From positions 682,001-746,000 of the forward strand of contig NZ_JAESVA010000001.1 in the NCBI RefSeq assembly GCF_020621385.1: a DNA stretch of 64,000 nucleotides. The letters run 5' to 3'. Positions 1-64,000 of this stretch are shown here, piece by piece. Both the position numbers and the translations under genes were made by a program. Under the pieces are notes generated by a model. That model did no database searches and was not told the origin of the DNA. It worked only from the letters and a program-made list of their open reading frames with translations. The DNA is from Acidisoma cellulosilyticum. Its GTDB lineage: Bacteria; Pseudomonadota; Alphaproteobacteria; Acetobacterales; Acetobacteraceae. The number at the start of each line of letters is the position of its first letter. Positions within the stretch are counted from its first letter, which is position 1.

Positions 1-78
1 GACTGGCGCGCGCCCTCCGACGGCAATGCGACGGCCTGGCTGCATGAGCTTGAGACGATGATTCCTGACGAGCGCTAA
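1..78 (+). CDS. C-terminal end of a truncated gene, unknown product
   Basis: An open frame enters from the left edge and ends at TAA 76-78, leaving 25 residues that finish in MIPDER. There is no recognisable motif in so short a tail. It lies 52 bp upstream of a single-domain response regulator on the same strand, so a sensor kinase is a reasonable guess from context, but nothing in the visible residues shows it. The reading frame itself is only moderately certain because no start is visible. Confidence 0.45.
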   Translation, partial: DWRAPSDGNATAWLHELETMIPDER

Positions 79-130
79 GGCCATGGCGCAGCCTCTTGCC
101 TTAATGCGCGCAGTCTGATGGAAGACCGGA

Positions 131-508
131 ATGGACAAAGAATCTCGACTGTCCGGCTTGCGCGTTCTTATTCTTGAGGACGAGGCGCTGCTGGCTATGC
201 TGCTGGAAGATGTCTTGGCTGAATTCGGCTGCGTCCTGGTCGGGCCCTTTAGCCAGAATGACGAGGCCCTTGCCTTCCTCTCGGCCGAGCCTCAAGGCTG
301 TGACATCGGCATTCTGGATGTCAATGTCGCCGGCCATCGCAGCGACGCGGTGGCGGCCGAGTTCGATCGCCTCGGCCTGCCTTTCGTCTTCAGCACGGGT
401 TACGACGAATCCGCGCTGGATGAACGGTGGCGCAGCAAGCCCTGCCTGAGAAAGCCCTTCCGCCCGACCGATCTGGAACGGCTGCTGCTGGACGTTCTGC
501 CGGTTTAG
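131..508 (+). CDS. Single-domain response regulator (receiver only)
   Basis: The 125-residue protein is a stand-alone CheY-like receiver domain with no output domain. The acidic pair is E16-D17 (with E18), the phospho-acceptor is D63 in ILDVNVAG, the switch threonine is T89 in FSTGY and the invariant lysine is K108 in LRKPF. Stand-alone receivers of this type, with the Phe-Ser-Thr-Gly-Tyr signature, usually relay phosphate from HWE/HisKA2 kinases in alphaproteobacteria; that partner is not visible here. The stop codon TAG (506-508) is also the first base triplet of a palindromic repeat, so the element appears to define the 3' end of the gene. Confidence 0.9.
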   Translation: MDKESRLSGLRVLILEDEALLAMLLEDVLAEFGCVLVGPFSQNDEALAFLSAEPQGCDIGILDVNVAGHRSDAVAAEFDRLGLPFVFSTGYDESALDERWRSKPCLRKPFRPTDLERLLLDVLPV

Positions 509-663
509 AGTCTGTCAGAGTTAAGTCGAATCGCGTCAAAAACTCGTCATGCCCGGCCTTGAGCCGGGCATCCATACGCGGTGACGCCCAAACATGGATA
601 GCCGGGTCAAGCCCGGCGATGACGAGGAGAGAGGCTCTTCAGTCAGAGCCTTACAAACTCTAG
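506..663. repeat. Palindromic TIR element, family 1, copy A
   Basis: The left end TAGAGTCTGTCAGAG matches the inverted right end (TAGAGTTTGTAAGG, read on the minus strand). The core has two nested hairpins: ATGCCCGGC (549-557) pairs with GCCGGGCAT (563-571), and GCCGGG pairs with CCCGGC around 601-617. An outer CTCGTCAT/ATGACGAG stem encloses both. It lies between convergent genes and supplies TAG stops to both of them (506-508 on plus, 660-662 on minus). It may also act as a bidirectional terminator. Confidence 0.75.
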
Positions 664-1883
664 CTGTGCCGCCGCTGGCCCGGCGGAAAGCCATGGCTGC
701 GCGCACCCCACGCAACGGCCAGCGCGACCAATAGAAAAATAAGCAGAACCCAGGCGAAGGCGGCAATGCCCCATAGCGGCAACAACACGCCGCCCAGTAA
801 TCCGCCGGCTGCGATCGCCGTGTTCCAGACGACGACATTGATCGACAGCGCGACCTCGGCGCCCGGCCCCGCCGCGTCCGCGAGCGCGGTCTGCAGCAAG
901 GTGGCCGCGCCGCCGAAGCTGAGACCCCAGATCGCCACGCCGACTATCACGAGCGCCGGAGAGAACGGCAGCATGCCGAAAGCCAGCGCCACCGCCGCGA
1001 ACCCGCCAAGGCTCGCCAGCACGGCCGCGCGAAGCGCACGGTCGACCAGCCGACCGGTGACCCAGATACCGAGCAGGGCCGCGACGCCGAAAACCATCAG
1101 CATCAGATCGACGCGCGGCGCGAGGCCAACCGGCGCCAAAAATGGAGCGATATAGGTGTAGAGAAGATTGTGGCCGGTCATCCAGGCCATCACCACACCG
1201 AGGACAGGGATGACACCGGGCGTCGCCAGCACGTGCCGGATGGCCAGCCGGTCGCTCGGCTGCTGGCCGGGATAGTTCGGCATCACGATCAGCACCCAGC
1301 CCGCCAGCAGCAAAGCGAGGCCCGACATGATGGCGAAGGTCGCCCGCCATCCCACTGCCGCGCCAAGCCAGGTGCCCAGCGGCACGCCAATGGACAGCGC
1401 GATCGGCGTGCCGACCATCGCGACAGCCATCGCGCGTCCCTGCAACGGCCTTGCCACCATCCGCCGCGCATAGGCGGCAAGGATGCTCCAGGCGAGACCA
1501 GCCGAGGCGCCGGCCAGGAAGCGAGCCGCGAGCGTGACGCGATAATCGGCCGAGATGGCCGTCACGCCATTGAAGACCAGAAAGCCCGCAATCGTGAGCA
1601 GCAGGACGCGGCGCCTGGGCCATGCGCCGGTCAGGGTATTCAGCGGAATAGCCGCGACCACTGAACCCAAGGCATAGGCGGTGACAAGCTGGCCCGCGAG
1701 GGAGGGCGAGACCGCCAAACCATGGGCAATGCCGGGCAGAAGCCCGGCCGGAATCGTCTCCGTCGCGATGCAGAGAAAACCGGTCATAGCCAGCGCCAGC
1801 AGAGCCGCGATGGGCAAGGTTTCGGCTGCCGGCATCTTGCCGGCGGTCGGGGGAGAGGAATTGCTGGACAAATTGCGACTCAC
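660..1883 (-). CDS. MFS drug/sugar efflux transporter (DHA1, AraJ/NepI-like)
   Basis: The 407-residue protein has about 12 hydrophobic segments and no soluble domain, as expected for an inner-membrane proton-coupled exporter. The first helix carries TETIPAGLLP, typical of the AraJ/YdhP/NepI branch of DHA1. The start used is GTG at 1883, which has a weak ribosome site; an internal ATG at residue 17 (MPAAETLP) is an alternative. The gene is divergent from a TetR regulator, and a candidate operator abuts the start, so substrate-induced derepression is likely. The substrate cannot be told from sequence. The stop TAG lies in the right end of the repeat at 506-663. Confidence 0.88.
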   Translation of the reverse strand: MSRNLSSNSSPPTAGKMPAAETLPIAALLALAMTGFLCIATETIPAGLLPGIAHGLAVSPSLAGQLVTAYALGSVVAAIPLNTLTGAWPRRRVLLLTIAGFLVFNGVTAISADYRVTLAARFLAGASAGLAWSILAAYARRMVARPLQGRAMAVAMVGTPIALSIGVPLGTWLGAAVGWRATFAIMSGLALLLAGWVLIVMPNYPGQQPSDRLAIRHVLATPGVIPVLGVVMAWMTGHNLLYTYIAPFLAPVGLAPRVDLMLMVFGVAALLGIWVTGRLVDRALRAAVLASLGGFAAVALAFGMLPFSPALVIVGVAIWGLSFGGAATLLQTALADAAGPGAEVALSINVVVWNTAIAAGGLLGGVLLPLWGIAAFAWVLLIFLLVALAVAWGARSHGFPPGQRRHS

Positions 1884-1906
1884 TTATGGACTGATCGATC
1901 CATAAA
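1884..1906. promoter_or_regulatory. Candidate TetR operator, site 1 (MFS-proximal)
   Basis: TTATGGA (1884-1890) is inverted as TCCATAA (1899-1905) around a central GATC. The core GGACTGAT recurs in site 2 at 1941. The site sits directly before the GTG start of the MFS gene, where a bound repressor would block its expression. Assignment to the neighbouring TetR protein is inferred from position and symmetry. Confidence 0.5.
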
Positions 1907-1936
1907 TGAGAGCGCCGCAACGCTCTTGTCAATGAC

Positions 1937-1959
1937 TTCCGGACTGATTAGTTCAAAAG
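1937..1959. promoter_or_regulatory. Candidate TetR operator, site 2 (regulator-proximal)
   Basis: GGACTGATTAGTTC (1941-1954) is a near palindrome whose mismatches are all purine-purine or pyrimidine-pyrimidine. It shares GGACTGAT and the flanking TT/CA..AA positions with site 1, 52 bp away (five helical turns). It ends about 22 bp before the tetR start, which suits autorepression. A separate ATGACTT/AAGTCAT inverted pair (1932-1938, 1957-1963) overlaps it. Confidence 0.45.
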
Positions 1960-1980
1960 TCATATCAGGAGATAATCACG

Positions 1981-2580
1981 GTGCGGACAGGACGCCCGCG
2001 CGGCTTCGACCGGGATGCGGCATTGGCAGGGGCGATGAACCTGTTCTGGGCGCAGGGCTATGAGGGCGCATCGCTGGAACAGTTGCGGCGCGCCATGGGT
2101 GGCCTGTCCTCCGCCTCCTTCTATGCCGCCTTCGGATCGAAGGAAGCGCTGTTCCGGGAGGTGCTGGATCTTTATCTCGGCACCCATGGCCAGGTTCTGA
2201 ATGCGCTGCGCGATGAAACGCTATCGCCGCGCGCGCGAATCGAACTGGCACTGCGCCGGTCTGCCTGCATGCAGTCCGATGCGTCGCATCCGCCGGGTTG
2301 TATGATCACCCTGGCCGCGACCATCGGCTCGGCCGATTGCACCGCGATCCAGGCGCTGACAGCGCGGGAAAGGGCCGCGAACCGTCAGGCGATTCGGGCT
2401 TGTGTCGAGGAGGCGGTGGCGGCGGGCGCGCTGCGCGCCGAAACGGATGTTGCAGGGCTCGCCGCCGTCTTCGACGGCTTGTTGTTGGGCCTGTCGCTAC
2501 AGGCGCGAGACGGGGTGCCGGGCAGCGCCATGGACGCCGGTATCACCGCCGTCCTCGCCGCCTGGGATAAGGCTGCCTGA
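1981..2580 (+). CDS. TetR/AcrR family transcriptional regulator
   Basis: The 199-residue protein starts with GTG at 1981, 9 nt after a TCAGGAG-type ribosome site. The N-terminal helix-turn-helix covers residues 10-50 (GRPRGFDRDAAL, then SSASFYAAFGSKEALF), which is the TetR recognition-helix pattern. The C-terminal ligand domain is of the TetR_C 'SACMQSD...PGCMITLAAT' type, often found with efflux or dehydrogenase genes. Its divergent MFS partner and the paired palindromes between them point to local repression of that pump. The inducer is unknown. Confidence 0.9.
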   Translation: MRTGRPRGFDRDAALAGAMNLFWAQGYEGASLEQLRRAMGGLSSASFYAAFGSKEALFREVLDLYLGTHGQVLNALRDETLSPRARIELALRRSACMQSDASHPPGCMITLAATIGSADCTAIQALTARERAANRQAIRACVEEAVAAGALRAETDVAGLAAVFDGLLLGLSLQARDGVPGSAMDAGITAVLAAWDKAA

Positions 2581-2583
2581 CCC

Positions 2584-5160
2584 TTACTCGTCCTCGTCAT
2601 GGGTGCGGCGGACCAGCACCTCGCGCTTGCCGACATGATTGGCCGGCCCGACGATGCCGTCTTTCTCCATCTGCTCGATGAGACGGGCGGCGCGGTTGTA
2701 GCCGATCTGCAGATGGCGCTGGATGAAGCTGGTGCTGGCCTTGCCTTCGCGGGCGACGAGCGCGACGGCCTGATCGAACAACCCCTTCTCGCCTTCGCTG
2801 GCGCCCGGCATGGCCGAAGCACCGCTGCCGCTGCCGCTTGCCTCTTCCTGAGCCTCGGTCACTTCCTCAAGATAATTCGGCTCGCCCTGCTCGCGCAGGA
2901 AGGCGACCGCGTCCTCGACCTCGCGATCCGTCACGAAAGGTCCATGGACGCGGGTGATGCGCCCGCCGCCGGCCATGTACAGCATGTCTCCCTGGCCCAG
3001 CAGCTGTTCCGATCCCTGCTCGCCCAGAATCGTGCGGCTGTCGAACTTGCTGATCACCTGAAAGCTGATGCGGGTCGGGAAGTTGGCCTTGATGGTGCCG
3101 GTGATGACATCGACCGACGGGCGCTGCGTCGCCATGATGACATGGATGCCGGCGGCACGCGCCATCTGCGCCAGACGCTGCACCGCGGCCTCGATCTCCT
3201 TGCCGGCGACCATCATCAGATCGGCCATTTCGTCGATGACGACGACCAGGAAGGGCAGAGGCTCCAGCGCCAGCGCTTGTTCCTCGAAGATCGGACGTCC
3301 GGTCTCGGCATCGAAACCGGTCTGCACGCGGCGGGTGACGACCTCACCGCGCGAGCGGGCCTCGGCCACGCGTTCATTATAGCCGCCGATATTGCGGACG
3401 CTGAGCTGGCTCATGGCGCGATAGCGGCGCTCCATCTCACGCACGGTCCATTTCAGCGCCGTCACCGCTTTGGCGGGTTCCGTCACCACGGGGGCCATGA
3501 GATGCGGAATGCCGTCATAGACGGAGAGTTCCAGCATCTTCGGGTCGATCAGGATCAGGCGGCAATCCTCCGGCGACAGCCGGAAGAGCAGCGACAGGAT
3601 CATGGCATTGATGCCGACGGATTTGCCCGAGCCGGTGGTGCCGGCGACGAGCAGATGCGGCATGCGCGCCAGATCGACGATGACCGGCGAGCCGCCGATA
3701 TCCTTGCCTAGCGCCAGCGGCAGGCGGCCGGCATGGCTGCCCCATTCCTCGACCGACATCAGCTCGCGCAGAAAGACCGTCTCGCGCTTCGCATTCGGCA
3801 CTTCGATACCGATGACATTGCGCCCGGGCACGGTCGCGATGCGCACGGCGGTGACGGACAGGCTACGCGCGACGTCATCGGCCAGGCCGATGACACGGGC
3901 GGAGCGGATGCCAGGTGCCGGTTCCAGTTCGTACAGCGTCACGACCGGACCGGGGCGGATTTCCACGATACTGCCCTGAACGCCGTAGTCCGACAGCACG
4001 GTCTCAAGCAGACGCGCATTGGCTTGCAAGGCTTCAGGGGAAATGCCGACCTCATGCTGGGCCGGCGGGTCCTTCAAAAGCTCGATCGGCGGCAGCTTCC
4101 AACCGGCATGGCTGACCGCCGGCGGCGGCTCAGGCCGCGTCGCCATGCGCGGCTTGTCGCGCTGGGTGCGGATGCGCGTGTCACCGGGGTTGGAAGCGGC
4201 CGCGGCGATGCCGGCCGCGCCGAATCCCGCCGCCGTCAGCTTCCCGCCCGGGGCCGTGCGCGGGGCCGGCGTGGCCATCACCGGCTCACGCCGGGCGTTG
4301 ATCTGGCGATCGTCAGGATCGTCCGGGTCCATCGGCGGCAGGTTGAAGATCGGATGCGGGGACGCGTCGTCGGCGGGTTGCGCGCGGCCCCAGTCGGGGC
4401 GGCCCCAATCCGGCAGCCGGGAAAAGAGACCGCCGAGGCGATGGGTGACGCCGCCAAAACCGAAGCCACCGCGCCCGCTTCCATCATGGCCGTCGCTGCG
4501 CGACGTGCCGACCGATCGCATCGATCGCATGGAAAGGGAGGCAGCGCCCATGGCGCCGGACCGGGCGCGCGATCCGGCGGCGCGCCACTCCATCGCCGTC
4601 AGGCCGAAGCCGAAGGCGACCAGGCCAAGCCCCGCCAGCATCTCGATCACCCAGGCAATCGCCGTGCCGAGCGGACCGAAGGCGGAATGGGCCGTGCCGA
4701 TGATCACATGGCCGACGCCATAGCCGACCGCACCACCCCAGCCGGCTGCCAGCCAGGCCGAGCTGCCGCTGGCCGGGACCGGCAAATTGGCGATTCCGCC
4801 GGCCAGCAGCGGCATCGCCGCGAGCAGCGCCAGGATACGGAAAGAAACATGGGTCAGACGCCGGTTCTCAGCGATACGCCAGCCCCACAGCAGCATGACC
4901 CAGACCGGCAGCGTTCCGACAACGCCGAACCCCTGCCAGGACAGATCGGCGATGACGGCACCGGTCGGGCCAGCCAGGTTTCGCACGACGGTTCCGGCCG
5001 TGTCGAAGGATGCGTCGGCGGGATGATAGGAGGCGAGTGCGACGCCAAGCCCGATCCCCGCGAAGCCGAGCAGCAGCCCTACCAGCGACGCGAGCCGGCG
5101 GCGCAGCACCGCCAGCATGGTCGGGGAGATAAAGCGGCGGGCTTCGGCGATGGCGGCCAT
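2584..5160 (-). CDS. ftsK: DNA translocase FtsK
   Basis: The 858-residue septal DNA pump clears and aligns chromosome dimers at division. The N-terminus has about four membrane helices (residues 20-190), followed by a Pro/Arg-rich cytoplasmic linker. The RecA-like motor has Walker [11 protein letters not shown] near residue 505 and Walker [12 protein letters not shown] near 640. The C-terminal gamma winged helix (about 785-850, with [23 protein letters not shown]) reads KOPS sites. The start at 5160 was chosen because GGAAAGGAT precedes that ATG; the frame stays open 20 codons further upstream. The linker is short compared with E. coli FtsK (1329 aa), as is common in alphaproteobacteria. Confidence 0.96.
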
Positions 5161-5266
5161 CGGTATCCTTTCCAATGATGCCGGTGGTCCCCGGACAACA
5201 CTCGATCGAGGCCGGGCCATGGTATCAGAAGGCTAATCCGGCGCAGGACTTTCCGCCGGCAAATAT

Positions 5267-5308
5267 GGAGAGGGGGCCGTTCAGCCTTGCGGCAGCAGCC
5301 CCCTCTCC
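5267..5308 (-). terminator. Hairpin terminator downstream of the 5335-5952 gene
   Basis: GGAGAGGGGGC (5267-5277) pairs perfectly with GCCCCCTCTCC (5298-5308). On the minus strand the stem is followed by ATATTTG, a modest T-rich stretch. It lies between the secreted hypothetical gene and ftsK, so ftsK probably has its own promoter. Confidence 0.55.
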
Positions 5309-5334
5309 GTCACGACCAAAGCCGAGGCATCGGC

Positions 5335-5952
5335 CTAGAAAATGCTGGCGATGCCATGCCCGATATTGCCGAAGAAGCCGCGCTTGGGCTTGCCGTCGGG
5401 ACCGGTCTGGGCAACGGCCGTCTGCTCTTTCGCGCCGGACGTGCCGGCACCGACCGGGGCCACCACCTGCACCAGGGTCGGGTGATAGATGTCGTGATGC
5501 GGTACGCCGCAGATGTCGTAGTTCACCGGCTGGACCATCGGCTTGTCATTGGCGAAGTCCAGCAGCTCCTTGGAGCTCTTCAGCGCCAGAACCTCACCGA
5601 ACAGCGCCACGTTCTGCTGGCAGAACAGCGTGCCCTGCTTGATCGAGGCGTCGGACTGAACATTGGCAAGCTGGGTGATGTAGTCATCATGCTCGGACCG
5701 CCAGTTGCGGCCGTAATGATGGGAGAAATAGCTGTTCAGCGCCGTATCCTCCTTCACGAGGGTCGGGCGGAAATTGATGACGAAGCTGTTGTAGCGGTCG
5801 CGCGTATCGCAAGCGAGCGCCGTTACCATGAGCTGGCTTTTGAGGCCGGCCACATTCATCGCCGTCCCTTCGATGGGCTTCAAACAGGCGGCGGAGGCGA
5901 TGCCGGGGGCAAGCATAGATGTTGCCACGAGGGTAGCGAACAGGCGGCGCAT
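5335..5952 (-). CDS. Secreted hypothetical protein
   Basis: The 205-residue protein begins with a clear Sec signal peptide (MRRLFATLVATSMLAPGIASA, cleavage after ASA near residue 21). The mature protein is rich in Tyr, His and Asn (HHYGRNWRSEHDDY) and has several cysteines that could form periplasmic disulfides. The C-terminus is Lys/Gly-rich (GKPKRGFFGNIGHG). I do not recognise a catalytic motif or a family name; it resembles lineage-restricted periplasmic proteins of acetic-acid-bacteria relatives. It is flanked by its own terminator and a 212-bp upstream gap, so it is probably monocistronic. Confidence 0.75.
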   Translation of the reverse strand: MRRLFATLVATSMLAPGIASAACLKPIEGTAMNVAGLKSQLMVTALACDTRDRYNSFVINFRPTLVKEDTALNSYFSHHYGRNWRSEHDDYITQLANVQSDASIKQGTLFCQQNVALFGEVLALKSSKELLDFANDKPMVQPVNYDICGVPHHDIYHPTLVQVVAPVGAGTSGAKEQTAVAQTGPDGKPKRGFFGNIGHGIASIF

Positions 5953-6164
5953 GGTTAACTCCGGGCCAAGGATAAGCGATTTAAGACGGCGACGCGGTTG
6001 ACTGGGCGTGTGAGGTAAAGCCTGTATTCCTCAGATTTGCAAATAAATTTGTGCAACACAGGCCTCGGATCGAGATGATTTTTAGCCGCGAATTTTGCGC
6101 AATCCAACCCCGCCGAAAGACTGGCAGGACAGCGACAAACCGCTTATAGCCGAAAGACAGCCCC

Positions 6165-7640
6165 ATGAACGCAGAGGTGGTTAAGATTCCCGAGGATCTC
6201 TTTCTGGACTGCGAGCCGGGCCCTTACGTCAGCGAGCTTGCAACCGACCGTCCCGGAGACAACGGCGCCGCACAGATTGTGCGAGACCGATTGAGTGCCA
6301 TCGGGCTGGATGGGCTTCGGGCCCGGGCCAAGGCCGCCGAGAACGACCTCATGAGCCTCGGCGTGACCTTCACGGTCTATTCCGACGCGACAGCGATCGA
6401 TCGTATCCTCCCCTTCGATTGCATTCCGCGGATCATCACCGCGGCCGAGTGGCGCAAGCTGGAAACAGGCGTTCAGCAGCGGGTCGCCGCCATCAACGCC
6501 TTCCTGCATGACATCTATCACGATCGCAAAATATTGCGAGACGGCATCGTTCCGGCTGAGCTCGTGCTTGGCAATGCCAATTACCGGCCGGAGATGGAAA
6601 ATTTCCCGGTCCGATTCGGCACCTATGTCCATATCTGCGGCATCGACATCATCCGCGACCAATTCGGTGACTTCCGCGTGCTGGAGGACAATGCCCGCAC
6701 GCCGTCCGGCGTGTCCTATGTCGTCGAGAACCGCCATCTGATGCGGCGCGCCTTCCCCGATCTGCTGGCGGGCATGTCGCTGATGCCGGTCGATGATTAC
6801 GGCCGCCGGCTGCGCGAGGCGCTGACTGAAATCGCGCCCGAAGGCGTGGATGACCCGCAGGTCGTGCTGCTTTCCCCCGGCATCTACAACTCGGCCTATT
6901 TCGAGCATGTCTTCCTGGCGCGCGAGATGGGCGTACCCCTGGTCGAAGGCCCCGACCTTGTCGTCGAGGACGACCGGGTTTTCATGAAGACGACGGCCGG
7001 TCTCAGGGCTGTTCATTCCATCTACCGGCGCCTCGGCGACGATTTCCTGGACCCGACGGTCTTCCGGCCTGAAAGCCTGCTCGGCGTGCCGGGCCTGATC
7101 CGCGCCTGGCGGAAGGGCAATGTGGCCCTCGCCAATGCCGTCGGCACCGGCGTCGCCGACGACAAGGCGGTCTATGCCTATATGCCGCGCATCATCAAAT
7201 ACTACCTGGATCAGGATCCGATTCTGGCGAATGTCGAGACCAATATCTGTCGCGAGGCGGAGGGTCTGGCCTATACGCTCGACAATCTCGACCAGCTGGT
7301 GACCAAGCCGGTCGGCGAATCGGGCGGCTACGGCATCACCATCGGGCCGCGCGCGACCCGCGAGGAGCTGGAAGCGTCCCGCGCCGCCTTGATCGCCAAC
7401 CCCTCCAATTGGATCAGCCAGCCCGTCATCGGCCTCTCCGTTTGCCCGACGCTGACCGATGACGGCATCCGTCAGCGCCATCTCGACCTGCGTCCCTTCG
7501 CCGTCACCGGCCGCAGCACCTGGGTTCTGCCCGGCGGCCTGTCCCGCGTCGCGCTGAAGGCCGGCAGCCTGATCGTCAATTCCTCCCAAGGCGGGGGATC
7601 CAAGGATACCTGGGTGCTGGCCGAGGAGTCGCGGCGATGA
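6165..7640 (+). CDS. Circularly permuted ATP-grasp protein (DUF407, CP_ATPgrasp_2)
   Basis: The 491-residue protein belongs to the permuted ATP-grasp family, with the signatures FLHDIYHDRKIL near residue 125, GNANYRPEM, the long DIIRDQFGDFRVLEDNARTPSGVSY block near 165-190, and KPVGESGGYG near residue 380. ATP-grasp folds make carboxylate-amine or carboxylate-thiol bonds through an acyl phosphate; this branch is proposed to make a peptide-like compound, but no product is established. The start is ATG 6165. Its stop overlaps the next start by 4 nt (ATGA), so it is translated together with the alpha-E protein, its usual partner. Confidence 0.92.
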   Translation: MNAEVVKIPEDLFLDCEPGPYVSELATDRPGDNGAAQIVRDRLSAIGLDGLRARAKAAENDLMSLGVTFTVYSDATAIDRILPFDCIPRIITAAEWRKLETGVQQRVAAINAFLHDIYHDRKILRDGIVPAELVLGNANYRPEMENFPVRFGTYVHICGIDIIRDQFGDFRVLEDNARTPSGVSYVVENRHLMRRAFPDLLAGMSLMPVDDYGRRLREALTEIAPEGVDDPQVVLLSPGIYNSAYFEHVFLAREMGVPLVEGPDLVVEDDRVFMKTTAGLRAVHSIYRRLGDDFLDPTVFRPESLLGVPGLIRAWRKGNVALANAVGTGVADDKAVYAYMPRIIKYYLDQDPILANVETNICREAEGLAYTLDNLDQLVTKPVGESGGYGITIGPRATREELEASRAALIANPSNWISQPVIGLSVCPTLTDDGIRQRHLDLRPFAVTGRSTWVLPGGLSRVALKAGSLIVNSSQGGGSKDTWVLAEESRR

Positions 7641-8647
7641 CCCAGCAGATCCCGCTTCTGGCCCGCTATGCGGAAAGCCTGTTCTGGATGGCCCGCTACA
7701 TGGAGCGGTTGGAGAATCTGGCGCGTCTCGTCGACGTCACCCAGACCTTCGAAAGCCCTGGCCTGGAGAACGAGGCCTGGGACTCGCTCATTCGCATCTA
7801 TGCCAATGAGACCCACTTCGCGGAGACCCATGACGGGCTGGAACCGGATGCGGTCAAGCGTTACTACGTTCTCGAACGGCAGAATCCGAACTCTATCATC
7901 AGCTCGATCGAGGCGGCGCGCATGAATGCGCGCACGCTGCGCCCGCTGATCAGCACCGAAATGTGGAAGCATCTCAACGTTTTCCACCGCGACCTGCTGC
8001 AGATCGCGGAGCATGAGTTGCAGGGCGACAATTTGTCGCGCCTCTGCTCGCGCATCAAGGAAGGCGTGCAGGCCCATACCGGCATCACCGAAGGCACGCT
8101 GTTCCGCGACCAGGGCTGGCATTTCTACGAAATGGGCCGGTTGATCGAGCGCGCGGACCAGACGACGCGCCTGCTCGACATCAAATTCCACCGCATGCTG
8201 CCGAAAGGCTCCGAAGACCGCCGGCATGAGGAGCGGACCCAATGGGGCGGCGTGCTGCGTGCCGTCGCGGGCTACCACGCCTTCCGCCGCATCGCCCCGG
8301 TGGAGTTTTTGCCCCAGCATGTCGCGGGTTTCCTGCTGACCGATCCCTGCTTCCCCCGTAGCGTCTTGCTCTGCCTCAGCCAGACGGAATGGCACCTGAC
8401 CCAACTGAGAACCAGCTATGGGTTGCGCGGCACGCGGACAGCGCTTGAGCAGATCGAGGACATGCGGGCAGCCCTGCTCGATCGATCGGCAGAACAGATC
8501 ATTTCAATCGGCCTGCATGATTTCTTGGACGGGATGCAGCGTGACCTGATCGGCCTCGCGGCCAGCGTCGGCGATGCCTTCTTTCGCGATTGGAAGCCAA
8601 GCCTGCAACAAGCACAATCACAAAGCCAGTCGACCGCTCAACCATGA
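7637..8647 (+). CDS. Alpha-E domain protein (DUF403)
   Basis: The 336-residue, almost entirely alpha-helical protein opens with the family hallmark LLARYAESLFWMARYMERLENLARLVDV, which is split here by the 4-nt overlap with the ATP-grasp gene. Conserved SSIEAARMNARTLRPLIS and FYEMGRLIERADQTTRLLDIK blocks follow. It is the standing partner of CP_ATPgrasp_2 proteins; a transglutaminase-like protease and a proteasome-like hydrolase often complete the set, but neither is adjacent here. A hairpin terminator follows 6 nt after the stop, so the operon is just these two genes. Confidence 0.92.
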   Translation: MTQQIPLLARYAESLFWMARYMERLENLARLVDVTQTFESPGLENEAWDSLIRIYANETHFAETHDGLEPDAVKRYYVLERQNPNSIISSIEAARMNARTLRPLISTEMWKHLNVFHRDLLQIAEHELQGDNLSRLCSRIKEGVQAHTGITEGTLFRDQGWHFYEMGRLIERADQTTRLLDIKFHRMLPKGSEDRRHEERTQWGGVLRAVAGYHAFRRIAPVEFLPQHVAGFLLTDPCFPRSVLLCLSQTEWHLTQLRTSYGLRGTRTALEQIEDMRAALLDRSAEQIISIGLHDFLDGMQRDLIGLAASVGDAFFRDWKPSLQQAQSQSQSTAQP

Positions 8648-8652
8648 GACTG

Positions 8653-8682
8653 CCGGCGGATGGGGGTCCCGTCCGCCGGTTT
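8653..8682 (+). terminator. Terminator after the alpha-E gene
   Basis: CCGGCGGA (8653-8660) pairs with TCCGCCGG (8672-8679) and is followed by TTTCT. It closes the two-gene ATP-grasp/alpha-E operon. Confidence 0.6.
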
Positions 8683-8784
8683 CTCCCCGGCGTGACCGTA
8701 GAATTCGCCGCTTAATCACGCTCAATAGCCGTGAATGAGACGTGAATCTCTTGTCGCTGCCACCAAAGTCCTTTTTATGACGGC

Positions 8785-9366
8785 ATGATCCCGGTCTCTC
8801 TCGATCCGCGGGCGTTGAACCTTGGCCTGGCAGGCCATGGACCGGCGGCCCTGCGTCGCTGGCAGCTTATCGCCGAAGGTGGCGCGATGCAGGCGCAATG
8901 CTTCGCGGATGCGCCGGACGCAGCCTTGCAGGCGAGCGCGGGGGAGGCCTGTCGGCTCGGCCTGCCGGATGAGGAAACCCTCAGCCGTCTCGACGTGCTC
9001 TGGATCGTCGGGATGCCCGACGATGAAGCCGCTGCCCTCGCCCAGCGGGCGCGCCGGCACAAGATTCTGGTCAATGTCGAAGACCGGCGGGAGCATTGCA
9101 CCTTCCACAATGCCGCCGAGGTCCGTCGCGGCGCATTATTGCTGACGGTATCGACCGATGGGCGCAGCCCGGGCCTCGCCCAGCGCATCCGGGGCTTCCT
9201 GGCCCAGACCTTCGGCCCAGAATGGGGCGAAAGGCTGGAAATGATCGGCAACCAGCGGGACGAATGGCGCCGTGGCGGCGACGACCTTCCGGTTCTTGCC
9301 GCCAAGACTGAGACGTTTCTGCAGCAGAATGGCTGGCTCGCCGAGCTCACGCCCCATCGAAAGTGA
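8785..9366 (+). CDS. Precorrin-2 dehydrogenase / siroheme synthase N-domain
   Basis: The 193-residue protein matches the stand-alone CysG-N/Met8p family, which oxidises precorrin-2 and can insert iron to give siroheme, the cofactor of sulfite reductase. The nucleotide loop is degenerate (GLAGHGPAALRR instead of GGGxVAxRK), but NVEDRREHCTFHNAAEVRRGALLLTVSTDGRSPGLAQRIR aligns with the conserved catalytic block of the family and keeps its Asp. The uroporphyrinogen methyltransferase half of CysG is absent here. The stop overlaps the cysJ GTG start by 4 nt, which ties cofactor and enzyme supply. Confidence 0.85.
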   Translation: MIPVSLDPRALNLGLAGHGPAALRRWQLIAEGGAMQAQCFADAPDAALQASAGEACRLGLPDEETLSRLDVLWIVGMPDDEAAALAQRARRHKILVNVEDRREHCTFHNAAEVRRGALLLTVSTDGRSPGLAQRIRGFLAQTFGPEWGERLEMIGNQRDEWRRGGDDLPVLAAKTETFLQQNGWLAELTPHRK

Positions 9367-11180
9367 CCATCAAGACCATGGCAAGTCTGCCCATCCTGCC
9401 GAGCTCCGCGCCCTTCCGGCCTGAGGAGATCGCGGCGCTGAACGGCGTCATCACCAAGACCTCGCCCGAGCAGCGCGCTTGGCTGAGCGGCTTCCTGGCG
9501 GGCTTTCTCGCCGGGACAGGTGGCGCGCAAACCGCAACCGCTGCGGCGCCGCAGGCGCCGGCCAAAAAGGTGCCGCTGCTGATCCTGTTCGCGACCGAAT
9601 CGGGCAATGCGGAAACCCTTGCGGCCCAGACCCGCAAGGCTGCCCAGAAGCTCGGCTTCGCCGCCAAGGTTTCTGACGTCGCCGACATCTCCCTCGCCGA
9701 TATGGCGAAAGCCGAGAATGTGCTGATCATCGTCAGCACCTGGGGCGAAGGCGACCCGCCGCAGCGCGCCATGGACTTCTATAGCGGATTGCTGGCCGAG
9801 GATGCGCCGCGCTTCGATAAGACGCGCTTCAGCCTGCTGGCGCTGGGCGACCGCGCCTACGTCAATTTCTGCATGACCGGGCACATCATCGATGAGCGTC
9901 TGGTCGCCCTCGGCGCCAAGCGCTTCGCGCCGCTGGTGGAATGCGACGTCGATTTCGCGACGCCCGCCAATGCCTGGATCAAATCCACGCTCGACACGCT
10001 GCAAAAGGAAACGGCGGACGAACATGCCGTCATCCATGTCGATTTCGCACGAGCCGCGCCGGCCGAAGCGGAGACGGATGACGAGGCCGAACCGCTTTAC
10101 ACCCGCAACACGCCCTTCGCGGCGACGATCAGCGAGCTGATCAACCTCAACGGCAGCGGGTCTTCGTCCGAGACCTGGCATACGGAAATTTCGGTCGAGG
10201 GGTCGGGCCTTGTCCATGCGCCGGGCGACGCCCTCGGCATCGTCCCGGAGAACGATCCCGCCCTCGTCGAAGACATCCTCAAGGTCGCGGGCCTGACCGA
10301 CGATGCGCTGGTCCGCGAAGCGCTGTCGGACGCGCAGGACATCACGACGCTGACGCGCCCGCAGGTCGAAGCCTATGCCAAGCTGACGGATAGCGCCCAG
10401 CTCAAGGCACTGACCGCCGACCCGAACGCGCTGACCGCCTGGCTGCAGGGCCGGCAGGTGATCGACCTGCTGGAAGCCGCACCCACCAAGCTGGACGCCA
10501 CGACGCTGACCAGCCTGCTGCGTCCCCTGCCCGGCCGGCTTTATTCCATCGCCTCCAGCGCCAAGGCCGCCGAAGACGAGGTCCATCTGCTGGTCTCCGC
10601 CGTGCGCTACCAGACGCATGGCCGAAGCCGCGCGGGCGTCGCCTCGGTCGATATCGCCGAGCGCCGCAAGAAAGGCGGCTCGCTGAAGGTCTATCTGAAG
10701 CCCAACCCGCATTTCCGTCTGCCGGCTGATCCGGATCGCGCCGTCATCATGATCGGGCCCGGCACGGGCGTGGCACCCTTCCGCGCCTTCATGCAGGAGC
10801 GCGAGGCGATCGGTGCGACGGGCAAAAATTGGCTCTTCTTCGGCAATCGCCATTTCACCAATGACTTCCTGTACCAGCTCGAATGGCAGGATTGGAAAAA
10901 GAGCGGTCTGCTGACCCGTATCGAGACCGCCTTCTCGCGGGATCAGCGCGAAAAGGTCTATGTCCAGAACCGCATCTGGGAACAGCGCCGCGAACTCTAT
11001 CGCTGGATCCAGAACGGCGCTGCGATCTATGTCTGCGGTGACGCGAATGCCATGGCGAAGGACGTGAACCACGCCTTGATCCGCGTCATCGCCGACCAGG
11101 CCGGCATCGATGAAACCGCGGCCGCCGCCAAGCTCGATACCATCCGCCGCGATGGCCGCTATCTGCGCGACGTCTACTGA
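9363..11180 (+). CDS. cysJ: Sulfite reductase flavoprotein, alpha subunit
   Basis: The 605-residue diflavin reductase passes electrons from NADPH through FAD and FMN to the siroheme subunit. It has a short N-terminal helical segment (residues 1-70), a flavodoxin domain with LLILFATESGNAET near residue 78 and VSTWGEGDPP near 125, an FAD-binding ferredoxin-reductase domain with RLYSIASS near 395, and an NADPH lobe with MIGPGTGVAPFRAF near 465 and YVCGDANAMAKDV near the end. GTG at 9363 overlaps the previous stop; ATG at 9378 is an alternative start. It is the middle gene of the siroheme-cysJ-cysI operon. Confidence 0.95.
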   Translation: MTIKTMASLPILPSSAPFRPEEIAALNGVITKTSPEQRAWLSGFLAGFLAGTGGAQTATAAAPQAPAKKVPLLILFATESGNAETLAAQTRKAAQKLGFAAKVSDVADISLADMAKAENVLIIVSTWGEGDPPQRAMDFYSGLLAEDAPRFDKTRFSLLALGDRAYVNFCMTGHIIDERLVALGAKRFAPLVECDVDFATPANAWIKSTLDTLQKETADEHAVIHVDFARAAPAEAETDDEAEPLYTRNTPFAATISELINLNGSGSSSETWHTEISVEGSGLVHAPGDALGIVPENDPALVEDILKVAGLTDDALVREALSDAQDITTLTRPQVEAYAKLTDSAQLKALTADPNALTAWLQGRQVIDLLEAAPTKLDATTLTSLLRPLPGRLYSIASSAKAAEDEVHLLVSAVRYQTHGRSRAGVASVDIAERRKKGGSLKVYLKPNPHFRLPADPDRAVIMIGPGTGVAPFRAFMQEREAIGATGKNWLFFGNRHFTNDFLYQLEWQDWKKSGLLTRIETAFSRDQREKVYVQNRIWEQRRELYRWIQNGAAIYVCGDANAMAKDVNHALIRVIADQAGIDETAAAAKLDTIRRDGRYLRDVY

Positions 11181-11192
11181 AAGCCAGAGACC

Positions 11193-12923
11193 ATGTCAGA
11201 CGAAACCGAGAAGAAGCCGCTCTCCCGCAACGAAGGCATCAAATCCGCCAGCCGCGGCCTGCGCGGCGGCATTGCGGATGGCCTGACCGATGTCATCACC
11301 GGCCAGCTGGACGAGGACGATACCCAGCTGACGAAGTTCCACGGCATCTATCAGCAGGATGACCGCGATATCCGCGCCGAGCGCGGCCGCAAGAAGATGG
11401 AGAAGGCCTTCAGCTTCATGGCGCGCGTGCGCGTGCCCGGCGGGCAGATGACGCCGGCACAATGGCTGGCGCTGGATGACATCGCGGATGAGCGCGCCAA
11501 CGGCACGCTGCGCGTGACGACACGCCAGGCGATCCAGTTCCATGGCATCATCAAAAGCAATCTGCGGCCCGCCATCAACAGCATCAACAAGTCCCTGCTG
11601 GATACGCTGGCCGCCTGTGGCGACGTGAACCGCAACGTCATGTGCGCCGTGAACCCCTACGAGAGTTCGGTTCACGCGGCCGCGCTGAAGCTATCGCAGG
11701 ATATCAGCGACCACCTCTCGCCGCGCACCACCGCCTATCATGAGATCTGGATCGACGGCGAAAACGTGGTCGATACCTCCCGCGACGCGAAGGAGGAGGA
11801 CGAGCCGATCTACGGCAAGACCTACCTGCCGCGGAAGTTCAAGATCACTGTCGCCGTGCCGCCGCAGAACGATGTCGATGTCTATGCGCATGACCTGTCC
11901 TTCGTCGCCGTGTTGAAGGACGGTGCGATCATCGGCTGGGACGTGCTGGTCGGCGGCGGCATGGGCATGACCCATGGCGAGACCGATACCTTCCCGCGCG
12001 CGGCCGATGTGCTCGGCTTCTGCACGCCCGAACAGGCGGTCGAAGTCGCTGAAAAGGTCGTCATCGTGCAGCGCGATTTCGGCGATCGGTCGGTGCGCAA
12101 GCATGCCCGCCTGAAATACACGATCGAAAACGGCGGCATCGGCTGGTTCCGCGAGCAGGTCGAAGCCCATCTCGGCTATAAGCTCGGGCCGGTGCATGTG
12201 CCGGACTTCAAAAGCCGTGGCGATCGTTACGGCTGGATCCAGGGCGATAACGGGCTTTGGCATGTCACGCTGTTCCTGGAAAGCGGGCGCGTGAAGGATT
12301 GGCCGGAGAAGAAGCTGCAGACCGGCATGCGCGAAATCGCCCGCATGCTGGATGGTGGCGTCATCATCCTGACCCCCAATCAGAACGTCACCATCGCCAA
12401 TATCTCGGCCGAGCAGAAGCCGGCGGTGGAAGCGCTGCTGGCCGAGCATAACATGGCGATCACGGCCGATAGCGGGCTGCGCCGCAATTCCATGGCTTGC
12501 GTGGCGCTGCCAACCTGTGGCCTGGCTCTGGCCGAGAGCGAGCGCTATATGCCGGACCTGCTGACGGCGCTGGAAGAGAAACTGGCTTTGGCCGGTCTGA
12601 CGGAAGACGAAATCACCATCCGCATGACGGGCTGCCCCAACGGCTGCGCCCGGCCTTATCTGGCCGAGATCGCCTTCGTCGGCCGTGGCCCCGGCACCTA
12701 TAACCTGTATCTCGGCGGCAGCCTGGAGGGTGAGCGTCTGAACAAGCTCTACCGCCAGGATGTCGGCGAGGAAGCGATCCTGGCGGAGCTCGGCCCGTTG
12801 CTGCATCAATACGCGACCGAGCGGAATACCGGCGAAAGCTTCGGCGATTTCGTCATCCGCGCCGGTCATATCGCGGCAACCACGGCGGGGAACAACTTCC
12901 ACGCCAATCTGCAGCTTGCGTGA
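11193..12923 (+). CDS. cysI: Sulfite reductase hemoprotein, beta subunit
   Basis: The 576-residue protein is the siroheme/[4Fe-4S] subunit that reduces sulfite to sulfide for cysteine synthesis. The cluster ligands are visible as CVALPTC (cysteines near 436 and 442) and GCPNGC (near 481 and 485). RVRVPGGQMTPAQWLALDDIA and the TTRQAIQFHG block mark the ferredoxin-like siroheme domain. It begins 12 nt after the cysJ stop. A short stem, GACGATA/TATCGTC (12926-12943), follows the stop and may end the operon. Confidence 0.96.
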   Translation: MSDETEKKPLSRNEGIKSASRGLRGGIADGLTDVITGQLDEDDTQLTKFHGIYQQDDRDIRAERGRKKMEKAFSFMARVRVPGGQMTPAQWLALDDIADERANGTLRVTTRQAIQFHGIIKSNLRPAINSINKSLLDTLAACGDVNRNVMCAVNPYESSVHAAALKLSQDISDHLSPRTTAYHEIWIDGENVVDTSRDAKEEDEPIYGKTYLPRKFKITVAVPPQNDVDVYAHDLSFVAVLKDGAIIGWDVLVGGGMGMTHGETDTFPRAADVLGFCTPEQAVEVAEKVVIVQRDFGDRSVRKHARLKYTIENGGIGWFREQVEAHLGYKLGPVHVPDFKSRGDRYGWIQGDNGLWHVTLFLESGRVKDWPEKKLQTGMREIARMLDGGVIILTPNQNVTIANISAEQKPAVEALLAEHNMAITADSGLRRNSMACVALPTCGLALAESERYMPDLLTALEEKLALAGLTEDEITIRMTGCPNGCARPYLAEIAFVGRGPGTYNLYLGGSLEGERLNKLYRQDVGEEAILAELGPLLHQYATERNTGESFGDFVIRAGHIAATTAGNNFHANLQLA

Positions 12924-12960
12924 TTGACGATACGACTATCGTCAGTCGCACCCTTCCCAC

Positions 12961-13066
12961 CGTCGCCCGCGGACTTGTTCCGCGGGTCTACCGGCGTTGG
13001 CGCCTCAACGCCGTCGCGGCGCCTCGTCGGGGAGTAGATGCGCGGAACAAGTCCGCGCCCGACGAT
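12961..13066. repeat. REP-like palindromic element without CTAG ends
   Basis: The left arm CCGCGGACTTGTTCCGCGG and the right arm GCGCGGAACAAGTCCGCGC are each hairpins and also pair with each other. The spacer carries GTCTACC and GGAGTAGA, which pair as part of the outer stem. The same architecture forms the core of the family 1 copy at 24894-25064 and the element at about 58609-58718. It fills the gap between cysI and the ArsB-type gene and ends 6 nt before that gene's ATG. Confidence 0.65.
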
Positions 13067-13071
13067 CTTTC

Positions 13072-14313
13072 ATGACGTCCCTCACCTGGCTGATCGTCAT
13101 CCTCGCGACCGCCGGGGTTATCATCCGACCCTGGCGTATCCCCGAAGCCGTCTGGGCGGTATCGGGTGCGCTTATTCTGGTGCTGCTGGGCCTTGTGCCC
13201 ATTGGGCAAGCGTTGCACGCCGTCGGGCGCGGCACCGATGTCTATCTGTTCCTGATCGGCATGATGCTGCTGAGCGAAGTCGCCCGGCGCGAAGGCCTGT
13301 TCGATTGGCTCGCCGCCTTCGCCGTGCGCCAGGCACGCGGATCCTCCCGCAAGCTTTTCCTGCTCATTTATGCGGTCGGCACTGTCGTTACGGCCTTTCT
13401 GTCCAATGACGCGACGGCGGTGGTGATGACGCCGGCGGTTTTCGCGGCCGCCAAGCATGCGCGCGCCGAACCGCTGCCCTATCTGTTCGTCTGTGCCTTC
13501 ATCGCCAATGCGGCGAGTTTTCTGCTGCCCATTTCCAATCCCGCCAATCTCGTTCTCTACGCTGACCATGTGCCGCCGCTCTTCACCTGGCTCGGGCATT
13601 TTTTCATGCCGTCCCTCGCGGCCGTGGGCGCCACGCTTCTCGCGCTGCTGATCATCGAGCGGAAGCATCTGGCGGCCCCGATCCAATCCGAGATTCCGCA
13701 GCCGAAGCTGTCGCCGGGCGGCTTCGCCGCCGCCATCGGCATCGTGATGACAGCGATCCTGCTGCTGACGGCGTCCGCCGCCGATATCCAGCTTGGCCTG
13801 CCCACCGCCATTGCGGGCGGGCTCACCACCGGTTTCGTGCTCTGGCGCAAACGTGAGGCGCCTTGGGCGACGCTCCGCGGCATCTCCTGGCTTGTCCTGC
13901 CGCTGGTCGCGGGATTGTTCGTGCTCGTCGAGGGTCTGCGGCAGACAGGCGCTTTGGCGGCGCTGGCCACCTGGCTGCATCACGCGGCCGCCCATTCGGT
14001 GCAGGCGACCGCCTGGGGGTCCGGCATCCTGCTCGCCCTGGTTTGCAACGTCATGAACAACCTGCCGGCCGGGGTTGTCGCCAGTTCCACCATCGCGTCC
14101 GGGCATCTGCCGCAATCCGTGACCGATTCGCTGCTGATAGGCGTCGATCTCGGTCCCAATCTCTCGATCACCGGATCGCTCGCGACCATCCTGTGGCTGA
14201 CGGCGATCCGGCGGGAGGGCGAGGACGTGACCTTCAAAACCTTCCTGATGCGCGGCGCCATCGTGATGCCGCCGGCCCTGGTGCTGGCGCTGGCCGGGTT
14301 GCTGCTGCGATAG
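13072..14313 (+). CDS. ArsB-type ion transporter (arsenical pump membrane protein family)
   Basis: The 413-residue polytopic membrane protein of the ion-transporter superfamily carries typical ArsB blocks: FLSNDATAVVMTPAVFAAAK, PISNPANLVLYADHVPP, NVMNNLPAG and GVDLGPNLSITGSLATILWL. Family members export arsenite or exchange Na+ or organic anions; no arsR or arsC is nearby, so the substrate is open, and with sulfite reduction upstream an anion such as sulfite is an alternative. ATG 13072 is the first start after the repeat and lacks a clear Shine-Dalgarno. Longer upstream frames read through the repeat and are not credible. The stop TAG begins a possible repeat relic. Confidence 0.88.
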   Translation: MTSLTWLIVILATAGVIIRPWRIPEAVWAVSGALILVLLGLVPIGQALHAVGRGTDVYLFLIGMMLLSEVARREGLFDWLAAFAVRQARGSSRKLFLLIYAVGTVVTAFLSNDATAVVMTPAVFAAAKHARAEPLPYLFVCAFIANAASFLLPISNPANLVLYADHVPPLFTWLGHFFMPSLAAVGATLLALLIIERKHLAAPIQSEIPQPKLSPGGFAAAIGIVMTAILLLTASAADIQLGLPTAIAGGLTTGFVLWRKREAPWATLRGISWLVLPLVAGLFVLVEGLRQTGALAALATWLHHAAAHSVQATAWGSGILLALVCNVMNNLPAGVVASSTIASGHLPQSVTDSLLIGVDLGPNLSITGSLATILWLTAIRREGEDVTFKTFLMRGAIVMPPALVLALAGLLLR

Positions 14314-14346
14314 AGATTGTCTGGGAAACGCAATGATGTCATTGCG
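14311..14346 (+). repeat. Possible relic of a family 1 repeat with a hairpin
   Basis: The stop codon of the ArsB-type gene opens TAGAGATTGTCTGG, close to the family 1 end TAGAGTTTGTCTGATT at 47391. It runs into the perfect stem CGCAATGA/TCATTGCG (14329-14346), which could act as a terminator. No matching right end is visible, so this is a relic or a coincidence. Confidence 0.35.
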
Positions 14347-14372
14347 AATTCGGCCGTCGGAGATCGCCCAGA

Positions 14373-15581
14373 ATGAACCGCATGCTCGGAATGCTGCCTT
14401 TTCTGGCAGCCGTCTTCATTGATCTTTTTTCCTTCGGATTGATGTATCCCGTGATCGTCATCCTGTTCCGCAATGTCGCGGCCGATCATAGCTATGGTCC
14501 AGCGACGCTCAATCTGCTGCTGTCGCTGACCTTCTCGCTCTTTCCGCTCGGCATGTTCTTCGGCGCCTCGCTGCTCGGTGACCTGTCGGATGCGCTGGGG
14601 CGACGGCGGACGCTGCTGATCTGCATGACGGGCCTTGGTCTCGCCTATACGCTGATGTTCCTGGGCGTCGAGACGCGGTTTCTGGCTTTGCTGCTCATCG
14701 GCCGGCTGGTCTCGGGGCTGATGGCCGGTGCCGCGCCCATCGCGCAGGCCGCGATGATGGACCACAGCCGGCCCGAAGAGCGTGGCCGCGACATGTCCCG
14801 CGTCGTGCTGGTCAATTGCCTGGCCCTTGCCTCCGCCCCTGCCGCCGGCGGCGTGCTGACCGATATCTGGTTGCCGCTGCCCTTGCTGGTCACAATGATC
14901 CTGTGCGGCGCGGTTTTTCTGCTGATCTATCGCGCCAAATTCGCGGAAATGCCGTCGCGCAGCGCGCTCACCTTCAGTTGGCGCCGGCCGATGACGAATT
15001 TCGTTCTGGCGGCTCAGCATCCGCGCATCCGCTGGCTGGCGCTGGCCTTCTTCCTGTTCCAGTTCGGTTTCGCCATCTACTACGTCTATGTCATCGTGCT
15101 GATGGGCAATGTCTATCGGCTGGAACCGAGCTATCTCGGCCTCTTCAGCGCCACATTGGGTGTCGGCTTCGTCGTCGGCTCAACCTTGTTCTATCGGATT
15201 CTAGCTAAGCTAATCCCGAACGAGGTAAGGGCCTGCGGCTTGTCACTGGTTCTCTGCGGTGTCTTCGTCCTGTTCTCGGCCGGCGCCGGAGAGATCTGGC
15301 AATGGCCGATCGTCTTCCTGGCGGCCGTCACCAATTGCGCCTGCTATATCGCGCTGCTCTCGCTCATCAGCGGGGCTGCCTCCACGGATAGCCAGGGCTG
15401 GGCGATGGGCATCGGTTCAGCGGCGGTGGCGCTCGCCTTCTTCCTCTCGGGCCTCATCGCCAATGCGCTGGCCGTCATCCCACTGCCCGCGATCCTGGCC
15501 CTTGGCGGCATCGTCGTGGTGGCAAGCGCTTTGCCGCTCTTGCTCCTGCGGCAGCCGATGTCACGCGCCGAGTCAATTTAA
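14373..15581 (+). CDS. MFS transporter (TetA-like DHA1)
   Basis: The 402-residue membrane protein has 12 predicted helices. The signature loop between helices 2 and 3 is GASLLGDLSDALGRRRTLL near residue 70, matching the motif A consensus of drug:H+ antiporters. LIGRLVSGLMAGAAPIAQAAMMD corresponds to the helix 4-5 region. It lies 59 nt after the ArsB-type gene on the same strand. The substrate is unknown. A weak AACTA/TAGTT stem followed by TATTTTC lies just after the stop. Confidence 0.87.
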   Translation: MNRMLGMLPFLAAVFIDLFSFGLMYPVIVILFRNVAADHSYGPATLNLLLSLTFSLFPLGMFFGASLLGDLSDALGRRRTLLICMTGLGLAYTLMFLGVETRFLALLLIGRLVSGLMAGAAPIAQAAMMDHSRPEERGRDMSRVVLVNCLALASAPAAGGVLTDIWLPLPLLVTMILCGAVFLLIYRAKFAEMPSRSALTFSWRRPMTNFVLAAQHPRIRWLALAFFLFQFGFAIYYVYVIVLMGNVYRLEPSYLGLFSATLGVGFVVGSTLFYRILAKLIPNEVRACGLSLVLCGVFVLFSAGAGEIWQWPIVFLAAVTNCACYIALLSLISGAASTDSQGWAMGIGSAAVALAFFLSGLIANALAVIPLPAILALGGIVVVASALPLLLLRQPMSRAESI

Positions 15582-15657
15582 ACTAACAAAAATAGTTATT
15601 TTCTTCTGAATGGAGTTCTGTATCGTTAATTAAGTTAAATCCTATTCGGAGTGCCCA

Positions 15658-15873
15658 ATGCGCCAGGCGGACAAACTGACAACGGTCGCAGGAAACGGAA
15701 AATTTGCGCTGACGCTATGGGCGCCAGCGCAGCATGATTCGCTCTCAGATGCTGTTTTTGTGGCTATCGATCGGGTCGAAGCCAGCAACCTTATCCGCTC
15801 GCTGGAAGAGTGGATTTTCCAGCAAAGCGTCATCGCCCGGCATCGCGATGACGGCGCCAGTGCGTCGCAGTGA
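15658..15873 (+). CDS. Small hypothetical protein
   Basis: The 71-residue soluble protein has no recognised family. ATG 15658 follows a GGAG element at a workable distance, and the upstream 75 bp are strikingly AT-rich (TTAATTAAGTTAA at about 15626), unlike the GC-rich surroundings, which suits a promoter. The sequence is mixed alpha/beta in appearance (KFALTLWAPAQHD, then LIRSLEEWIFQQSV). It ends 24 bp before the convergent folD stop. The codon pattern is compatible with coding, but the call rests on frame and context only. Confidence 0.5.
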   Translation: MRQADKLTTVAGNGKFALTLWAPAQHDSLSDAVFVAIDRVEASNLIRSLEEWIFQQSVIARHRDDGASASQ

Positions 15874-15896
15874 CCGCCAAACCTCAGCCGGCCCGA

Positions 15897-16763
15897 TCAG
15901 CCGCGGCGAAGCTTCGCGGCTGTCAAAGTATTGCGCAGCAGGCAGGCGATGGTCATCGGCCCGACACCGCCCGGCACGGGCGTGATGCGGCCGGCGACCG
16001 CCACCGCCTCGGCGAATGCGACGTCACCGACCAGCTTGGTCTTGCCGGCGTCACCCGCGATCCGATTGATGCCGACATCGATCACGGTCGCGCCCGGCTT
16101 GATCCAGCTGCCGCGTACCATTTCGGCGCGGCCGACGGCGGCGACCAGAATATCCGCGCGCTGGCACTCCTGCTCCAGATCGCGCGTGCGGGAATGGGCG
16201 ATCGTCACCGTGCAGCTTTCGGCCAGCAGAAGGGCCGCCATCGGCTTGCCGACGATATTCGAACGGCCGAGCACGACGGCGCGCAGACCTGACAGGTCAC
16301 CCAGTTCCGCCTTCAGCATCAGCAGGCAGCCCAGCGGCGTGCAGGGCACCAGACCCGGCAGGCCGGTCGCGAGCCGGCCGGCATTGATGACGTGGAAACC
16401 GTCCACGTCCTTATCCGGCGAAATCGCGTCCAGCACGCGGGCGCTGTTGATATGCGACGGCAGGGGCAGCTGCACCAGAATGCCGTCGACCGCCTCATCA
16501 TCATTCAGCTCGGCGATCAGGCTGAGCAGGGCTTGCTCGGTCGTCTCCACGCCCAGGCGGAATTCGAAGGATTCCATGCCGGATTCCTTCGTCGTGCGGC
16601 CCTTGTTCCGCACATAGACCTGGCTCGCCGGATCCTCACCGACCAGCACGACGGCCAGGCCCGGCGCCCGTCCGCCCGCCGCGCGGATGGACGCGACCTC
16701 GGCGGTCACCTCCGCCACAATGCCGGCCGCGAAGGCCTTTCCGTCGATGATCTTGGCGGCCAT
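15897..16763 (-). CDS. folD: Methylenetetrahydrofolate dehydrogenase / methenyl-THF cyclohydrolase
   Basis: The 288-residue bifunctional enzyme interconverts 5,10-methylene-THF and 10-formyl-THF with NADP. It shows the catalytic block [24 protein letters not shown] (Tyr and Lys of the active site), the [14 protein letters not shown] motif near residue 95, [14 protein letters not shown] near 115, and the nucleotide loop [18 protein letters not shown]. It starts 5 nt after the purU stop, so the two one-carbon genes form an operon in the order purU-folD. Confidence 0.96.
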
Positions 16764-16768
16764 AGACT

Positions 16769-17650
16769 TTATTCCGTGAAGACGACGGTCTTGCCGCCAT
16801 TGAGGATGACGCGTCCATCGAGATGGAAGCGCACGGCACGCGCCAGGACCCGGCGCTCGATATCGCGACCCTTGCGGACAAGATCGTCCGGCGTGTCGCC
16901 ATGGCTGATCCGCTCGACATCCTGCTCGATGATCGGACCTTCGTCGAGGTCGCTGGTCACGTAATGGGCGGTCGCGCCGATCAGTTTCACGCCGCGTTCA
17001 TAAGCCTGATGATAGGGCTTCGCACCCTTGAAGCCCGGCAGGAAGGAGTGGTGGATATTGATGCAGCGGCCATTCAGCTTGGCCGTCAGCCCATCCGACA
17101 GAACCTGCATATAGCGGGCTAGGACCACCAGATCGGTCTTGGTCTCGCGCACCAGGTCCCAAAGCTCGGTCTCCTGCTCCATCTTGGTCTGCTTGGTCAC
17201 CGGCAGGTGATGGAAGCGCAGGCCGGAGAAATCGACGCCGGCATAGGTCTCACGCGGATGGTTGGCGACGATGGCGGTGATGTCCATCGGCAATTCGCCG
17301 TTCCGCCAGCGATAGAGAAGATCGACCATGCAATGGTCGAACTTGGAGACCAGGATCATGACGCGGCGCTTTTCCAGCCGGTCGCGCAGTGTCCAGTCCA
17401 TGCCGAAGGTCTCGGCGATGGCCAGGAAATCCGTGCGGAAACGATCCAGATAGCCGTCGGTCTCGCCGACGGCCGTGAAAACCACGCGCATGAAGAAGCG
17501 CTTGCTCTGCAGATCGTCGAATTGCTGGGCTTCCAGAATATTGCCGCCGGCCTCGAACAGAAAGGTCGTGACGGCCGCGACGATGCCCGGGCGATCAGGG
17601 CAGGCAATGGTCAGGACGAATTGCGTTTGAAGGCTGGATGGCGAGGCCAT
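16769..17650 (-). CDS. purU: Formyltetrahydrofolate deformylase
   Basis: The 293-residue protein hydrolyses 10-formyl-THF to formate and THF. An N-terminal ACT domain ([26 protein letters not shown]) precedes a formyltransferase-fold domain with [17 protein letters not shown], then [51 protein letters not shown] with the active-site His and Asp. The start was set at ATG 17650 because GGAAGA precedes it; a TTG at 17668 is 6 codons further up. With folD it can turn methylene-THF into free formate and recycle THF. Confidence 0.95.
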
Positions 17651-17762
17651 GGCGGTCTTCCGGGTCAAAGTCAGGCAGTTGGAGAGGGAGGCAGGATGCG
17701 CGATCGCCGGTCCCAGGGGGCGGACGGTTGCGACCTGCGACTTGGTCTTTTGCGCCCAAGCG

Positions 17763-18464
17763 TTACTCGGACGCGGTGATACCTAGGCCCTCTTCACCCA
17801 TACCCGCCGCAGCATCAGCGATCAGCGCCAGTGGATTGAGCAGATGGTGGTGGCGGACCTTCGCCTGCAGATAGGCGCGGTTCGCGTCGGTCACATAAAC
17901 GCCGGTGCGGCTGACCTCGGCGACATCGATCCCCGCATCTTTTAACTGGGCGATCTTGTCGGGGTTATTGGTCAGCAGTCGGATATGAGTGACGCCGATC
18001 GCCTGCAGCATGCGCGCACCGATGGTGTAGTCGCGCGCATCCTCGGGCAGATGCAGCAAGCGGTTCGCCTCATAGGTATCGGCGCCCTGATCCTGCAGCC
18101 GGTAAGCGTCCAGCTTGGCATAAAGACCGATGCCCCGCCCTTCCTGGCGCAGATACAGCAGCACGCCGCCTTCTTCCGCCAGCATGCCGATCGCCTCATG
18201 CAACTGCTCGCCGCAATCGCAGCGGCGGGAGGAGAAGACGTCACCGGTCAGGCATTCGGAATGCAGGCGCACCAAAGTCGGACGCGCAGGATCGGAATTC
18301 CGGCCGGCGAAGCGGATGGCGATATGCTCCAGCCCGTCCAGCCCATCGAAACCGACGAATTCGGCCGGAATGCTGTCCGGGCCGAGCGGGATCATGACGG
18401 AGGTTCGGGCCTTGCACGCCAGCATCGGCTCACCCGGTCGGGCGATGGGCTTGAGATGGGTCAT
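17763..18464 (-). CDS. ribA: GTP cyclohydrolase II
   Basis: The 233-residue enzyme opens the GTP ring as the first step of riboflavin synthesis. Zinc ligands are C71, C82 and C84 in [18 protein letters not shown], and the GTP-handling motif [21 protein letters not shown] follows near residue 105. [12 protein letters not shown] near residue 165 is also conserved. It is a stand-alone RibA without the RibB (DHBP synthase) half. The start overlaps the ribD stop by 4 nt (18461-18464). No FMN riboswitch sits in front of this chain. Confidence 0.95.
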
Positions 18465-19639
18465 GCGAGGCTTCCAGACGACAAGGCAGGCGGGCTTTCA
18501 GGATCTATTTCACGCGCACGCGCGTGAGAAATAACATCATACGTTTCCAGCACGTCCTCTTCATACTCCTGCCGCGCCAAAAATCGCAGGCGAATTGCGT
18601 CTGTCAGCCTTTCGATGCCGAGGCCTTGAAGCGCCGGCAGACCGCTGTCGCCCAGCAGGATGGGGGCGCGATGCCAGGCCAGACGATCCACCAGCCCGGC
18701 CCGCAACAGCGCACCGGCCAATTGGCTGCCGCCTTCGTTCAGGATCGAGGTCAGGCCGACGCCCTTCAGCGCACGCAGCCCTTCCGTCAGATCCAGCTTG
18801 CCATGGGCATCGCGCGCGACCGTCAGGATGGTCAAGCCGGCATCCTGCAGAGCCCGCGCGCGGACCTTATCCGCATCGGGCGCGGCTAGCAGGATCAGCG
18901 AATGCGTTGCTGCATTCCGGACCAATTGGCTGTCCAGCGGGGTGCGCAGGGCGCTATCGGCGACCACGCGCCAGCGCGGCCGATCCGCGAAACCGGAGAG
19001 AGCCGAGCGCAGGCCGGGATCGTCGGCCAGCACGGTGCCGATGCCGACCAGGATGGCATCATGCTCAGCCCGCATGCGCTGCACGACCTTGCGGGCACCG
19101 GGACCGGTGATCCAACGGCTTTCGCCGCCCTTCGTGGCAATACAACCGTCCAGCGTGACGCCGAGTTTCACGGTGACCCAGGGCAGACCGTGGGTGACGG
19201 TTTTGACGAAACCCGCGACCACGGCCTGCGCATCGCGCTCCATCAACCCGGTCTCGACGGCAATGCCGGCAGCCCGCAGGCGTGCGGTGCCGCGGCCTTG
19301 GACGCGCGGGTCCGGGTCATGCGCGAAGGCAATGACGACACGGGCGATACCGGCTTCGATCAGCGCATCGGCACAAGGCGGCGTGCGGCCGTGATGGGAA
19401 CAAGGTTCCAGCGTGACATAGGCGGTCGCACCCTGCGCGGCTGACCCTGCCTCGCGTAGGGCCATGACTTCCGCATGCGGACGGCCGCCGGGCTGGGTCG
19501 CCCCTTGCCCGACAACGCGATCCCCCTGCGCAATCACGCAACCGACCGCCGGATTGGGGGCCGTCGTACCCAGCGCGCCACGGGCGAGGTTGAGGGCGGC
19601 CATCATCATCCGCCGGTCGAGGGAGGTCCATTCGGTCAT
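18461..19639 (-). CDS. ribD: Riboflavin biosynthesis deaminase/reductase
   Basis: The 392-residue bifunctional enzyme carries out steps 2 and 3 of riboflavin synthesis. The N-terminal cytidine-deaminase-fold domain has zinc ligands H55 (HAE), C80 and C89 ([11 protein letters not shown]). The C-terminal reductase domain starts around residue 145 with [26 protein letters not shown] and ends with a [13 protein letters not shown] block. The start is ATG 19639, which overlaps the PAP2 stop by 4 nt; the frame is open for 60 more codons upstream, but those overlap the PAP2 gene and are not RibD-like. Confidence 0.95.
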
Positions 19640-20283
19640 GGCGCCGGACGATCCTCTGTCGGCAAGGGAAGTGCAAGGGTGGCGCGTCCGCACAGGAAGC
19701 CTAGCAGGCCACCGGCAATGACATCGCCCAGGAAATGGACATTGCCGGCGACGAGGCCGAAAGCCGTCAGCCCGACGAGCAGCGCCCACAGCCACCGCAG
19801 GTGGGGAAGCCGCCACCACAACACGCCTGCGACGGCAGCGATCGCCGTCGTATGGCCGGACGGGAAGGACGACCAGCCCTCCCCGCCATGAAAGGGTGAA
19901 AAGCCGAAGACGCCGTCATGGATCAGGGACGGATTGTGATGCGACCAGGTTTCCGGCCAGGTGCGGCCAAAAGCCTCCTTCAGCAACCCTTTGAGCGTGA
20001 TGGCAATCGTCACGGCCAATGCGACCGCGATCCAGGTCCAGCCGCGCGCCTGGGGGCGCCAGCCCCACCAGCCGGCGGCAGCCGCGATAACCAGTCCGGG
20101 CGCCGCGAAACTCAAGGGAATCTGGCCGATGGCGGCCAGTCCCAGAAACCAGGGGCTGTGATGGAACAGCCGGTGCATGAGAAATGCCAGCGGCCGGTCG
20201 ACGAACAGGATGGAAATGACGATCAGCAGGAGGCAGAAACAAACGAGGATTAGCCCAGGGCTTAGCCGCGCCCTGGTGGTCAT
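19636..20283 (-). CDS. PAP2-family membrane phosphatase
   Basis: The 215-residue protein has about six membrane helices. The acid-phosphatase motif 1 is loose (KGLLKEAFGRTWPE), motif 2 is FPSGHTTAIAA near residue 143, and motif 3 is NVHFLGDVIAG near residue 185. Family members dephosphorylate lipid pyrophosphates or phosphatidate on the periplasmic face, for example undecaprenyl diphosphate. It overlaps smpB and ribD by 4 nt on each side. The substrate is not deducible; a role in riboflavin synthesis would be speculation. Confidence 0.87.
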   Translation of the reverse strand: MTTRARLSPGLILVCFCLLLIVISILFVDRPLAFLMHRLFHHSPWFLGLAAIGQIPLSFAAPGLVIAAAAGWWGWRPQARGWTWIAVALAVTIAITLKGLLKEAFGRTWPETWSHHNPSLIHDGVFGFSPFHGGEGWSSFPSGHTTAIAAVAGVLWWRLPHLRWLWALLVGLTAFGLVAGNVHFLGDVIAGGLLGFLCGRATLALPLPTEDRPAP

Positions 20284-20774
20284 CCCTTGTTGCGCATCAA
20301 CCGCGCCTTGTCCCGCTGCCAGTCGCGCGCCGCGACCGCATGGCGCTTGTCGGCCTTCTGCCGGCCTTCGCCGACGCCGAGCAGGACCTTGGCTATCCCG
20401 CGATCGTTGAAATGGATCTGCAACGGCACGATGGTGATGCCGTTGCGCGCGACCGACGCCGTCAACTGATTGATCTGCTTATGTTTCAGCAGCAGTTTGC
20501 GCGGCGCGCGCGGCTCGAACCGCGACAGCACGCCGCCCTGATATTCAGGGATATAGGCGTTAAACAGCCATAGCTCGCCGTCACGCTCGCCCGCCCAGGC
20601 CTCGGTCAAGGTCGCGCGGCCATGGCGGAGGGACTTCACCTCCGCCCCTTTCAGCACGAGCCCGGCTTCGACCGTTTCCTTAATGGAATAGTCGAACCGC
20701 GCCTTGCGGTTCTGCGAGGCGATGCCGTGCGAGATCAGGCCCGATTTGGATTTTGATTCTTTGGATTCGGCCAT
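20280..20774 (-). CDS. smpB: SsrA-binding protein SmpB
   Basis: The 164-residue RNA-binding beta-barrel escorts tmRNA to stalled ribosomes. Family blocks are visible: NRKARFDYSIKETVEAGLVLKGAEVKSLRHGRA, then WLFNAYIPEY and PRKLLLKHKQI, and the basic C-terminal tail KADKRHAVAARDWQRDKARLMR, which enters the mRNA channel. The N-terminal extension is Ser/Lys-rich and short. It starts 1 nt after the dapA stop and overlaps PAP2 by 4 nt. The tmRNA gene itself is not in this window. Confidence 0.96.
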   Translation of the reverse strand: MAESKESKSKSGLISHGIASQNRKARFDYSIKETVEAGLVLKGAEVKSLRHGRATLTEAWAGERDGELWLFNAYIPEYQGGVLSRFEPRAPRKLLLKHKQINQLTASVARNGITIVPLQIHFNDRGIAKVLLGVGEGRQKADKRHAVAARDWQRDKARLMRNKG

Positions 20775-20775
20775 G

Positions 20776-21654
20776 TCAGTTCAGCAGGCCGACCTCAACC
20801 AGCGCGGCCCGCACCTGGTTGCGCGTCGCCTCGGTAATGGGGGCCAGCGGCAGGCGGCAATCCGGCGCGCCGAAGCCGAGCAGATGCGCCGCGTATTTCA
20901 CCGGGCCGGGATTGGTCTCGACGAACATCGCGTCATGCAACGGCAGCAGGCGCAACTGGATCGCCATCGCCTCGGCCACGTCGCCACGCTGCCAGGCCAT
21001 GTGCATTTCGGAGATCAGGCGCGGTGCCACATTGCCGGTGACCGAAATGCAGCCGACGCCGCCCGAGGCCAGGTGGGCTACGGCGGTGTGGTCCTCACCC
21101 GAAAGCTGGCAGAAATCCGGGCCGCAGGCGCGCAGCGTCTGCAAGGGCCGGGCGAGATTGGCGGTCGCGTCCTTCACGCCCACGATATTCGGGTGCTTCG
21201 CCAGACGCGCCATGGTCTCGACGCTCATATCCACGACGCTGCGCGGCGGCACGTTATAGACGATGATCGGAATATCGGCGCTGTCGGCGATGGTCTTGAA
21301 ATGCAGATAAAGGCCTTCCTGCGTCGGCTTGTTGTAATAGGGCGTGACGACAAGCGCGGCATCGGCGCCGGCGTGCTTGGCGTGGCGGGCGAGGTCAACC
21401 GCCTCGGCCGTGCTATTGGACCCTGCCCCCGCGATCACCGGCACACGGCCCCCGGCGACCGCGATGGTAATCTCGACCACACGACGATGTTCCTCATGCG
21501 TCAGCGTCGGCGTCTCGCCGGTCGTGCCGACGGGCACCAGCCCATGCGTGCCTTCCGTGATCTGCCAATCGACAAACCGCTCCAGCGCTTTCTCGTCGAT
21601 AGCGCCATCGGCCTGCATGGGCGTAATGAGGGCAACGAGCGAGCCCTTGAACAT
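20776..21654 (-). CDS. dapA: 4-hydroxy-tetrahydrodipicolinate synthase
   Basis: The 292-residue (beta/alpha)8 class I aldolase condenses pyruvate with aspartate semialdehyde for lysine and peptidoglycan precursors. It shows [17 protein letters not shown] near residue 42, the catalytic Tyr in [11 protein letters not shown] near 135, and the Schiff-base Lys in GVKDATANL near 163. ATG 21654 is preceded by GAGGATATC. It opens a tightly packed minus-strand chain, dapA-smpB-PAP2-ribD-ribA, and is divergent from the lytic transglycosylase across 176 bp. Confidence 0.96.
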
Positions 21655-21830
21655 GGCGATATCCTCGACTGAGCACGGCTTAGGGTGGATGCGGAATTGC
21701 GGAAAGTAAGACCGGCCGCCTTGCATCGCAAGCCGCGCGCTGCTCGGCTGCGGCATGCGATAATGGTAGATGGCAAAAGCGTCACGCATGCATCGGCTCT
21801 CACGGCTTTGCGACGGGCCGCACATGCGCA

Positions 21831-23840
21831 ATGATGCACAGGATTGAACGAGGTTTGCGGACGTCCATGCGCTTTCTTTCCCGATTGGGCTGCGCCAGCC
21901 TGCTGACCACCAGTGCTCTGGCTTTGCAAATCTCCGCAGCGTCGGCCCAGGGCGTGCAGACGCCGATGGATGCCGTGGCTGCCCGCAACTGGGACCAGGC
22001 CAATGCCATGGCGGCGCAATATGCCGACCCGGTGGCCACAAAACTCGTCACCTATTACCGGATGCTGACGCGCGGCCAGGCGAGTGCCGTCGAAATCCGC
22101 GCCTTCATGGATGCCAATCCGGACTGGCCGCAGCAGGCGCTGCTGGAAACGCGTTGGGAAGAGGCGCTGGCCGTGGAGCCTGATCAGGCGACAGCGCTGG
22201 CCCAGTGTCAGGCCCATATGCCCGCCGGGGCGCAGGCTTTGCTGCGCTGCGCGACCGCCTTCCAGACCGCGAATGACAGCGCCGATGCGGCGAAAGCCGT
22301 CCGTGCCGCCTGGACCGGCACCGGCATCACAGACCCCGGCGATGTCGCGGCTTTCCTCAGCCAATGGGGCAGCCTGCTGCAGTCGGATGACGCATGGGCA
22401 AGGTTCGTGGCGCTGGCCCGTATCGGCTCTCCCGCCGCCGGGGCGGAGATCGGCCGCTTGCCGAGCGACCGCGTGGCCGCCGCCTCAGCCTGGGTCGCGC
22501 TCAATACCGCGCAGCCCGATGCCGCGACCGCGCTGCAGGCGCTGCCGACCTCGGACCAGGAAAACCCCGGCCTGTTCCTGGCCGGCGCGCGCTATCTGCG
22601 GAAGAATGCCGGCGATCCGGTCGCTTTGCAGTTCTGGACCAGCCAAGGCTATGCCGCCTTCCAGGCGGGTGACGCCGTGCAGCAGCATGCGCTGTGGCAC
22701 GAAGCGGCCTATCTCGCCCGCGATCTGATTTCCGACAATGACGGTCAGGACGCCTATGCGCTGGTCAAGCTCATCCAGCCCAGCGCGCCGGCTGACGCGG
22801 CCGACCAGCAGTTTCTCGCGGGCTTCATCGCGTTAAGGGTTCTGCATAACGCCAATAAAGCCGAGCCGTTCTTCCGCATGCTGACGACGCTCTCCACGGC
22901 CGCCATCACGCAGTCCCGCGCGCATTACTGGCTGGGACGGACTCTGGCCGCCGAAGGCAGCACCATGCAGGCGGCGAATGAATACAAGCTGGCGGCCGCC
23001 TATCCCACGACCTTCTACGGTCAGATCGCGGCACTTGCCTTGGGCGATACGCCGGCCGCGCTCAATGCGCGCATTCTGGCCGCACCGGAACCCGCCTGGA
23101 ATGCGACCGATGCCATCGGCTTCGCCGGGCGAGAGACAGCGCGTGCCGCTGCCTTCCTGGTCGCCTGGAACCAACCGCGCCGCGCCTACGGCTTCCTGCT
23201 CGACGTCGCGTCCATCGCACCGGACCCGGCCGATTATGCCATGGCTGCGCAACTGGCCGTCGGTTTCCAGATCCCCTATGCCGGCGTCGGCCTGTCCCGC
23301 GTCGCTGGTCTGCACGGCACCATGCTGCTCGATGCCGGCTGGCCGATTCCCTTCCAGCCGCCGAGCAATGCCGGGATCGAACCCGCCGTCACCCTCGGGC
23401 TGATCCGCCAGGAAAGCAGTTTCGATGTCGGCGCGGTCAGCCCGGCGGGCGCCTTGGGGCTGATGCAGCTGATGCCGGCGACCGCCCGGCTGGTCGCCCA
23501 TCAGCAAGGCACGGCCGTCTCGCCCTGGCAGCTGACGACCGCACCAGACGTGAACATGACGCTCGGCAACGCCTATTTCGCCGGTCTCATGGCGCGGTTC
23601 GACAATTGCCTGCCGCTGTCGATCGCGAGCTACAACGCCGGTCCCAATCGCGTCGACCAATGGCTGGCCCAGAACGGCGACTTCCGCACGCCGGGCGGCC
23701 CGGATGTGCTGGACTGGATCGAGCTGATCCCCTTCGACGAGACGCGCAACTATGTGCAGCGGGTGACGGAGGGCATCGCCATCTACCGTGCCCGTGAGGG
23801 CATCGCCGTGCCTTACCCGTTGCAGCAATGGCTGCATTGA
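21831..23840 (+). CDS. Soluble lytic murein transglycosylase (Slt70-like)
   Basis: The 669-residue periplasmic enzyme cleaves the glycan strands of peptidoglycan. A signal peptide ends after SAASAQ; either ATG 21831 or the in-frame ATG 21867 (MRFLSRLG) could start it, the latter giving a more standard leader. Residues 40-500 are helical, with the doughnut-like repeats of Slt70. The SLT domain follows, with the catalytic Glu in [29 protein letters not shown] near residue 528 and [15 protein letters not shown] near 605. It overlaps pgpA by 13 nt. Confidence 0.93.
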
Positions 23841-24301
23841 CGACCATGACCTTCAGCCGCGCCATCGCGAGCGTCGGCGGCACCGGGTTCTTTCCCTGGG
23901 CGCCGGGCACCGCCGGATCGCTGGTCGGGCTTGTCCTCGGCTGCGCCATCCTGGCCTTCGCCGGCCATTGGGTGCTGTTCATCCTCGCGATCATCGCCAT
24001 GGTCGGCGGAATCCTCGCCATCCGCGCGGCGGAGGCGAAGGACGATCCGGGCTGGGTGGTGATCGATGAGGTTGCCGGGCAATGGCTGACCCTGCTCGGC
24101 CTCTCTCACGTCACCTGGATCGGCGCCATCCTCGCCTTCGCGCTGTTCCGGCTGCTGGATATCACCAAGCCCGGCCCGATCGGCTGGGCGGACCGGATGC
24201 ACTCCCCCACCGGGGTCATGCTGGATGACGTGATCGCCGGGGTGATCGGTGGCCTGCTGCTTTGGGCCGTCCTGCTGTGGCACCCGGCTTTATTCGGTTA
24301 A
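23828..24301 (+). CDS. pgpA: Phosphatidylglycerophosphatase A
   Basis: The 157-residue inner-membrane enzyme removes the phosphate from phosphatidylglycerol phosphate. Family blocks are GGTGFFPWAPGTAGSLVGL near residue 17, DDPGWVVIDEVAGQW near 72 and LFRLLDITKPGPIGWADR near 105, with about four membrane helices. ATG 23828 lies inside the end of the transglycosylase gene; ATG 23846 is an alternative start. It is followed after 12 nt by the CinA-type gene. Confidence 0.93.
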   Translation: MAALTTMTFSRAIASVGGTGFFPWAPGTAGSLVGLVLGCAILAFAGHWVLFILAIIAMVGGILAIRAAEAKDDPGWVVIDEVAGQWLTLLGLSHVTWIGAILAFALFRLLDITKPGPIGWADRMHSPTGVMLDDVIAGVIGGLLLWAVLLWHPALFG

Positions 24302-24313
24302 GGACTCCACGCC

Positions 24314-24817
24314 ATGTTCCCGACTGATCTTTTGGCCGAGGCTGAGACTCTATTGGCCGAAGCCCGCGCGCGCGGCTGGCGCATCACCACCGCCGAAAGC
24401 TGCACCGGCGGGCTGATCGCGGGATTGCTGACGGCCATCGGCGGATCATCGGACGTCGTCGATGGCGGGGCAGTCACCTATTCCAACGCCGCCAAGACGC
24501 GAATGCTGGGCGTGCCGGCGGAGACGATCAAAGCTCATGGCGCGGTCAGTGAGCCCGTCGCACGCGCCATGGCGGAGGGCGCGGGCTGGACGGCCGGGAC
24601 CGAACTCGCCATCGCCGTCACCGGTGTCGCGGGTCCAGGCGGCGGCACGGCGGAGAAGCCGGTCGGCCTCGTATGGTTCGGCCTCGCCACCCCCGCCGGC
24701 ATCATCGCCGAATCTCATATCTTTCCGGGGGATCGGACGGCCGTGCGGATGGCAACCGTCCGCCATGCGGTAGCGATGCTGCGGGCAGCCCTGGATAGCG
24801 GCCGCCGCTATGCCTGA
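24314..24817 (+). CDS. CinA C-terminal-type nicotinamide-nucleotide amidase
   Basis: The 167-residue stand-alone CinA C-terminal domain (PncC type) deamidates NMN to NaMN in pyridine-nucleotide salvage. It shows ITTAESCTGGLIAGLLTAIGGSSDVVDGGAVTYSNAAKTRMLGV with the catalytic Ser/Thr/Tyr region, and AVTGVAGPGGGTAEKPVGLVWFG. The N-terminal MoCF-like domain of full CinA is absent. It is the last gene of the slt-pgpA-cinA run. A small stem, GACCTCTGTCAGGTC, follows the stop and leads directly into the repeats. Confidence 0.92.
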   Translation: MFPTDLLAEAETLLAEARARGWRITTAESCTGGLIAGLLTAIGGSSDVVDGGAVTYSNAAKTRMLGVPAETIKAHGAVSEPVARAMAEGAGWTAGTELAIAVTGVAGPGGGTAEKPVGLVWFGLATPAGIIAESHIFPGDRTAVRMATVRHAVAMLRAALDSGRRYA

Positions 24818-24829
24818 CCTCTGTCAGGT

Positions 24830-24899
24830 CTAGATTATTGTTTTTGTGAGCATCTTCACACAGTCAGACGATTCCCTCTGACTGTGATCTGCTCTAGAG
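24830..24899. repeat. Family 2 repeat, copy 1 (68-70 bp, CTAG-bounded)
   Basis: The element is CTAG-bounded and, read on the minus strand, matches 47287-47354 with only 3 differences in 67 positions. It contains the stem CACAGTCAGA/TCTGACTGTG and an AT-rich half (AACAATAAT on the minus strand). Its right CTAGAG end is shared with the left end of the family 1 element that follows. Confidence 0.8.
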
Positions 24900-25064
24900 T
24901 CCGTCAGGTTTAGTTGAAAACGCCACCAAATCTGTCGTGCGCGGGCCCCGACCCGCGCATCTACCCGGCGTAGCAAGCGATCGGCCGGCTGGCGCCGCGG
25001 CGGGTAGGTCCGCGCAACAAGTGCGCGGATGACAAATTATCTATCAAAACCTGACAGACTCTAG
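24894..25064. repeat. Palindromic TIR element, family 1, copy B
   Basis: This is the best-preserved copy. The left end CTAGAGTCCGTCAGGTTT and the inverted right end CTAGAGTCTGTCAGGTTT differ at one position over 18 bp. Inside is a double hairpin with GCGCGGG/CCCGCGC and CCGCGC/GCGCGG arms and internal CTACCC/GGGTAG pairing. The right-hand CTAG gives the minus-strand gene 25061-25363 its stop codon. Confidence 0.85.
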
Positions 25065-25363
25065 CCGGGCGCCTGCATCAGGTGGACATCGGCCTGGGCG
25101 AGGACGTGCTTGGCCGCTTCCAGGAAGGTCTTCAGCGCGTCGCCCTGGTTATGGGCATCCAGCGCCGCCTGATCCTGCCATTTCTCGATAACGACCAGCG
25201 TATCGGCGCCGAATTTGACAGAGGAATGGGCAAGATCGATGACCGGCTGATATTCGATGCAGCCCGGCTCGGCCCGCACATCGTCAATAACCGCGTTCAA
25301 AGCGGCCAGTAGAGCAGCGCGGTGGCCGATCTTGGCGGTCAAAATAGCGACGACGTGAATCAT
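25061..25363 (-). CDS. Antibiotic biosynthesis monooxygenase (ABM) domain protein
   Basis: The 100-residue ferredoxin-like dimeric alpha/beta barrel starts MIHVVAILTAKIGHRAALLAALNAVIDDVRAEPGCIEYQ and continues with LVVIEKWQDQAALDAHNQGDALKTFLE, the usual ABM/YgiN layout. Members include quinol monooxygenases and haem-degrading enzymes, but many have no known substrate. ATG 25363 was preferred to an upstream TTG/ATG because GGGGAAAAAG precedes it. The stop codon lies within the terminal CTAG of the preceding repeat, so the last residues may have been shaped by that element. Confidence 0.87.
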   Translation of the reverse strand: MIHVVAILTAKIGHRAALLAALNAVIDDVRAEPGCIEYQPVIDLAHSSVKFGADTLVVIEKWQDQAALDAHNQGDALKTFLEAAKHVLAQADVHLMQAPG

Positions 25364-25491
25364 TCTTTTTCCCCGTTGAGCGGTCGGCCCTGCCAAACCA
25401 GCGGCCGAACATCCATGCCGATGTTTTAGCATCGCTGGCTAACGCTGTCCCCGCATAGCTCCGTGAAGAATCATGGCAAGCCAGCAATGGC

Positions 25492-26356
25492 TCAGACTGG
25501 GTCAGCCGCCTTGCTGTCGAGATAATCCATCAGCGCGGCGCGATAAGGCAGCAGGCTTTTATAGCGCTCCATCTCCGGCGGCAGACCGCGAATGGCCGAG
25601 GCCAGCTTCGCCGCCTCCCCATCCACTGCCACGACATCGGCGAGTGGCGTGATATGCAACCCGATGCCGAAGGCGACGACGCCGCTCTCGGGCAGCAGCC
25701 GGAAGGTCTGACGCTCCACCCTCAGCCACAGCGTCTCGCCGGCATTCGCCACCGTGATCGCGGCGTTATGGCCGGTCTGGCCATGGCCCTTGGGCTGGAA
25801 CAGCTCGGGATCATCGATGAGCGACCAATTATAGCGCGTGGCAAGACGCCCGGACTTGATCGACGCCAGAAAACGATCGACCGGCTTGCCCAGCACCTCC
25901 TTATAGCCCGGCACCGGCACATGAATGGCGATCATCGGCCGGCCGATCTTATCGGCCAGCCGCCAGCGGCTGGGGAAACACAGGATGGCGGCGATCAGCA
26001 CCGCGCCCTCCGGTCCCGGCTTCATGAGGCAGAAATCCTCGACCGCCCAAGGGCAGAGGGTCGCGAGCGGATGTTCGCCCGCATCCCAGGCCGGCCGGCG
26101 CCAGCCCGGACGATGCGCTTCCAGATGATCGGCCATCACATCGCGCAACTCCGCGCAGGCGGCCTCCGACCCCGGCGTATCGGCCAGTACTTCGACCCTT
26201 CGTTCGGCCAGAAGCTGCCCGCGATGGGCGATCTGGAAAGGTGCGCGCGCATCCCATTCCAGCCAATCCGGCTCCTGGATGGCGTTCAAGCCCATCACCA
26301 TGCGCTGCTCGCCGGCTTCATACGGCAGGTAAAGCGGCGCAGGCGGCAATGCGGCG

Positions 26357-26364
<8 letters not shown>
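25492..26364 (-). CDS. Haem-dependent oxidative N-demethylase family protein (DUF3445)
   Basis: The 290-residue protein matches DUF3445/HODM, a family with a PAS-like haem fold whose fungal and bacterial members oxidise dimethylamine or related N-methyl groups and release formaldehyde. The landmark blocks are VEDFCLMKPG near residue 115, ILCFPSRWRLADKIGRPMIAIHVPVPGY near 130 and RYNWSLIDDPELFQP near 180. The start is uncertain: ATG 26364 overlaps the ATPase stop by 8 nt, and ATG 26382 is also possible. It is the last gene of the peptide-transport operon, which is an unexpected position for a demethylase. Confidence 0.82.
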
Positions 26365-27354
<990 letters not shown>

Positions 27355-27358
<4 letters not shown>

Positions 27359-28398
27359 GCGGCTTCTCCCGTCGTGCGGATCGCCCGCTCATGCGCCCAA
27401 TCGGGCAGGCCCTTGTCGGCCAGCCAGCAGGAGGCTTCCTGCATGCCGTTGCGGAACAGCGGCGGGCGCGTGGCGCAGGCATCCATGCGGAATTCGCAGC
27501 GTGGTTGGAAAGGACAGCCGGGCGGGCGGCCCATCGGCGAGGGCGGACTGCCGGGGATGGAGGGCAGACGATGCGGCTTTTCCCCATGCATCGGCGGAAT
27601 GGAATGCAGCAGGCCGAGCGTATAGGGATGGGTCGGCTGCCCGAGCACATCGGGCTTGGGGCCACGTTCGGCGATAATGCCGGAATACATGACCATGACC
27701 CGGTCAGAGACGGTCGCGACCACGCCCATATCATGTGTAATCAGCATGACGGAGGAGCCGAAATCCGTCCGCAGCCGCTGTAGCAGTTCCAAAATCTGCG
27801 CCTGCACGGTGACGTCCAGCGCGGTCGTCGGCTCATCCGCGATGAGCAGAGACGGGTTGCAGGACAGCGCCATGGCGATCATCGCGCGCTGACGCAAACC
27901 GCCCGACAACTGATGCGGATAACGGGTGGCGGCCTTGGCCGGGGCCGGCACGCCCATCTCCCCCAACAATTCCACCGCGCGGGCGCGCGCGGCGTGACGG
28001 GACAGGTCCTGATGCGCGCGCAACTGCTCCTCGATCTGCCAGCCGATCGTATAGACCGGCGTCATCGCCGTCATCGGGTCCTGGAAGATCATCGCGATCT
28101 CCCGCCCGCGCAGGTCTCGCATCTCACGCGGGCTGAGCTTCAGAAGATCCCGGCCCTTATAGGTGATCGACCCGGTGATGATCGCATTGGGATCGGTGAT
28201 CAGCCGCATGACCGCGAGCGAGGTCATGCTTTTGCCCGAGCCCGATTCGCCGACGATGCTGAGGATTTCGCGCGCACGGACGGTGAAAGACACATTCTCC
28301 AGAATGCGGATGATGCCGCGTTCGGAGCGGAAGGAGACGCAGAGATCCTGCACGTCGAGCAAGGTCTCCGCCGTATTGGGGATCTGATCAGCGGGCAT
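27355..28398 (-). CDS. Peptide ABC transporter ATPase, DppD-type
   Basis: The 347-residue ATPase has Walker A SIVGESGSGKSMTSLAVMRL, the signature SGGLRQRAMIAMALSCNPSLLIADEPTTALDVTVQ, and a C-terminal GRPPGCPFQPRCEFRMDAC cysteine cluster. ATG 28398 was chosen from homology (MPADQIPN, then the ABC domain TLLDVQDLCVSF); it overlaps the permease stop by 11 nt. It forms a heterodimer with the DppF-type ATPase that follows. Confidence 0.93.
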
Positions 28399-29362
28399 CG
28401 CGCACTCTCGGGTCCAGCCAGGCATAGGCGATGTCGACCACGGCATTGGCGACAACGACGAAGAAGGAGGAATACATGACCGTCGCCATGATGAAGGGCA
28501 GGTCCAGGCTCTGCAGCGCGAGATAGGTCAGCCGTCCGACGCCGGGCAGGTTGAAGACGACCTCGGTCAGCAGCGCGCCGCCGCCGACCAGCGCGCCGAA
28601 ATCCAGGCCGAACATCGAAACGAAGGTGATGAGCGAGGTGCGAAGCGCGTGGCGGAGCATGATCCGGGATTCCGACAGGCCCTTGGCCCGCGCGGTGCGG
28701 ATGAAATCCTCCTGATAGGCTTCGACCAGATTGGCGCGCAGCACGCGGCCATAGAGGCCGATATAAAGGATCGCGAGCGTGACCCAGGGAATGACCAGGC
28801 CCTTGAACCACAGAAACGGATGCTGCGTCAGCGGCGTATAGCCAAGCCCCGGCACCCAGTGGAACAGCCAGGTATTATGGAAGCGCGACTGGGTAATGAG
28901 ATTGGCGACCGATCCCACCCAGAAGACCGGCATGGATATGCCGACAAGCCCCAGGAACATCAGCAATCGGTCCGGGATACCGCCGCGCGTGGCCGCCGCA
29001 ATCATGCCCATGATGATCGCGAAGACGACCCAGATGACGGCCGCACCGAAGACGAGCGAGAGCGTTACCGGTGTCGCTTCGACCACGGCCGGTATCACGC
29101 GCTCGCCGCGATTGACGAAGGAAGTCAGGTCGCGAGAGACGAAGAGCTTCTCCATCACCTTGAGATATTGCACCGGCATCGGCTGATCGAAACCGAAGGA
29201 GTGGCGCACCTGCGCCAGCACTTCCGGCGTCGCGTTGCGGCCGGCGATGCGGGCGGAGGGATCGGCGCCCGGGGTCGCGAAGAAGATGAGGAAAACGACG
29301 ACGCTGATGCCAAACATCACGAACAGCATCTCGGACAGGCGCCGCAGAATGGGGAGCAGCAT
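28388..29362 (-). CDS. Peptide ABC transporter permease, DppB-type
   Basis: The 324-residue inner-membrane protein has six helices. The N-terminal LLPILRRLSEMLFVMFGISVVVFLIFF and the GEKDQPxP-like FGFDQPMPVQYLKV segment are typical of DppB/OppB. The EAA loop is RTARAKGLSESRIMLRHALR near residue 225. It begins 5 nt after the DppC-type stop. The order C then B is the reverse of the classical dpp/opp operons. Confidence 0.92.
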   Translation of the reverse strand: MLLPILRRLSEMLFVMFGISVVVFLIFFATPGADPSARIAGRNATPEVLAQVRHSFGFDQPMPVQYLKVMEKLFVSRDLTSFVNRGERVIPAVVEATPVTLSLVFGAAVIWVVFAIIMGMIAAATRGGIPDRLLMFLGLVGISMPVFWVGSVANLITQSRFHNTWLFHWVPGLGYTPLTQHPFLWFKGLVIPWVTLAILYIGLYGRVLRANLVEAYQEDFIRTARAKGLSESRIMLRHALRTSLITFVSMFGLDFGALVGGGALLTEVVFNLPGVGRLTYLALQSLDLPFIMATVMYSSFFVVVANAVVDIAYAWLDPRVRDAR

Positions 29363-29367
29363 GGGGC

Positions 29368-30405
29368 CTAGTCCTTCTTCACGCGCAGCTTGGCACGCGG
29401 ATCAAAGGCATCGCGCACGCCGTCGCCCAGGAAGTTGAGCGCAAGCACGGTGATGACGATCGCGAGGCCTGGCGCAATGGCGACCATGGGCTGGGTATAG
29501 AGCAGGTCCTCGCCGTCCAGGATGATCGTCCCCCAACTCGCATTGGGCGGCTGCACGCCGATGGACAGGAACGAGAGCGCGGATTCCGTCAGCATATTCA
29601 GCGCCATCATCAGCGGCGCGAAGACGATCAGTGTCGTCGTCACATTGGGCAAAATGTCGCGGATCAGGATGCGCGGCGCCGGCACACCCAGGCAGCGGGC
29701 GGCGAGCACGAAATCGCTCCGCGTCAGCGACATCACCTGGCCGCGGATCGGCCGCGCCACATAAGGCACGTAGACGATGCCGATGATCATGATCGGCAGA
29801 ATCAGGCTGTTCGAGGGGATGTTGAAGGGCCCGATCTGGATGCCCTTGCTGATAAAGACGATCGAAAGCGAGATCGCGAGCAGATAGACCGGAAAAGCCC
29901 AGAGCACGTCGAGAAGACGCGCGAGCACCGTATCCGTCAGACCGCCGATGAAGCCCGCGATCGTGCCGACGATCGCGGCCAGCACCAGCGTCAGAACGGT
30001 TGCGAAAAAGGAAATGATGAGCGAGTTGCGGCCGCCGTACAGCATGCGCGCGGCAACGTCGCGGCCCTGATTGTCGGCACCGAAGAAATATTGCCCCCGC
30101 CAGGTCGGGCCGATCGGCGTCACGCCCAGGCCGAGGCCGGCCGTATCGGCCTGCATGATATCGACCGAATTGCCGCCGAGGGTGATCTGCCCGTCCAGAT
30201 TGGACTGGAACGGATCGCTTTGCGAAATATGCGTGGCGTAAAAGGGCGCCGCACAACAGGCCAGGATGATCACGACCAGGACGATGATAGCGCCGACCGC
30301 GGTGCGGTCGCGCATGAGTTTGCGCAGCGCGACGCGCCAGGGGCCTTCGGGCCGCGCGGCTCTGGCCGTGTCGGGCAGGGTGGCGTCAGTGGTGGCGTCA
30401 GACAT
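29368..30405 (-). CDS. Peptide ABC transporter permease, DppC-type
   Basis: The 345-residue membrane protein has an OppC-type N-terminal region (WRVALRKLMRDRTAVGAIIVLVVIILACCAAPF), a periplasmic loop with HWxGTDxxGRDV-like YFFGADNQGRDVAARMLYGGRNSL, and the EAA loop LAARCLGVPAPRILIRDILPN. The periplasmic loop (residues 60-105) is longer than in E. coli DppC. It follows the binding-protein gene after a 165-bp gap that holds a hairpin. Confidence 0.92.
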   Translation of the reverse strand: MSDATTDATLPDTARAARPEGPWRVALRKLMRDRTAVGAIIVLVVIILACCAAPFYATHISQSDPFQSNLDGQITLGGNSVDIMQADTAGLGLGVTPIGPTWRGQYFFGADNQGRDVAARMLYGGRNSLIISFFATVLTLVLAAIVGTIAGFIGGLTDTVLARLLDVLWAFPVYLLAISLSIVFISKGIQIGPFNIPSNSLILPIMIIGIVYVPYVARPIRGQVMSLTRSDFVLAARCLGVPAPRILIRDILPNVTTTLIVFAPLMMALNMLTESALSFLSIGVQPPNASWGTIILDGEDLLYTQPMVAIAPGLAIVITVLALNFLGDGVRDAFDPRAKLRVKKD

Positions 30406-30488
30406 CGCACATCGCCTCCCGAAGTCGGAAGTCAGTCAAAGCATGCATAGGGTGGAGCCTCATGGGGCAGGCCGCAGCGGGCCGAAGG

Positions 30489-30517
30489 AGGTGAAGCGGC
30501 GTGACGCCGCCCCACCT
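30489..30517 (-). other. Intercistronic hairpin between binding protein and permease genes
   Basis: AGGTG and GCGGCG pair with CGCCGC and CACCT around a TGA loop, separated by a two-base bulge. No T run follows on the minus strand, so partial termination or 3' mRNA protection is more likely than full termination. This would give more binding protein than permease, a usual arrangement. Confidence 0.5.
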
Positions 30518-30570
30518 TCTGCCGGAACATCCAAGCTTGGATGCCATAGTCGAAACAGGTCGGGCGTTAA

Positions 30571-32241
30571 TTACTGAACCCAGACCTGGGAGTAGATCAT
30601 GTGGAACTGGTCGCTGAAGGTGAAATTCTTCAGACGGCTGGAGACGAAATCGAGCTGCTTGGGCGTGAACATCGTGGCCCAGGGCGCCTGATCCGTCAGC
30701 TCATGATCGATCTTGCCCCATTCGGCATTGGCGGCCTTCTGGTCGGTGACGGCCGTGATCAGGTTCTTGTTGATCTCGGCGTCGATCCCCTTGTCGCAGA
30801 AGCCCGAGATATTGATCGAGGCATCCGAACCCGGATGGAAGGAGCCGCAGCTCAGCAGCACGTTGATGAAGTCAGAGGCGGCCGGATAATCCTGGTACCA
30901 CTGGCTGATGCTGATCTGAACGTTGTTCTTGGTGTTCTGGATATAGGTGAACTGGATATTCGCCGAAATCACCTTCAGCGTCGCCTTGAAGCCGAGGCTG
31001 TTCAGCACGCTGACGAGATAGGTGCCAAGTGCCGGATCGACGTTCTGGTCATCCGCGATCACCGTCACCGGTGCGCCGGCCTGGCCGGAGGCCTTCATGA
31101 AGGCCTTGGCCTTGTCCATGTCAGGCGCGGACCATTTGGTGCCCGGATTTTTCGTATAGGGGCAATAAGCCGTGTAGCCAGGGAAGCCCGGCGGCAGAAC
31201 CTGGCAGTTCGGCACGGCCAGACGCGGGCCACCATAGATATTCACGGCCGAGCGACGGTTCAGCGCGTAGTTCACTGCCAGACGCGCGTCCTTGTTGTTG
31301 AAGGGCGCGATATTGACGTTCATCGGCGCGTAGTAGATCGCGAACAGCGGGTTGATGTGGATGGAGCTCGGATACTTGGACGCCATTTCCGGCAGGCGGT
31401 CAGACGGCGGGCTGTCGAACATCCAATCCTGCTGGCCGTTCTCGATCGCGGTCACTTCGTCTTCCGGCTTGGGGCCGAAGGTATAATTGATCTCGTCGAC
31501 ATAGCCGGCCGGCTGAGCGTCCTTGTTCCAGACCTTGAAATAGGGATTCCGCTTCAGAATCATGTTCTTCTGCGGATCATAGCTCGTGATCATATAGGGG
31601 CCGGTGGCGGGCGCCGCTGTCGTGCCCAGATCCTTCGCCGGCGTGCTGGCCGGCACGATATCCGCGAAGGGCGTCGCCAGCTTGTAGAAGAATTCGGAAT
31701 CCGGCTGGGTCAGATGGAAGGTGACCGTGTTGGCCGCGTCATCGGCCACGACACCGCCCGCGAGGGTGCAGGTCGCCGGGGTCTTCAAGCAGGCGTCAGA
31801 ACCCACGATGACATTGTACCAGGAACCCGCGTTCGGGTTGCTGACCTTGAAGATGCGCTGGAAGGTCGCGACGACGTCTTCCGGCGTTATGTCCTGACCG
31901 TTCGAGAATTTGACGCCCTTGCGCAGCGTGAAGACATAGGTCTTGCCGCCGTCCTGGGGGGCTGGCACCGAGGTCGCGAGGTCGGCCACGATGTTGTTCG
32001 AAGCATCGCCGGAGACGTGCTTGAAGGCCACGAGGCCGTCATTGGTGATGAACAGCACCGACCAGAACTGGCTCGTATAGTTGATCTGAGGGTCGATCGT
32101 GCCCGCCGCCGCGGCGCCCGTCAGGTTGAGCGTGCCACCCATGTGATCAGCCGCCTGGGCGGTTCCCGCCGTGGCAGCAGCAAGGCCGCTCGCCGCGATC
32201 AGGGCCAAGGCTGAGCTATGGAGCCATCGTCGCAAAGTCAT
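30571..32241 (-). CDS. Peptide ABC transporter substrate-binding protein (SBP family 5)
   Basis: The 556-residue periplasmic protein has a signal peptide of about 32 residues ending in ATAGTAQA. The family 5 fold is recognised by YVFTLRKGVKFSNGQDITPEDVVATFQRIF near residue 95, ATGPYMITSYDPQKNMILKRNPYF near 205, and a ADQPWIPLF-like DQAPWATMFTPKQLDFVS block near the end. ATG 32241 has a strong GGAGAGACC leader. It lies 43 nt after the proline iminopeptidase gene. The ligand is probably a peptide, possibly proline-containing, judging by the neighbour. Confidence 0.93.
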   Translation of the reverse strand: MTLRRWLHSSALALIAASGLAAATAGTAQAADHMGGTLNLTGAAAAGTIDPQINYTSQFWSVLFITNDGLVAFKHVSGDASNNIVADLATSVPAPQDGGKTYVFTLRKGVKFSNGQDITPEDVVATFQRIFKVSNPNAGSWYNVIVGSDACLKTPATCTLAGGVVADDAANTVTFHLTQPDSEFFYKLATPFADIVPASTPAKDLGTTAAPATGPYMITSYDPQKNMILKRNPYFKVWNKDAQPAGYVDEINYTFGPKPEDEVTAIENGQQDWMFDSPPSDRLPEMASKYPSSIHINPLFAIYYAPMNVNIAPFNNKDARLAVNYALNRRSAVNIYGGPRLAVPNCQVLPPGFPGYTAYCPYTKNPGTKWSAPDMDKAKAFMKASGQAGAPVTVIADDQNVDPALGTYLVSVLNSLGFKATLKVISANIQFTYIQNTKNNVQISISQWYQDYPAASDFINVLLSCGSFHPGSDASINISGFCDKGIDAEINKNLITAVTDQKAANAEWGKIDHELTDQAPWATMFTPKQLDFVSSRLKNFTFSDQFHMIYSQVWVQ

Positions 32242-32284
32242 GGGTCTCTCCGGTTTTTTCGGTCGAGGGTTTGACGAAGGAAGT

Positions 32285-33172
32285 CTAAGCCGCGTCGAGG
32301 AAGGCAGCGACGGCCGCGAGGCACGCCTCCTTTTCCTCGACATGCGGCATGTGGCTGGAGTTCTCGAAAATCGTCCAGCGGACATCGGGGATAAAGTCGG
32401 CATAGGGCTGAACGCAAAGCGGCGTTGCCTCATCATGCCGGCCGGAAATAAGAAATGTTGGGACAATGATCTGGTGCAGGCGGCTCTCGATCGTCCAGTC
32501 CTTCATCGTGCCGATGACATGGAACTCGGTCGGGCCGTTCATCGTGTGATAGACGGTCGGGTCTTCAGCAATGGCGTCGAAGGTACGCTTGACCTCGGGC
32601 GGCATCGGCACGACGCGGCAGACATGACGCGCATAGAAGGCGTCGGACGCGGCCAGATACTCCGGACTGTCGATGGTGCCGGCGTCCTCGTTGCGCGTCA
32701 GCGCATCCTGAACGTCCTGCGGCATGTCCCGGCGCAGGCGGTTCGCCTCTTCGACCCAGGTCTTGAGCGAGGCCGGGGAATTGGCGATGACGAGACGACG
32801 CAGACCTTTTGGCTGGCGCACGGCGTGTTCGGCGCCCAGCATGCCGCCCCAGGACTGGCCCAGCACGTCGTAACTGTCGGCGATGCCGAGATGCGTCACC
32901 AGACGGTTCAGCTCTCCCAGGAACAGATCGACCGTCCAGAAGTCGCCGCCCTTCTCGGGCAGATGGGTGGAGCGGCCATTGCCGAGCTGGTCGTAATGCA
33001 CGACGGCCCGGCCCGTGGCAGCCAGGTCCTTGAAACTGTCGACGTAATCATGCGTGCAGCCGGGGCCGCCATGCAGGATAACGAGCGGCGTCTTGGCTGC
33101 CCCAAGATCACCGGTGACCCGATACCAGGTGCGCCCGTGCGGGCCCTCAACATAGCCTTCGGTGAAATTCAT
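32285..33172 (-). CDS. Proline iminopeptidase family hydrolase
   Basis: The 295-residue alpha/beta hydrolase of the S33 family removes N-terminal proline from peptides. It has the oxyanion loop [15 protein letters not shown] near residue 35, the nucleophile elbow [11 protein letters not shown] near residue 105, a helical lid, and the C-terminal DEATPL and [12 protein letters not shown] blocks with the Asp and His. ATG 33172 is preceded by AGAGGTCCC. As first gene of the operon it fits peptide import followed by hydrolysis in the cytoplasm. Confidence 0.92.
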
Positions 33173-33371
33173 GGGACCTCTGTTACGCGACACGGCGCCT
33201 TGGCGGCGTCTGGCCGGGGTCTATGCACGTCGTCGCTACCCGGAAGCAAGACCTGTTCCATCAGCCACCCTAACTTAAGCAAGGCGGCCATCTGCAATCG
33301 TTAGCCCCTGCATCGAGCGGCTGCGCTCTTATGTCCTTGTGATCGGCAACCAGATGAAGGCGCACGTTTCC

Positions 33372-34319
33372 ATGGAAAAAAGACAGCTTGGACAATCCGA
33401 TATCATTATTCCGCCGCTCGTCTTCGGCGGCAATGTTTTTGGCTGGTCCGCCGATGAGGCGGTATCGTTCCGGCTGCTCGACCAACTGGCCGAGGCCGGG
33501 CTGACTGCTATCGATACGGCCGATATGTACTCGGTTTGGGCAGAGGGGCACCAGGGCGGCGAATCGGAAACGATTATCGGCCGCTGGCTGGCCAGCCGGG
33601 GCGGTCGCGACAAATGCGTCATTATGACCAAGGTTGGCATGGATATGCCGGACGGCCGTGGTCTCTCGGCCGCCTGGATCAAGACCTCGGTCGAGCGCTC
33701 CCTCAAGCGCCTCCAGACCGACGTTATCGACCTCTATCAGGCCCATAAGGACGATGAGGCGACGCCGTTGGAGGAGACGCTCGGCGCATTCGCGGACCTG
33801 ATCAAGGAAGGCAAGGTCCGGGCGATCGGCGCCTCCAATTACAGCGCCGCGCGTCTCCATGCGGCGTTGAAGGTCAGCGACGCCAACGGACTGCCCCGCT
33901 ATGTCTCGCTCCAGCCGCAATACAATCTGGTCGATCGGCCGATGTTCGAGGATGAATTGGAGCCGCTCTGCCTTCAGGAAAACCTTGGCGTGATCCCTTA
34001 TTATTCGCTCGCCGCCGGCTTCCTGACCGGCAAATACCGTAGCAAGGACGATCTTGGCAAAAGCGCCGTGCGCGGCGGCAGCGTCGCTAAATATCTGGAG
34101 GGACGCGGTCCGCAGGTCCTGACAGCGCTGGACGCCGTTGCGGGGGAAACAGGCACGAATCCGGCCCAGGTGGCGCTGGCCTGGCTGATCGCCCGGCCAT
34201 CCATCACGGCGCCGATCGCCAGCGCGTCGAAGCCGGAGCAGATGGGCGATCTGGTGAAAGCCTGCTCGCTTTCCCTCTCGGCAGCGCAGATTTCCGCGCT
34301 GGACGCCGCGAGCGCTTAA
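33372..34319 (+). CDS. Aldo/keto reductase
   Basis: The 315-residue (beta/alpha)8 NADPH-dependent oxidoreductase has the catalytic Asp/Tyr pair in AIDTADMYSVWAEG near residue 47, the Lys in IMTKVGMD near 82, and the His in LYQAHKDDEATPLEETL near 120. RAIGASNYSAARL and IPYYSLAAGFLTGKYR are typical of the YakC/Tas-like branch. The start was set at MEKRQLGQS (33372), where homology begins; GTG 33339 and ATG 33354 are upstream alternatives. It is divergent from the peptide operon across about 200 bp. Confidence 0.9.
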   Translation: MEKRQLGQSDIIIPPLVFGGNVFGWSADEAVSFRLLDQLAEAGLTAIDTADMYSVWAEGHQGGESETIIGRWLASRGGRDKCVIMTKVGMDMPDGRGLSAAWIKTSVERSLKRLQTDVIDLYQAHKDDEATPLEETLGAFADLIKEGKVRAIGASNYSAARLHAALKVSDANGLPRYVSLQPQYNLVDRPMFEDELEPLCLQENLGVIPYYSLAAGFLTGKYRSKDDLGKSAVRGGSVAKYLEGRGPQVLTALDAVAGETGTNPAQVALAWLIARPSITAPIASASKPEQMGDLVKACSLSLSAAQISALDAASA

Positions 34320-34432
34320 GACAGACCTTGCTTGCGGGCCGACCCGTCAACGGAACTGCTGGAATTCGGAGCCGGAATAGCCTATCGTCCGTTCCGGTAC
34401 ATACGGACACACAGCACGCCTTCTACTGAAAG

Positions 34433-34460
34433 ACCCTCGCCTGTTCCTGCAGGCGAGGGT
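34433..34460 (-). terminator. Hairpin between the aldo/keto reductase and the tiny ORF
   Basis: ACCCTCGCCT (34433-34442) pairs perfectly with AGGCGAGGGT (34451-34460). On the minus strand it is followed by CTTTC, so it probably terminates the 26-codon gene at 34473-34553; it could also stop plus-strand readthrough. Confidence 0.55.
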
Positions 34461-34472
34461 CCATAGCCAAGG

Positions 34473-34553
34473 CTAGTGGAAGCTGGCGATGGCCAGGATG
34501 ACCAGAATCAAGGTCATCACAACCATCGCCACGCGGTACATGTTATCGGGCAC
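34473..34553 (-). CDS. 26-residue single-helix membrane peptide
   Basis: GTG 34551-34553 is preceded at 7-8 nt by a perfect AAGGAGGTG ribosome site, and the frame gives MPDNMYRVAMVVMTLILVIL followed by AIASFH and a TAG stop. It is one hydrophobic helix with a short polar N-terminus. A stable hairpin lies in the leader (34586-34612) and another follows the stop. The Shine-Dalgarno, hydrophobicity and flanking hairpins make a real small protein likely, but there is no named family. A longer frame to 34661 would read through the leader hairpin and lacks a ribosome site. Confidence 0.6.
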   Translation of the reverse strand: MPDNMYRVAMVVMTLILVILAIASFH

Positions 34554-34585
34554 GAGCCAGCACCTCCTTCTGCCGCCCAGGATTC

Positions 34586-34612
34586 GACAGCACCGCTCTC
34601 GGCGGTGCTGTC
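34586..34612 (-). promoter_or_regulatory. Leader hairpin upstream of the 26-residue ORF
   Basis: GACAGCACCGC (34586-34596) pairs perfectly over 11 bp with GCGGTGCTGTC (34602-34612) across a 5-nt loop. It lies about 20 nt upstream of the Shine-Dalgarno on the minus strand. No T run follows on either strand, so a role in mRNA stability or regulation is more likely than termination. Confidence 0.45.
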
Positions 34613-34825
34613 CGAGCGGCGGTGACAGGAATACAGGGCCCAGCGCTGGCACAGCCAGCAAAAACGAGTCGAATTCGAAACAAAACCCCTTTCAGATGAC
34701 ACGCGCATGACGGCGTCTCATCGGCAGTTCTTGACTCCCACGTAGTCCGGGCGCAGAAGCCCCGCGATCTAAGACGTCGCTCCGCGAGTGTTCGCGCAGC
34801 GGCGCGCTTTGTTTTGGGAAGTCGG

Positions 34826-36235
34826 ATGTTCGAAAGCCTCTCCAATCGACTCTCCTCAGTCTTCGACCGGCTGCGTGGCCGGGGTGCGCTGAGCGAGACA
34901 GACGTTCTGGAGGCCATGCGCGAAGTGCGCCTGGCGCTGCTGGAGGCTGACGTCGCCCTGCCGGTGGTGAAGGATTTCGTCACCAAGGTGCGGGAACGCG
35001 CCGTCGGCGTGGAAGTGCTGCGCTCCGTCTCGCCCGGCCAGCAGGTCATCAAGATCGTCAATGACGTTCTGATCGAGCAGCTGGGCGGCGAAGGCGCCGT
35101 TCCACTCAATATCAATGTGCCCGCCCCGGTGCCCGTCCTCATGGTCGGCCTGCAGGGCTCCGGCAAGACGACGACCGCCGGCAAGATCGCGCTGATGCTC
35201 CGCACCAAGGAGCGCAAGCGCGTGCTGCTGGCGAGCCTCGATACCCAGCGCCCGGCTGCGCAGCTTCAGCTCGCGCAGCTCGCGGAACGCGCCGAGGTCT
35301 CCTCGCTGCCCATCGTCCAAGGCCAGACGCCGGTGCAGATCGCCGTGCGCGCCATGGATGCCGGTCGTCGCGAAGGCTTCGATATCGTCATTCTCGATAC
35401 CGCCGGCCGTCTCTCCATCGACGAAGAGCTGATGGATGAGGTGAAGGCGATCCGCGCGGCCACCAACCCGGCCGAGACACTGCTGGTGGTCGACGCCATG
35501 ACCGGCCAGGACGCCGTGAATACCGCCCGCGCCTTCAATGAGGCCGTGGGCGTCACCGGCATCGTCATGACCCGTATGGACGGCGATGCCCGTGGCGGTG
35601 CCGCTCTCTCCATGCGCGCCATCACTGGCGCGCCGATCAAGCTGACCGGTTCCGGCGAAAAGCTGGACGCGATGGAGGCTTTCCATCCGGAACGTGTCGC
35701 CGGCCGCATCCTCGGCATGGGCGATATCGTCAGCCTGGTCGAAAAAGCGGCCGAGACGATCGACCGTGAGGACGCCGAGAAGCTCGCCGCCCGCATGGCG
35801 AAAGGCAAGTTCGACCTTGAGGATTATGCGAGCCAGCTGAAGCAGATTTCCAAGATGGGCTCGATCTCGGGCATCCTCGGCATGCTGCCGGGCATGGGCA
35901 AGATCAAGGAACAGCTCAACGGCGCCAATCTCGACACCAAAATCCTGAAGCGCCAGGCCGCGATCATCAGTTCGATGACGGTGGCCGAGCGTCGTGACCC
36001 GGACATCATCAAGGCCAGCCGCAAGAAGCGTATCGCGGCCGGCTGCGGCATGACGGTTCAGGAAGTGAACCAGCTTCTGAAGCAGTTCGACCAGATGTCG
36101 ACGATGATGAAGCGCATGAACAAGCTTGGCCAGAAGGGCATGATGCGCGGCGGCCTTGGCGCCCTGATGGGCGGAATGGGCGGCGGCGGTGGCATGGGCG
36201 GCATGGGCAAGCCCGGCGGCCGACGCCCGCACTAA
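34826..36235 (+). CDS. ffh: Signal recognition particle protein Ffh (SRP54)
   Basis: The 469-residue GTPase binds signal sequences and 4.5S RNA for cotranslational membrane targeting. It has the N domain (1-90), a G domain with G1 GLQGSGKTT near residue 108, DTQRPAA, DTAGRLSIDEELM and TRMDGDARGGAALS, then the methionine-rich M domain (300-430) with GCGMTVQEVNQLLKQFDQMSTMMKRM. The tail is Gly/Met-rich. ATG 34826 follows GGGAAG. It heads the ffh-rpsP-rimM-trmD-rplS cluster. Confidence 0.97.
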   Translation: MFESLSNRLSSVFDRLRGRGALSETDVLEAMREVRLALLEADVALPVVKDFVTKVRERAVGVEVLRSVSPGQQVIKIVNDVLIEQLGGEGAVPLNINVPAPVPVLMVGLQGSGKTTTAGKIALMLRTKERKRVLLASLDTQRPAAQLQLAQLAERAEVSSLPIVQGQTPVQIAVRAMDAGRREGFDIVILDTAGRLSIDEELMDEVKAIRAATNPAETLLVVDAMTGQDAVNTARAFNEAVGVTGIVMTRMDGDARGGAALSMRAITGAPIKLTGSGEKLDAMEAFHPERVAGRILGMGDIVSLVEKAAETIDREDAEKLAARMAKGKFDLEDYASQLKQISKMGSISGILGMLPGMGKIKEQLNGANLDTKILKRQAAIISSMTVAERRDPDIIKASRKKRIAAGCGMTVQEVNQLLKQFDQMSTMMKRMNKLGQKGMMRGGLGALMGGMGGGGGMGGMGKPGGRRPH

Positions 36236-36306
36236 GAGTTTTCAACCTTTGCCCCCGGCCGTAGTGCCGGCAGGCAGTACCAACCACCAGTGGAGACCGA
36301 CTTACT

Positions 36307-36663
36307 ATGTCCGTGAAGATCAGGCTGGCCCGCGCGGGCGCACACAAGCGCCCCTTCTACCACATCGTGATCGCCGACAGCCGTAGCCCCCGCGACGGCC
36401 GTTTCATCGAGAAGGTGGGCAGCTACAACCCGATGCTGCCGGCCGACCATGCCGAGCGCGTGCGCCTGCATGACGACCGCATCACCCATTGGCTGAAGAA
36501 CGGCGCCGTCGCCACCGACCGCGTTGCCCGCTTCCTGGGCAAGGCCGGTCTGGCCCCGATGCCGGCCTATACCGAGCAGCCGCAGCAGTCGGCACCGAAG
36601 AAGAAGGCCCAGGAGCGCGCCAAGGCCGCCGAGGCCGCCGCAGCCGCCGTCACCGGCGCCTGA
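36307..36663 (+). CDS. rpsP: 30S ribosomal protein S16
   Basis: The 118-residue protein of the small subunit starts [42 protein letters not shown], a near-invariant S16 opening. The C-terminal third is an Ala/Lys-rich extension ([16 protein letters not shown]) longer than the E. coli protein (82 aa), as is common in Rhodospirillales. It is 71 bp after ffh, with a small CCGGC/GCCGG stem between. Confidence 0.97.
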
Positions 36664-36692
36664 GCCCTTAGCCGACCGAGGCAGATAGTCCT

Positions 36693-37277
36693 TTGTCTGA
36701 AGAGCGCATCTTGATGGGCGTCATCGGCCGGCCGCACGGCGTGCGGGGGCTTGTGCATGTCCAAAGCTATACCGCCGATCCCGACGACCTCGCCGATTAC
36801 GGGGTGCTGTCGGACGATCGCGGCCAGCAGTTCAAGCTCGCCTGGGAGCGGGAGGGCGTTGCCCGCCTGTTTCAGAGCGTGAACGGACGCGACGTCCCGG
36901 TCTCTGACCGCGAAGCCGCAGCCGCGCTCACCAATACCCGTCTTTATGTGTCGCGCAGCGCTTTGCCGCCGGCAGATCAGGACGAGTATTATCTGACCGA
37001 TCTGATCGGTCTGAAGGCTGAGGACCTATCCGGCCGCGTGCTTGGCACCGTGACCTTCGTCCATGACTATGGCGCGGGCACCAGCGTGGAAATCGCGTCG
37101 GCGCAAGGCTCCATGCCTCTGATCATCCCCTTCACGGCGCGTGCCGTGCCTGTGGTGGATGTCCCGGGAGGCCGGATTCTGGTCGACCCGCCGGAAGCCA
37201 CCGACGGGGAAGAGCAGAACGGCGGCGGCCAAGGGAAGGCCGCGCCGGGCCAGGACGCGGGAGGACCAGACGCATGA
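36693..37277 (+). CDS. rimM: Ribosome maturation factor RimM
   Basis: The 194-residue protein assists assembly of the 30S head and binds S19. The RimM N-terminal barrel begins [22 protein letters not shown], and the PRC-barrel half carries [14 protein letters not shown] and [16 protein letters not shown]. The C-terminal 25 residues are a Gly/Gln-rich tail. It starts with TTG at 36693 and overlaps trmD by 4 nt. Confidence 0.94.
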
Positions 37278-38035
37278 CGTGGCATGCGACCGTCCTCACT
37301 CTGTTTCCGGAGATGTTTCCCGGTCCGCTCGGCCTGTCCTTGGCCGGGCGCGCGCGGGACGACGGTCTTTGGACGCTGGACGCGCATGACATCCGTGCCC
37401 ATGGCCTCGGCCGTCATCGCAATGTCGACGACACGCCGTTCGGCGGTGGCGCCGGCATGGTGATGCGCCCGGATGTGATCAGCACCGCAATCGCGGCTCA
37501 TCGGCCCGAAGGCGATCCGCGACCGCTGATCTATCTGACGCCGCGGGGACGCCTGTTTTCCCAGGCTGATGCCGAACGCTTCGCGTCCGGTCCCGGTCTG
37601 ATGCTGCTTTGCGGGCGGTATGAAGGTCTGGACCAGCGGATCATCGAAGCCTCCGGAGCCGAGGAGATCAGCATCGGCGACTATGTGCTGTCGGGTGGCG
37701 AACCCGCAGCCTTGGTGCTGCTGGATGCCTGTCTACGTCTTCTGCCCGGCGTCATGGGCGGTGCTGAGAGCGCCGAGGAAGAAAGCTTCGCCGGCGGTCT
37801 GTTGGAATACCCGCATTATACGCGGCCGGCCGAGTGGGATGGCCGCCCCGTGCCCCCCGTTCTGCTCTCAGGCGATCATGGCGCGATCAGCGCCTGGCGC
37901 CGGGCGCAGGCGGAGGACACGACCCGATTGCGCCGCCCCGATCTATGGGCGGCCCATCTCTCCCGACGCATATCTGGGCGCCAATCCCCCCAGGACATGA
38001 CTGGATCTGTTGCAACGGCCTCGGCCGGACCCTAA
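37274..38035 (+). CDS. trmD: tRNA (guanine-N1)-methyltransferase
   Basis: The 253-residue SPOUT methyltransferase makes m1G37 in tRNAs. It opens with [25 protein letters not shown] and contains [17 protein letters not shown] near residue 52, and the trefoil-knot loops [14 protein letters not shown] near 111 and [21 protein letters not shown] near 133. [30 protein letters not shown] is the conserved C-terminal hinge. It is coupled to rimM by the 4-nt overlap. Confidence 0.97.
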
Positions 38036-38062
38036 AAGCCGCTTTACGAGAGGATTTTTCCC

Positions 38063-38470
38063 ATGAACCTTATTCAGACCATTGAGGCAGAGCAGGTTGC
38101 TCGCCTCGCCGCCGCCCGCGCCGTGCCGGAATTCGAAGCCGGCGACACGCTGCGCGTCTCCGTCCGCGTTGTGGAAGGCGAGCGTACCCGCACCCAGGCT
38201 TTCGAAGGCGTCTGCATCGCGCGTTCGAACAAGGGCCTGAACAGCAACTTCACCGTGCGCAAGATCAGCTACGGTGAGGGTGTGGAGCGCGTGTTCCCGC
38301 TGTATTCCCCGGCCATCGCCGAGATCGCCGTCGTGCGCCGCGGCAAGGTTCGCCGTGCGAAGCTGTACTATCTGCGTGAGCGTAGCGGTAAGTCCGCCCG
38401 TATCGCCGAGCGTCCGCGTGATCTGCCGGCTGCGGCGAAATCCGAGGAATCGGCGGCTAGCGCCAGCTGA
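38063..38470 (+). CDS. rplS: 50S ribosomal protein L19
   Basis: The 135-residue protein lies at the 30S-50S interface. The family core is [60 protein letters not shown], followed by the basic [23 protein letters not shown] end. A short Ala/Ser tail follows. It lies 27 nt after trmD and is closed by a strong hairpin. Confidence 0.97.
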
Positions 38471-38475
38471 TAAAA

Positions 38476-38504
38476 AGCCGGCCTGCCCTCAGAGCAGGCC
38501 GGCT
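38476..38504 (+). terminator. Terminator of the ribosomal operon
   Basis: AGCCGGCCTGC (38476-38486) pairs perfectly over 11 bp with GCAGGCCGGCT (38494-38504). The preceding AAAAA run would give U residues if read from the other strand. The plus side has CTGACTTTC. It separates rplS from the leu genes. Confidence 0.65.
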
Positions 38505-38575
38505 CTGACTTTCACGGTCCTGGCAGATTCGGGCGCGCTGTCCCATTAATTACCTGGCGCACCCGTTGGCGCGCC

Positions 38576-38594
38576 CGGTTCTTTCCCAGAACCG
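38576..38594 (+). promoter_or_regulatory. Hairpin in the leuC leader
   Basis: CGGTTCT (38576-38582) pairs with AGAACCG (38588-38594) and ends about 6 nt before the AGGAG ribosome site of leuC. It could modulate translation initiation. No leucine-rich leader peptide and no T-box sequence are seen in the 100-bp leader, so classical leucine attenuation is not supported. Confidence 0.35.
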
Positions 38595-38612
38595 AGATTT
38601 AGGAGAGTGAAA

Positions 38613-40025
38613 ATGTCTGCCAGCCACCCCCGCACGCTATTCGACAAGATCTGGGCTGATCATGTCGTCGAGCAGCTCGAGGATGGCACCGCTCTCCTTT
38701 ATATCGACCGCCACCTTGTTCATGAGGTGACCAGCCCGCAGGCCTTCGAGGGTCTGCGTGCAGCCGGCCGCCGCGTCCATGCGCCCGGCAATACGATCGC
38801 GACCGTCGATCACAACGTCCCCACCAGCGACCGCCGGCACGGCATCGCCGAGCCCGAAAGCCGCCTGCAGGTCGAAACACTGCAGGAAAATGTGCGCGAA
38901 TTCGGCGTGCCGTTTTTCGACATGCTGGATGAGCGTCAGGGCATCGTTCATATTGTCGGCCCCGAGCAAGGCATCAGCCTGCCCGGCATGACGATCGTCT
39001 GCGGCGACAGCCATACCTCGACCCATGGCGCCATGGGTGCCTGGGCCGTCGGCATCGGCACATCGGAAGTCGAGCATGTGCTGGCGACCCAGACGCTGCT
39101 GCAGAAGCCGGCGAAGAATATGCTGGTGGAAGTGAACGGCGTGCTGCCGCCCGGCTGCACTGCGAAGGACGTGGTGCTGGCCATCATCGGTCGCATCGGC
39201 ACCGCCGGCGGCACCGGCCATGTCATCGAATTCGCCGGTCCGGTGATCCGTAACCTCGACATGGCGGGCCGCCTGACGGTCTGCAATATGTCGATCGAGG
39301 GCGGCGCCCGCGCTGGCCTGATCGCGCCCGACGAGACGACCTTCGCCTATATCGAGGGCCGTCCCTTTGCCCCCAAGGGCGAGGATTTCGACCGTGCCGT
39401 CGCTTACTGGAAAACCCTGCCCTCTGACCCCGGCGCGCATTACGACACCATCGTCCGCATCGACGGGTCCGAGATCGCGCCGATGGTCACCTGGGGCACC
39501 AACCCCGAGGCCGTGCTGCCCATCACCGGTGTCGTCCCCAACCCGGACGAGGCTCCGGGCGAAGCCGAGCGCGCGCAGATGCAGCGGGCGCTGGACTATA
39601 TGGGCCTGACCGCCGGCACCAAGCTCACCGATATCCCGGTGGACGTGGTCTTCATCGGTAGCTGCACCAATGCCCGGATCGAGGATATGCGGGCCGCCGC
39701 CGCCGTCGCCCGTGGCCGCCATGTGGCGCCCAATGTCCGCGCCCTCGTCGTGCCCGGCTCCGGCCTCGTGAAAACGCAGGCGGAGCAGGAAGGACTGGCC
39801 GAGGTCTTCATCGAGGCCGGTTTCGAATGGCGTGAGCCCGGCTGCTCGATGTGCCTGGCCATGAACCCCGACAAGCTGCTGCCCGGCCAACGCTGCGCCA
39901 GCACCTCGAACCGCAATTTCGAGGGGCGACAGGGCAAGGGTGGGCGCACCCATCTTCTCTCCCCCGCCATGGCCGCCGCTGCGGCCGTGACAGGGCGTCT
40001 GACCGATATCCGGGAGCTCGTGTGA
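38613..40025 (+). CDS. leuC: 3-isopropylmalate dehydratase large subunit
   Basis: The 470-residue aconitase-family protein isomerises 2- to 3-isopropylmalate with LeuD. The [4Fe-4S] ligands are the Cys in [13 protein letters not shown] near residue 350 and the two in [12 protein letters not shown] near 410. [33 protein letters not shown] is the typical start, and [33 protein letters not shown] the active-site block near 130. ATG 38613 follows AGGAGAG; an in-frame GTG is two codons upstream. Confidence 0.97.
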
Positions 40026-40026
40026 T

Positions 40027-40647
40027 ATGCAGGCCTTCACCATCCTGACCGCGATCGCAGCACCGCTGCCGATCGCGAATGTCGATACCGACCAGATCAT
40101 CCCGGCGCGCTTCCTCAAGACCATCAAGCGCTCCGGCCTCGGCAAATCGCTGTTCGCGGGCATGCGCTATGACGATGAGGGCGCCGAGCGGCCGGAATTC
40201 GTCCTCAATCAGGAGCCCTATCGCGGTGCCGATATCCTCATCGCGCATGAGAATTTCGGCTGTGGCTCTTCCCGCGAGCATGCGCCCTGGGCGCTGCTCG
40301 ATTTCGGCATCCGCAGCGTCATCGCGCCGAGCTTCGCCGATATCTTCTATGGCAATTGCTTCAAGAACGGCATCCTGCCGGTGGTGCTGCCGCGCAGCGT
40401 CTGCGACCAGCTGATGGAAGACGCCAAGCTCGGCGCCAATGCGCGCATCACGGTCGATCTGGAGCGCCAGGTCGTCGTACGTCCTTCGGGAGAGGAATTT
40501 CCGTTCTCCGTCGATCCCTTCCGCCGCCACACTTTGCTGAACGGCTTGGACGAGATCGGCCAGACCATGCAGCACACGGCCGAGATCGCGACCTATGAGA
40601 CTGTGCGCCACACGGCAAAGCCCTGGATGCCCTCGATCAGCCTCTGA
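40027..40647 (+). CDS. leuD: 3-isopropylmalate dehydratase small subunit
   Basis: The 206-residue swivelling domain pairs with LeuC. It carries [37 protein letters not shown], then [45 protein letters not shown], and [18 protein letters not shown] near the C-terminus. It starts 1 nt after the leuC stop, so the two subunits are made together. Confidence 0.97.
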
Positions 40648-40668
40648 ACACCTGATTTCAAAGCGAGC

Positions 40669-40690
40669 GCTTCTTTTTCAAAAAAGAAGC
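40669..40690 (+). other. AT-rich perfect hairpin between leuD and leuB
   Basis: GCTTCTTTTT (40669-40678) pairs perfectly with AAAAAGAAGC (40681-40690) across two bases, followed by AAAAACTTTG. T-rich palindromes of this exact style recur in acetic-acid-bacteria genomes (from memory, not checked), often just upstream of genes. It lies about 30 nt before leuB and may adjust its expression. Confidence 0.5.
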
Positions 40691-40719
40691 AAAAACTTTG
40701 TTTCCTGAAAGATTGCACG

Positions 40720-41832
40720 ATGCCCGCGAACAAGAAGCTCCTCATGCTGCCCGGTGACGGGATCGGCCCGGAAGTCATGCGGGAGGTCAGCCATATCCTT
40801 GAATGGCTCGACCGCCGCCGCATCGCGAGCTTCGACATCGGCCAAGGCCTGGTCGGCGGCGCCTCGATCGACGCGACCGGATTGCCGATCACGCCGGACG
40901 TGGTCGATCGTGCGAAGAACAGCGACGCGGTTTTGTTCGGCGCCGTCGGCGGTCCGAAATGGGACAAGATGGGCTTCGATCTGCGTCCCGAAATTGCGAT
41001 CCTGACGCTGCGCCGCGAACTCGGCCTGTTCGCCAATCTGCGTCCGGCGACGGTGCTGGATCCGCTGATCGAGGCCAGCACGCTGAAGCCGGACATCGTT
41101 CGCGGCCTCGACATCATGATCGTGCGCGAAGCCACCGGCGGCATCTATTTCGGTGAGCCGCGCGGGATCGAGACCCTGCCGGACGGCCAGAAGCGCGGCA
41201 TCAATACCGAGGTTTATACGACGAGCGAGATCGAGCGTGTCGCCCGCGTCGCCTTCGACCTTGCGCGTCAGCGTCAGGGCCGCGTCTGCAGCGTGGAGAA
41301 GGCCAATGTCATGGAGAGCGGGCTGCTATGGCGCCAGACCGTGACGGCGCTGGGTGCGGCTGAATACCCCGATGTGGCCCTGTCCCACATGTATGCCGAT
41401 AACTGCGCGATGCAGCTGGTGCGAAACCCGCGCCAGTTCGACGTCATCGTCACCGGCAATCTGTTCGGGGATCTGCTGTCCGATCTCGCCTCCATGTGTA
41501 CCGGCTCCTTGGGCATGCTGCCCTCAGCCACGCTGGGCGCGCCGGACAGCTCCGGCCGGCGCCTGTCGCTCTATGAGCCGATCCATGGCTCGGCGCCCGA
41601 TATCGCCGGCCAAGGCATCGCCAATCCGCTGGCCCAGACGTTTAGTCTCGCCATGCTGCTGCGCTATTCCTTTGACATGAAGGAAGAGGCGGCCTTGGTC
41701 GAACAAGCCTGTCTGGCCGTGCTTGAACAAGGCCTGCGCACGGCGGATATCATGCAGGAAGGCAAGACCCGCGTGACCACCATGGAAATGGGCGCCGCCG
41801 TTATGCGCGAGCTGGAAAGGCTGGCGGCCTGA
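40720..41832 (+). CDS. leuB: 3-isopropylmalate dehydrogenase
   Basis: The 370-residue NAD-dependent enzyme makes the leucine 2-oxo acid precursor. It begins LLMLPGDGIGPEVMREV, has VLFGAVGGPKWD near residue 75, the substrate Arg region LRRELGLFANLRPA near 95, REATGGIYFGEPRG near 137, the Lys in EKANVMESGLLWR near 190, and the metal/NAD block YADNCAMQLVRNPRQFDVIVTGNLFGDLLSD. A short GACC/GGTC stem followed by six T residues overlaps the stop and may terminate the leu genes before the tRNA. Confidence 0.97.
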   Translation: MPANKKLLMLPGDGIGPEVMREVSHILEWLDRRRIASFDIGQGLVGGASIDATGLPITPDVVDRAKNSDAVLFGAVGGPKWDKMGFDLRPEIAILTLRRELGLFANLRPATVLDPLIEASTLKPDIVRGLDIMIVREATGGIYFGEPRGIETLPDGQKRGINTEVYTTSEIERVARVAFDLARQRQGRVCSVEKANVMESGLLWRQTVTALGAAEYPDVALSHMYADNCAMQLVRNPRQFDVIVTGNLFGDLLSDLASMCTGSLGMLPSATLGAPDSSGRRLSLYEPIHGSAPDIAGQGIANPLAQTFSLAMLLRYSFDMKEEAALVEQACLAVLEQGLRTADIMQEGKTRVTTMEMGAAVMRELERLAA

Positions 41833-41914
41833 CCTGCGTCTGGTGGGGGTCTTTTTTATGACACTGGGGGTTGCAGGACCCCCGCCCTTTCGGTAAATCC
41901 CCGCCCACGGCAAT

Positions 41915-41991
41915 GCACCCGTAGCTCAATTGGATAGAGCACCAGACTACGAATCTGGGGGTTAGAGGTTCGAGTCCTCTCGGGTGCGCCA
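41915..41991 (+). tRNA. tRNA-Arg (anticodon ACG)
   Basis: The acceptor stem GCACCCG/CGGGTGC closes a complete cloverleaf of 77 nt. The D arm is AGCTCAATTGGATAGAGC, the anticodon arm CCAGACTACGAATCTGG with ACG in the loop, and the T arm AGAGGTTCGAGTCCTCT. The CCA end is encoded (41989-41991). ACG is edited to ICG by TadA and reads most CGN codons. Confidence 0.97.
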
Positions 41992-42115
41992 CCTTCCTTG
42001 ATTTTGGATTTTGCATAGTGCTGCAGGATAAATCCTGACAGGCGCATCATTGCGTTATGCAAAATATCATCGCCCCTGTCGCAGCCATGATCGGGCTGCG
42101 ACGCGCGACGAACCC

Positions 42116-42442
42116 TTAAGATTTGCGCAGAAACTCCGCCTTCAGCATGAAGCCGCCGGCATCGACCGCATGGTCGCCGCTGCCGATACGGATGTTCTTG
42201 AGTTTGGTGCCCACCTTCAGCACCGTCAAAGATCCCTTCACCTTGAGATCCTTGATGACGGTGACGGTATCGCCGCTGGCGAGGATGACGCCATTGGCGT
42301 CGCGCACGGCCTCTTCCCCACTCCGCTCCTCTGCCACCTCAGCCGGCCATTCATGGCCGCAGGTGTCGCAGACATGGTTCGAGCCCAGGAGATGCGTCTC
42401 CGTCAGGCTGCATTGGGGACAGGCAAGGTCATCGGTGCTCAT
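42116..42442 (-). CDS. yjdM: YjdM/PhnA-type zinc-ribbon protein
   Basis: The 108-residue protein has an N-terminal zinc ribbon, CPQC near residue 8 and CDTCGHEW near 25, and the conserved C-terminal domain with DANGVILASGDTVTVIKDLKVKGSLTVLKVGTKLKNIRI and DHAVDAGGFMLKAEFLRKS. The family was once linked to phosphonate use, but its actual role is not settled. It is isolated from any phn genes here. Confidence 0.93.
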   Translation of the reverse strand: MSTDDLACPQCSLTETHLLGSNHVCDTCGHEWPAEVAEERSGEEAVRDANGVILASGDTVTVIKDLKVKGSLTVLKVGTKLKNIRIGSGDHAVDAGGFMLKAEFLRKS

Positions 42443-42495
42443 GCGGCGGACTTAGACCTTTGGCCTAGACCCCACAATCCGTCCTTCAATGAAGC

Positions 42496-42744
42496 TCAGG
42501 GCGAGGGTGCCCGGATCGCGGGCGAGCAATTCGTCCGACCCTGCATCACGCAGTCCTGTAAGGCGTCCGTCGTCCTTAAGGCCGTAATGATGTGCAGGCT
42601 GACGAAGATGAGCAGCGCCAGCAGGACCAGCGCCGCCAGGATGCCGCGACGGCTGGCCGAATGCTCCTCCGGCCCGCCATCGGGATCGGAGCGCCAGGGC
42701 AGAAACACCTGCCCTATCAGCCAGAGACAATTTAGCATCCTCAC
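42496..42744 (-). CDS. Small single-TM membrane protein with DCVMQGRTNC motif
   Basis: The 82-residue protein has one strong membrane helix (residues 35-57) followed by ALQDCVMQGRTNCSP, whose two-cysteine DCxxxGRxNC tail I recognise from small membrane proteins of alphaproteobacteria with no known function. GTG 42744 was chosen because GGAGG precedes it by 8 nt; ATG 42738 is two codons downstream. The longer open frame to 43089 has no ribosome site and is not membrane-like. Confidence 0.65.
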   Translation of the reverse strand: MRMLNCLWLIGQVFLPWRSDPDGGPEEHSASRRGILAALVLLALLIFVSLHIITALRTTDALQDCVMQGRTNCSPAIRAPSP

Positions 42745-43291
42745 CCGACCGACCTCCGTAACCACACGGGACGACCGCACGGCCGCCGCGTCGCGCGGCG
42801 GGGTCATCATCCACAGCACAGTCCTCATACCACCGGATGCGCTCACAAACCGATATACTGTCGTGATTTTGAAGCGAAAACCGTCGCCTGGGCCTCGCTC
42901 ATCACAGGCAGGCCTTCGTCCCGATGGCAGCGGGTGACCGCGCAACACCGTTTCCGATCTGCGGTCCGTCCCGCACCAGGCTTGGCAATCTCTCTTCGGA
43001 CCGATTCGGCGCATTGTCCAACGGACAAGGCGATCCCTCCGCGGCAAAGCCAAGCGCGTGCGAAAATCGCCCCGGCCCAATCCAATCAAGCCCGTCGAAG
43101 CGATGTCTGGTTAAAGTTTTTTGAGAAAAACGGGCTGTCCGCCGACAAATTTCCACACCAACGGGCGAGTTCCGCAATTTGTGAAGGCGGACCCTTTTGC
43201 CTTGTCACCAATGTAACTTGCCGACGCGGAAGCCGCCAGCGCATCCTGAGCCTGAGGTCAGCCGCGAAGAGCGACCCAGGGGAATAATTCT
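42745..43291. other. 547-bp stretch without a confident gene
   Basis: Open frames of up to 90 codons occur but lack ribosome sites and overlap each other. The right end (43095-43260) is less GC-rich and holds a GTTTTT/AAAAAC stem (about 43118-43133) and a TTGTCACC box near 43203, which may belong to the promoter of the DUF1902 gene. Nothing else is supported. Confidence 0.4.
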
Positions 43292-43522
43292 ATGTATCAG
43301 ATCAAGGCCTATTGGGACGCGGACAGCCGAATGTGGCTTGGGGCCAGTGACGATTTGCCCAATCTATCGGTTCAAGCTCCGACGATGGAGGATCTGATCG
43401 TCGATGTCCGGCAACGGATCCAGGATGTCCTGCCGACCGACGATCATTGGCGCAACCATAACGACCCGATCTCCATCTCCTTCATCGCCAGCCGGTCCGA
43501 ACAGGTCCAGCGCCGCTATTAG
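43292..43522 (+). CDS. DUF1902 domain protein
   Basis: The 76-residue protein matches DUF1902, small HicB-like beta-alpha proteins that begin YQIKAYWDADSRMWLGASDDLPNLSVQAPTMEDLIVDVRQRIQDVL. The WDxxxxxWxAxSDDxPGL pattern resembles the partial RNase H fold of HicB antitoxins. No HicA toxin partner is seen next to it, so its role is open. ATG 43292 follows a GGGG-containing leader. Confidence 0.82.
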   Translation: MYQIKAYWDADSRMWLGASDDLPNLSVQAPTMEDLIVDVRQRIQDVLPTDDHWRNHNDPISISFIASRSEQVQRRY

Positions 43523-43566
43523 CGGTTGCGGGCGCGGCCGCCACCGAGGACGGACGGCAGCTCCAC

Positions 43567-43665
43567 TCAGGCTGCCAAGCCGCTCATGTGCATGAGGACG
43601 AAAGCGATGAAGCCGGTGATGGCGGCAATAGACGCCACGTAAATCCAGCGTTTGGTTTTGCGCAT
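43567..43665 (-). CDS. 32-residue single-helix membrane peptide
   Basis: The frame encodes a basic start (MRKTKRWIYVASIAA) leading into one membrane helix and ending MSGLAA. It begins 7 nt after the stop of another tiny membrane ORF on the same strand, which suggests a bicistronic transcript. The ribosome site is weak (CTGAGC). There is no family name; the positive-inside start and clean helix support coding. Confidence 0.45.
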   Translation of the reverse strand: MRKTKRWIYVASIAAITGFIAFVLMHMSGLAA

Positions 43666-43672
43666 GTTTTGC

Positions 43673-43759
43673 TCAGAGTTTGTTGACCCAGATCCAGATG
43701 AGCGCCCCGCCGATAAAAACGGCGAAAGGCGCCACCATTAGCATCGTCCTGACATCCAT
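43673..43759 (-). CDS. 28-residue single-helix membrane peptide
   Basis: ATG 43759 is preceded by GAGGG at about 10 nt. The product starts MDVRTMLMVAPFAVFIGGAL and ends in IWIWVNKL, a single helix with aromatic residues at the interface, in size and style like CydX or CcoQ accessory peptides, although no oxidase genes are nearby. It is directly followed by the 32-residue ORF. Confidence 0.48.
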   Translation of the reverse strand: MDVRTMLMVAPFAVFIGGALIWIWVNKL

Positions 43760-44607
43760 CAGAAATCAGCCCTCGGCCCTTGGATCTCGCTACGCTCACC
43801 ACAAACGGCGGGCAGCGACCGAGATGTAATCTGCCCAGAAATCAGCGAAAGCCTCGTCCCGCGCATGGAAGGCCGGTGTTTTCAGAAAACACACTCATTC
43901 TCGGCTTTAGGATTGTTTTTGTTGAATTTTTCTTCTGCACCGCAGCATCCGCAGGGCTTCCATGTGCAGAATTTACCGCGCCAGACACTCGCGCCAGCGC
44001 GGGCTGGGCGCGATGGCCAAGCTGGAAGTCGGCGGCGGCGATCCTTAGGCACTTTAACTTCGGAGACCTGCCTTTACCCATACCGCAGCGTGCGTAAGCT
44101 CTTCGGACCGCCACGGTTAGGGAGGATCGCCTTGTGTTGGGCCGCCCTGCCCAAACTGGAGGAATGGCCTCTCCCGAGAGTTGTTTGACTTTGGCCTCTG
44201 CGGCTCGCGTTGAACAAGCGGATAGGACGTATAACAATCATGCGGAGGAGGACGGCGGTTCCCGCGTTGCGCGCATGCACAGCCCGTAATGCTTAGAATA
44301 ATCGGGGAAAATCCCGTTACCTTTGGATAGGAAGGCAATGTGCACACACAGGATCGTGATGTGGTGCTTGTAGCTTGCGCGGTTTATGCAAATTGTAACG
44401 GATCAGAGACAAGGCTGCGTCGCTGAATGCATCATTACGACAAGCGTCGGTGTCATAAGGCAGGTTAGGTCTTAACGAGAGCAAGCGACCCTTACGGACC
44501 AGGACGAACCGATATCGAAATCGATAAGGCTCGTAAAAGGCCAATGGCTCATTCATTTATCCAATTGTTCCGAATGACTGACTAAAACCGGACGGAGAGC
44601 GGCGGCT
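43760..44607. other. 848-bp stretch without a confident gene
   Basis: This is the longest empty interval in the window. It is visibly less GC-rich than its surroundings, especially at 43900-43940 and 44200-44600. It contains the perfect stem GTGTTTT/AAAACAC (43876-43892). Frames of up to 131 codons exist on both strands but lack ribosome sites and plausible protein composition. It probably includes the control region of the GGDEF-EAL gene and perhaps decayed sequence. Confidence 0.4.
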
Positions 44608-47289
44608 TTGGCGAGATGGACCGTGAGCGGCCCAGGATTTTGGTCGGGCTTATCGCGCGCCAGTCGCAGGCTTCTGCTGTCCGGCGCGGTTCTGCTGCTT
44701 GCCATGATGGCAATGATCGGCCTCGCTATCGGAAGCATGCGCCTATCCACGCTGAATCTGGCCCAACACAGCATCGAACGAATCAGCTTTGCCGTCGCGG
44801 AACAATCGACCCGTGCCATACAGGGCGTCGATTTGATCCTGACCAATTTGCGTGACGAGGCGGAAAGACGGCACCCAACGCCATCATCCCTCGCGCCGCT
44901 GCTGCAAGATCCAGCCTCGAAAATCCGGAGCGACCTCAGAGACGCCGTTCTTCCTCAAGCTGATGGCTTTGCCATCATCGATGCGAAAGGCGATATTCTT
45001 GTCCATACATCGGCCTGGCCAGACAGCCTTGATCCCGGGCATGATCATGCTCGCCTGAATTACTTACGAATAAACAACGACAATCATATTTTTATCAGCC
45101 TGCCCTTCTGGAATGATTCCCGGCAGGATTGGTTTGTCTATATCGCCCGCCGCATCAACGATGCCGACGGCAATTACAGCGGGGCCGTGATCGGGGTCGT
45201 CAGCCTTGGTTATTTCCACAATTTCTATCGCACGCTGGTCGACGACGACCAGTTTGCCGTCACGCTTTTCAATCGCCAGGGCATTACCCTGGCAAGCTAT
45301 CCTTTGGCGCTGCCCACCGGCCAAAGACCTGCCCGTCTCAGCAAACTCTGGGACCAGGTCGTATTCAGCGGCCAGGAACGCAGCTTCGAAGGGTCGGGGC
45401 TGACGGTCCAAGGTCGTCGCCTCATCGCGGTTCGTCCGATCGCCGCCTATCCTCTTGTCGTGAATGTCAGCATCGCCAAGGCCGCAGCACTCGCGACCTG
45501 GCAGAAACAGGCCTTGCTCGCCCTGGCTGGCGCCGTCTGTGCCACGCTTTGCACGCTGCTTCTGCTGCGCGCCGTCATGCTGCAGTTGCAGCGGCTGGAA
45601 CAATCCGAATTCTCGCTCGCAGAACAATCGGCACGACTGGCCACGACCCTTGATCACATCACGGACGGGGTCGTCATGATCGATGCCGAGGACCGCATCT
45701 CGGTCTGCAATCAGCGCGTCCTGGAATTGCTGGATCTGCCCGCAGGGCTGATGTCGTCCCGCCCTACGCTGGAAACCGTCCTCGCCTATCACCGCGCGAT
45801 CGGCGAATACCCCAACGAAGCGGTCGCCGATCATCTGCTGCAACAGCTTCGGGCGCGGACACCGAGTGTTGTCGAGCGACATCGGCCGAATGGCACCATT
45901 CTGGAAGTGCAGACCTTGCCGCTGCCGGAGGGCGGGCTAATCCGCACTTACACCGACATTACGGAGCGCCGCCGTTCGGAAGCGCAAATCCGTTACCTCG
46001 CCCATCACGATCCGCTGACCCATCTCGCCAATCGCGCTTTATTCCGCGACAGGCTGGAACAGGATATCGCCCGCGCGGATGCGGCCGGTCACCGGCTTGC
46101 GCTGCTCTATATCGATCTCGACCGTTTCAAATTCATCAACGACATGCGCGGCCATGAGGCCGGCGACAAGCTTCTGGTCGAAGTCGGACGCCGCATGCGC
46201 GCGATCACCAGCACGTCGGAAACGGTCGCCCGCATGGGGGGCGATGAATTTGCCGTCATCCTGCCGCTCGACCGGCCTGGGCGCACCGCTGCCGATCTGG
46301 CGAACGGCATTCTGCGCACGCTGCAGCGGCCGATGGAGATGGTCTCGGCCAGCTTTCACGTCAGTCTCTCGATCGGTATCGCGCATTATCCGGACCACGC
46401 CGGCAGTGCCGAGGATCTGCTGCGCAATGCCGATATCGCGCTCTATCAGGCGAAGACGGACGGCGTCGGCTTATGGCGGGAGTTCGATGCCACCATGCAA
46501 GCGCGTCAGGCCCTGCTGTTCGAGCGCGAACAGGATCTGCGCAATGCCTTGGGGAAGAAGCAATTCACACTCGCCTATCAACCCATTCTCGATACCGGCA
46601 CCAGACAAAGCGTCGGTTGCGAAGCCCTGCTACGCTGGACCCATCCGACCCATGGCAGCGTTCCGCCGTCTGAATTCGTCGGCCTGATGGAAAAGCTCGG
46701 TCTTATCGTCCCGATCGGCCGCTGGGTGTTGGAAACCGCTTGTCTGGAAGCCGTCCATTGGCCCGCGGATACGCATGTCGCGGTCAATCTCTCCCCCATT
46801 CAAATGAACGATGAGGGGCTCGTCGACGAAGTCAAAGCCATCCTCATCCGCAGCGGCCTGCCGGCGCACCGGCTGACGCTGGAAGTGACGGAGACAAGCC
46901 TGCTGGAAGACAACCCTATCGTGCGCAACACCATGGATGCGCTGCGCGCCATCGGCATCCGTTTCAGCTTGGACGATTTCGGCACCGGCCATTCGGGACT
47001 CGGCTATCTGCGCCGTTTCCCTTTCGACGGCATCAAGATCGACAAGCTCTTCATACAGGATATGGTCGAACAGCCGGACGCCGCCGCGATCGTCAATGCT
47101 CTGCTCGCCGTCAGCGCCGAACTCAATCTTGATGTCGTCGCCGAAGGGGTGGAGACGGAGGCACAGTATGAGGCGCTCAGGCAGCGCCACTGTCAGTATG
47201 TGCAGGGCCATTATTTCGCGAAACCCTTGGCCGACACGGAGGCCCGCCGCTTCATCCTGACGCACCGCACAGCACCAATTCCGCTGTAG
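44608..47289 (+). CDS. Membrane GGDEF-EAL protein with periplasmic sensor and PAS domain
   Basis: The 893-residue cyclic-di-GMP enzyme starts with TTG 44608 after GGAGAG. Helix 1 is near residues 18-38, a dCache-like periplasmic sensor spans about 40-300 and helix 2 is near 300-325. A PAS domain (about 345-455, ATTLDHITDGVVMIDAEDRISVCN) follows. The GGDEF domain has DPLTHLANR near 467 and an intact RMGGDEFAVIL near 544. The EAL domain has CEALLRW near 671 and DDFGTGHSGLGYLRRFPFDGIKID near 788, so both activities may be present. The stop TAG is the first base triplet of a family 2 repeat. Confidence 0.94.
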   Translation: MARWTVSGPGFWSGLSRASRRLLLSGAVLLLAMMAMIGLAIGSMRLSTLNLAQHSIERISFAVAEQSTRAIQGVDLILTNLRDEAERRHPTPSSLAPLLQDPASKIRSDLRDAVLPQADGFAIIDAKGDILVHTSAWPDSLDPGHDHARLNYLRINNDNHIFISLPFWNDSRQDWFVYIARRINDADGNYSGAVIGVVSLGYFHNFYRTLVDDDQFAVTLFNRQGITLASYPLALPTGQRPARLSKLWDQVVFSGQERSFEGSGLTVQGRRLIAVRPIAAYPLVVNVSIAKAAALATWQKQALLALAGAVCATLCTLLLLRAVMLQLQRLEQSEFSLAEQSARLATTLDHITDGVVMIDAEDRISVCNQRVLELLDLPAGLMSSRPTLETVLAYHRAIGEYPNEAVADHLLQQLRARTPSVVERHRPNGTILEVQTLPLPEGGLIRTYTDITERRRSEAQIRYLAHHDPLTHLANRALFRDRLEQDIARADAAGHRLALLYIDLDRFKFINDMRGHEAGDKLLVEVGRRMRAITSTSETVARMGGDEFAVILPLDRPGRTAADLANGILRTLQRPMEMVSASFHVSLSIGIAHYPDHAGSAEDLLRNADIALYQAKTDGVGLWREFDATMQARQALLFEREQDLRNALGKKQFTLAYQPILDTGTRQSVGCEALLRWTHPTHGSVPPSEFVGLMEKLGLIVPIGRWVLETACLEAVHWPADTHVAVNLSPIQMNDEGLVDEVKAILIRSGLPAHRLTLEVTETSLLEDNPIVRNTMDALRAIGIRFSLDDFGTGHSGLGYLRRFPFDGIKIDKLFIQDMVEQPDAAAIVNALLAVSAELNLDVVAEGVETEAQYEALRQRHCQYVQGHYFAKPLADTEARRFILTHRTAPIPL

Positions 47290-47354
47290 AGCAGATCACA
47301 GTCAGATGGAATCATCTGACTGTGTGAAGATGCTCGCAAAAACAATAATCTAGA
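47287..47354. repeat. Family 2 repeat, copy 2
   Basis: TAGAGCAGATCACAG to ATAATCTAG matches the minus strand of 24830-24899 with 3 differences in 67. The internal stem CACAGTCAGATG/CATCTGACTGTG is a perfect 12 bp around a GAAT loop. Its first three bases are the stop codon of the GGDEF-EAL gene. Confidence 0.8.
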
Positions 47355-47393
47355 GCGGTATCTGTGAGCGTAAGCGAGCAGGAAACGCTCTAG
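47350..47393. repeat. Short CTAG-bounded linker module
   Basis: CTAGAGCG (47350-47357) is inverted as CGCTCTAG (47386-47393), enclosing 28 bp with a GAGCGTAAGCGAGC segment. It shares its CTAG ends with the family 2 element on the left and the family 1 element on the right, so three modules are joined at CTAG sites. Confidence 0.55.
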
Positions 47394-47552
47394 AGTTTGT
47401 CTGATTTTAACTGAAGCTTGTCCCTAATATCGTCATGCCCGGCCCCCGAGCCGGGCATCCATTCGTTGGGGCGCCCAAGGACTGGATGACCGGGTCAAGC
47501 CCGGCCATGACGGGGCAAGGGGTCGTTTCCACCTAAACCTGACGGACTCTAG
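47390..47552. repeat. Palindromic TIR element, family 1, copy C
   Basis: The left end CTAGAGTTTGTCTGATTT and the inverted right end CTAGAGTCCGTCAGGTTT flank a double hairpin: ATGCCCGGC/GCCGGGCAT on the left and CCGGG/CCCGG on the right, with an outer CGTCAT/ATGACG pair. The right-hand CTAG provides the stop codon of the minus-strand gene 47549-47908. Confidence 0.8.
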
Positions 47553-47908
47553 ATGCCCAGCGGTGGCTCCGGAATGCCAAGCTCTTCGCGCAGATGACCG
47601 AAACGGTCAGGGTCGAGATAACGACCGTCCTCATAAAGCCGTTTGAGCGCGGCCAGGCCCGTCTGCGTGAAGTACGCGCGCTGGCCAAGGTCTTCGGCCG
47701 GCATATCGATCAACCCGCGTTCGATCATGGCGCCCAGCACCGGCGGGATCTTGGGCTCGCCCCGCCGCGATCCGCTGGTCCAGAGATTGATGCGGATGCC
47801 CTTGGCCAAGGACGGGCGCACACCGAAGGCCGCAGCCAATTCCTGACGAATGAAGCTCCGCTCGGCCGCGGTGAAGGGTACGGCTCCAGGCGGTTGCCTT
47901 TCGGTCAT
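47549..47908 (-). CDS. Hypothetical protein coupled to the glucosidase gene
   Basis: The 119-residue soluble protein has no family I can name. It contains FTAAERSFIRQELAAAFGVRPSLAKGIRINLWTSGSRRGEPKIPPVLGAMIERGLIDM, which has a winged-helix-like rhythm, and a C-terminal AYFTQTGLAALKRLYEDGRYLDPDRFGHLREELG block. Its start overlaps the glucosidase stop by 4 nt, so the two are cotranslated. A DNA-binding role is only a guess. The stop lies in the terminal CTAG of repeat copy C. Confidence 0.75.
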   Translation of the reverse strand: MTERQPPGAVPFTAAERSFIRQELAAAFGVRPSLAKGIRINLWTSGSRRGEPKIPPVLGAMIERGLIDMPAEDLGQRAYFTQTGLAALKRLYEDGRYLDPDRFGHLREELGIPEPPLGI

Positions 47909-50547
47909 CGCGCAATATCTCCAATCAATAGCGCGACCAGGCCGGTCCAGCCGGTCTGGTGAGAGGCACCGAGACCGCGCCCGTCATCGCCATCGAAATA
48001 TTCGTAGAACAGGGACAGGTCGCGGAAATGCGGGTCGGTCTGTTCCTGCTGGGAATTCCCGATCGCCGCACGGCGGCCAGCTTTATCAGGCAGAAACAGG
48101 CGCGCGACGCGGCGCGCCAGTTCGTCGGCGATGTCATTCAGCGTCAGCTCGATGCCGGACCCGACCGGGTATTCGACCTTGAACTCATCCCCGTAATAGG
48201 CGTGGAACTGCCGCAGGCTGTCGATGATGAGATAGTTCATCTGCGTCCAGATCGGCCCGCGCCAATTGGAATTGCCGCCGAACAGCCCGGAATGGGATTC
48301 GGCCGGCCAATAAGGCAGCGTGAATTCCTGTCCGCCCCAGGCGAAGACATAGGGTTTCTTCTCATGCGCTTTGGACACAGAGCGCACGCCGTAGGGCGAC
48401 AGAAACTCGTCCTCCGCCAGCATGCGGCGGAGCAGAGACTTCATGCGATGTCCGCGCAACATCGACAGCAAGGACACGCTCTGGACACCCGGCGTTTCCC
48501 AGTTCGAGACCAGCGCCGCCAGATCCGGGCGATGCTCCAGGAACCATTTCATCCGCGCCACCATTTCGGGCAGACGCGGCTGGTCGGAATGGCGCACGAC
48601 TTCGACGGCAAACAGCGGAATCAGGCCGACGATGGTGCGGGCGCGGATGGGAATCTCCTGCCCGCCGGGCAGTTCCAGACGGTCGTAGAAGAATTCGTCC
48701 TGCTCGTCCCACAGGCCGCCATGCTTGGCCGCGGCTTCAACGATATAAAGGAAATGCTCGAAATATTTGATCGCCATATCCTGATAGGAAATATCGACGA
48801 GAGCGACTTCGATCGAAATCCGCATCAGGTTCAGCGCAGACATGGCCATCCAGGCAGTCGCGTCGGACTGGCTGAGCGTGCCCCCCATCGGCACTGGCGA
48901 TGAGCGGTCAAAGATGCCGATATTGTCGAGGCCCAGGAAGCCGCCCTGGAAGATATTACGGCCGCCGGCATCGCGCCTATTCACCCACCAGGTGAAGTTG
49001 AGCATGAGCTTGTTCAGCATCCGCTTCAGAAATGTATAATCGGCAATACCCGTCTGATCTCGGTCTATCTGAAAGACGCGCCAGGTCGCCCAGCCATGAA
49101 GCGGCGGATTGGCATCGCCGAAAGCATATTCATAGGCCGGCAGCTGGCCATTGGGATGCATGTAGTTGTCGCCGACCAGAAGCAGCAATTGCTCCTTCGC
49201 GAAATCCGGATCGATCTTCGCCAGCGGCAGACTGTGAAAAGCCAGATCCCAGGACGCGTACCAGGGATATTCCCATTTGTCCGGCATCGAGACGATGTCG
49301 GCATTATACATATGGACCCAGTCCGCGTTGCGACCTTGCCAACGGCTTTCCGGCGGCTTTGGCTCGGCCGGGTCGCCCATCAGCCAGGCACGCACGTCGT
49401 AGTGGTAGAACTGCTTGGACCACAGCATGCCGGCGAAAGCCTGACGCTGCACAAGCCTGATCTCGGCATCGGTGACATCGGCCTGCACCGCATTGTAGAA
49501 TTCATCGGCCTCGGCAATGCGCTTGGCAAAGACATCGTCGAAATCCGCGAAAGCAGGCTGTGCCGCTGTATCGGCCGCGCGGAAGCGCAGACGCAGCACC
49601 CGCTCCTCGCCCGGCGGCACCGTCATCTCATGCAGCGCCGCGCATTTGGTGCCCCAGCCTTCGGCGCGAACGGCGTCCGTCAGGCCGCCGATGACGTAGT
49701 CATGGATCCCGTCCTTGAAGGGGCCGGGCGCGTCCACCTCTCCATAAATGCGGCGGCGATTGGTCTCATTGTCGCAGAACAGAAGCTCGGCCGGCTGGCC
49801 GATATCGAGCCGCATCTCCGGCATCTCGGGATGCGTCGCCGAGGCCGCATTGTCCGTCACTGCGCGGATGACCGGCACGTCCGGCCGCGCCGTCCAATCC
49901 CAGATATTGCGCGCCCAAAGCTGCGGCAGCACATGCAGGCGGGCCTCATCCGGGCCGCGATTGGCGACCGTCACCCGCATCAGAATGTCATCGGGCCCGG
50001 CCTTGGCATATTCGACGAAGACATCGAAGTAGCGGTTCTCGGCGAAAATACCGGTATCGGTCAGCTCGAATTCCGGATCGTCATAGCCGCGCTTGCGGTT
50101 TTCCGTGAGCAGCCGTTCATAAGGATAGGTGCTCTGCGGATATTTATAGAGCATCCGCATATAGGAATGCGTCGGCAGCGCATCGAGATAATAATAGAGT
50201 TCCTTGACGTCCTCGCCGTGATTGCCCTCCTGGTTCGCCAGGCCAAACAGGCGCTCCTTCAGGATCGCGTCCTGACCGTTCCAGAGGGCGAGGCCAAGGC
50301 ACCAGTGCAAATTCTGGTCGCCGAAACCAGCAATGCCGTCCTCGCCCCAGCGATAGGCGCGGCTGCGGGACTGATCATGCGTGAAATAGCCCCAGGAATC
50401 GCCGTTCGGACTGTAATCCTCCCGCACCGTGCCCCATTGGCGCTCGCTCAGATAAGGGCCCCAGACGCGCCAGGATTTGGACGAACGGGCCGCGATGAGC
50501 CTTTTGCCCTCAGCTGTGGCAAAGAGCGCGGCGGGAGAAGAAGGCAT
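47905..50547 (-). CDS. MGH1-like / GH63-type glucosidase
   Basis: The 880-residue protein resembles bacterial glycoside hydrolases of clan GH-G (mannosylglycerate hydrolase/GH63-like), with an N-terminal beta domain (WGPYLSERQWGTVREDYSPNGDSWGYFTHDQSRSRAYRWGEDGIAGFGD) and an (alpha/alpha)6 barrel. Barrel landmarks are KWEYPWYASWDLAFHSLPLAKIDPDFAKEQL, where the general acid Asp sits, and GGNSNWRGPIWTQMNYLIIDSLR near the C-terminus. There is no signal peptide, so it is cytoplasmic. ATG 50547 follows CGGAGCG. The substrate (trehalose, kojibiose-like or glucosylglycerate) is undetermined. Confidence 0.87.
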   Translation of the reverse strand: MPSSPAALFATAEGKRLIAARSSKSWRVWGPYLSERQWGTVREDYSPNGDSWGYFTHDQSRSRAYRWGEDGIAGFGDQNLHWCLGLALWNGQDAILKERLFGLANQEGNHGEDVKELYYYLDALPTHSYMRMLYKYPQSTYPYERLLTENRKRGYDDPEFELTDTGIFAENRYFDVFVEYAKAGPDDILMRVTVANRGPDEARLHVLPQLWARNIWDWTARPDVPVIRAVTDNAASATHPEMPEMRLDIGQPAELLFCDNETNRRRIYGEVDAPGPFKDGIHDYVIGGLTDAVRAEGWGTKCAALHEMTVPPGEERVLRLRFRAADTAAQPAFADFDDVFAKRIAEADEFYNAVQADVTDAEIRLVQRQAFAGMLWSKQFYHYDVRAWLMGDPAEPKPPESRWQGRNADWVHMYNADIVSMPDKWEYPWYASWDLAFHSLPLAKIDPDFAKEQLLLLVGDNYMHPNGQLPAYEYAFGDANPPLHGWATWRVFQIDRDQTGIADYTFLKRMLNKLMLNFTWWVNRRDAGGRNIFQGGFLGLDNIGIFDRSSPVPMGGTLSQSDATAWMAMSALNLMRISIEVALVDISYQDMAIKYFEHFLYIVEAAAKHGGLWDEQDEFFYDRLELPGGQEIPIRARTIVGLIPLFAVEVVRHSDQPRLPEMVARMKWFLEHRPDLAALVSNWETPGVQSVSLLSMLRGHRMKSLLRRMLAEDEFLSPYGVRSVSKAHEKKPYVFAWGGQEFTLPYWPAESHSGLFGGNSNWRGPIWTQMNYLIIDSLRQFHAYYGDEFKVEYPVGSGIELTLNDIADELARRVARLFLPDKAGRRAAIGNSQQEQTDPHFRDLSLFYEYFDGDDGRGLGASHQTGWTGLVALLIGDIAR

Positions 50548-50673
50548 GGCGACGCTCCGATCTCGTCCGGGTTGACCTGCTATCGCCCGGACTGCTTCGT
50601 TCGTATAACCGGCTGATACGGATCGATAAACAGCGGAGCGCTCGGCTCTGCCTCCTTGCCGAAGGAATAGGCT

Positions 50674-51561
50674 GTGAGCACTGACCCTAGCTTGCTTGAA
50701 GCGACGCCGATCTGGACGGCACGCGCCGTGCTCGGCGAAGGCCCGCTCTGGTCCAAAAGACTGGGACGTGTCTTCTTCGTCGATATCCGCGGAAGCCGCA
50801 TTCTGTCTTGCGATCTGGCCGGCGAGGCCCAGACCGAATGGGGAATGGAGCATCGCCCGTGCTGGATCATCGAAACGTCACATACCGATCGCTTCCTGGT
50901 TGGGCTGGAGCGCAGCATCGTCGTCGCCCGGCTGATCCCCGGCGAACCGGCTGAGATCCTGCACCGGCTGCCAGACGAATTGCCGGAAGGGATGCGTCTG
51001 AACGATGCCAAGGCCGGCCCTGACGGTCAGGTCTATTTCGGCAGCATGGACGATGCCGAGGCGGAAGCCTCCGGTCATTTCCTTATCCTGGCCGGTGACG
51101 GCCGCATCTCCCGTCTCGATCAGGGCTATACGGTGACGAACGGTCCTGCCGTCAGTCCCGACGGTCGGACCCTGTATCACACCGATTCCCCGGCCCGGAC
51201 GATCTATGCTTTCGATCGCAGCCAGGACGCCAGCCTGACCGGCAAGCGCGTGTTCATCCGCTTTACCGAGGCCGACGGCTATCCGGACGGCATGACCTGC
51301 GATGCCGAGGGCGGTCTTTGGGTCTGCCATTGGGATGGCGGCCGCGTGACGCGCTTCCTGGCTGACGGCACGCGCGACCGGGCCATCGCCCTTCCCGTCT
51401 CCCGCGTCACCTCCTGCGCTTTTGCGGGTCCCGGACTGGATCAGCTGGTGATCACCACGGCTGCCTATCAGCGGGATGCGGAGCCGCTGGCCGGTGCCTT
51501 ATTCGTCGTCACCCCGGGCATTCAGGGCCTTGCCGCGCATCCCGCGGCCTTCACGGGCTAA
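50674..51561 (+). CDS. SMP-30/gluconolactonase family protein
   Basis: The 295-residue six-bladed beta-propeller hydrolyses sugar lactones with a divalent metal. It shows the first-blade GEGPLWSKRLGRVFFVDIRGSRI with the metal Glu, the RLNDAKAGPDGQVYFGSM block with the Asn ligand near residue 108, TVTNGPAVSPDGRTLYHTDS near 150 with the second Asn, and DGYPDGMTCDAEGGLWV near 205 with the Asp. It starts with GTG at 50674 and is divergent from the glucosidase across 126 bp, consistent with sugar metabolism. Confidence 0.92.
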   Translation: MSTDPSLLEATPIWTARAVLGEGPLWSKRLGRVFFVDIRGSRILSCDLAGEAQTEWGMEHRPCWIIETSHTDRFLVGLERSIVVARLIPGEPAEILHRLPDELPEGMRLNDAKAGPDGQVYFGSMDDAEAEASGHFLILAGDGRISRLDQGYTVTNGPAVSPDGRTLYHTDSPARTIYAFDRSQDASLTGKRVFIRFTEADGYPDGMTCDAEGGLWVCHWDGGRVTRFLADGTRDRAIALPVSRVTSCAFAGPGLDQLVITTAAYQRDAEPLAGALFVVTPGIQGLAAHPAAFTG

Positions 51562-51682
51562 CGCAAAACCCTTATGGCTGCGTCGCGGCCTATCCCTGCC
51601 GCGACCAGAGCGAGATAATTTCGGGTTCAATAAGCCTGAAATCTGAATCTCGCTTTCGATCGATAATTTATGAGGTTGGACG

Positions 51683-52885
51683 ATGGCCGGCTCCGCGCTT
51701 TATCGCCGAGCGGTCGTGCTTGGGCTGACGATCGCCGTCGGCGCCTTCGCGATTGACATGTACATTCCAGGCTTCGCCGCGATCGCCCGGCAGTTGCATA
51801 CCGATGCCGGTACCGTGCAGCTCAGCATGACCAGCTTCTTCGTGGCGCTCGCTTTGGGCCAGGTCATCTACGGACCGGTTTCCGATACCTTCGGCCGCAA
51901 GCGGCCGAGCTATGTCGGGCTGGTCATCTTCATTATCGCGTCCGTGGGCGCCGCTTTCGCACCCTCCATCCAGTTCCTGATTCTCTCGCGCTTCTTTCAG
52001 GGTCTGGGTGCCGCGGCGACGGCCGTCATTCCGATGGCGATCGTGCGGGACGAATATACCGGGCCGGATGCGGCCCGCCTGCTGTCCCTCGCCATGCTGG
52101 CGCTCAGTGTCTCGCCGATCCTGGCACCCGTCATGGGCGGGCTGGTCGTGCAATACCTGTCCTGGCGCCTGAACTTTGTCATTCTGATCGTCATCGCCGC
52201 CCTGGTGATGGTGATGATCTGGCGCATGCTGCCGGAAACTCTGCCGCCCGAGCGACGCGTCAGCGGGCGGTTGCTGAGCATCCTCTCGACCTATGTCCGG
52301 CTGCTGCGGCAGCGGATCTTCATCCTGCCCGTGCTGATCGCGGCCAGCGCGCAGAGCGTGCTCTTTTGCTTCATCTCGGGCTCACCCTTCGTCTTCGTCA
52401 CGCTGCACCATCTGGCGCCCACGATTTACGGGATGCTGTTTGCCGTCCATGCCATGGTGCTGATCGGTATCAGCCAGTTCAACGCCCCGATGATGCGCTG
52501 GTTCGGCACCCGCCGGCTGCTGGGCTTTGCGACCGGAGCGGCGGCCTTGGCCGGGCTGTTGCTCGCCATCCTGGTCTTCTCGGGCATGACCATTCTCTGG
52601 CCTTTCGTGGCGCTGACACTCACGCTGTTCCTCTGCCTCGGCCTCATCATGGGCCCGGCCTTCCTGACAGCGATGGAGCCCTTCGGCGCAACCGCAGGGG
52701 CGGCCGCCGCGCTGGCTGTCGGTTTGGAATTCACCATGAGTTCGGTGACGACAGCGCTGATGAGCACGGTATCAGACGGCACCGCGCGGCCCATGGTCGC
52801 AAGCATGGCCGTCGTTGCCTGCTGCGGCTTCGCGATCTGGTGTGTTTTCATGAAATTAGTGCCACCTGCTGCTCGTTTCCCTTGA
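51683..52885 (+). CDS. Bcr/CflA family multidrug MFS transporter
   Basis: The 400-residue transporter has 12 helices. TIAVGAFAIDMYIPGFAAIARQLHTDAGTVQLSMTSFFVALALGQVIYGPVSDTFGRKRPSYVGL is the classic Bcr/CflA opening, with motif A at GPVSDTFGRKRP. RFFQGLGAAATAVIPMAIVRDEY is the helix 4-5 segment. ATG 51683 follows a GAGGTTGGACG leader. Relatives export bicyclomycin, chloramphenicol or sulfonamides; the natural substrate is unknown. Confidence 0.92.
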   Translation: MAGSALYRRAVVLGLTIAVGAFAIDMYIPGFAAIARQLHTDAGTVQLSMTSFFVALALGQVIYGPVSDTFGRKRPSYVGLVIFIIASVGAAFAPSIQFLILSRFFQGLGAAATAVIPMAIVRDEYTGPDAARLLSLAMLALSVSPILAPVMGGLVVQYLSWRLNFVILIVIAALVMVMIWRMLPETLPPERRVSGRLLSILSTYVRLLRQRIFILPVLIAASAQSVLFCFISGSPFVFVTLHHLAPTIYGMLFAVHAMVLIGISQFNAPMMRWFGTRRLLGFATGAAALAGLLLAILVFSGMTILWPFVALTLTLFLCLGLIMGPAFLTAMEPFGATAGAAAALAVGLEFTMSSVTTALMSTVSDGTARPMVASMAVVACCGFAIWCVFMKLVPPAARFP

Positions 52886-52950
52886 AGCCGAGGCCAAGCC
52901 ACGCGATTTCTATGCTGCGCCATAGAGCGACGAAAAAGGGAAACGCGGCC

Positions 52951-53151
52951 ATGTCCGACACTCAAGACGAAGATCGCCTGCAGCTTATCCGTGAAACCGC
53001 CTATGGGCTGTGGGAGCAGGAAGGCTATCCTGAGGGCCGCGAGCATGAATTCTGGCTGCGCGCCGAAAAGATTGTCGATGGCGAGGCTGAGGTCGACGCA
53101 GAGAGCGCCGACAGTTTTCCGGCCAGCGACGCGCCGTCCTTCAATCCGTAA
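52951..53151 (+). CDS. DUF2934 domain protein
   Basis: The 66-residue protein matches DUF2934: LIRETAYGLWEQEGYPEGREHEFWLRAEKIVDGE, followed by the frequent DSFPASDAPSFNP tail. The function of this small, acidic, helical family is unknown. ATG 52951 follows AAAGGGAAACG. It is convergent with the SDR gene across a shared hairpin terminator. Confidence 0.9.
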   Translation: MSDTQDEDRLQLIRETAYGLWEQEGYPEGREHEFWLRAEKIVDGEAEVDAESADSFPASDAPSFNP

Positions 53152-53166
53152 GCTTGGCTGAAGACA

Positions 53167-53196
53167 GGGCGTCCCACGCGTGGGACGCCCTTGTTT
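53167..53196. terminator. Terminator between DUF2934 and SDR genes
   Basis: GGGCGTCCCACG (53167-53178) pairs with CGTGGGACGCCC (53179-53190), a perfect 24-bp palindrome followed on the plus strand by TTGTTT. Lying between convergent genes, it can serve both. Confidence 0.8.
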
Positions 53197-53197
53197 G

Positions 53198-53980
53198 CTA
53201 GCCCATCGTAGAATTGAAGGCGCCGCCGTCGAGCAGCAGATTCTGCCCGACGATATAGCCGGCATGGGCCGAGCATAGGAACGCGCAGGCACGGCCGAAT
53301 TCTTCCGGCTCGCCGAAACGCCCTGTCGGGTTCAGCTGGGCGCGGGCGGCCATCTCCTCCTCAACCGAATGACCGGCATTCTTGGCCGAACCTGCCATGG
53401 TCGTGCGCAGCCGATCCGTGGTGAAGGGTCCCGGCAGCAGATTGTTGATCGTCACATTATGCTTGGCCACCTGGCGCGACAGACCACCGACAAATCCGGT
53501 GAGCCCGGCACGCGCGCCGTTGCTCATGCCAAGGGCCGCAATCGGGGACTTCACCGAAGCCGAGGTGATGTTGACGATACGACCGAAGCGCCGGCCGATC
53601 ATGCCGTCGACGACCGCCTTCATCATGGCGATGGGTGAGAGCATATTCGCGTCCAAAGCGCGCACCCAATCGTCCCGCTCCCAGTTACGGAAGTCACCGG
53701 GCGGCGGACCGCCGGCATTATTCACCAGAATATCGGGGTTCGGACAAACCGCGAGGGCTGCCGCGCGTCCGGCCTCGGTCGTGATATCCCCAGGGGCGAT
53801 GTCGATGCGGCCGCCCGTTTCATGAGCAATTGCTCGCGCTGTCTGCAACAGCGTCTCGGCGTCTCGTCCCGTGATCGTGACGTCCACGCCTTCGCGAGCC
53901 AAAGCCGTGGCGCAGGCCCGTCCCAGGCCTTTGCTCGCGGCACAAACAATCGCTCGCCGTCCTTTGAGCTCTAAATCCAT
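53198..53980 (-). CDS. SDR-family protein lacking the canonical Tyr-Lys pair
   Basis: The 260-residue Rossmann protein has the TGxxxGxG-equivalent CAASKGLGRACATAL near residue 14 and NNAGG near residue 88. At the active site the order is NITSASVKSPIAALGMSNGARAGL, in which the usual Tyr-x3-Lys is replaced by Ser-x3-Arg. A recognised SDR subgroup shares this LSNGAR pattern, so the change is not a sequencing slip, but the chemistry must differ. ATG 53980 follows AGAAGAGA. It is divergent from the mannitol-dehydrogenase family gene. Confidence 0.9.
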   Translation of the reverse strand: MDLELKGRRAIVCAASKGLGRACATALAREGVDVTITGRDAETLLQTARAIAHETGGRIDIAPGDITTEAGRAAALAVCPNPDILVNNAGGPPPGDFRNWERDDWVRALDANMLSPIAMMKAVVDGMIGRRFGRIVNITSASVKSPIAALGMSNGARAGLTGFVGGLSRQVAKHNVTINNLLPGPFTTDRLRTTMAGSAKNAGHSVEEEMAARAQLNPTGRFGEPEEFGRACAFLCSAHAGYIVGQNLLLDGGAFNSTMG

Positions 53981-54094
53981 GACAATCTCTTCTCCAAACT
54001 GCGTTGAGACGGTATTGCTGGGGCGAAGGGCCGGCGGCAAGACCGGCTCTGACTATGCGTGCCGGATAAAGACGGACCGTTTTGGGAGAAGTCC

Positions 54095-55576
54095 ATGATA
54101 AAACTCAGCAACGCCGCGCTGAGCGAGCTGCCGCCTGGCATCCAATGGGCGGGTTATGACCGCTCGCGCCTGACGGCTGGTATCGTTCACTTCAGCGTGG
54201 GGAATTTTCACCGCGCCCATCAGGCCGTCTATCTTGACCGTTTGATCGCTGGCGGCGGCCATGACGACTGGGCGCTCTGCGGGGTCGGGCTGCTCGACGA
54301 CCCGCGCGAGCGGGCCAAGGCCGCCGCCTTCCCGGCGCAGGATTGCCTCTACACCCTCACCGTCTGCCCGCCCCATGGCGAGCCGGAAATCCACGTCATC
54401 GGGTCGATCGTCGAATACCTCTTCGCGCCCGATGATCCAGAAGCGGTCCTGGCGAAGCTCTGCGATCCCGCCATCCGCATCGTCACGATGACGCTGACCG
54501 AAGGCGGCTATAATATCGACGACGAAACCCAGGAATTTAAAACCGGCGCGCCGGACATCGTCCACGACCTCGCCAATCCGACGACGCCGCGCACCGCCTT
54601 CGGCTATGTCGCGGAAGCGCTGGCCCGCCGCCGGGCTGCTGGCCTGCCCGCCTTCACCGTGCAGTCCTGCGACAATCTTCGCCATAACGGCCATGTCGCC
54701 AAAACGGCCTTCGTCGGCTTCGCTCGCGCGCGGGACCCGGAACTGGCCGCCTGGATGGAGCAGGACGTCGACTTCCCGAACAGCATGGTGGACCGCATCA
54801 CGCCTGCGACCTCGGACGCCGACCGCACGCGTCTGAATACGGCGAGCGATATCGAGGATGAGATCCCGGTCTTCTGCGAGGATTTCATCCAATGGGTGGT
54901 GCAGGATCAATTCCGCCTCGGCCGCCCGGCATGGGAAAAAGTCGATGCGCAGATCACCGACGATGTCTGGGCCTATGAGCAGATCAAGCTGCGCATGCTC
55001 AACTCCTCGCACAGCATGCTGGCCTTTCCGGGCACCAATGCCGGCTACCGCCTGGTGCATGAGACGGTGGCCGACCCGCTGATCGCGCAGCTGCTGTTCG
55101 ATTACTGGAACAAGGACGTCATCCCGCTGTTGCAGGCGCCGCCCGGCATGTCGCTGGAAGGCTATCGGGACAAGCTGATGGAGCGCTATTCCAATCCGGC
55201 GACGCGGGACCAGACCATCCGCATCGCGACCGACGGCGCGTCGCGCATTCCGATCTTCTCGGGCGACACCATCCGCACGATCCTGGAACAAGGCGGGGAT
55301 TTCCGCAGGCTTGCCTTCCTGGTGGCAAGCTTCGCTTTCTGCCTGGGCGGCGTGGACGACAAGGGCGTGCATTTCTCGACCCCCGAGCCGCGCCTGTCGG
55401 CCGCCGAACATGCGACGGCACAGGACCCTGACCCGATGGCTTTCCTCACCTTGCCGATCTTCGCCGGCCTGGGCATGGAGAGTTCACCGGACTTCGTGGC
55501 GACCTTCCAGGAATACCGGGAATCGCTCACCGCCAATGGCACGCTTGGCACGCTGAAAGACGTCCTTGCCGGCTAG
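54095..55576 (+). CDS. Mannitol dehydrogenase family oxidoreductase
   Basis: The 493-residue NAD(P)-dependent polyol/hexuronate dehydrogenase has the N-terminal IVHFSVGNFHRAHQAVYLDRL (GxGxFHRAHxAxY) near residue 30, TLTEGGYN near 135, and the catalytic K298-x4-N303-x2-H306 in KLRMLNSSHSMLAFPG. The family includes mannitol 2-dehydrogenase, fructuronate reductase and tagaturonate reductase; the residues seen do not choose among them. ATG 54095 follows GGGAGAAG. A strong terminator follows. Confidence 0.94.
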   Translation: MIKLSNAALSELPPGIQWAGYDRSRLTAGIVHFSVGNFHRAHQAVYLDRLIAGGGHDDWALCGVGLLDDPRERAKAAAFPAQDCLYTLTVCPPHGEPEIHVIGSIVEYLFAPDDPEAVLAKLCDPAIRIVTMTLTEGGYNIDDETQEFKTGAPDIVHDLANPTTPRTAFGYVAEALARRRAAGLPAFTVQSCDNLRHNGHVAKTAFVGFARARDPELAAWMEQDVDFPNSMVDRITPATSDADRTRLNTASDIEDEIPVFCEDFIQWVVQDQFRLGRPAWEKVDAQITDDVWAYEQIKLRMLNSSHSMLAFPGTNAGYRLVHETVADPLIAQLLFDYWNKDVIPLLQAPPGMSLEGYRDKLMERYSNPATRDQTIRIATDGASRIPIFSGDTIRTILEQGGDFRRLAFLVASFAFCLGGVDDKGVHFSTPEPRLSAAEHATAQDPDPMAFLTLPIFAGLGMESSPDFVATFQEYRESLTANGTLGTLKDVLAG

Positions 55577-55597
55577 GCCGGTATCGTTTCAGGATAA

Positions 55598-55626
55598 GGC
55601 CCGGGATGATGTCCCGGGCCTTTTTT
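55598..55626 (+). terminator. Rho-independent terminator
   Basis: GGCCCGGGA (55598-55606) pairs with TCCCGGGCC (55612-55620) around ATGATG... loop bases and is followed by TTTTTT. It ends the polyol dehydrogenase transcript and is the most canonical terminator in the window. Confidence 0.92.
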
Positions 55627-55710
55627 GTTTCCAGGGCTTGGTCTCGCGCCTTGCCTGCTTAACCAAGAATAGCCGGCCCCAAAAATTGGCCGGCAAGGGA
55701 GATCGCGTCC

Positions 55711-56595
55711 ATGAATCCATTGGGCATCCACGCCTTCGTCTGGTCGGGTGGGTCGACACCGGATGATCTCAACCGGTCGCTCGATCGCTCGGTCGAGACC
55801 GGATACAGCCTCATCGAATTCCCGCGCCTCGATCCGAAAAAGTTCGATGTCCCGGCTTTCGCGAAAAGCCTGGCCGCGCAGCGGATGGGCATTGCCGTCA
55901 CCATGGGCCTGTCGCCGGCGCATGATATTTCGAGCGAGGATGCCGACACGGTGGCCAAGGGCGAGGCCGTTCTCCGCGAAGCCGTGTCGGTCGCGCGGGA
56001 TCTGGGCGCCACCAAACTCGGTGGCATTCTATTCTCGGCACACGGCAAATACATGTCGCTGCCGTCCGCCCAAGGGCGACAGAACAGCATCGACACCTTG
56101 CGGAAAGTCGCGCGCTACGCGGCCGATGCCGGGGTCACGCTCAACCTCGAAATCGTCAATCGTTTCGAGACCAATCTGTTGAACACGACCGCGCAGGGCT
56201 TGCAGTTCATCGCAGAAATCGGTGAGCCGAATGTCTATCTGCATCTCGATACCTTCCATATGAATATCGAGGAGGCGAACCCGGCCGACGCCATTCGCGC
56301 GGCAGGCGACCGGCTTGGCTATTTCCATGTCGGCGAAAGCAATCGCGGCTTTCTGGGTGCCGGAACTATCCAGTACTCACCGATCTTCGATGCGCTGCTC
56401 GACAACGGCTATACGGATACGATCACCTTCGAATCCTTCTCGTCCGCCGTCGTTGACCGCGATCTTTCGATCATCACCGGCATCTGGCGCAATACCTGGG
56501 ATGATAATGTGGCTCTGGCGAAACATGCGCGAAGCTTCATCACCGACCACTTGGAAAGTGCGGCGCGCCGTCGCAAAATAACGCGCACACCGTAA
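55711..56595 (+). CDS. Sugar-phosphate isomerase/epimerase (D-tagatose 3-epimerase-like)
   Basis: The 294-residue AP-endonuclease-2-type TIM barrel has metal ligands that are readable as Glu in LNLEIVNRFE near residue 150, Asp in LHLDTFHMNIEE near 184, His in YFHVGESNRG near 210 and Glu in ITFESFSS near 246. Relatives interconvert ketohexoses such as psicose, tagatose and fructose. ATG 55711 is preceded by AAGGGAG. With the polyol dehydrogenase before it and a permease after it, it probably belongs to a sugar or polyol route. Confidence 0.9.
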   Translation: MNPLGIHAFVWSGGSTPDDLNRSLDRSVETGYSLIEFPRLDPKKFDVPAFAKSLAAQRMGIAVTMGLSPAHDISSEDADTVAKGEAVLREAVSVARDLGATKLGGILFSAHGKYMSLPSAQGRQNSIDTLRKVARYAADAGVTLNLEIVNRFETNLLNTTAQGLQFIAEIGEPNVYLHLDTFHMNIEEANPADAIRAAGDRLGYFHVGESNRGFLGAGTIQYSPIFDALLDNGYTDTITFESFSSAVVDRDLSIITGIWRNTWDDNVALAKHARSFITDHLESAARRRKITRTP

Positions 56596-56616
56596 CTTTA
56601 CCGAAATGAGACCGCC

Positions 56617-57969
56617 ATGGCCTTGCGCCGCAATCTGGGCCTGGTGGAGGTCATCGGCCTTTCACTGTCGATGATCGCACCGACAACGGCCATGGCGTTC
56701 AACGTCACCCTGACGGCCGGCGCCGCCGGGGTGGCAGCCCCCCTCGCCTTCGCGCTCAGCATTCCGGGACTGATCATCGTCGGCCTGTGCTTCGTCGCTT
56801 TCGCAAGACGCGTGGCGAGTGCGGGCTCGGCCTATGCCTATATCCGGCAGGAATTCGGCGCGCGCGCCGGTTTCCTGGCCGGCTGGGCCTTGCTGTTGAC
56901 CTACCTCACCTTCGGCACCGGCATTGCCGTGCTGGTCGGCAGTTTTCTCGATGCGGCGCTGGGCAATTACCATCTCGGCCTGCCGCATTTTTGGATTCTG
57001 CACGGCACGCTCGCCATTCTGCTCGGCATCGCCTTTGCCTATCGCGACATGAAACTGGCGACGCGGCTGATGCTGGCGCTGGAGGGGATTTCGGTTCTCG
57101 CCATCATCGTGCTCGGGATCCTCGTTCTCGTCTCGGTCGGAAAGACGACCGGCCTGCCGATCACGCCCTTCCTGCCGGATCATCATTTCGGCTGGGCCGG
57201 CATCGGCTATGCGCTGGTCTTCGCCGTGCTGTCCTTCGCCGGTTTCGAAAGTGCGACGACTTTGGGCGAGGAAGCGGCCAACCCCGCCCGCGCCATTCCG
57301 ATCGCGGTGATCGCGACCGTCATCGGTGCCGGCATCTTCTATGTCTTCGCGGCCTATACCCAGGTCATCGGCTTCGGCCTCGACAATATGAAGGGCCTCG
57401 CCAATGCGGCGGCCCCGCTCAATACGCTGGCGCTGAAATACGGGTCGCGCGATTTCGCGACCGTGCTCGATCTGGCGACCGCCATCTCCGCCTTCTCCTG
57501 CGTCCTCGCCTGCGTCAGCTCGGCCGCGCGCTTGCTGTTTTCGCTGGGACGCGCCGGGTTGGCGCCGGCGCTCGGCGTCGTGAACCCGACCTACGGCACG
57601 CCCAGCCGCGCGGTGCTGGCGGTCGGCGCCGTGATGCTGGCGGGTGCGCTAATCCTGGCGCCGCAGATAGGCGCCAATGACTATTACGGCGATATGGGCA
57701 CGATCGGCGTGCTGGCCCTTATCCTCGTCTATGTCGGCGTGGCGGCCGCGGCCGGGCGCTATGCCTGGCAGCGAAAGAGCCTGGTCTGGGCCTCGTTCGG
57801 CCTGCTCGGCACAATCTTCATGCTCTGGCCGCTCTATAATTCCATCTATCCGGTGCCGGCTTTCCCCGGAAACCTCTGGCCCTATCTGGTCATCGCCTAT
57901 CTTCTGCTCGGCCTTGGCATTCTGGCCTGTCGCCCCGGTCTCGGCCGGTACGTGCTGGAGACCGAATAG
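56617..57969 (+). CDS. APC-superfamily permease
   Basis: The 450-residue transporter has about 12 helices. The first, LVEVIGLSLSMIAPTTAMAFNVTL, is typical of the amino acid-polyamine-organocation family, and SAGSAYAYIRQEFGARAGFLAGWALLLTYL is the helix 2-3 region. FAGFESATTLGEEAANPARAIPIAV near residue 215 is the conserved EEA loop of helix 6. It starts 21 nt after the epimerase stop and is probably cotranscribed with it. Amino acids are the usual substrates, so the link to sugar enzymes is uncertain. Confidence 0.92.
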   Translation: MALRRNLGLVEVIGLSLSMIAPTTAMAFNVTLTAGAAGVAAPLAFALSIPGLIIVGLCFVAFARRVASAGSAYAYIRQEFGARAGFLAGWALLLTYLTFGTGIAVLVGSFLDAALGNYHLGLPHFWILHGTLAILLGIAFAYRDMKLATRLMLALEGISVLAIIVLGILVLVSVGKTTGLPITPFLPDHHFGWAGIGYALVFAVLSFAGFESATTLGEEAANPARAIPIAVIATVIGAGIFYVFAAYTQVIGFGLDNMKGLANAAAPLNTLALKYGSRDFATVLDLATAISAFSCVLACVSSAARLLFSLGRAGLAPALGVVNPTYGTPSRAVLAVGAVMLAGALILAPQIGANDYYGDMGTIGVLALILVYVGVAAAAGRYAWQRKSLVWASFGLLGTIFMLWPLYNSIYPVPAFPGNLWPYLVIAYLLLGLGILACRPGLGRYVLETE

Positions 57970-58106
57970 GCAGGGCGATTGAGCGCGCAGCATTACCTGC
58001 GCGGTCACCATAAGACCGCGATCGACCAAGGCTCGCGGCGGTCAAAAAAAAATCAACTCGACATAGGAACGTTCTCCAGGCAGCCTGCCTGACGAGAGGG
58101 ACCAGC

Positions 58107-58436
58107 ATGAATAGGTCGGGCAGCCAGTCATCCCTTGCAAAGGGTGATGGAGGGGACGATTTTGACAGTATGGATGAAATCTTAGCCTTAACCGCCAGGG
58201 TCGATGGCTTCGACAAGCGCATTGACCGCATGGAGACCAAACTCGATCAGGTCGATACGCGCCTGCGTGCGCTTGAGACAGGGGTGGCCAATATGTCCGG
58301 GAAGATCGATGTCCTTACCGGGCAAATCGTCGGGCGCTTGCCGACATGGTGGCAGCTCCCGGCGGTTATCGCGGGAACCGTCGTTTTACTGACGGCGCTG
58401 TATGCCGCGGCAAAGCACCTGCATCTTTTCAGCTAG
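58107..58436 (+). CDS. Small coiled-coil protein with a C-terminal membrane anchor
   Basis: The 109-residue protein has heptad-like repeats (residues 22-70, IDRMETKLDQVDTRLRALETGVANMSGKIDVL) that predict a coiled coil, then a C-terminal membrane helix (WWQLPAVIAGTVVLLTALYAA). It looks like phage-holin-associated or DUF1640-like anchors, but I cannot assign a family. ATG 58107 follows a GAGAGGGACC leader. The stop TAG lies in the left CTAG end of repeat copy D. Confidence 0.7.
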   Translation: MNRSGSQSSLAKGDGGDDFDSMDEILALTARVDGFDKRIDRMETKLDQVDTRLRALETGVANMSGKIDVLTGQIVGRLPTWWQLPAVIAGTVVLLTALYAAAKHLHLFS

Positions 58437-58584
58437 AGTCTGTCCGAACGTGATAAAATCAGATACGAAACTCGTCATCCCGGCCTTGAGCCGGGATCTT
58501 CTTACTTGGGCGCCCACGAGAGAAGATCCCCCGTGACAAGCACGGGGATGACGTTGATTAAATGACAACCTGACAAACTTCAGA
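58433..58584. repeat. Palindromic TIR element, family 1, copy D
   Basis: The left end CTAGAGTCTGTCCGAACG and the inverted right end CTGAAGTTTGTCAGGTTG are recognisable but more diverged than in copy B. The core contains ATCCCGGC/GCCGGGAT and a right half with CCCCGTG/CACGGGG, enclosed by CGTCAT/ATGACG. It supplies the TAG stop of the preceding gene. Confidence 0.75.
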
Positions 58585-58608
58585 TTTTTTAGGCTTAATA
58601 TATATTTC

Positions 58609-58718
58609 GTCATCCGCGCACGCGTTGCGCGGACCTACCCGCCGTGGCGCCCAGACGGCCGCTTGCCTGCATGCAGGGGTAGATGCGCGGCATGAAGCCT
58701 CGCACGACGATGAATGCC
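58609..58718. repeat. REP-like core element without CTAG ends
   Basis: CGTCATCCGCGCACGCGTTG begins a left hairpin (CCGCGCA/TGCGCGG), followed by a GACCTACCC arm that pairs with GGGGTAGATG and a right arm (GCGCGG...) closing with GACGATGA. It is the same design as 12961-13066. It separates copy D from the tRNA-Leu gene. Confidence 0.6.
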
Positions 58719-58724
58719 AAAAAA

Positions 58725-58811
58725 TGGTGCGGACGGCGGGGATCGAACCCGCACTCCCTACTGGGAGGCAGATTTTAAGTCTGCTGCGTCTACCGGTTCC
58801 GCCACGTCCAC
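58725..58811 (-). tRNA. tRNA-Leu (anticodon UAA)
   Basis: The 87-nt class II tRNA has acceptor stem GTGGACG/CGTCCGC with one G-U type pair, anticodon arm GCAGACTTAAAATCTGC with TAA, a variable arm CCTCCCAGTAGGGAG and T arm GCGGGTTCGATCCCCGC. The CCA end is encoded (58725-58727 on plus as TGG). It reads UUA and, by wobble, UUG. Confidence 0.96.
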
Positions 58812-58836
58812 ATCCATATCGGCTTGCGCCTCGGGA

Positions 58837-59748
58837 CTACCCTTGAGCGAGGCGCTTCGCGATGTCCAGCCCCATCCGCACCAGATTCTCCGATGCCTCA
58901 GGCGTATTGAAGGCATCGTGGGAGGTGAGCGTCACATTCGGCAGGGTCGTCAGCACATCCGCCGCCGGCAGCGGCTCGGTATCGAAGACGTCGAGCGCCG
59001 CGTGGCTTATCTGGCCCGATTGCAGGGCCGCGATCATCGCAGCGGTATCGACAACGCCGGCGCGGGCCGTATTGACCAGGATCGCGCCCGGTTTCATCGC
59101 CGCGATGCGTTCGGCACTCAGGCTATGACGGGTCTCGTCCGTCAGCAGCAGATGCAGCGACAGCACGTCGCTCTGTGCCAGCAAGGTCGGCAGATCGACG
59201 AATTCGACCCCCGGATAGCTGCGCGGCGTGCGGTTCCAGGCGATGACGCGCATGCCGGAGCCGACGGCGATCCGCGCGACTTCGGCCGCGATGCCGCCGA
59301 AGCCGTAGAGGCCCAGCGTCTTGCCGGTCAGCTGAATGCCGCCGCCACGCGGCCAAGCGCCGGCCCGCACGCTGCGGTCGAGAAAGGAAATATTGCGCGC
59401 CGCCGCCCACATCAGGGCGATCGCATGCTCGCCCACCGCCGTATCGCCGTAACCGCGAATGGTATGGACCTGCAGCCCCAGCGCCTCGATGCCTTCGACA
59501 TCCATATAAGAGCGCGCGCCGGTACCGAGGAAAATGACATGCTTCAGCCCCACGACCTGCGCCATCGCATCCGTCGGCAGAAAGGTATGGTCGTTGAGCA
59601 TGAAATCATGACCGGAATAGAGGCCGGGCATCTGCTCCGGCGCGATCACGTCATGCTCATGCACCGTCACATGCGGATCGTCCGCCGTGTAGACCCGTGC
59701 GAAAACCTCAGCCAGACCGCCGCTCGCATCCGCATAGATGCCCTTCAT
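58837..59748 (-). CDS. D-2-hydroxyacid dehydrogenase
   Basis: The 303-residue NAD(P)-dependent enzyme has a Rossmann loop LYGFGGIAAEVARIA near residue 150, in which the last Gly of GxGxxG is Ala. The catalytic Arg is in LVNTARAGVVD, the Glu in LDVFDTEPLP and the His in TSHDAFNTPEASENL, so it should be active. ATG 59748 follows GGGAGACGG; the frame is open 19 codons further up. The substrate is not determined (glyoxylate/hydroxypyruvate-like or another 2-oxo acid). Confidence 0.92.
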   Translation of the reverse strand: MKGIYADASGGLAEVFARVYTADDPHVTVHEHDVIAPEQMPGLYSGHDFMLNDHTFLPTDAMAQVVGLKHVIFLGTGARSYMDVEGIEALGLQVHTIRGYGDTAVGEHAIALMWAAARNISFLDRSVRAGAWPRGGGIQLTGKTLGLYGFGGIAAEVARIAVGSGMRVIAWNRTPRSYPGVEFVDLPTLLAQSDVLSLHLLLTDETRHSLSAERIAAMKPGAILVNTARAGVVDTAAMIAALQSGQISHAALDVFDTEPLPAADVLTTLPNVTLTSHDAFNTPEASENLVRMGLDIAKRLAQG

Positions 59749-59885
59749 ACCCGTCTCCCGATCAAAATCCGGGGACAGGCTGCGTCGTCGTGACGTTTTC
59801 GGCAAGAGGCCCGCTTTTTCTTGACTGCATCCAGAGGTTGTCGCAAATCTCCCTTTGCACGTCCGGGTGATAGCGCGCTTCCTTC

Positions 59886-61838
59886 ATGTTCAACATCAAC
59901 TCGGGAGCCATGCGCTCATCGGCCTCGGTGCCTCCGCCCGAGGAAGATTACGTGCCAGCCCCCTACGCCCATACACCCTATGTGCCGCCCCGTTTTGCGA
60001 CGCGGCCCTTCGAGGCCATGGAGGCGATCGATTACGAGGTGCCCGAACCGCCATTGGAGCGGGTCAGGCGCGCCGGTCGTGGATGGACGCGCCTGCTTCT
60101 GCCACTCCTGAAATGGTGCATCCTGATCGGCGTCTGGGGCGGTCTCGCCGTTGCTGTCCTGTTGCTCTGGTTCACCTGGGACCTGCCGAAACCCTCCGCC
60201 GGCACCGCGACGCTGCGTCGTCCGTCCCTGGTGCTGACGGATATGAACGGCAAGCTGTTTACCCATTTCGGCGATCTCTCCGGCCAGCCCCTGACGCTGA
60301 AAACGGTACCGGCCTATCTGCCGGAAGCGGTCGTGGCGGTCGAAGACCGACGCTTCTGGGACCATGGCGGCCTCGACTTCCTGGGCATGGCGCGCGCGAC
60401 GGTGGTCGATCTGCTCGCCGGCCGTGTCGTGCAGGGTGGATCGACGCTGACCCAGCAGGTCGCGAAGACGCTGTTCCTCAGCAACGCGCGCACCTTCCGC
60501 CGCAAGATGCAGGAACTGCTGCTGACGCTTTGGCTGACGCATCACTTCACGCCGACCGAGATTCTGGAGATCTACCTCAACCGCGTCTATCTGGGGGCCG
60601 GCGCCTGGGGCATGGATGCGGCGGCGCTGACCTATTTCGGCGTGCCGGCCAGCCAGTTGAACCTATGGCAGGCGGCGATGCTGGCGGGCCTGCCGCGTGC
60701 GCCGTCGCGCTTCAATCCGCTGGCCGACCAGAGTGCGGCGACCGCCCGGACGAAGGAGGTTCTCGCCGCCATGGTCCGCTCGAACTACATCACCCAGGAT
60801 CAGGCGGATGCGGCGGTCGCTGCCATCAGCTTCGCGCCGCATGCCGTCAGCGGCGACTACTGGTTCTCCTCCTGGGCCGCGCAGCAGGCCGGCCCGATGA
60901 TCCCGGCGGATACCGATTCCCGACTGGCGACCACCTTCGACCCCAAGCTGCAGGCCGCCGCGCAAGCGGCGCTGACCGATATCCTGGCCGGACCCGGTGC
61001 CGCCGCGAATGCCCATCAGGGCGCCGTCGTGGTGCTGGATGCGGCCACGGGGGCCGTGCGCGCCATGGTCGGCGGATCGGGCGGCGGGCATGATTTCTTC
61101 AACCGCGCCGTGCTCGCCCGCCGTCAGGCCGGTTCCAGCTTCAAGGCCTTTGTTTGGCTGGCCGCGCTTGAGGCCGGAATGCAGCCGAGCGACATGGTGC
61201 TGGACGGGCCGATCCGTATCGGTGATTGGGCGCCGCAGGATTTCGAGCGCCGCTTCCGTGGCCCGGTGACGATGACGGAGGGGCTGGCATTGTCGCTCAA
61301 TACCGTCTCCGCACGGCTGCTGATGAAGGCCGGCGGCCCGCTGGTGGTGGGCGCCGTCGCGCACCGGTTGGGTGTCACGGACCCGCTGCCGGATAACGCG
61401 ACGCTGGCGCTCGGCACAGCCAGCGTCGGGCTGCTGGAAATGACCGGCGCCTATGCCACTTTCTTCAACGGCGGCCGGCGTGTGGTGCCGCACGGCATTA
61501 CCGGGCTTTATGCGGATGGGCATGACCTGGTCGCGGCCCCGCCGCCGGCCACGCCCGTGATCAGCAGCGCTTTGGCGGGGGAGATGCGGCAGATGCTGGG
61601 TGCGGTCGTGGCTTACGGCACGGCGACGGCGGCGGCAGTTCCTGGCTATTTCGTCGGCGGCAAGACAGGCACCACACAATCAAGCCGCGACGCCTGGTTC
61701 ATCGGCGGCGTCGACGGCCATATCATCGGGGTTTGGATCGGCAATGATGACAACAGCCCCATGTCCAAAACCACGACCGGCGGCAGCCTGCCGGCTGCGC
61801 TGTTCCACAGTGTCGCCTTGGCGGTGACGGGCCAGTGA
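59886..61838 (+). CDS. Class A penicillin-binding protein (PBP1-type)
   Basis: The 650-residue bifunctional peptidoglycan synthase has a cytoplasmic Pro-rich start (1-70), a membrane helix near 75-98, and a GT51 domain with VEDRRFWDHGGLDFLGMARA (catalytic Glu near 152) and GGSTLTQQVAKTLFL near 183. The transpeptidase has the three penicillin motifs: SSFK near 417, SLN near 470 and KTGTT near 593. It is shorter than E. coli PBP1a/1b, ends soon after KTGT and lacks OB or UvrB-like domains, so it is a compact PBP. The stop overlaps the next start by 4 nt. Confidence 0.95.
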   Translation: MFNINSGAMRSSASVPPPEEDYVPAPYAHTPYVPPRFATRPFEAMEAIDYEVPEPPLERVRRAGRGWTRLLLPLLKWCILIGVWGGLAVAVLLLWFTWDLPKPSAGTATLRRPSLVLTDMNGKLFTHFGDLSGQPLTLKTVPAYLPEAVVAVEDRRFWDHGGLDFLGMARATVVDLLAGRVVQGGSTLTQQVAKTLFLSNARTFRRKMQELLLTLWLTHHFTPTEILEIYLNRVYLGAGAWGMDAAALTYFGVPASQLNLWQAAMLAGLPRAPSRFNPLADQSAATARTKEVLAAMVRSNYITQDQADAAVAAISFAPHAVSGDYWFSSWAAQQAGPMIPADTDSRLATTFDPKLQAAAQAALTDILAGPGAAANAHQGAVVVLDAATGAVRAMVGGSGGGHDFFNRAVLARRQAGSSFKAFVWLAALEAGMQPSDMVLDGPIRIGDWAPQDFERRFRGPVTMTEGLALSLNTVSARLLMKAGGPLVVGAVAHRLGVTDPLPDNATLALGTASVGLLEMTGAYATFFNGGRRVVPHGITGLYADGHDLVAAPPPATPVISSALAGEMRQMLGAVVAYGTATAAAVPGYFVGGKTGTTQSSRDAWFIGGVDGHIIGVWIGNDDNSPMSKTTTGGSLPAALFHSVALAVTGQ

Positions 61839-62725
61839 AGCGCCGCACCCTCCTCGGCGGGCTCGCTGCCCTGCCCGCGCTGCCTGCCGCAACGGCCGAA
61901 GCAGCGCCGGGTTTCGTCGGCGCGAGCCGGAATTTTCGCACCAGCGACGGCGTCAATCTGCATTATATCGACGCCATGCCGGCCAGCGGCGCGGGCGCCG
62001 ACCATGTCATGGTCTTCATTCCGGGCTGGACCATGCCGGCCTGGATCTTCGCCCCTCAGCTCACCTATTTCGCGCGCTATTGCCGCGTCATCGCGCTTGA
62101 CCCGCGCGGCCAGGGCGATTCCGAAATCCCCAGCAGCGGCTATACGGCCCAGCGCCGGGGCCAGGATATCGCTGAGCTTCTGGCCGTGATCGGTGTGCCG
62201 AAAGTCGTGCTGATCGGCTGGTCGCTGGGGGTGCTGGACAGCCTCGCCTATGTCGCGGCCCATGGCGGCGGCCGGCTGTCAGGCCTCGTGCTGATCGACA
62301 ATTCGGTCGGCGAGAACCCGCCGCCACGCGCCGAGCCGCAGCCGCGCGGTCGCTATCACAGGCCCCTCCCTTATCCGGTCCAGATGCGGGCCTTCGTGCG
62401 CGGCATGTTCCGCACGCCGCAATCCCAGGCCTATCTCGATCGGCTGACCGCGACCTGCCTGATCACGCCTGAGCCCGCCGCGCGCGCTTTGCTGAATTAC
62501 CAGGTGCCGCGCGTCTTCTGGCGCAATGCGGTTTACGCCGCGCATGTGCCGATCCTCTATGTCGTGCGGCCGCATCTGTCGGGCCAGGCAGCGAACCTCG
62601 CCCATAACGACCCTGACGCCGAAAGCGTCATCTTCAGCGATGCCGGCCACGCCCTGTTCGTGGATGACGCCATCCGTTTCAACACCGTGCTCGCGAATTT
62701 CCTGCGTCAGAAAGTTTGGATTTGA
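61835..62725 (+). CDS. Alpha/beta hydrolase with an N-terminal export signal
   Basis: The 296-residue protein begins with a basic, hydrophobic leader (MKRRTLLGGLAALPALPAAT AEAA) that looks like a Sec/Tat-type signal without a full twin-arginine motif. The fold landmarks are VFIPGWTMPAWIF for the oxyanion loop, DPRGQGDSE, the nucleophile GWSLGVLDS near residue 130, and a C-terminal SDAGHALFVDD with the His. It starts with GTG 61835, overlapping the PBP stop by 4 nt, and its own stop overlaps the next gene. The substrate is unknown. Confidence 0.88.
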   Translation: MKRRTLLGGLAALPALPAATAEAAPGFVGASRNFRTSDGVNLHYIDAMPASGAGADHVMVFIPGWTMPAWIFAPQLTYFARYCRVIALDPRGQGDSEIPSSGYTAQRRGQDIAELLAVIGVPKVVLIGWSLGVLDSLAYVAAHGGGRLSGLVLIDNSVGENPPPRAEPQPRGRYHRPLPYPVQMRAFVRGMFRTPQSQAYLDRLTATCLITPEPAARALLNYQVPRVFWRNAVYAAHVPILYVVRPHLSGQAANLAHNDPDAESVIFSDAGHALFVDDAIRFNTVLANFLRQKVWI

Positions 62726-64000
62726 CCTTTTTGCTGCCTTTGCTTCTCGTCTCGCTTGCCTCCACCGGCATCGAGATCGCGCTGACGCGCTATTTCGCCG
62801 TCGCCTCCTGGTCCGAATATGGCTACTGGGTCATTTCGATCGTGATGGCGGGTTTCGCCCTCAGCGGTGTCGCCACCGCTTTGCTGCGATCCTGGCTTGA
62901 ACGGCATAGCGTAAAACTCTTCGCTTTCCTGCCGGGACTGCTCATCCTGTCGGCCGCACTCGGCTATGCGGCGGCGATCCGCAACCCGTTCAATCCGCTG
63001 CAGCTGCAGAACCCGGTCACGATCGCGCCGCAGATCCTGTATATCGGTCTCTATTATCTTGAGCTGCTGCCGTTCTTTTTTCTGACCGGGCTGTTCATCA
63101 GCCTGTGTTTCGTCAGCGCACCGACGCGGACCACGCGGGTCTATGCCTTCGATCTTTGCGGCGCCGGCCTCGGCGCGCTGATCGTGCTCGGCCTGATGGC
63201 CGTGCTGCATCCCTTCAAGCTGATCCCGGCGCTGCTGCTGCCGCTGGCGGCCATGGCCTTCTTCGTGCCGCGCGATGCACACCGCCTCGGCGCCATCATC
63301 ACAGCGGGACTTTGCCTGATCGCGGGCGAGACTTTGCTGATCGCCGGCGATGTCGCCGACTACAACCAGTTCAAGCCGATCTATGCGCCGCTGCATACGC
63401 CCAACGCCCGGATCCGCCAGCAGATCCTGTCGCCGCGCGGTGTCTATTCGCTGCTCGATGACTTTACCGAGCGCGTGGATACCGACCTGTCGAATGACAG
63501 CGCCATGATGCATCTGCCCGGCCCGCCGCGCACGCTGGGGCTGTATCGGGACGGTAGCCGCATCGCCGCCATCCCGCGTCCCGGCAAGCTCGATGTCGGT
63601 TACGCGCCCGGCACGCTGGCCGCCGCGCCCTATGAGTTGTTGAGCCACCCGCGCGTGCTGGCGATCGGCGACGAAGGCGGCTGGGCGGCAGCGCAAGCCC
63701 AGGCACTCGGCGCCGGCAGCATTCTGGCCGACGAGCCGGAGCCCGTCCTGCGCGCGGCCTTGCAGCCTCAGGACAGCGTCACCGTCAGTGGCGAAAGCCC
63801 GCTCGCCCTTGTCTCGGACGCGCCGTCCGGAAGATTCGATCTCATCGAACTCTCCGACAATTTCCTGGGCGCGGACCCGGCGGACGCGACCGCCTTCACC
63901 TCCGGCGCCATCGCCCTTTACCTGCATGCGCTGAGCGACCAGGGCATGGTTTCCATCCCCGTCTCGATCCGCGATTTTCCGGTCTATGCGCTGCGCATGA
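62722..64000 (+). CDS. Spermidine-synthase-like membrane protein, 3' truncated by the window
   Basis: A continuous frame of 426 codons starts at TTG 62722, overlapping the hydrolase stop, and runs off the right edge. The first half has about seven membrane helices, opening LLPLLLVSLASTGIEIALTRYF and YGYWVISIVMAGFALSGV, with a conserved DLCGAGLGALIVL helix. After about residue 210 comes a soluble part resembling the Rossmann domain of polyamine aminopropyltransferases, but its glycine loop is degenerate (AIGDEGGWAAAQA). The family is annotated as spermidine-synthase-like without proven aminopropyl transfer. No ATG start is available. Confidence 0.8.
   Translation, partial: MTFLLPLLLVSLASTGIEIALTRYFAVASWSEYGYWVISIVMAGFALSGVATALLRSWLERHSVKLFAFLPGLLILSAALGYAAAIRNPFNPLQLQNPVTIAPQILYIGLYYLELLPFFFLTGLFISLCFVSAPTRTTRVYAFDLCGAGLGALIVLGLMAVLHPFKLIPALLLPLAAMAFFVPRDAHRLGAIITAGLCLIAGETLLIAGDVADYNQFKPIYAPLHTPNARIRQQILSPRGVYSLLDDFTERVDTDLSNDSAMMHLPGPPRTLGLYRDGSRIAAIPRPGKLDVGYAPGTLAAAPYELLSHPRVLAIGDEGGWAAAQAQALGAGSILADEPEPVLRAALQPQDSVTVSGESPLALVSDAPSGRFDLIELSDNFLGADPADATAFTSGAIALYLHALSDQGMVSIPVSIRDFPVYALRM

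Follow-up and report, generated by a model that had tools for sequence, protein, structure and literature searches.

Why do small interspersed repeats in Acidisoma cellulosilyticum form the stop codons of the genes that they touch? In the window (the whole stretch of 64,000 nucleotides analysed), there are six places where the TAG at the end of a repeat is the TAG stop of a gene: 506-508 (+), 660-662 (-), 25061-25063 (-), 47287-47289 (+), 47549-47551 (-) and 58434-58436 (+). These six places were named in a preliminary description, and our gene caller ends a gene at each. They belong to four copies, A to D, of elements from two families, P and Q:

131-508 (+), gene ending in copy A (gene caller; Response_reg match below cut-off)
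506-662 (no strand), copy A, P-type element running from TA to TA, target TTAG; best full-copy match 76.8% over 125 bp
660-1835 (-), MFS gene ending in copy A (gene caller, Pfam)
24829-24896 (-), copy B, partial Q element of 68 bp; 95.6% to Q copies over 68 bp
24895-25063 (no strand), copy B, 169-bp P element that supplies the stop of the ABM-domain gene with its right end (sequence, library match)
25061-25363 (-), ABM-domain gene ending in copy B (gene caller, Pfam)
44713-47289 (+), GGDEF-EAL gene ending in copy C (gene caller, Pfam)
47287-47392 (+), copy C, 106-bp Q element that supplies the stop of the GGDEF-EAL gene with its left end (sequence, library match)
47391-47551 (-), copy C, P element of 161 bp, its right end the stop of gene 47549-47908 (-)
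47549-47908 (-), gene ending in copy C (gene caller; C-terminal reading frame kept in L171, L172 and L176)
58170-58436 (+), gene ending in copy D (gene caller; start uncertain, 58107 possible)
58434-58583 (+), copy D, decayed P-type element with a diverged right end; its intact left end supplies the stop of gene 58170-58436 (+)

Of the six proteins, three pass the Pfam cut-off (MFS, ABM, GGDEF/EAL), and the other three have sub-threshold matches only. Copy A forms the stops of both convergent genes from one TTAG target, as had been described, and its joined site reads TAG on the plus strand and TAA on the minus strand. In copy B the partial Q adjoins the P element, whose left TA is common to both; in copy C, too, one TA is common to the Q and P elements. 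A seventh place, 14311-14313, earlier taken for a possible relic, can be set aside: it reads ATAG, and 80 bases there have no match to the full-copy library at E ≤ 1.

Two families of TA-ended miniature elements

The repeats are miniature inverted-repeat elements and fall into two families: P, with lengths of mostly 161-198 bp, and Q, mostly 105-106 bp. There are at least 126 full copies, with a size range of 83-198 bp, and none holds a transposase gene. One end pattern, inverted, fits both ends of P and Q, although the families are unlike in sequence except for their common first bases, TAGAG. TA stands at both ends in 111 of the 122 units examined, and the joined sites fit Y-TA-R. The counts cover copies with both ends recognisable (126) and leave out decayed ones such as A and D, the right end of A being too diverged for the pattern; P places are those among the matches listed, so that unit and copy totals are minimum values. 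Read from the element end, 232 of the 252 ends of full copies examined give TAG and 7 give TAA. In a plasmid collection P had no match, and Q matched two plasmids from Komagataeibacter, with 56% of the query covered; an Rfam search of three loci gave no match.

The bases flanking TA...TA in the 122 units are CTAG in 49, TTAG in 25, CTAA in 25, TTAA in 6 and other in 17, making the target Y-TA-R with CTAG commonest. Where both ends carry TA (111 units), an A outside on the right goes with a G inside on the left in 30 units and with an A there in 2. The R of the target is thus not copied, and the duplication is of 2 bp, TA. Sites that are empty in relatives suggest that these elements have moved, and P and Q are probably non-autonomous miniature transposons.

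Accumulation at stop codons

When the empty site is joined, 70 of the 122 units prove to lie exactly in a stop codon, which two convergent genes share in 7 cases. This classification was made on joined sequence, with genes from a hexamer-based caller written for this analysis and used without annotation; counted on the sequence as it now stands, there are 82 gene ends in 72 units. YTAR insertions fall at stops in 66 of 112 cases. By comparison, stops make up 60 of the 773 YTAR sites of 400 kb taken without selection, a background that still includes its own 7 occupied sites. The odds ratio for stop versus intergenic YTAR is 9.1 (Fisher, p = 6e-21), which rules out chance placement, as the preliminary description had argued, and the tabulation of distances that it proposed does peak at zero. 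Per estimated YTAR site in the genome, the insertion rate is 0.073 at the stop, ~0.02 at 1-49 nt downstream and 0.0024 beyond 400 nt, dropping gradually with distance. The earlier suggestion that insertion favours CTAG or stop-proximal sites is borne out on both counts. Only 2 insertions lie within genes, versus 358 in-gene YTAR sites in the 400 kb.

Gene orientation matters as well. Within the element-bearing regions, a biased background in that they were chosen for holding elements, the occupied sites are:

shared stop, 7/12
convergent stop, 39/86
convergent intergenic, 14/73
tandem stop, 20/110
tandem intergenic, 25/355
divergent, 4/188
in gene, 2/511

We favour, at a probability of about 0.82, an account in which an IS630/Tc1-mariner-type transposase moves P and Q into Y-TA-R sites, insertion restores the stop, and tolerance lets copies collect in stop codons. 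The transposase would insert the element at the palindromic Y-TA-R, duplicating TA alone. Where TA opens a codon, TAR is a stop already (TAA or TAG), and because the element starts with G and ends with C, the codon would read TAG on either strand after insertion, with no change to the protein. In a compact genome, most of the remaining YTAR sites are within genes or close to promoters, and insertion there would be costlier, so that surviving copies would accumulate in stop codons, above all those between convergent genes, since a single target can serve both. As each insertion would leave new YTAR-like ends, elements could also stack. We infer that tolerance, in other words selection, is behind most of the stop bias, with TA-specific elements apparently finding safe harbour in stop codons.

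Could the transposase or element instead be led to gene 3' ends before selection acts, through transcription or translation termination or DNA structure? Set against sites 1-49 nt downstream, the stop has a crude odds ratio of 3.7 (p = 9e-6), and the stop bias is strongest among young copies, youth being judged roughly, by how closely the nearest other copy matches: 32 of the 44 copies with the closest neighbours are at stops versus 19 of the 41 most diverged (trend p = 0.013). At two loci (L084 and L054), the stop codon concerned is also occupied in the related genome G002, by an element whose core differs. However, most of the excess tracks tetranucleotide, gene-side GC and distance from promoters. 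The 9-fold crude excess over intergenic YTAR shrinks to about 2-fold near gene ends once adjusted (OR 2.0, 0.96-4.7, within 0-49 nt and with promoter distance added to the adjustment). The rate also falls off gradually in the downstream direction, and its order, convergent above tandem above divergent, is the one expected from the cost of insertion. Active targeting of this kind is unlikely, and any targeting to stops would probably be weak.

Some observations count against the tolerance account. Compared with all noncoding sites, a stop excess is left in one model after tetranucleotide, GC and orientation are considered (OR 4.3, 2.5-7.7), and young copies are more stop-biased, the opposite of what slow purging predicts. 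Also counted here are 7 homologues ending in TGA, the 4 of 82 stops provided by the element alone, the transposase not found, and genome G140, where stops occur at only 4 of 19 left ends (for G053 and G140 together, 40 regions were taken for 93 pattern matches, and many right ends were unrecognised, so that left ends only were used).

The element ends may themselves be adapted to stop codons, in that a purine start rebuilds TAG or TAA on either strand and provides a renewable harmless home, and the transposition complex may itself favour gene 3' ends. We regard this as doubtful. The TAGAG common to P and Q and the different-core elements in the same stop in two species were noted alongside it. 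If it were true, TA-specific elements of compact genomes would start with G or A above chance and be over-represented at TAR stops.

Transposase, gene ends before insertion and known systems

Tenzen and Ohtsubo, to go by the title of their 1991 report, are said to have described a preference for TA in 5'-CTAG-3'. Elements of the IS630/Tc1-mariner group are described as inserting at TA with TA duplication (PMC2170065). P and Q share this target and duplication, as well as a preference for CTAG, and differ in having no transposase gene between their ends in the regions examined. A transposase of this type probably moves them. Four DDE_3 matches lie on small contigs, with bracketing P or Q ends not recognised, and the search recognised no autonomous partner with matching ends; an IS with the cognate transposase would be expected to carry the ends GAGTCYGTCAGG or GAGCAGATC. 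An IS5-type transposase would share the target, since IS5 is reported to use Py-T-A-Pu with CTAG commonest (PMC5493358), but IS5 duplicates 4 bp, and the 30 of 111 units with A outside and G inside do not show a 4-bp YTAR duplication. Its involvement is improbable.

So, do the elements shorten the genes that end in them? An element now forms the stop at 82 gene ends, and in 78 of these cases an in-frame stop is already there once the empty site is joined, which rules out truncation as the rule. The element alone provides the stop at the other four, among them that of gene 47549-47908 (-). We searched for homologues with 27 of 60 available gene-end pieces and found 22, with 5 giving no match (21 best matches in G002 and one, L165, in G001; orthology is presumed, and the L084 site is entered twice, for its two convergent genes). 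The proteins have the same length in 17 of 22 cases, the others differing by +3, +3, +2, -1 and -4. Homologue stops are TAR in 15 of 22, versus 143 of 412 in the background (p = 0.0014), or in 12 of 19 (p = 0.011) without three that lie in elements in the relative. The remaining 7 of 22 end in TGA, which is no target, so in one of the lineages the stop must have changed. In Acidisoma silvae, all of the three window gene ends compared finish in line, and two of them, including the place of copy D, have a native CTAG; G002 and A. silvae are probably one genome, and the two lines of evidence are not independent. The preliminary description had stated that orthologues with an unchanged last residue and a native TAG would speak against its reading, and two window gene ends show this pattern. 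As judged from these sequence comparisons, genes mostly end where they did before insertion, and truncation is not the rule.

Element orientation is 15:18 for P and 14:12 for Q, and genes adjoin either end equally often; three element stretches scanned contain no terminator-like site, and a directional module was rejected. That the elements shorten reading frames and serve as terminators and exact 3'-end modules, as first proposed, is barely credible: 82 gene ends do coincide with element ends and the consensus sequences fold strongly, but the joined sites mostly have the stop already, either end is used, and unchanged proteins in the absence of the insertion are largely what is found between species.

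There is published precedent for stop-encoding repeats in BOX of Streptococcus pneumoniae, where the repeat supplies the stop codon, at the very 3' end of the gene, in 36 of 58 BOX-overlapping coding sequences, and where the account cited reports no strong evidence of truncation against orthologues (PMC3049150). P and Q resemble BOX as small interspersed repeats that encode stops without shortening proteins, a likeness of behaviour and not of membership, drawn from description and not from sequence; BOX is modular and longer (67-637 bp; PMC3049150), and its account, as consulted, gives neither a rule for the target nor an enrichment site by site. RUP of S. pneumoniae (~107 bp, terminal inverted repeats, TA target, high copy number) has been proposed to be moved in trans by IS630-Spn1 (PMC2229807, PMC3049150). 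RUP and other TA-ended bacterial MITEs are like P and Q in size, inverted repeats, target and copy number; RUP differs in sequence and host and, in these accounts, is described near IS elements, not in stop codons. CIR of the alphaproteobacteria Caulobacter and Brucella also has ~110 bp, TA ends and GANTC sites (PMC2229807). Compared by description only, P resembles CIR in carrying GANTC, which stands right at the end in 81 of 130 P ends; Q has none there (0 of 122), and in CIR the site is described at a hairpin loop.

The findings suggest a simple rule for where TA-specific miniature transposons accumulate harmlessly, one that would account for repeats coming to encode stops with no change of protein. 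They also advise caution, as gene ends formed by elements should not be taken for truncations. Other genomes would allow the rule to be tested, and the excess that is left exactly at the stop is a measurable quantity by which selection might be told from targeting.

Gene ends and repeats in the window

The preliminary description held that the terminal TAG of a repeat supplies the stop codon at six gene ends, and this holds for all six: a gene is called to end at each by a hexamer gene caller trained on the A. cellulosilyticum genome. Three of the six proteins pass the Pfam cut-off and the other three have sub-threshold matches only. No element was recognised at the seventh place proposed, 14311. 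The repeats belong to two families of miniature inverted-repeat elements, here called P and Q.

506-662: copy A, with gene ends at 506-508 and 660-662
24829-25063: copy B, P and Q stacked end to end with a common TA, with a gene end at 25061-25063
47287-47551: copy C, P and Q stacked likewise, with gene ends at 47287-47289 (left) and 47549-47551 (right)
58434-58583: copy D, with a gene end at 58434-58436
58595-58711: remnant of a P core (114 bp at 88.6% identity to P copies), flanked by copy D on one side and a tRNA-Leu gene (58725-58811, minus strand) on the other
12961-13064: G+C-rich inverted repeat (31-bp arms, 87%) that resembles the P core and stops 8 bases short of the called start of the gene at 13072-14313

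Element families, target and placement

Across the 6.0-Mb genome, the end patterns TAGAGTCYGTCAGRKTTARKT (3 mismatches) and CTAGAGCAGATCACAGTCAGA match at 123 and 75 places, respectively, and neither matches in the reversed control reading. We fetched 140 regions around matches listed for the end patterns and counted only copies with both ends; among the matches listed, 126 such copies (65 P and 61 Q) make up 122 insertion units, which include four P-Q pairs joined at a common TA. Single-element units are predominantly 161 bp (26), 170 bp (9) or 198 bp (7) long in P and 106 bp (41) or 105 bp (13) in Q. Consensus identity is 0.94-0.99, and the P and Q consensus sequences fold strongly.

Where the terminal dinucleotide is TA, the base before the left TA is C in 78 units, T in 32 and another in 4, and the base after the right TA is G in 83, A in 34 and another in 2. 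Both ends are TA in 111 units. In 30 of these the outer base on the right is A and the inner base on the left is G; in 2, both bases are A. The target is therefore Y-TA-R, with a duplication of TA only. IS630 reportedly prefers TA within CTAG, going by a 1991 title of Tenzen and Ohtsubo cited in PMC2170065. The elements themselves end in TAG at 232 of 252 ends and in TAA at 7, and the stacked P/Q copies seem to reflect later insertions using the YTAR left by an earlier element. Genome-wide, GANTC, the CcrM methylation motif (PMC2229807), lies 2 bases from the target TA in 81 of 130 P ends.

To classify placement, we spliced the flanks of each unit together and ran the gene calls on the result. 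The 122 units fall in one stop codon (63), a stop common to two convergent genes (7), intergenic sequence (49) or genes (3). In an unselected 400 kb of contig 2, taken as background, only 66 of 412 stops are YTAR, and the 773 usable YTAR sites comprise 60 stops, 355 intergenic sites and 358 in genes. The 112 YTAR insertions divide into 66 at stops, 43 intergenic, 2 in genes and 1 at a region edge, giving an odds ratio (OR) of 9.1 for stop versus intergenic sites (p = 6e-21). The insertion rate per estimated genome site is 0.073 at stops, 0.017-0.022 at 1-49 nt, 0.011 at 50-99 nt and 0.0024 beyond 400 nt. The stop-codon observation holds up, and across the genome it is stronger than in the window.

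Of 150 genomes sampled from the family, with the relatives G001 and G002 outside the sample, this one alone has a P 27-mer. A looser P pattern gives 17 matches in G002 and 1 in G001, and at 3 of the 9 G002 loci read a gene takes its stop from the end of an element. Q relatives occur in 9 of the 150, this genome counted. In two of these, G053 and G140, 41 left ends were read: the outer base is C or T in 40, and the end is itself a stop in 12 of 22 (G053) and 4 of 19 (G140), so the strength of stop placement varies. One G053 region (L317, minus strand, about 2000-2220) holds a tandem array of four half Q units of about 56 bp, which differs from the single units elsewhere.

Reading frames at element-formed stops

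Truncation of reading frames, part of one of the two alternatives in the preliminary description, is not general: element ends now form 82 gene ends in 72 units, and the joined site has a stop codon for 78 of the 82. The four exceptions are L045 (the right gene of copy C), L096, L120 and L170.

Relatives were compared for the gene ends at copies C and D. Acidisoma silvae is 85-87% identical in DNA over larger syntenic segments and 74-76% over the two genes ending at copies C (left) and D. The orthologue comparison called for in the preliminary description gave, for these two genes, the outcome named there as speaking against its reading: both A. silvae genes end in line on a native CTAG. For the gene right of copy C, the A. 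silvae version has the same last residue and a TGA stop; that of Acidisoma sp. L85 ends about 8 residues earlier and that of L172 about 2 later.

A homologue (best match, orthology presumed, the L084 site counted twice) was found in relatives for 22 of 27 further gene-end pieces, 21 in G002, which is probably the same genome as A. silvae and hence not independent, and 1 in G001; the search found none for 5. Length differs by zero in 17, and by +3, +3, +2, -1 and -4 in the others, one +3 being an upstream indel with identical last residues. Their stops are TAR in 15, 3 of which lie within a G002 element, and TGA in 7; the TAR share exceeds the background 143/412 (p = 0.0014; 12/19 without in-element cases, p = 0.011). 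The TGA cases indicate that ordinary mutation alters stops too, in a lineage that the comparison cannot assign.

At two loci, L084 and L054, the stop that holds an element here is occupied in G002 by one with a different core, which suggests independent hits. At L084, a convergent gene pair present in both genomes has a common stop that holds a Q (2501-2607) here and a P-like element in G002 (L211, 1798-1970); at L054 (2501-2684) the counterpart is L242.

Tolerance and targeting

Insertion frequency runs convergent > tandem > divergent in element-bearing regions, where absolute rates are inflated, and this is the order expected from tolerance to insertion. A logistic model of noncoding and stop sites gives ORs of 4.3 (2.5-7.7) for a stop, 2.6 for CTAG, 0.32 for TTAA and 1.6 for each 10% of flank GC; convergent regions have an OR of 2.1 and divergent ones 0.23. 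Within 0-49 nt downstream the stop OR is 3.7 crude and 2.0 (0.96-4.7) once the tetranucleotide, the GC of each flank and the distance from the closest 5' end are taken into account.

Active targeting of stops may contribute. Stops hold 32 of the 44 copies with the greatest similarity to another copy, versus 19 of the 41 most diverged (trend p = 0.013), which favours an early bias, although the stops of old copies can also be masked by decay. There is a precedent in BOX repeats: of 58 coding sequences that overlap one, 36 take their stop codon from it, with no strong evidence that they are truncated (PMC3049150). Beyond BOX, we recognised no publication that quantifies stop-codon placement of such repeats, in a search mostly outside the subscription literature.

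The mechanism is probably ordinary, with TA-specific miniature transposons entering the most harmless YTAR sites available and their ends rebuilding the stop. The leftover enrichment exactly at stops merits tests.
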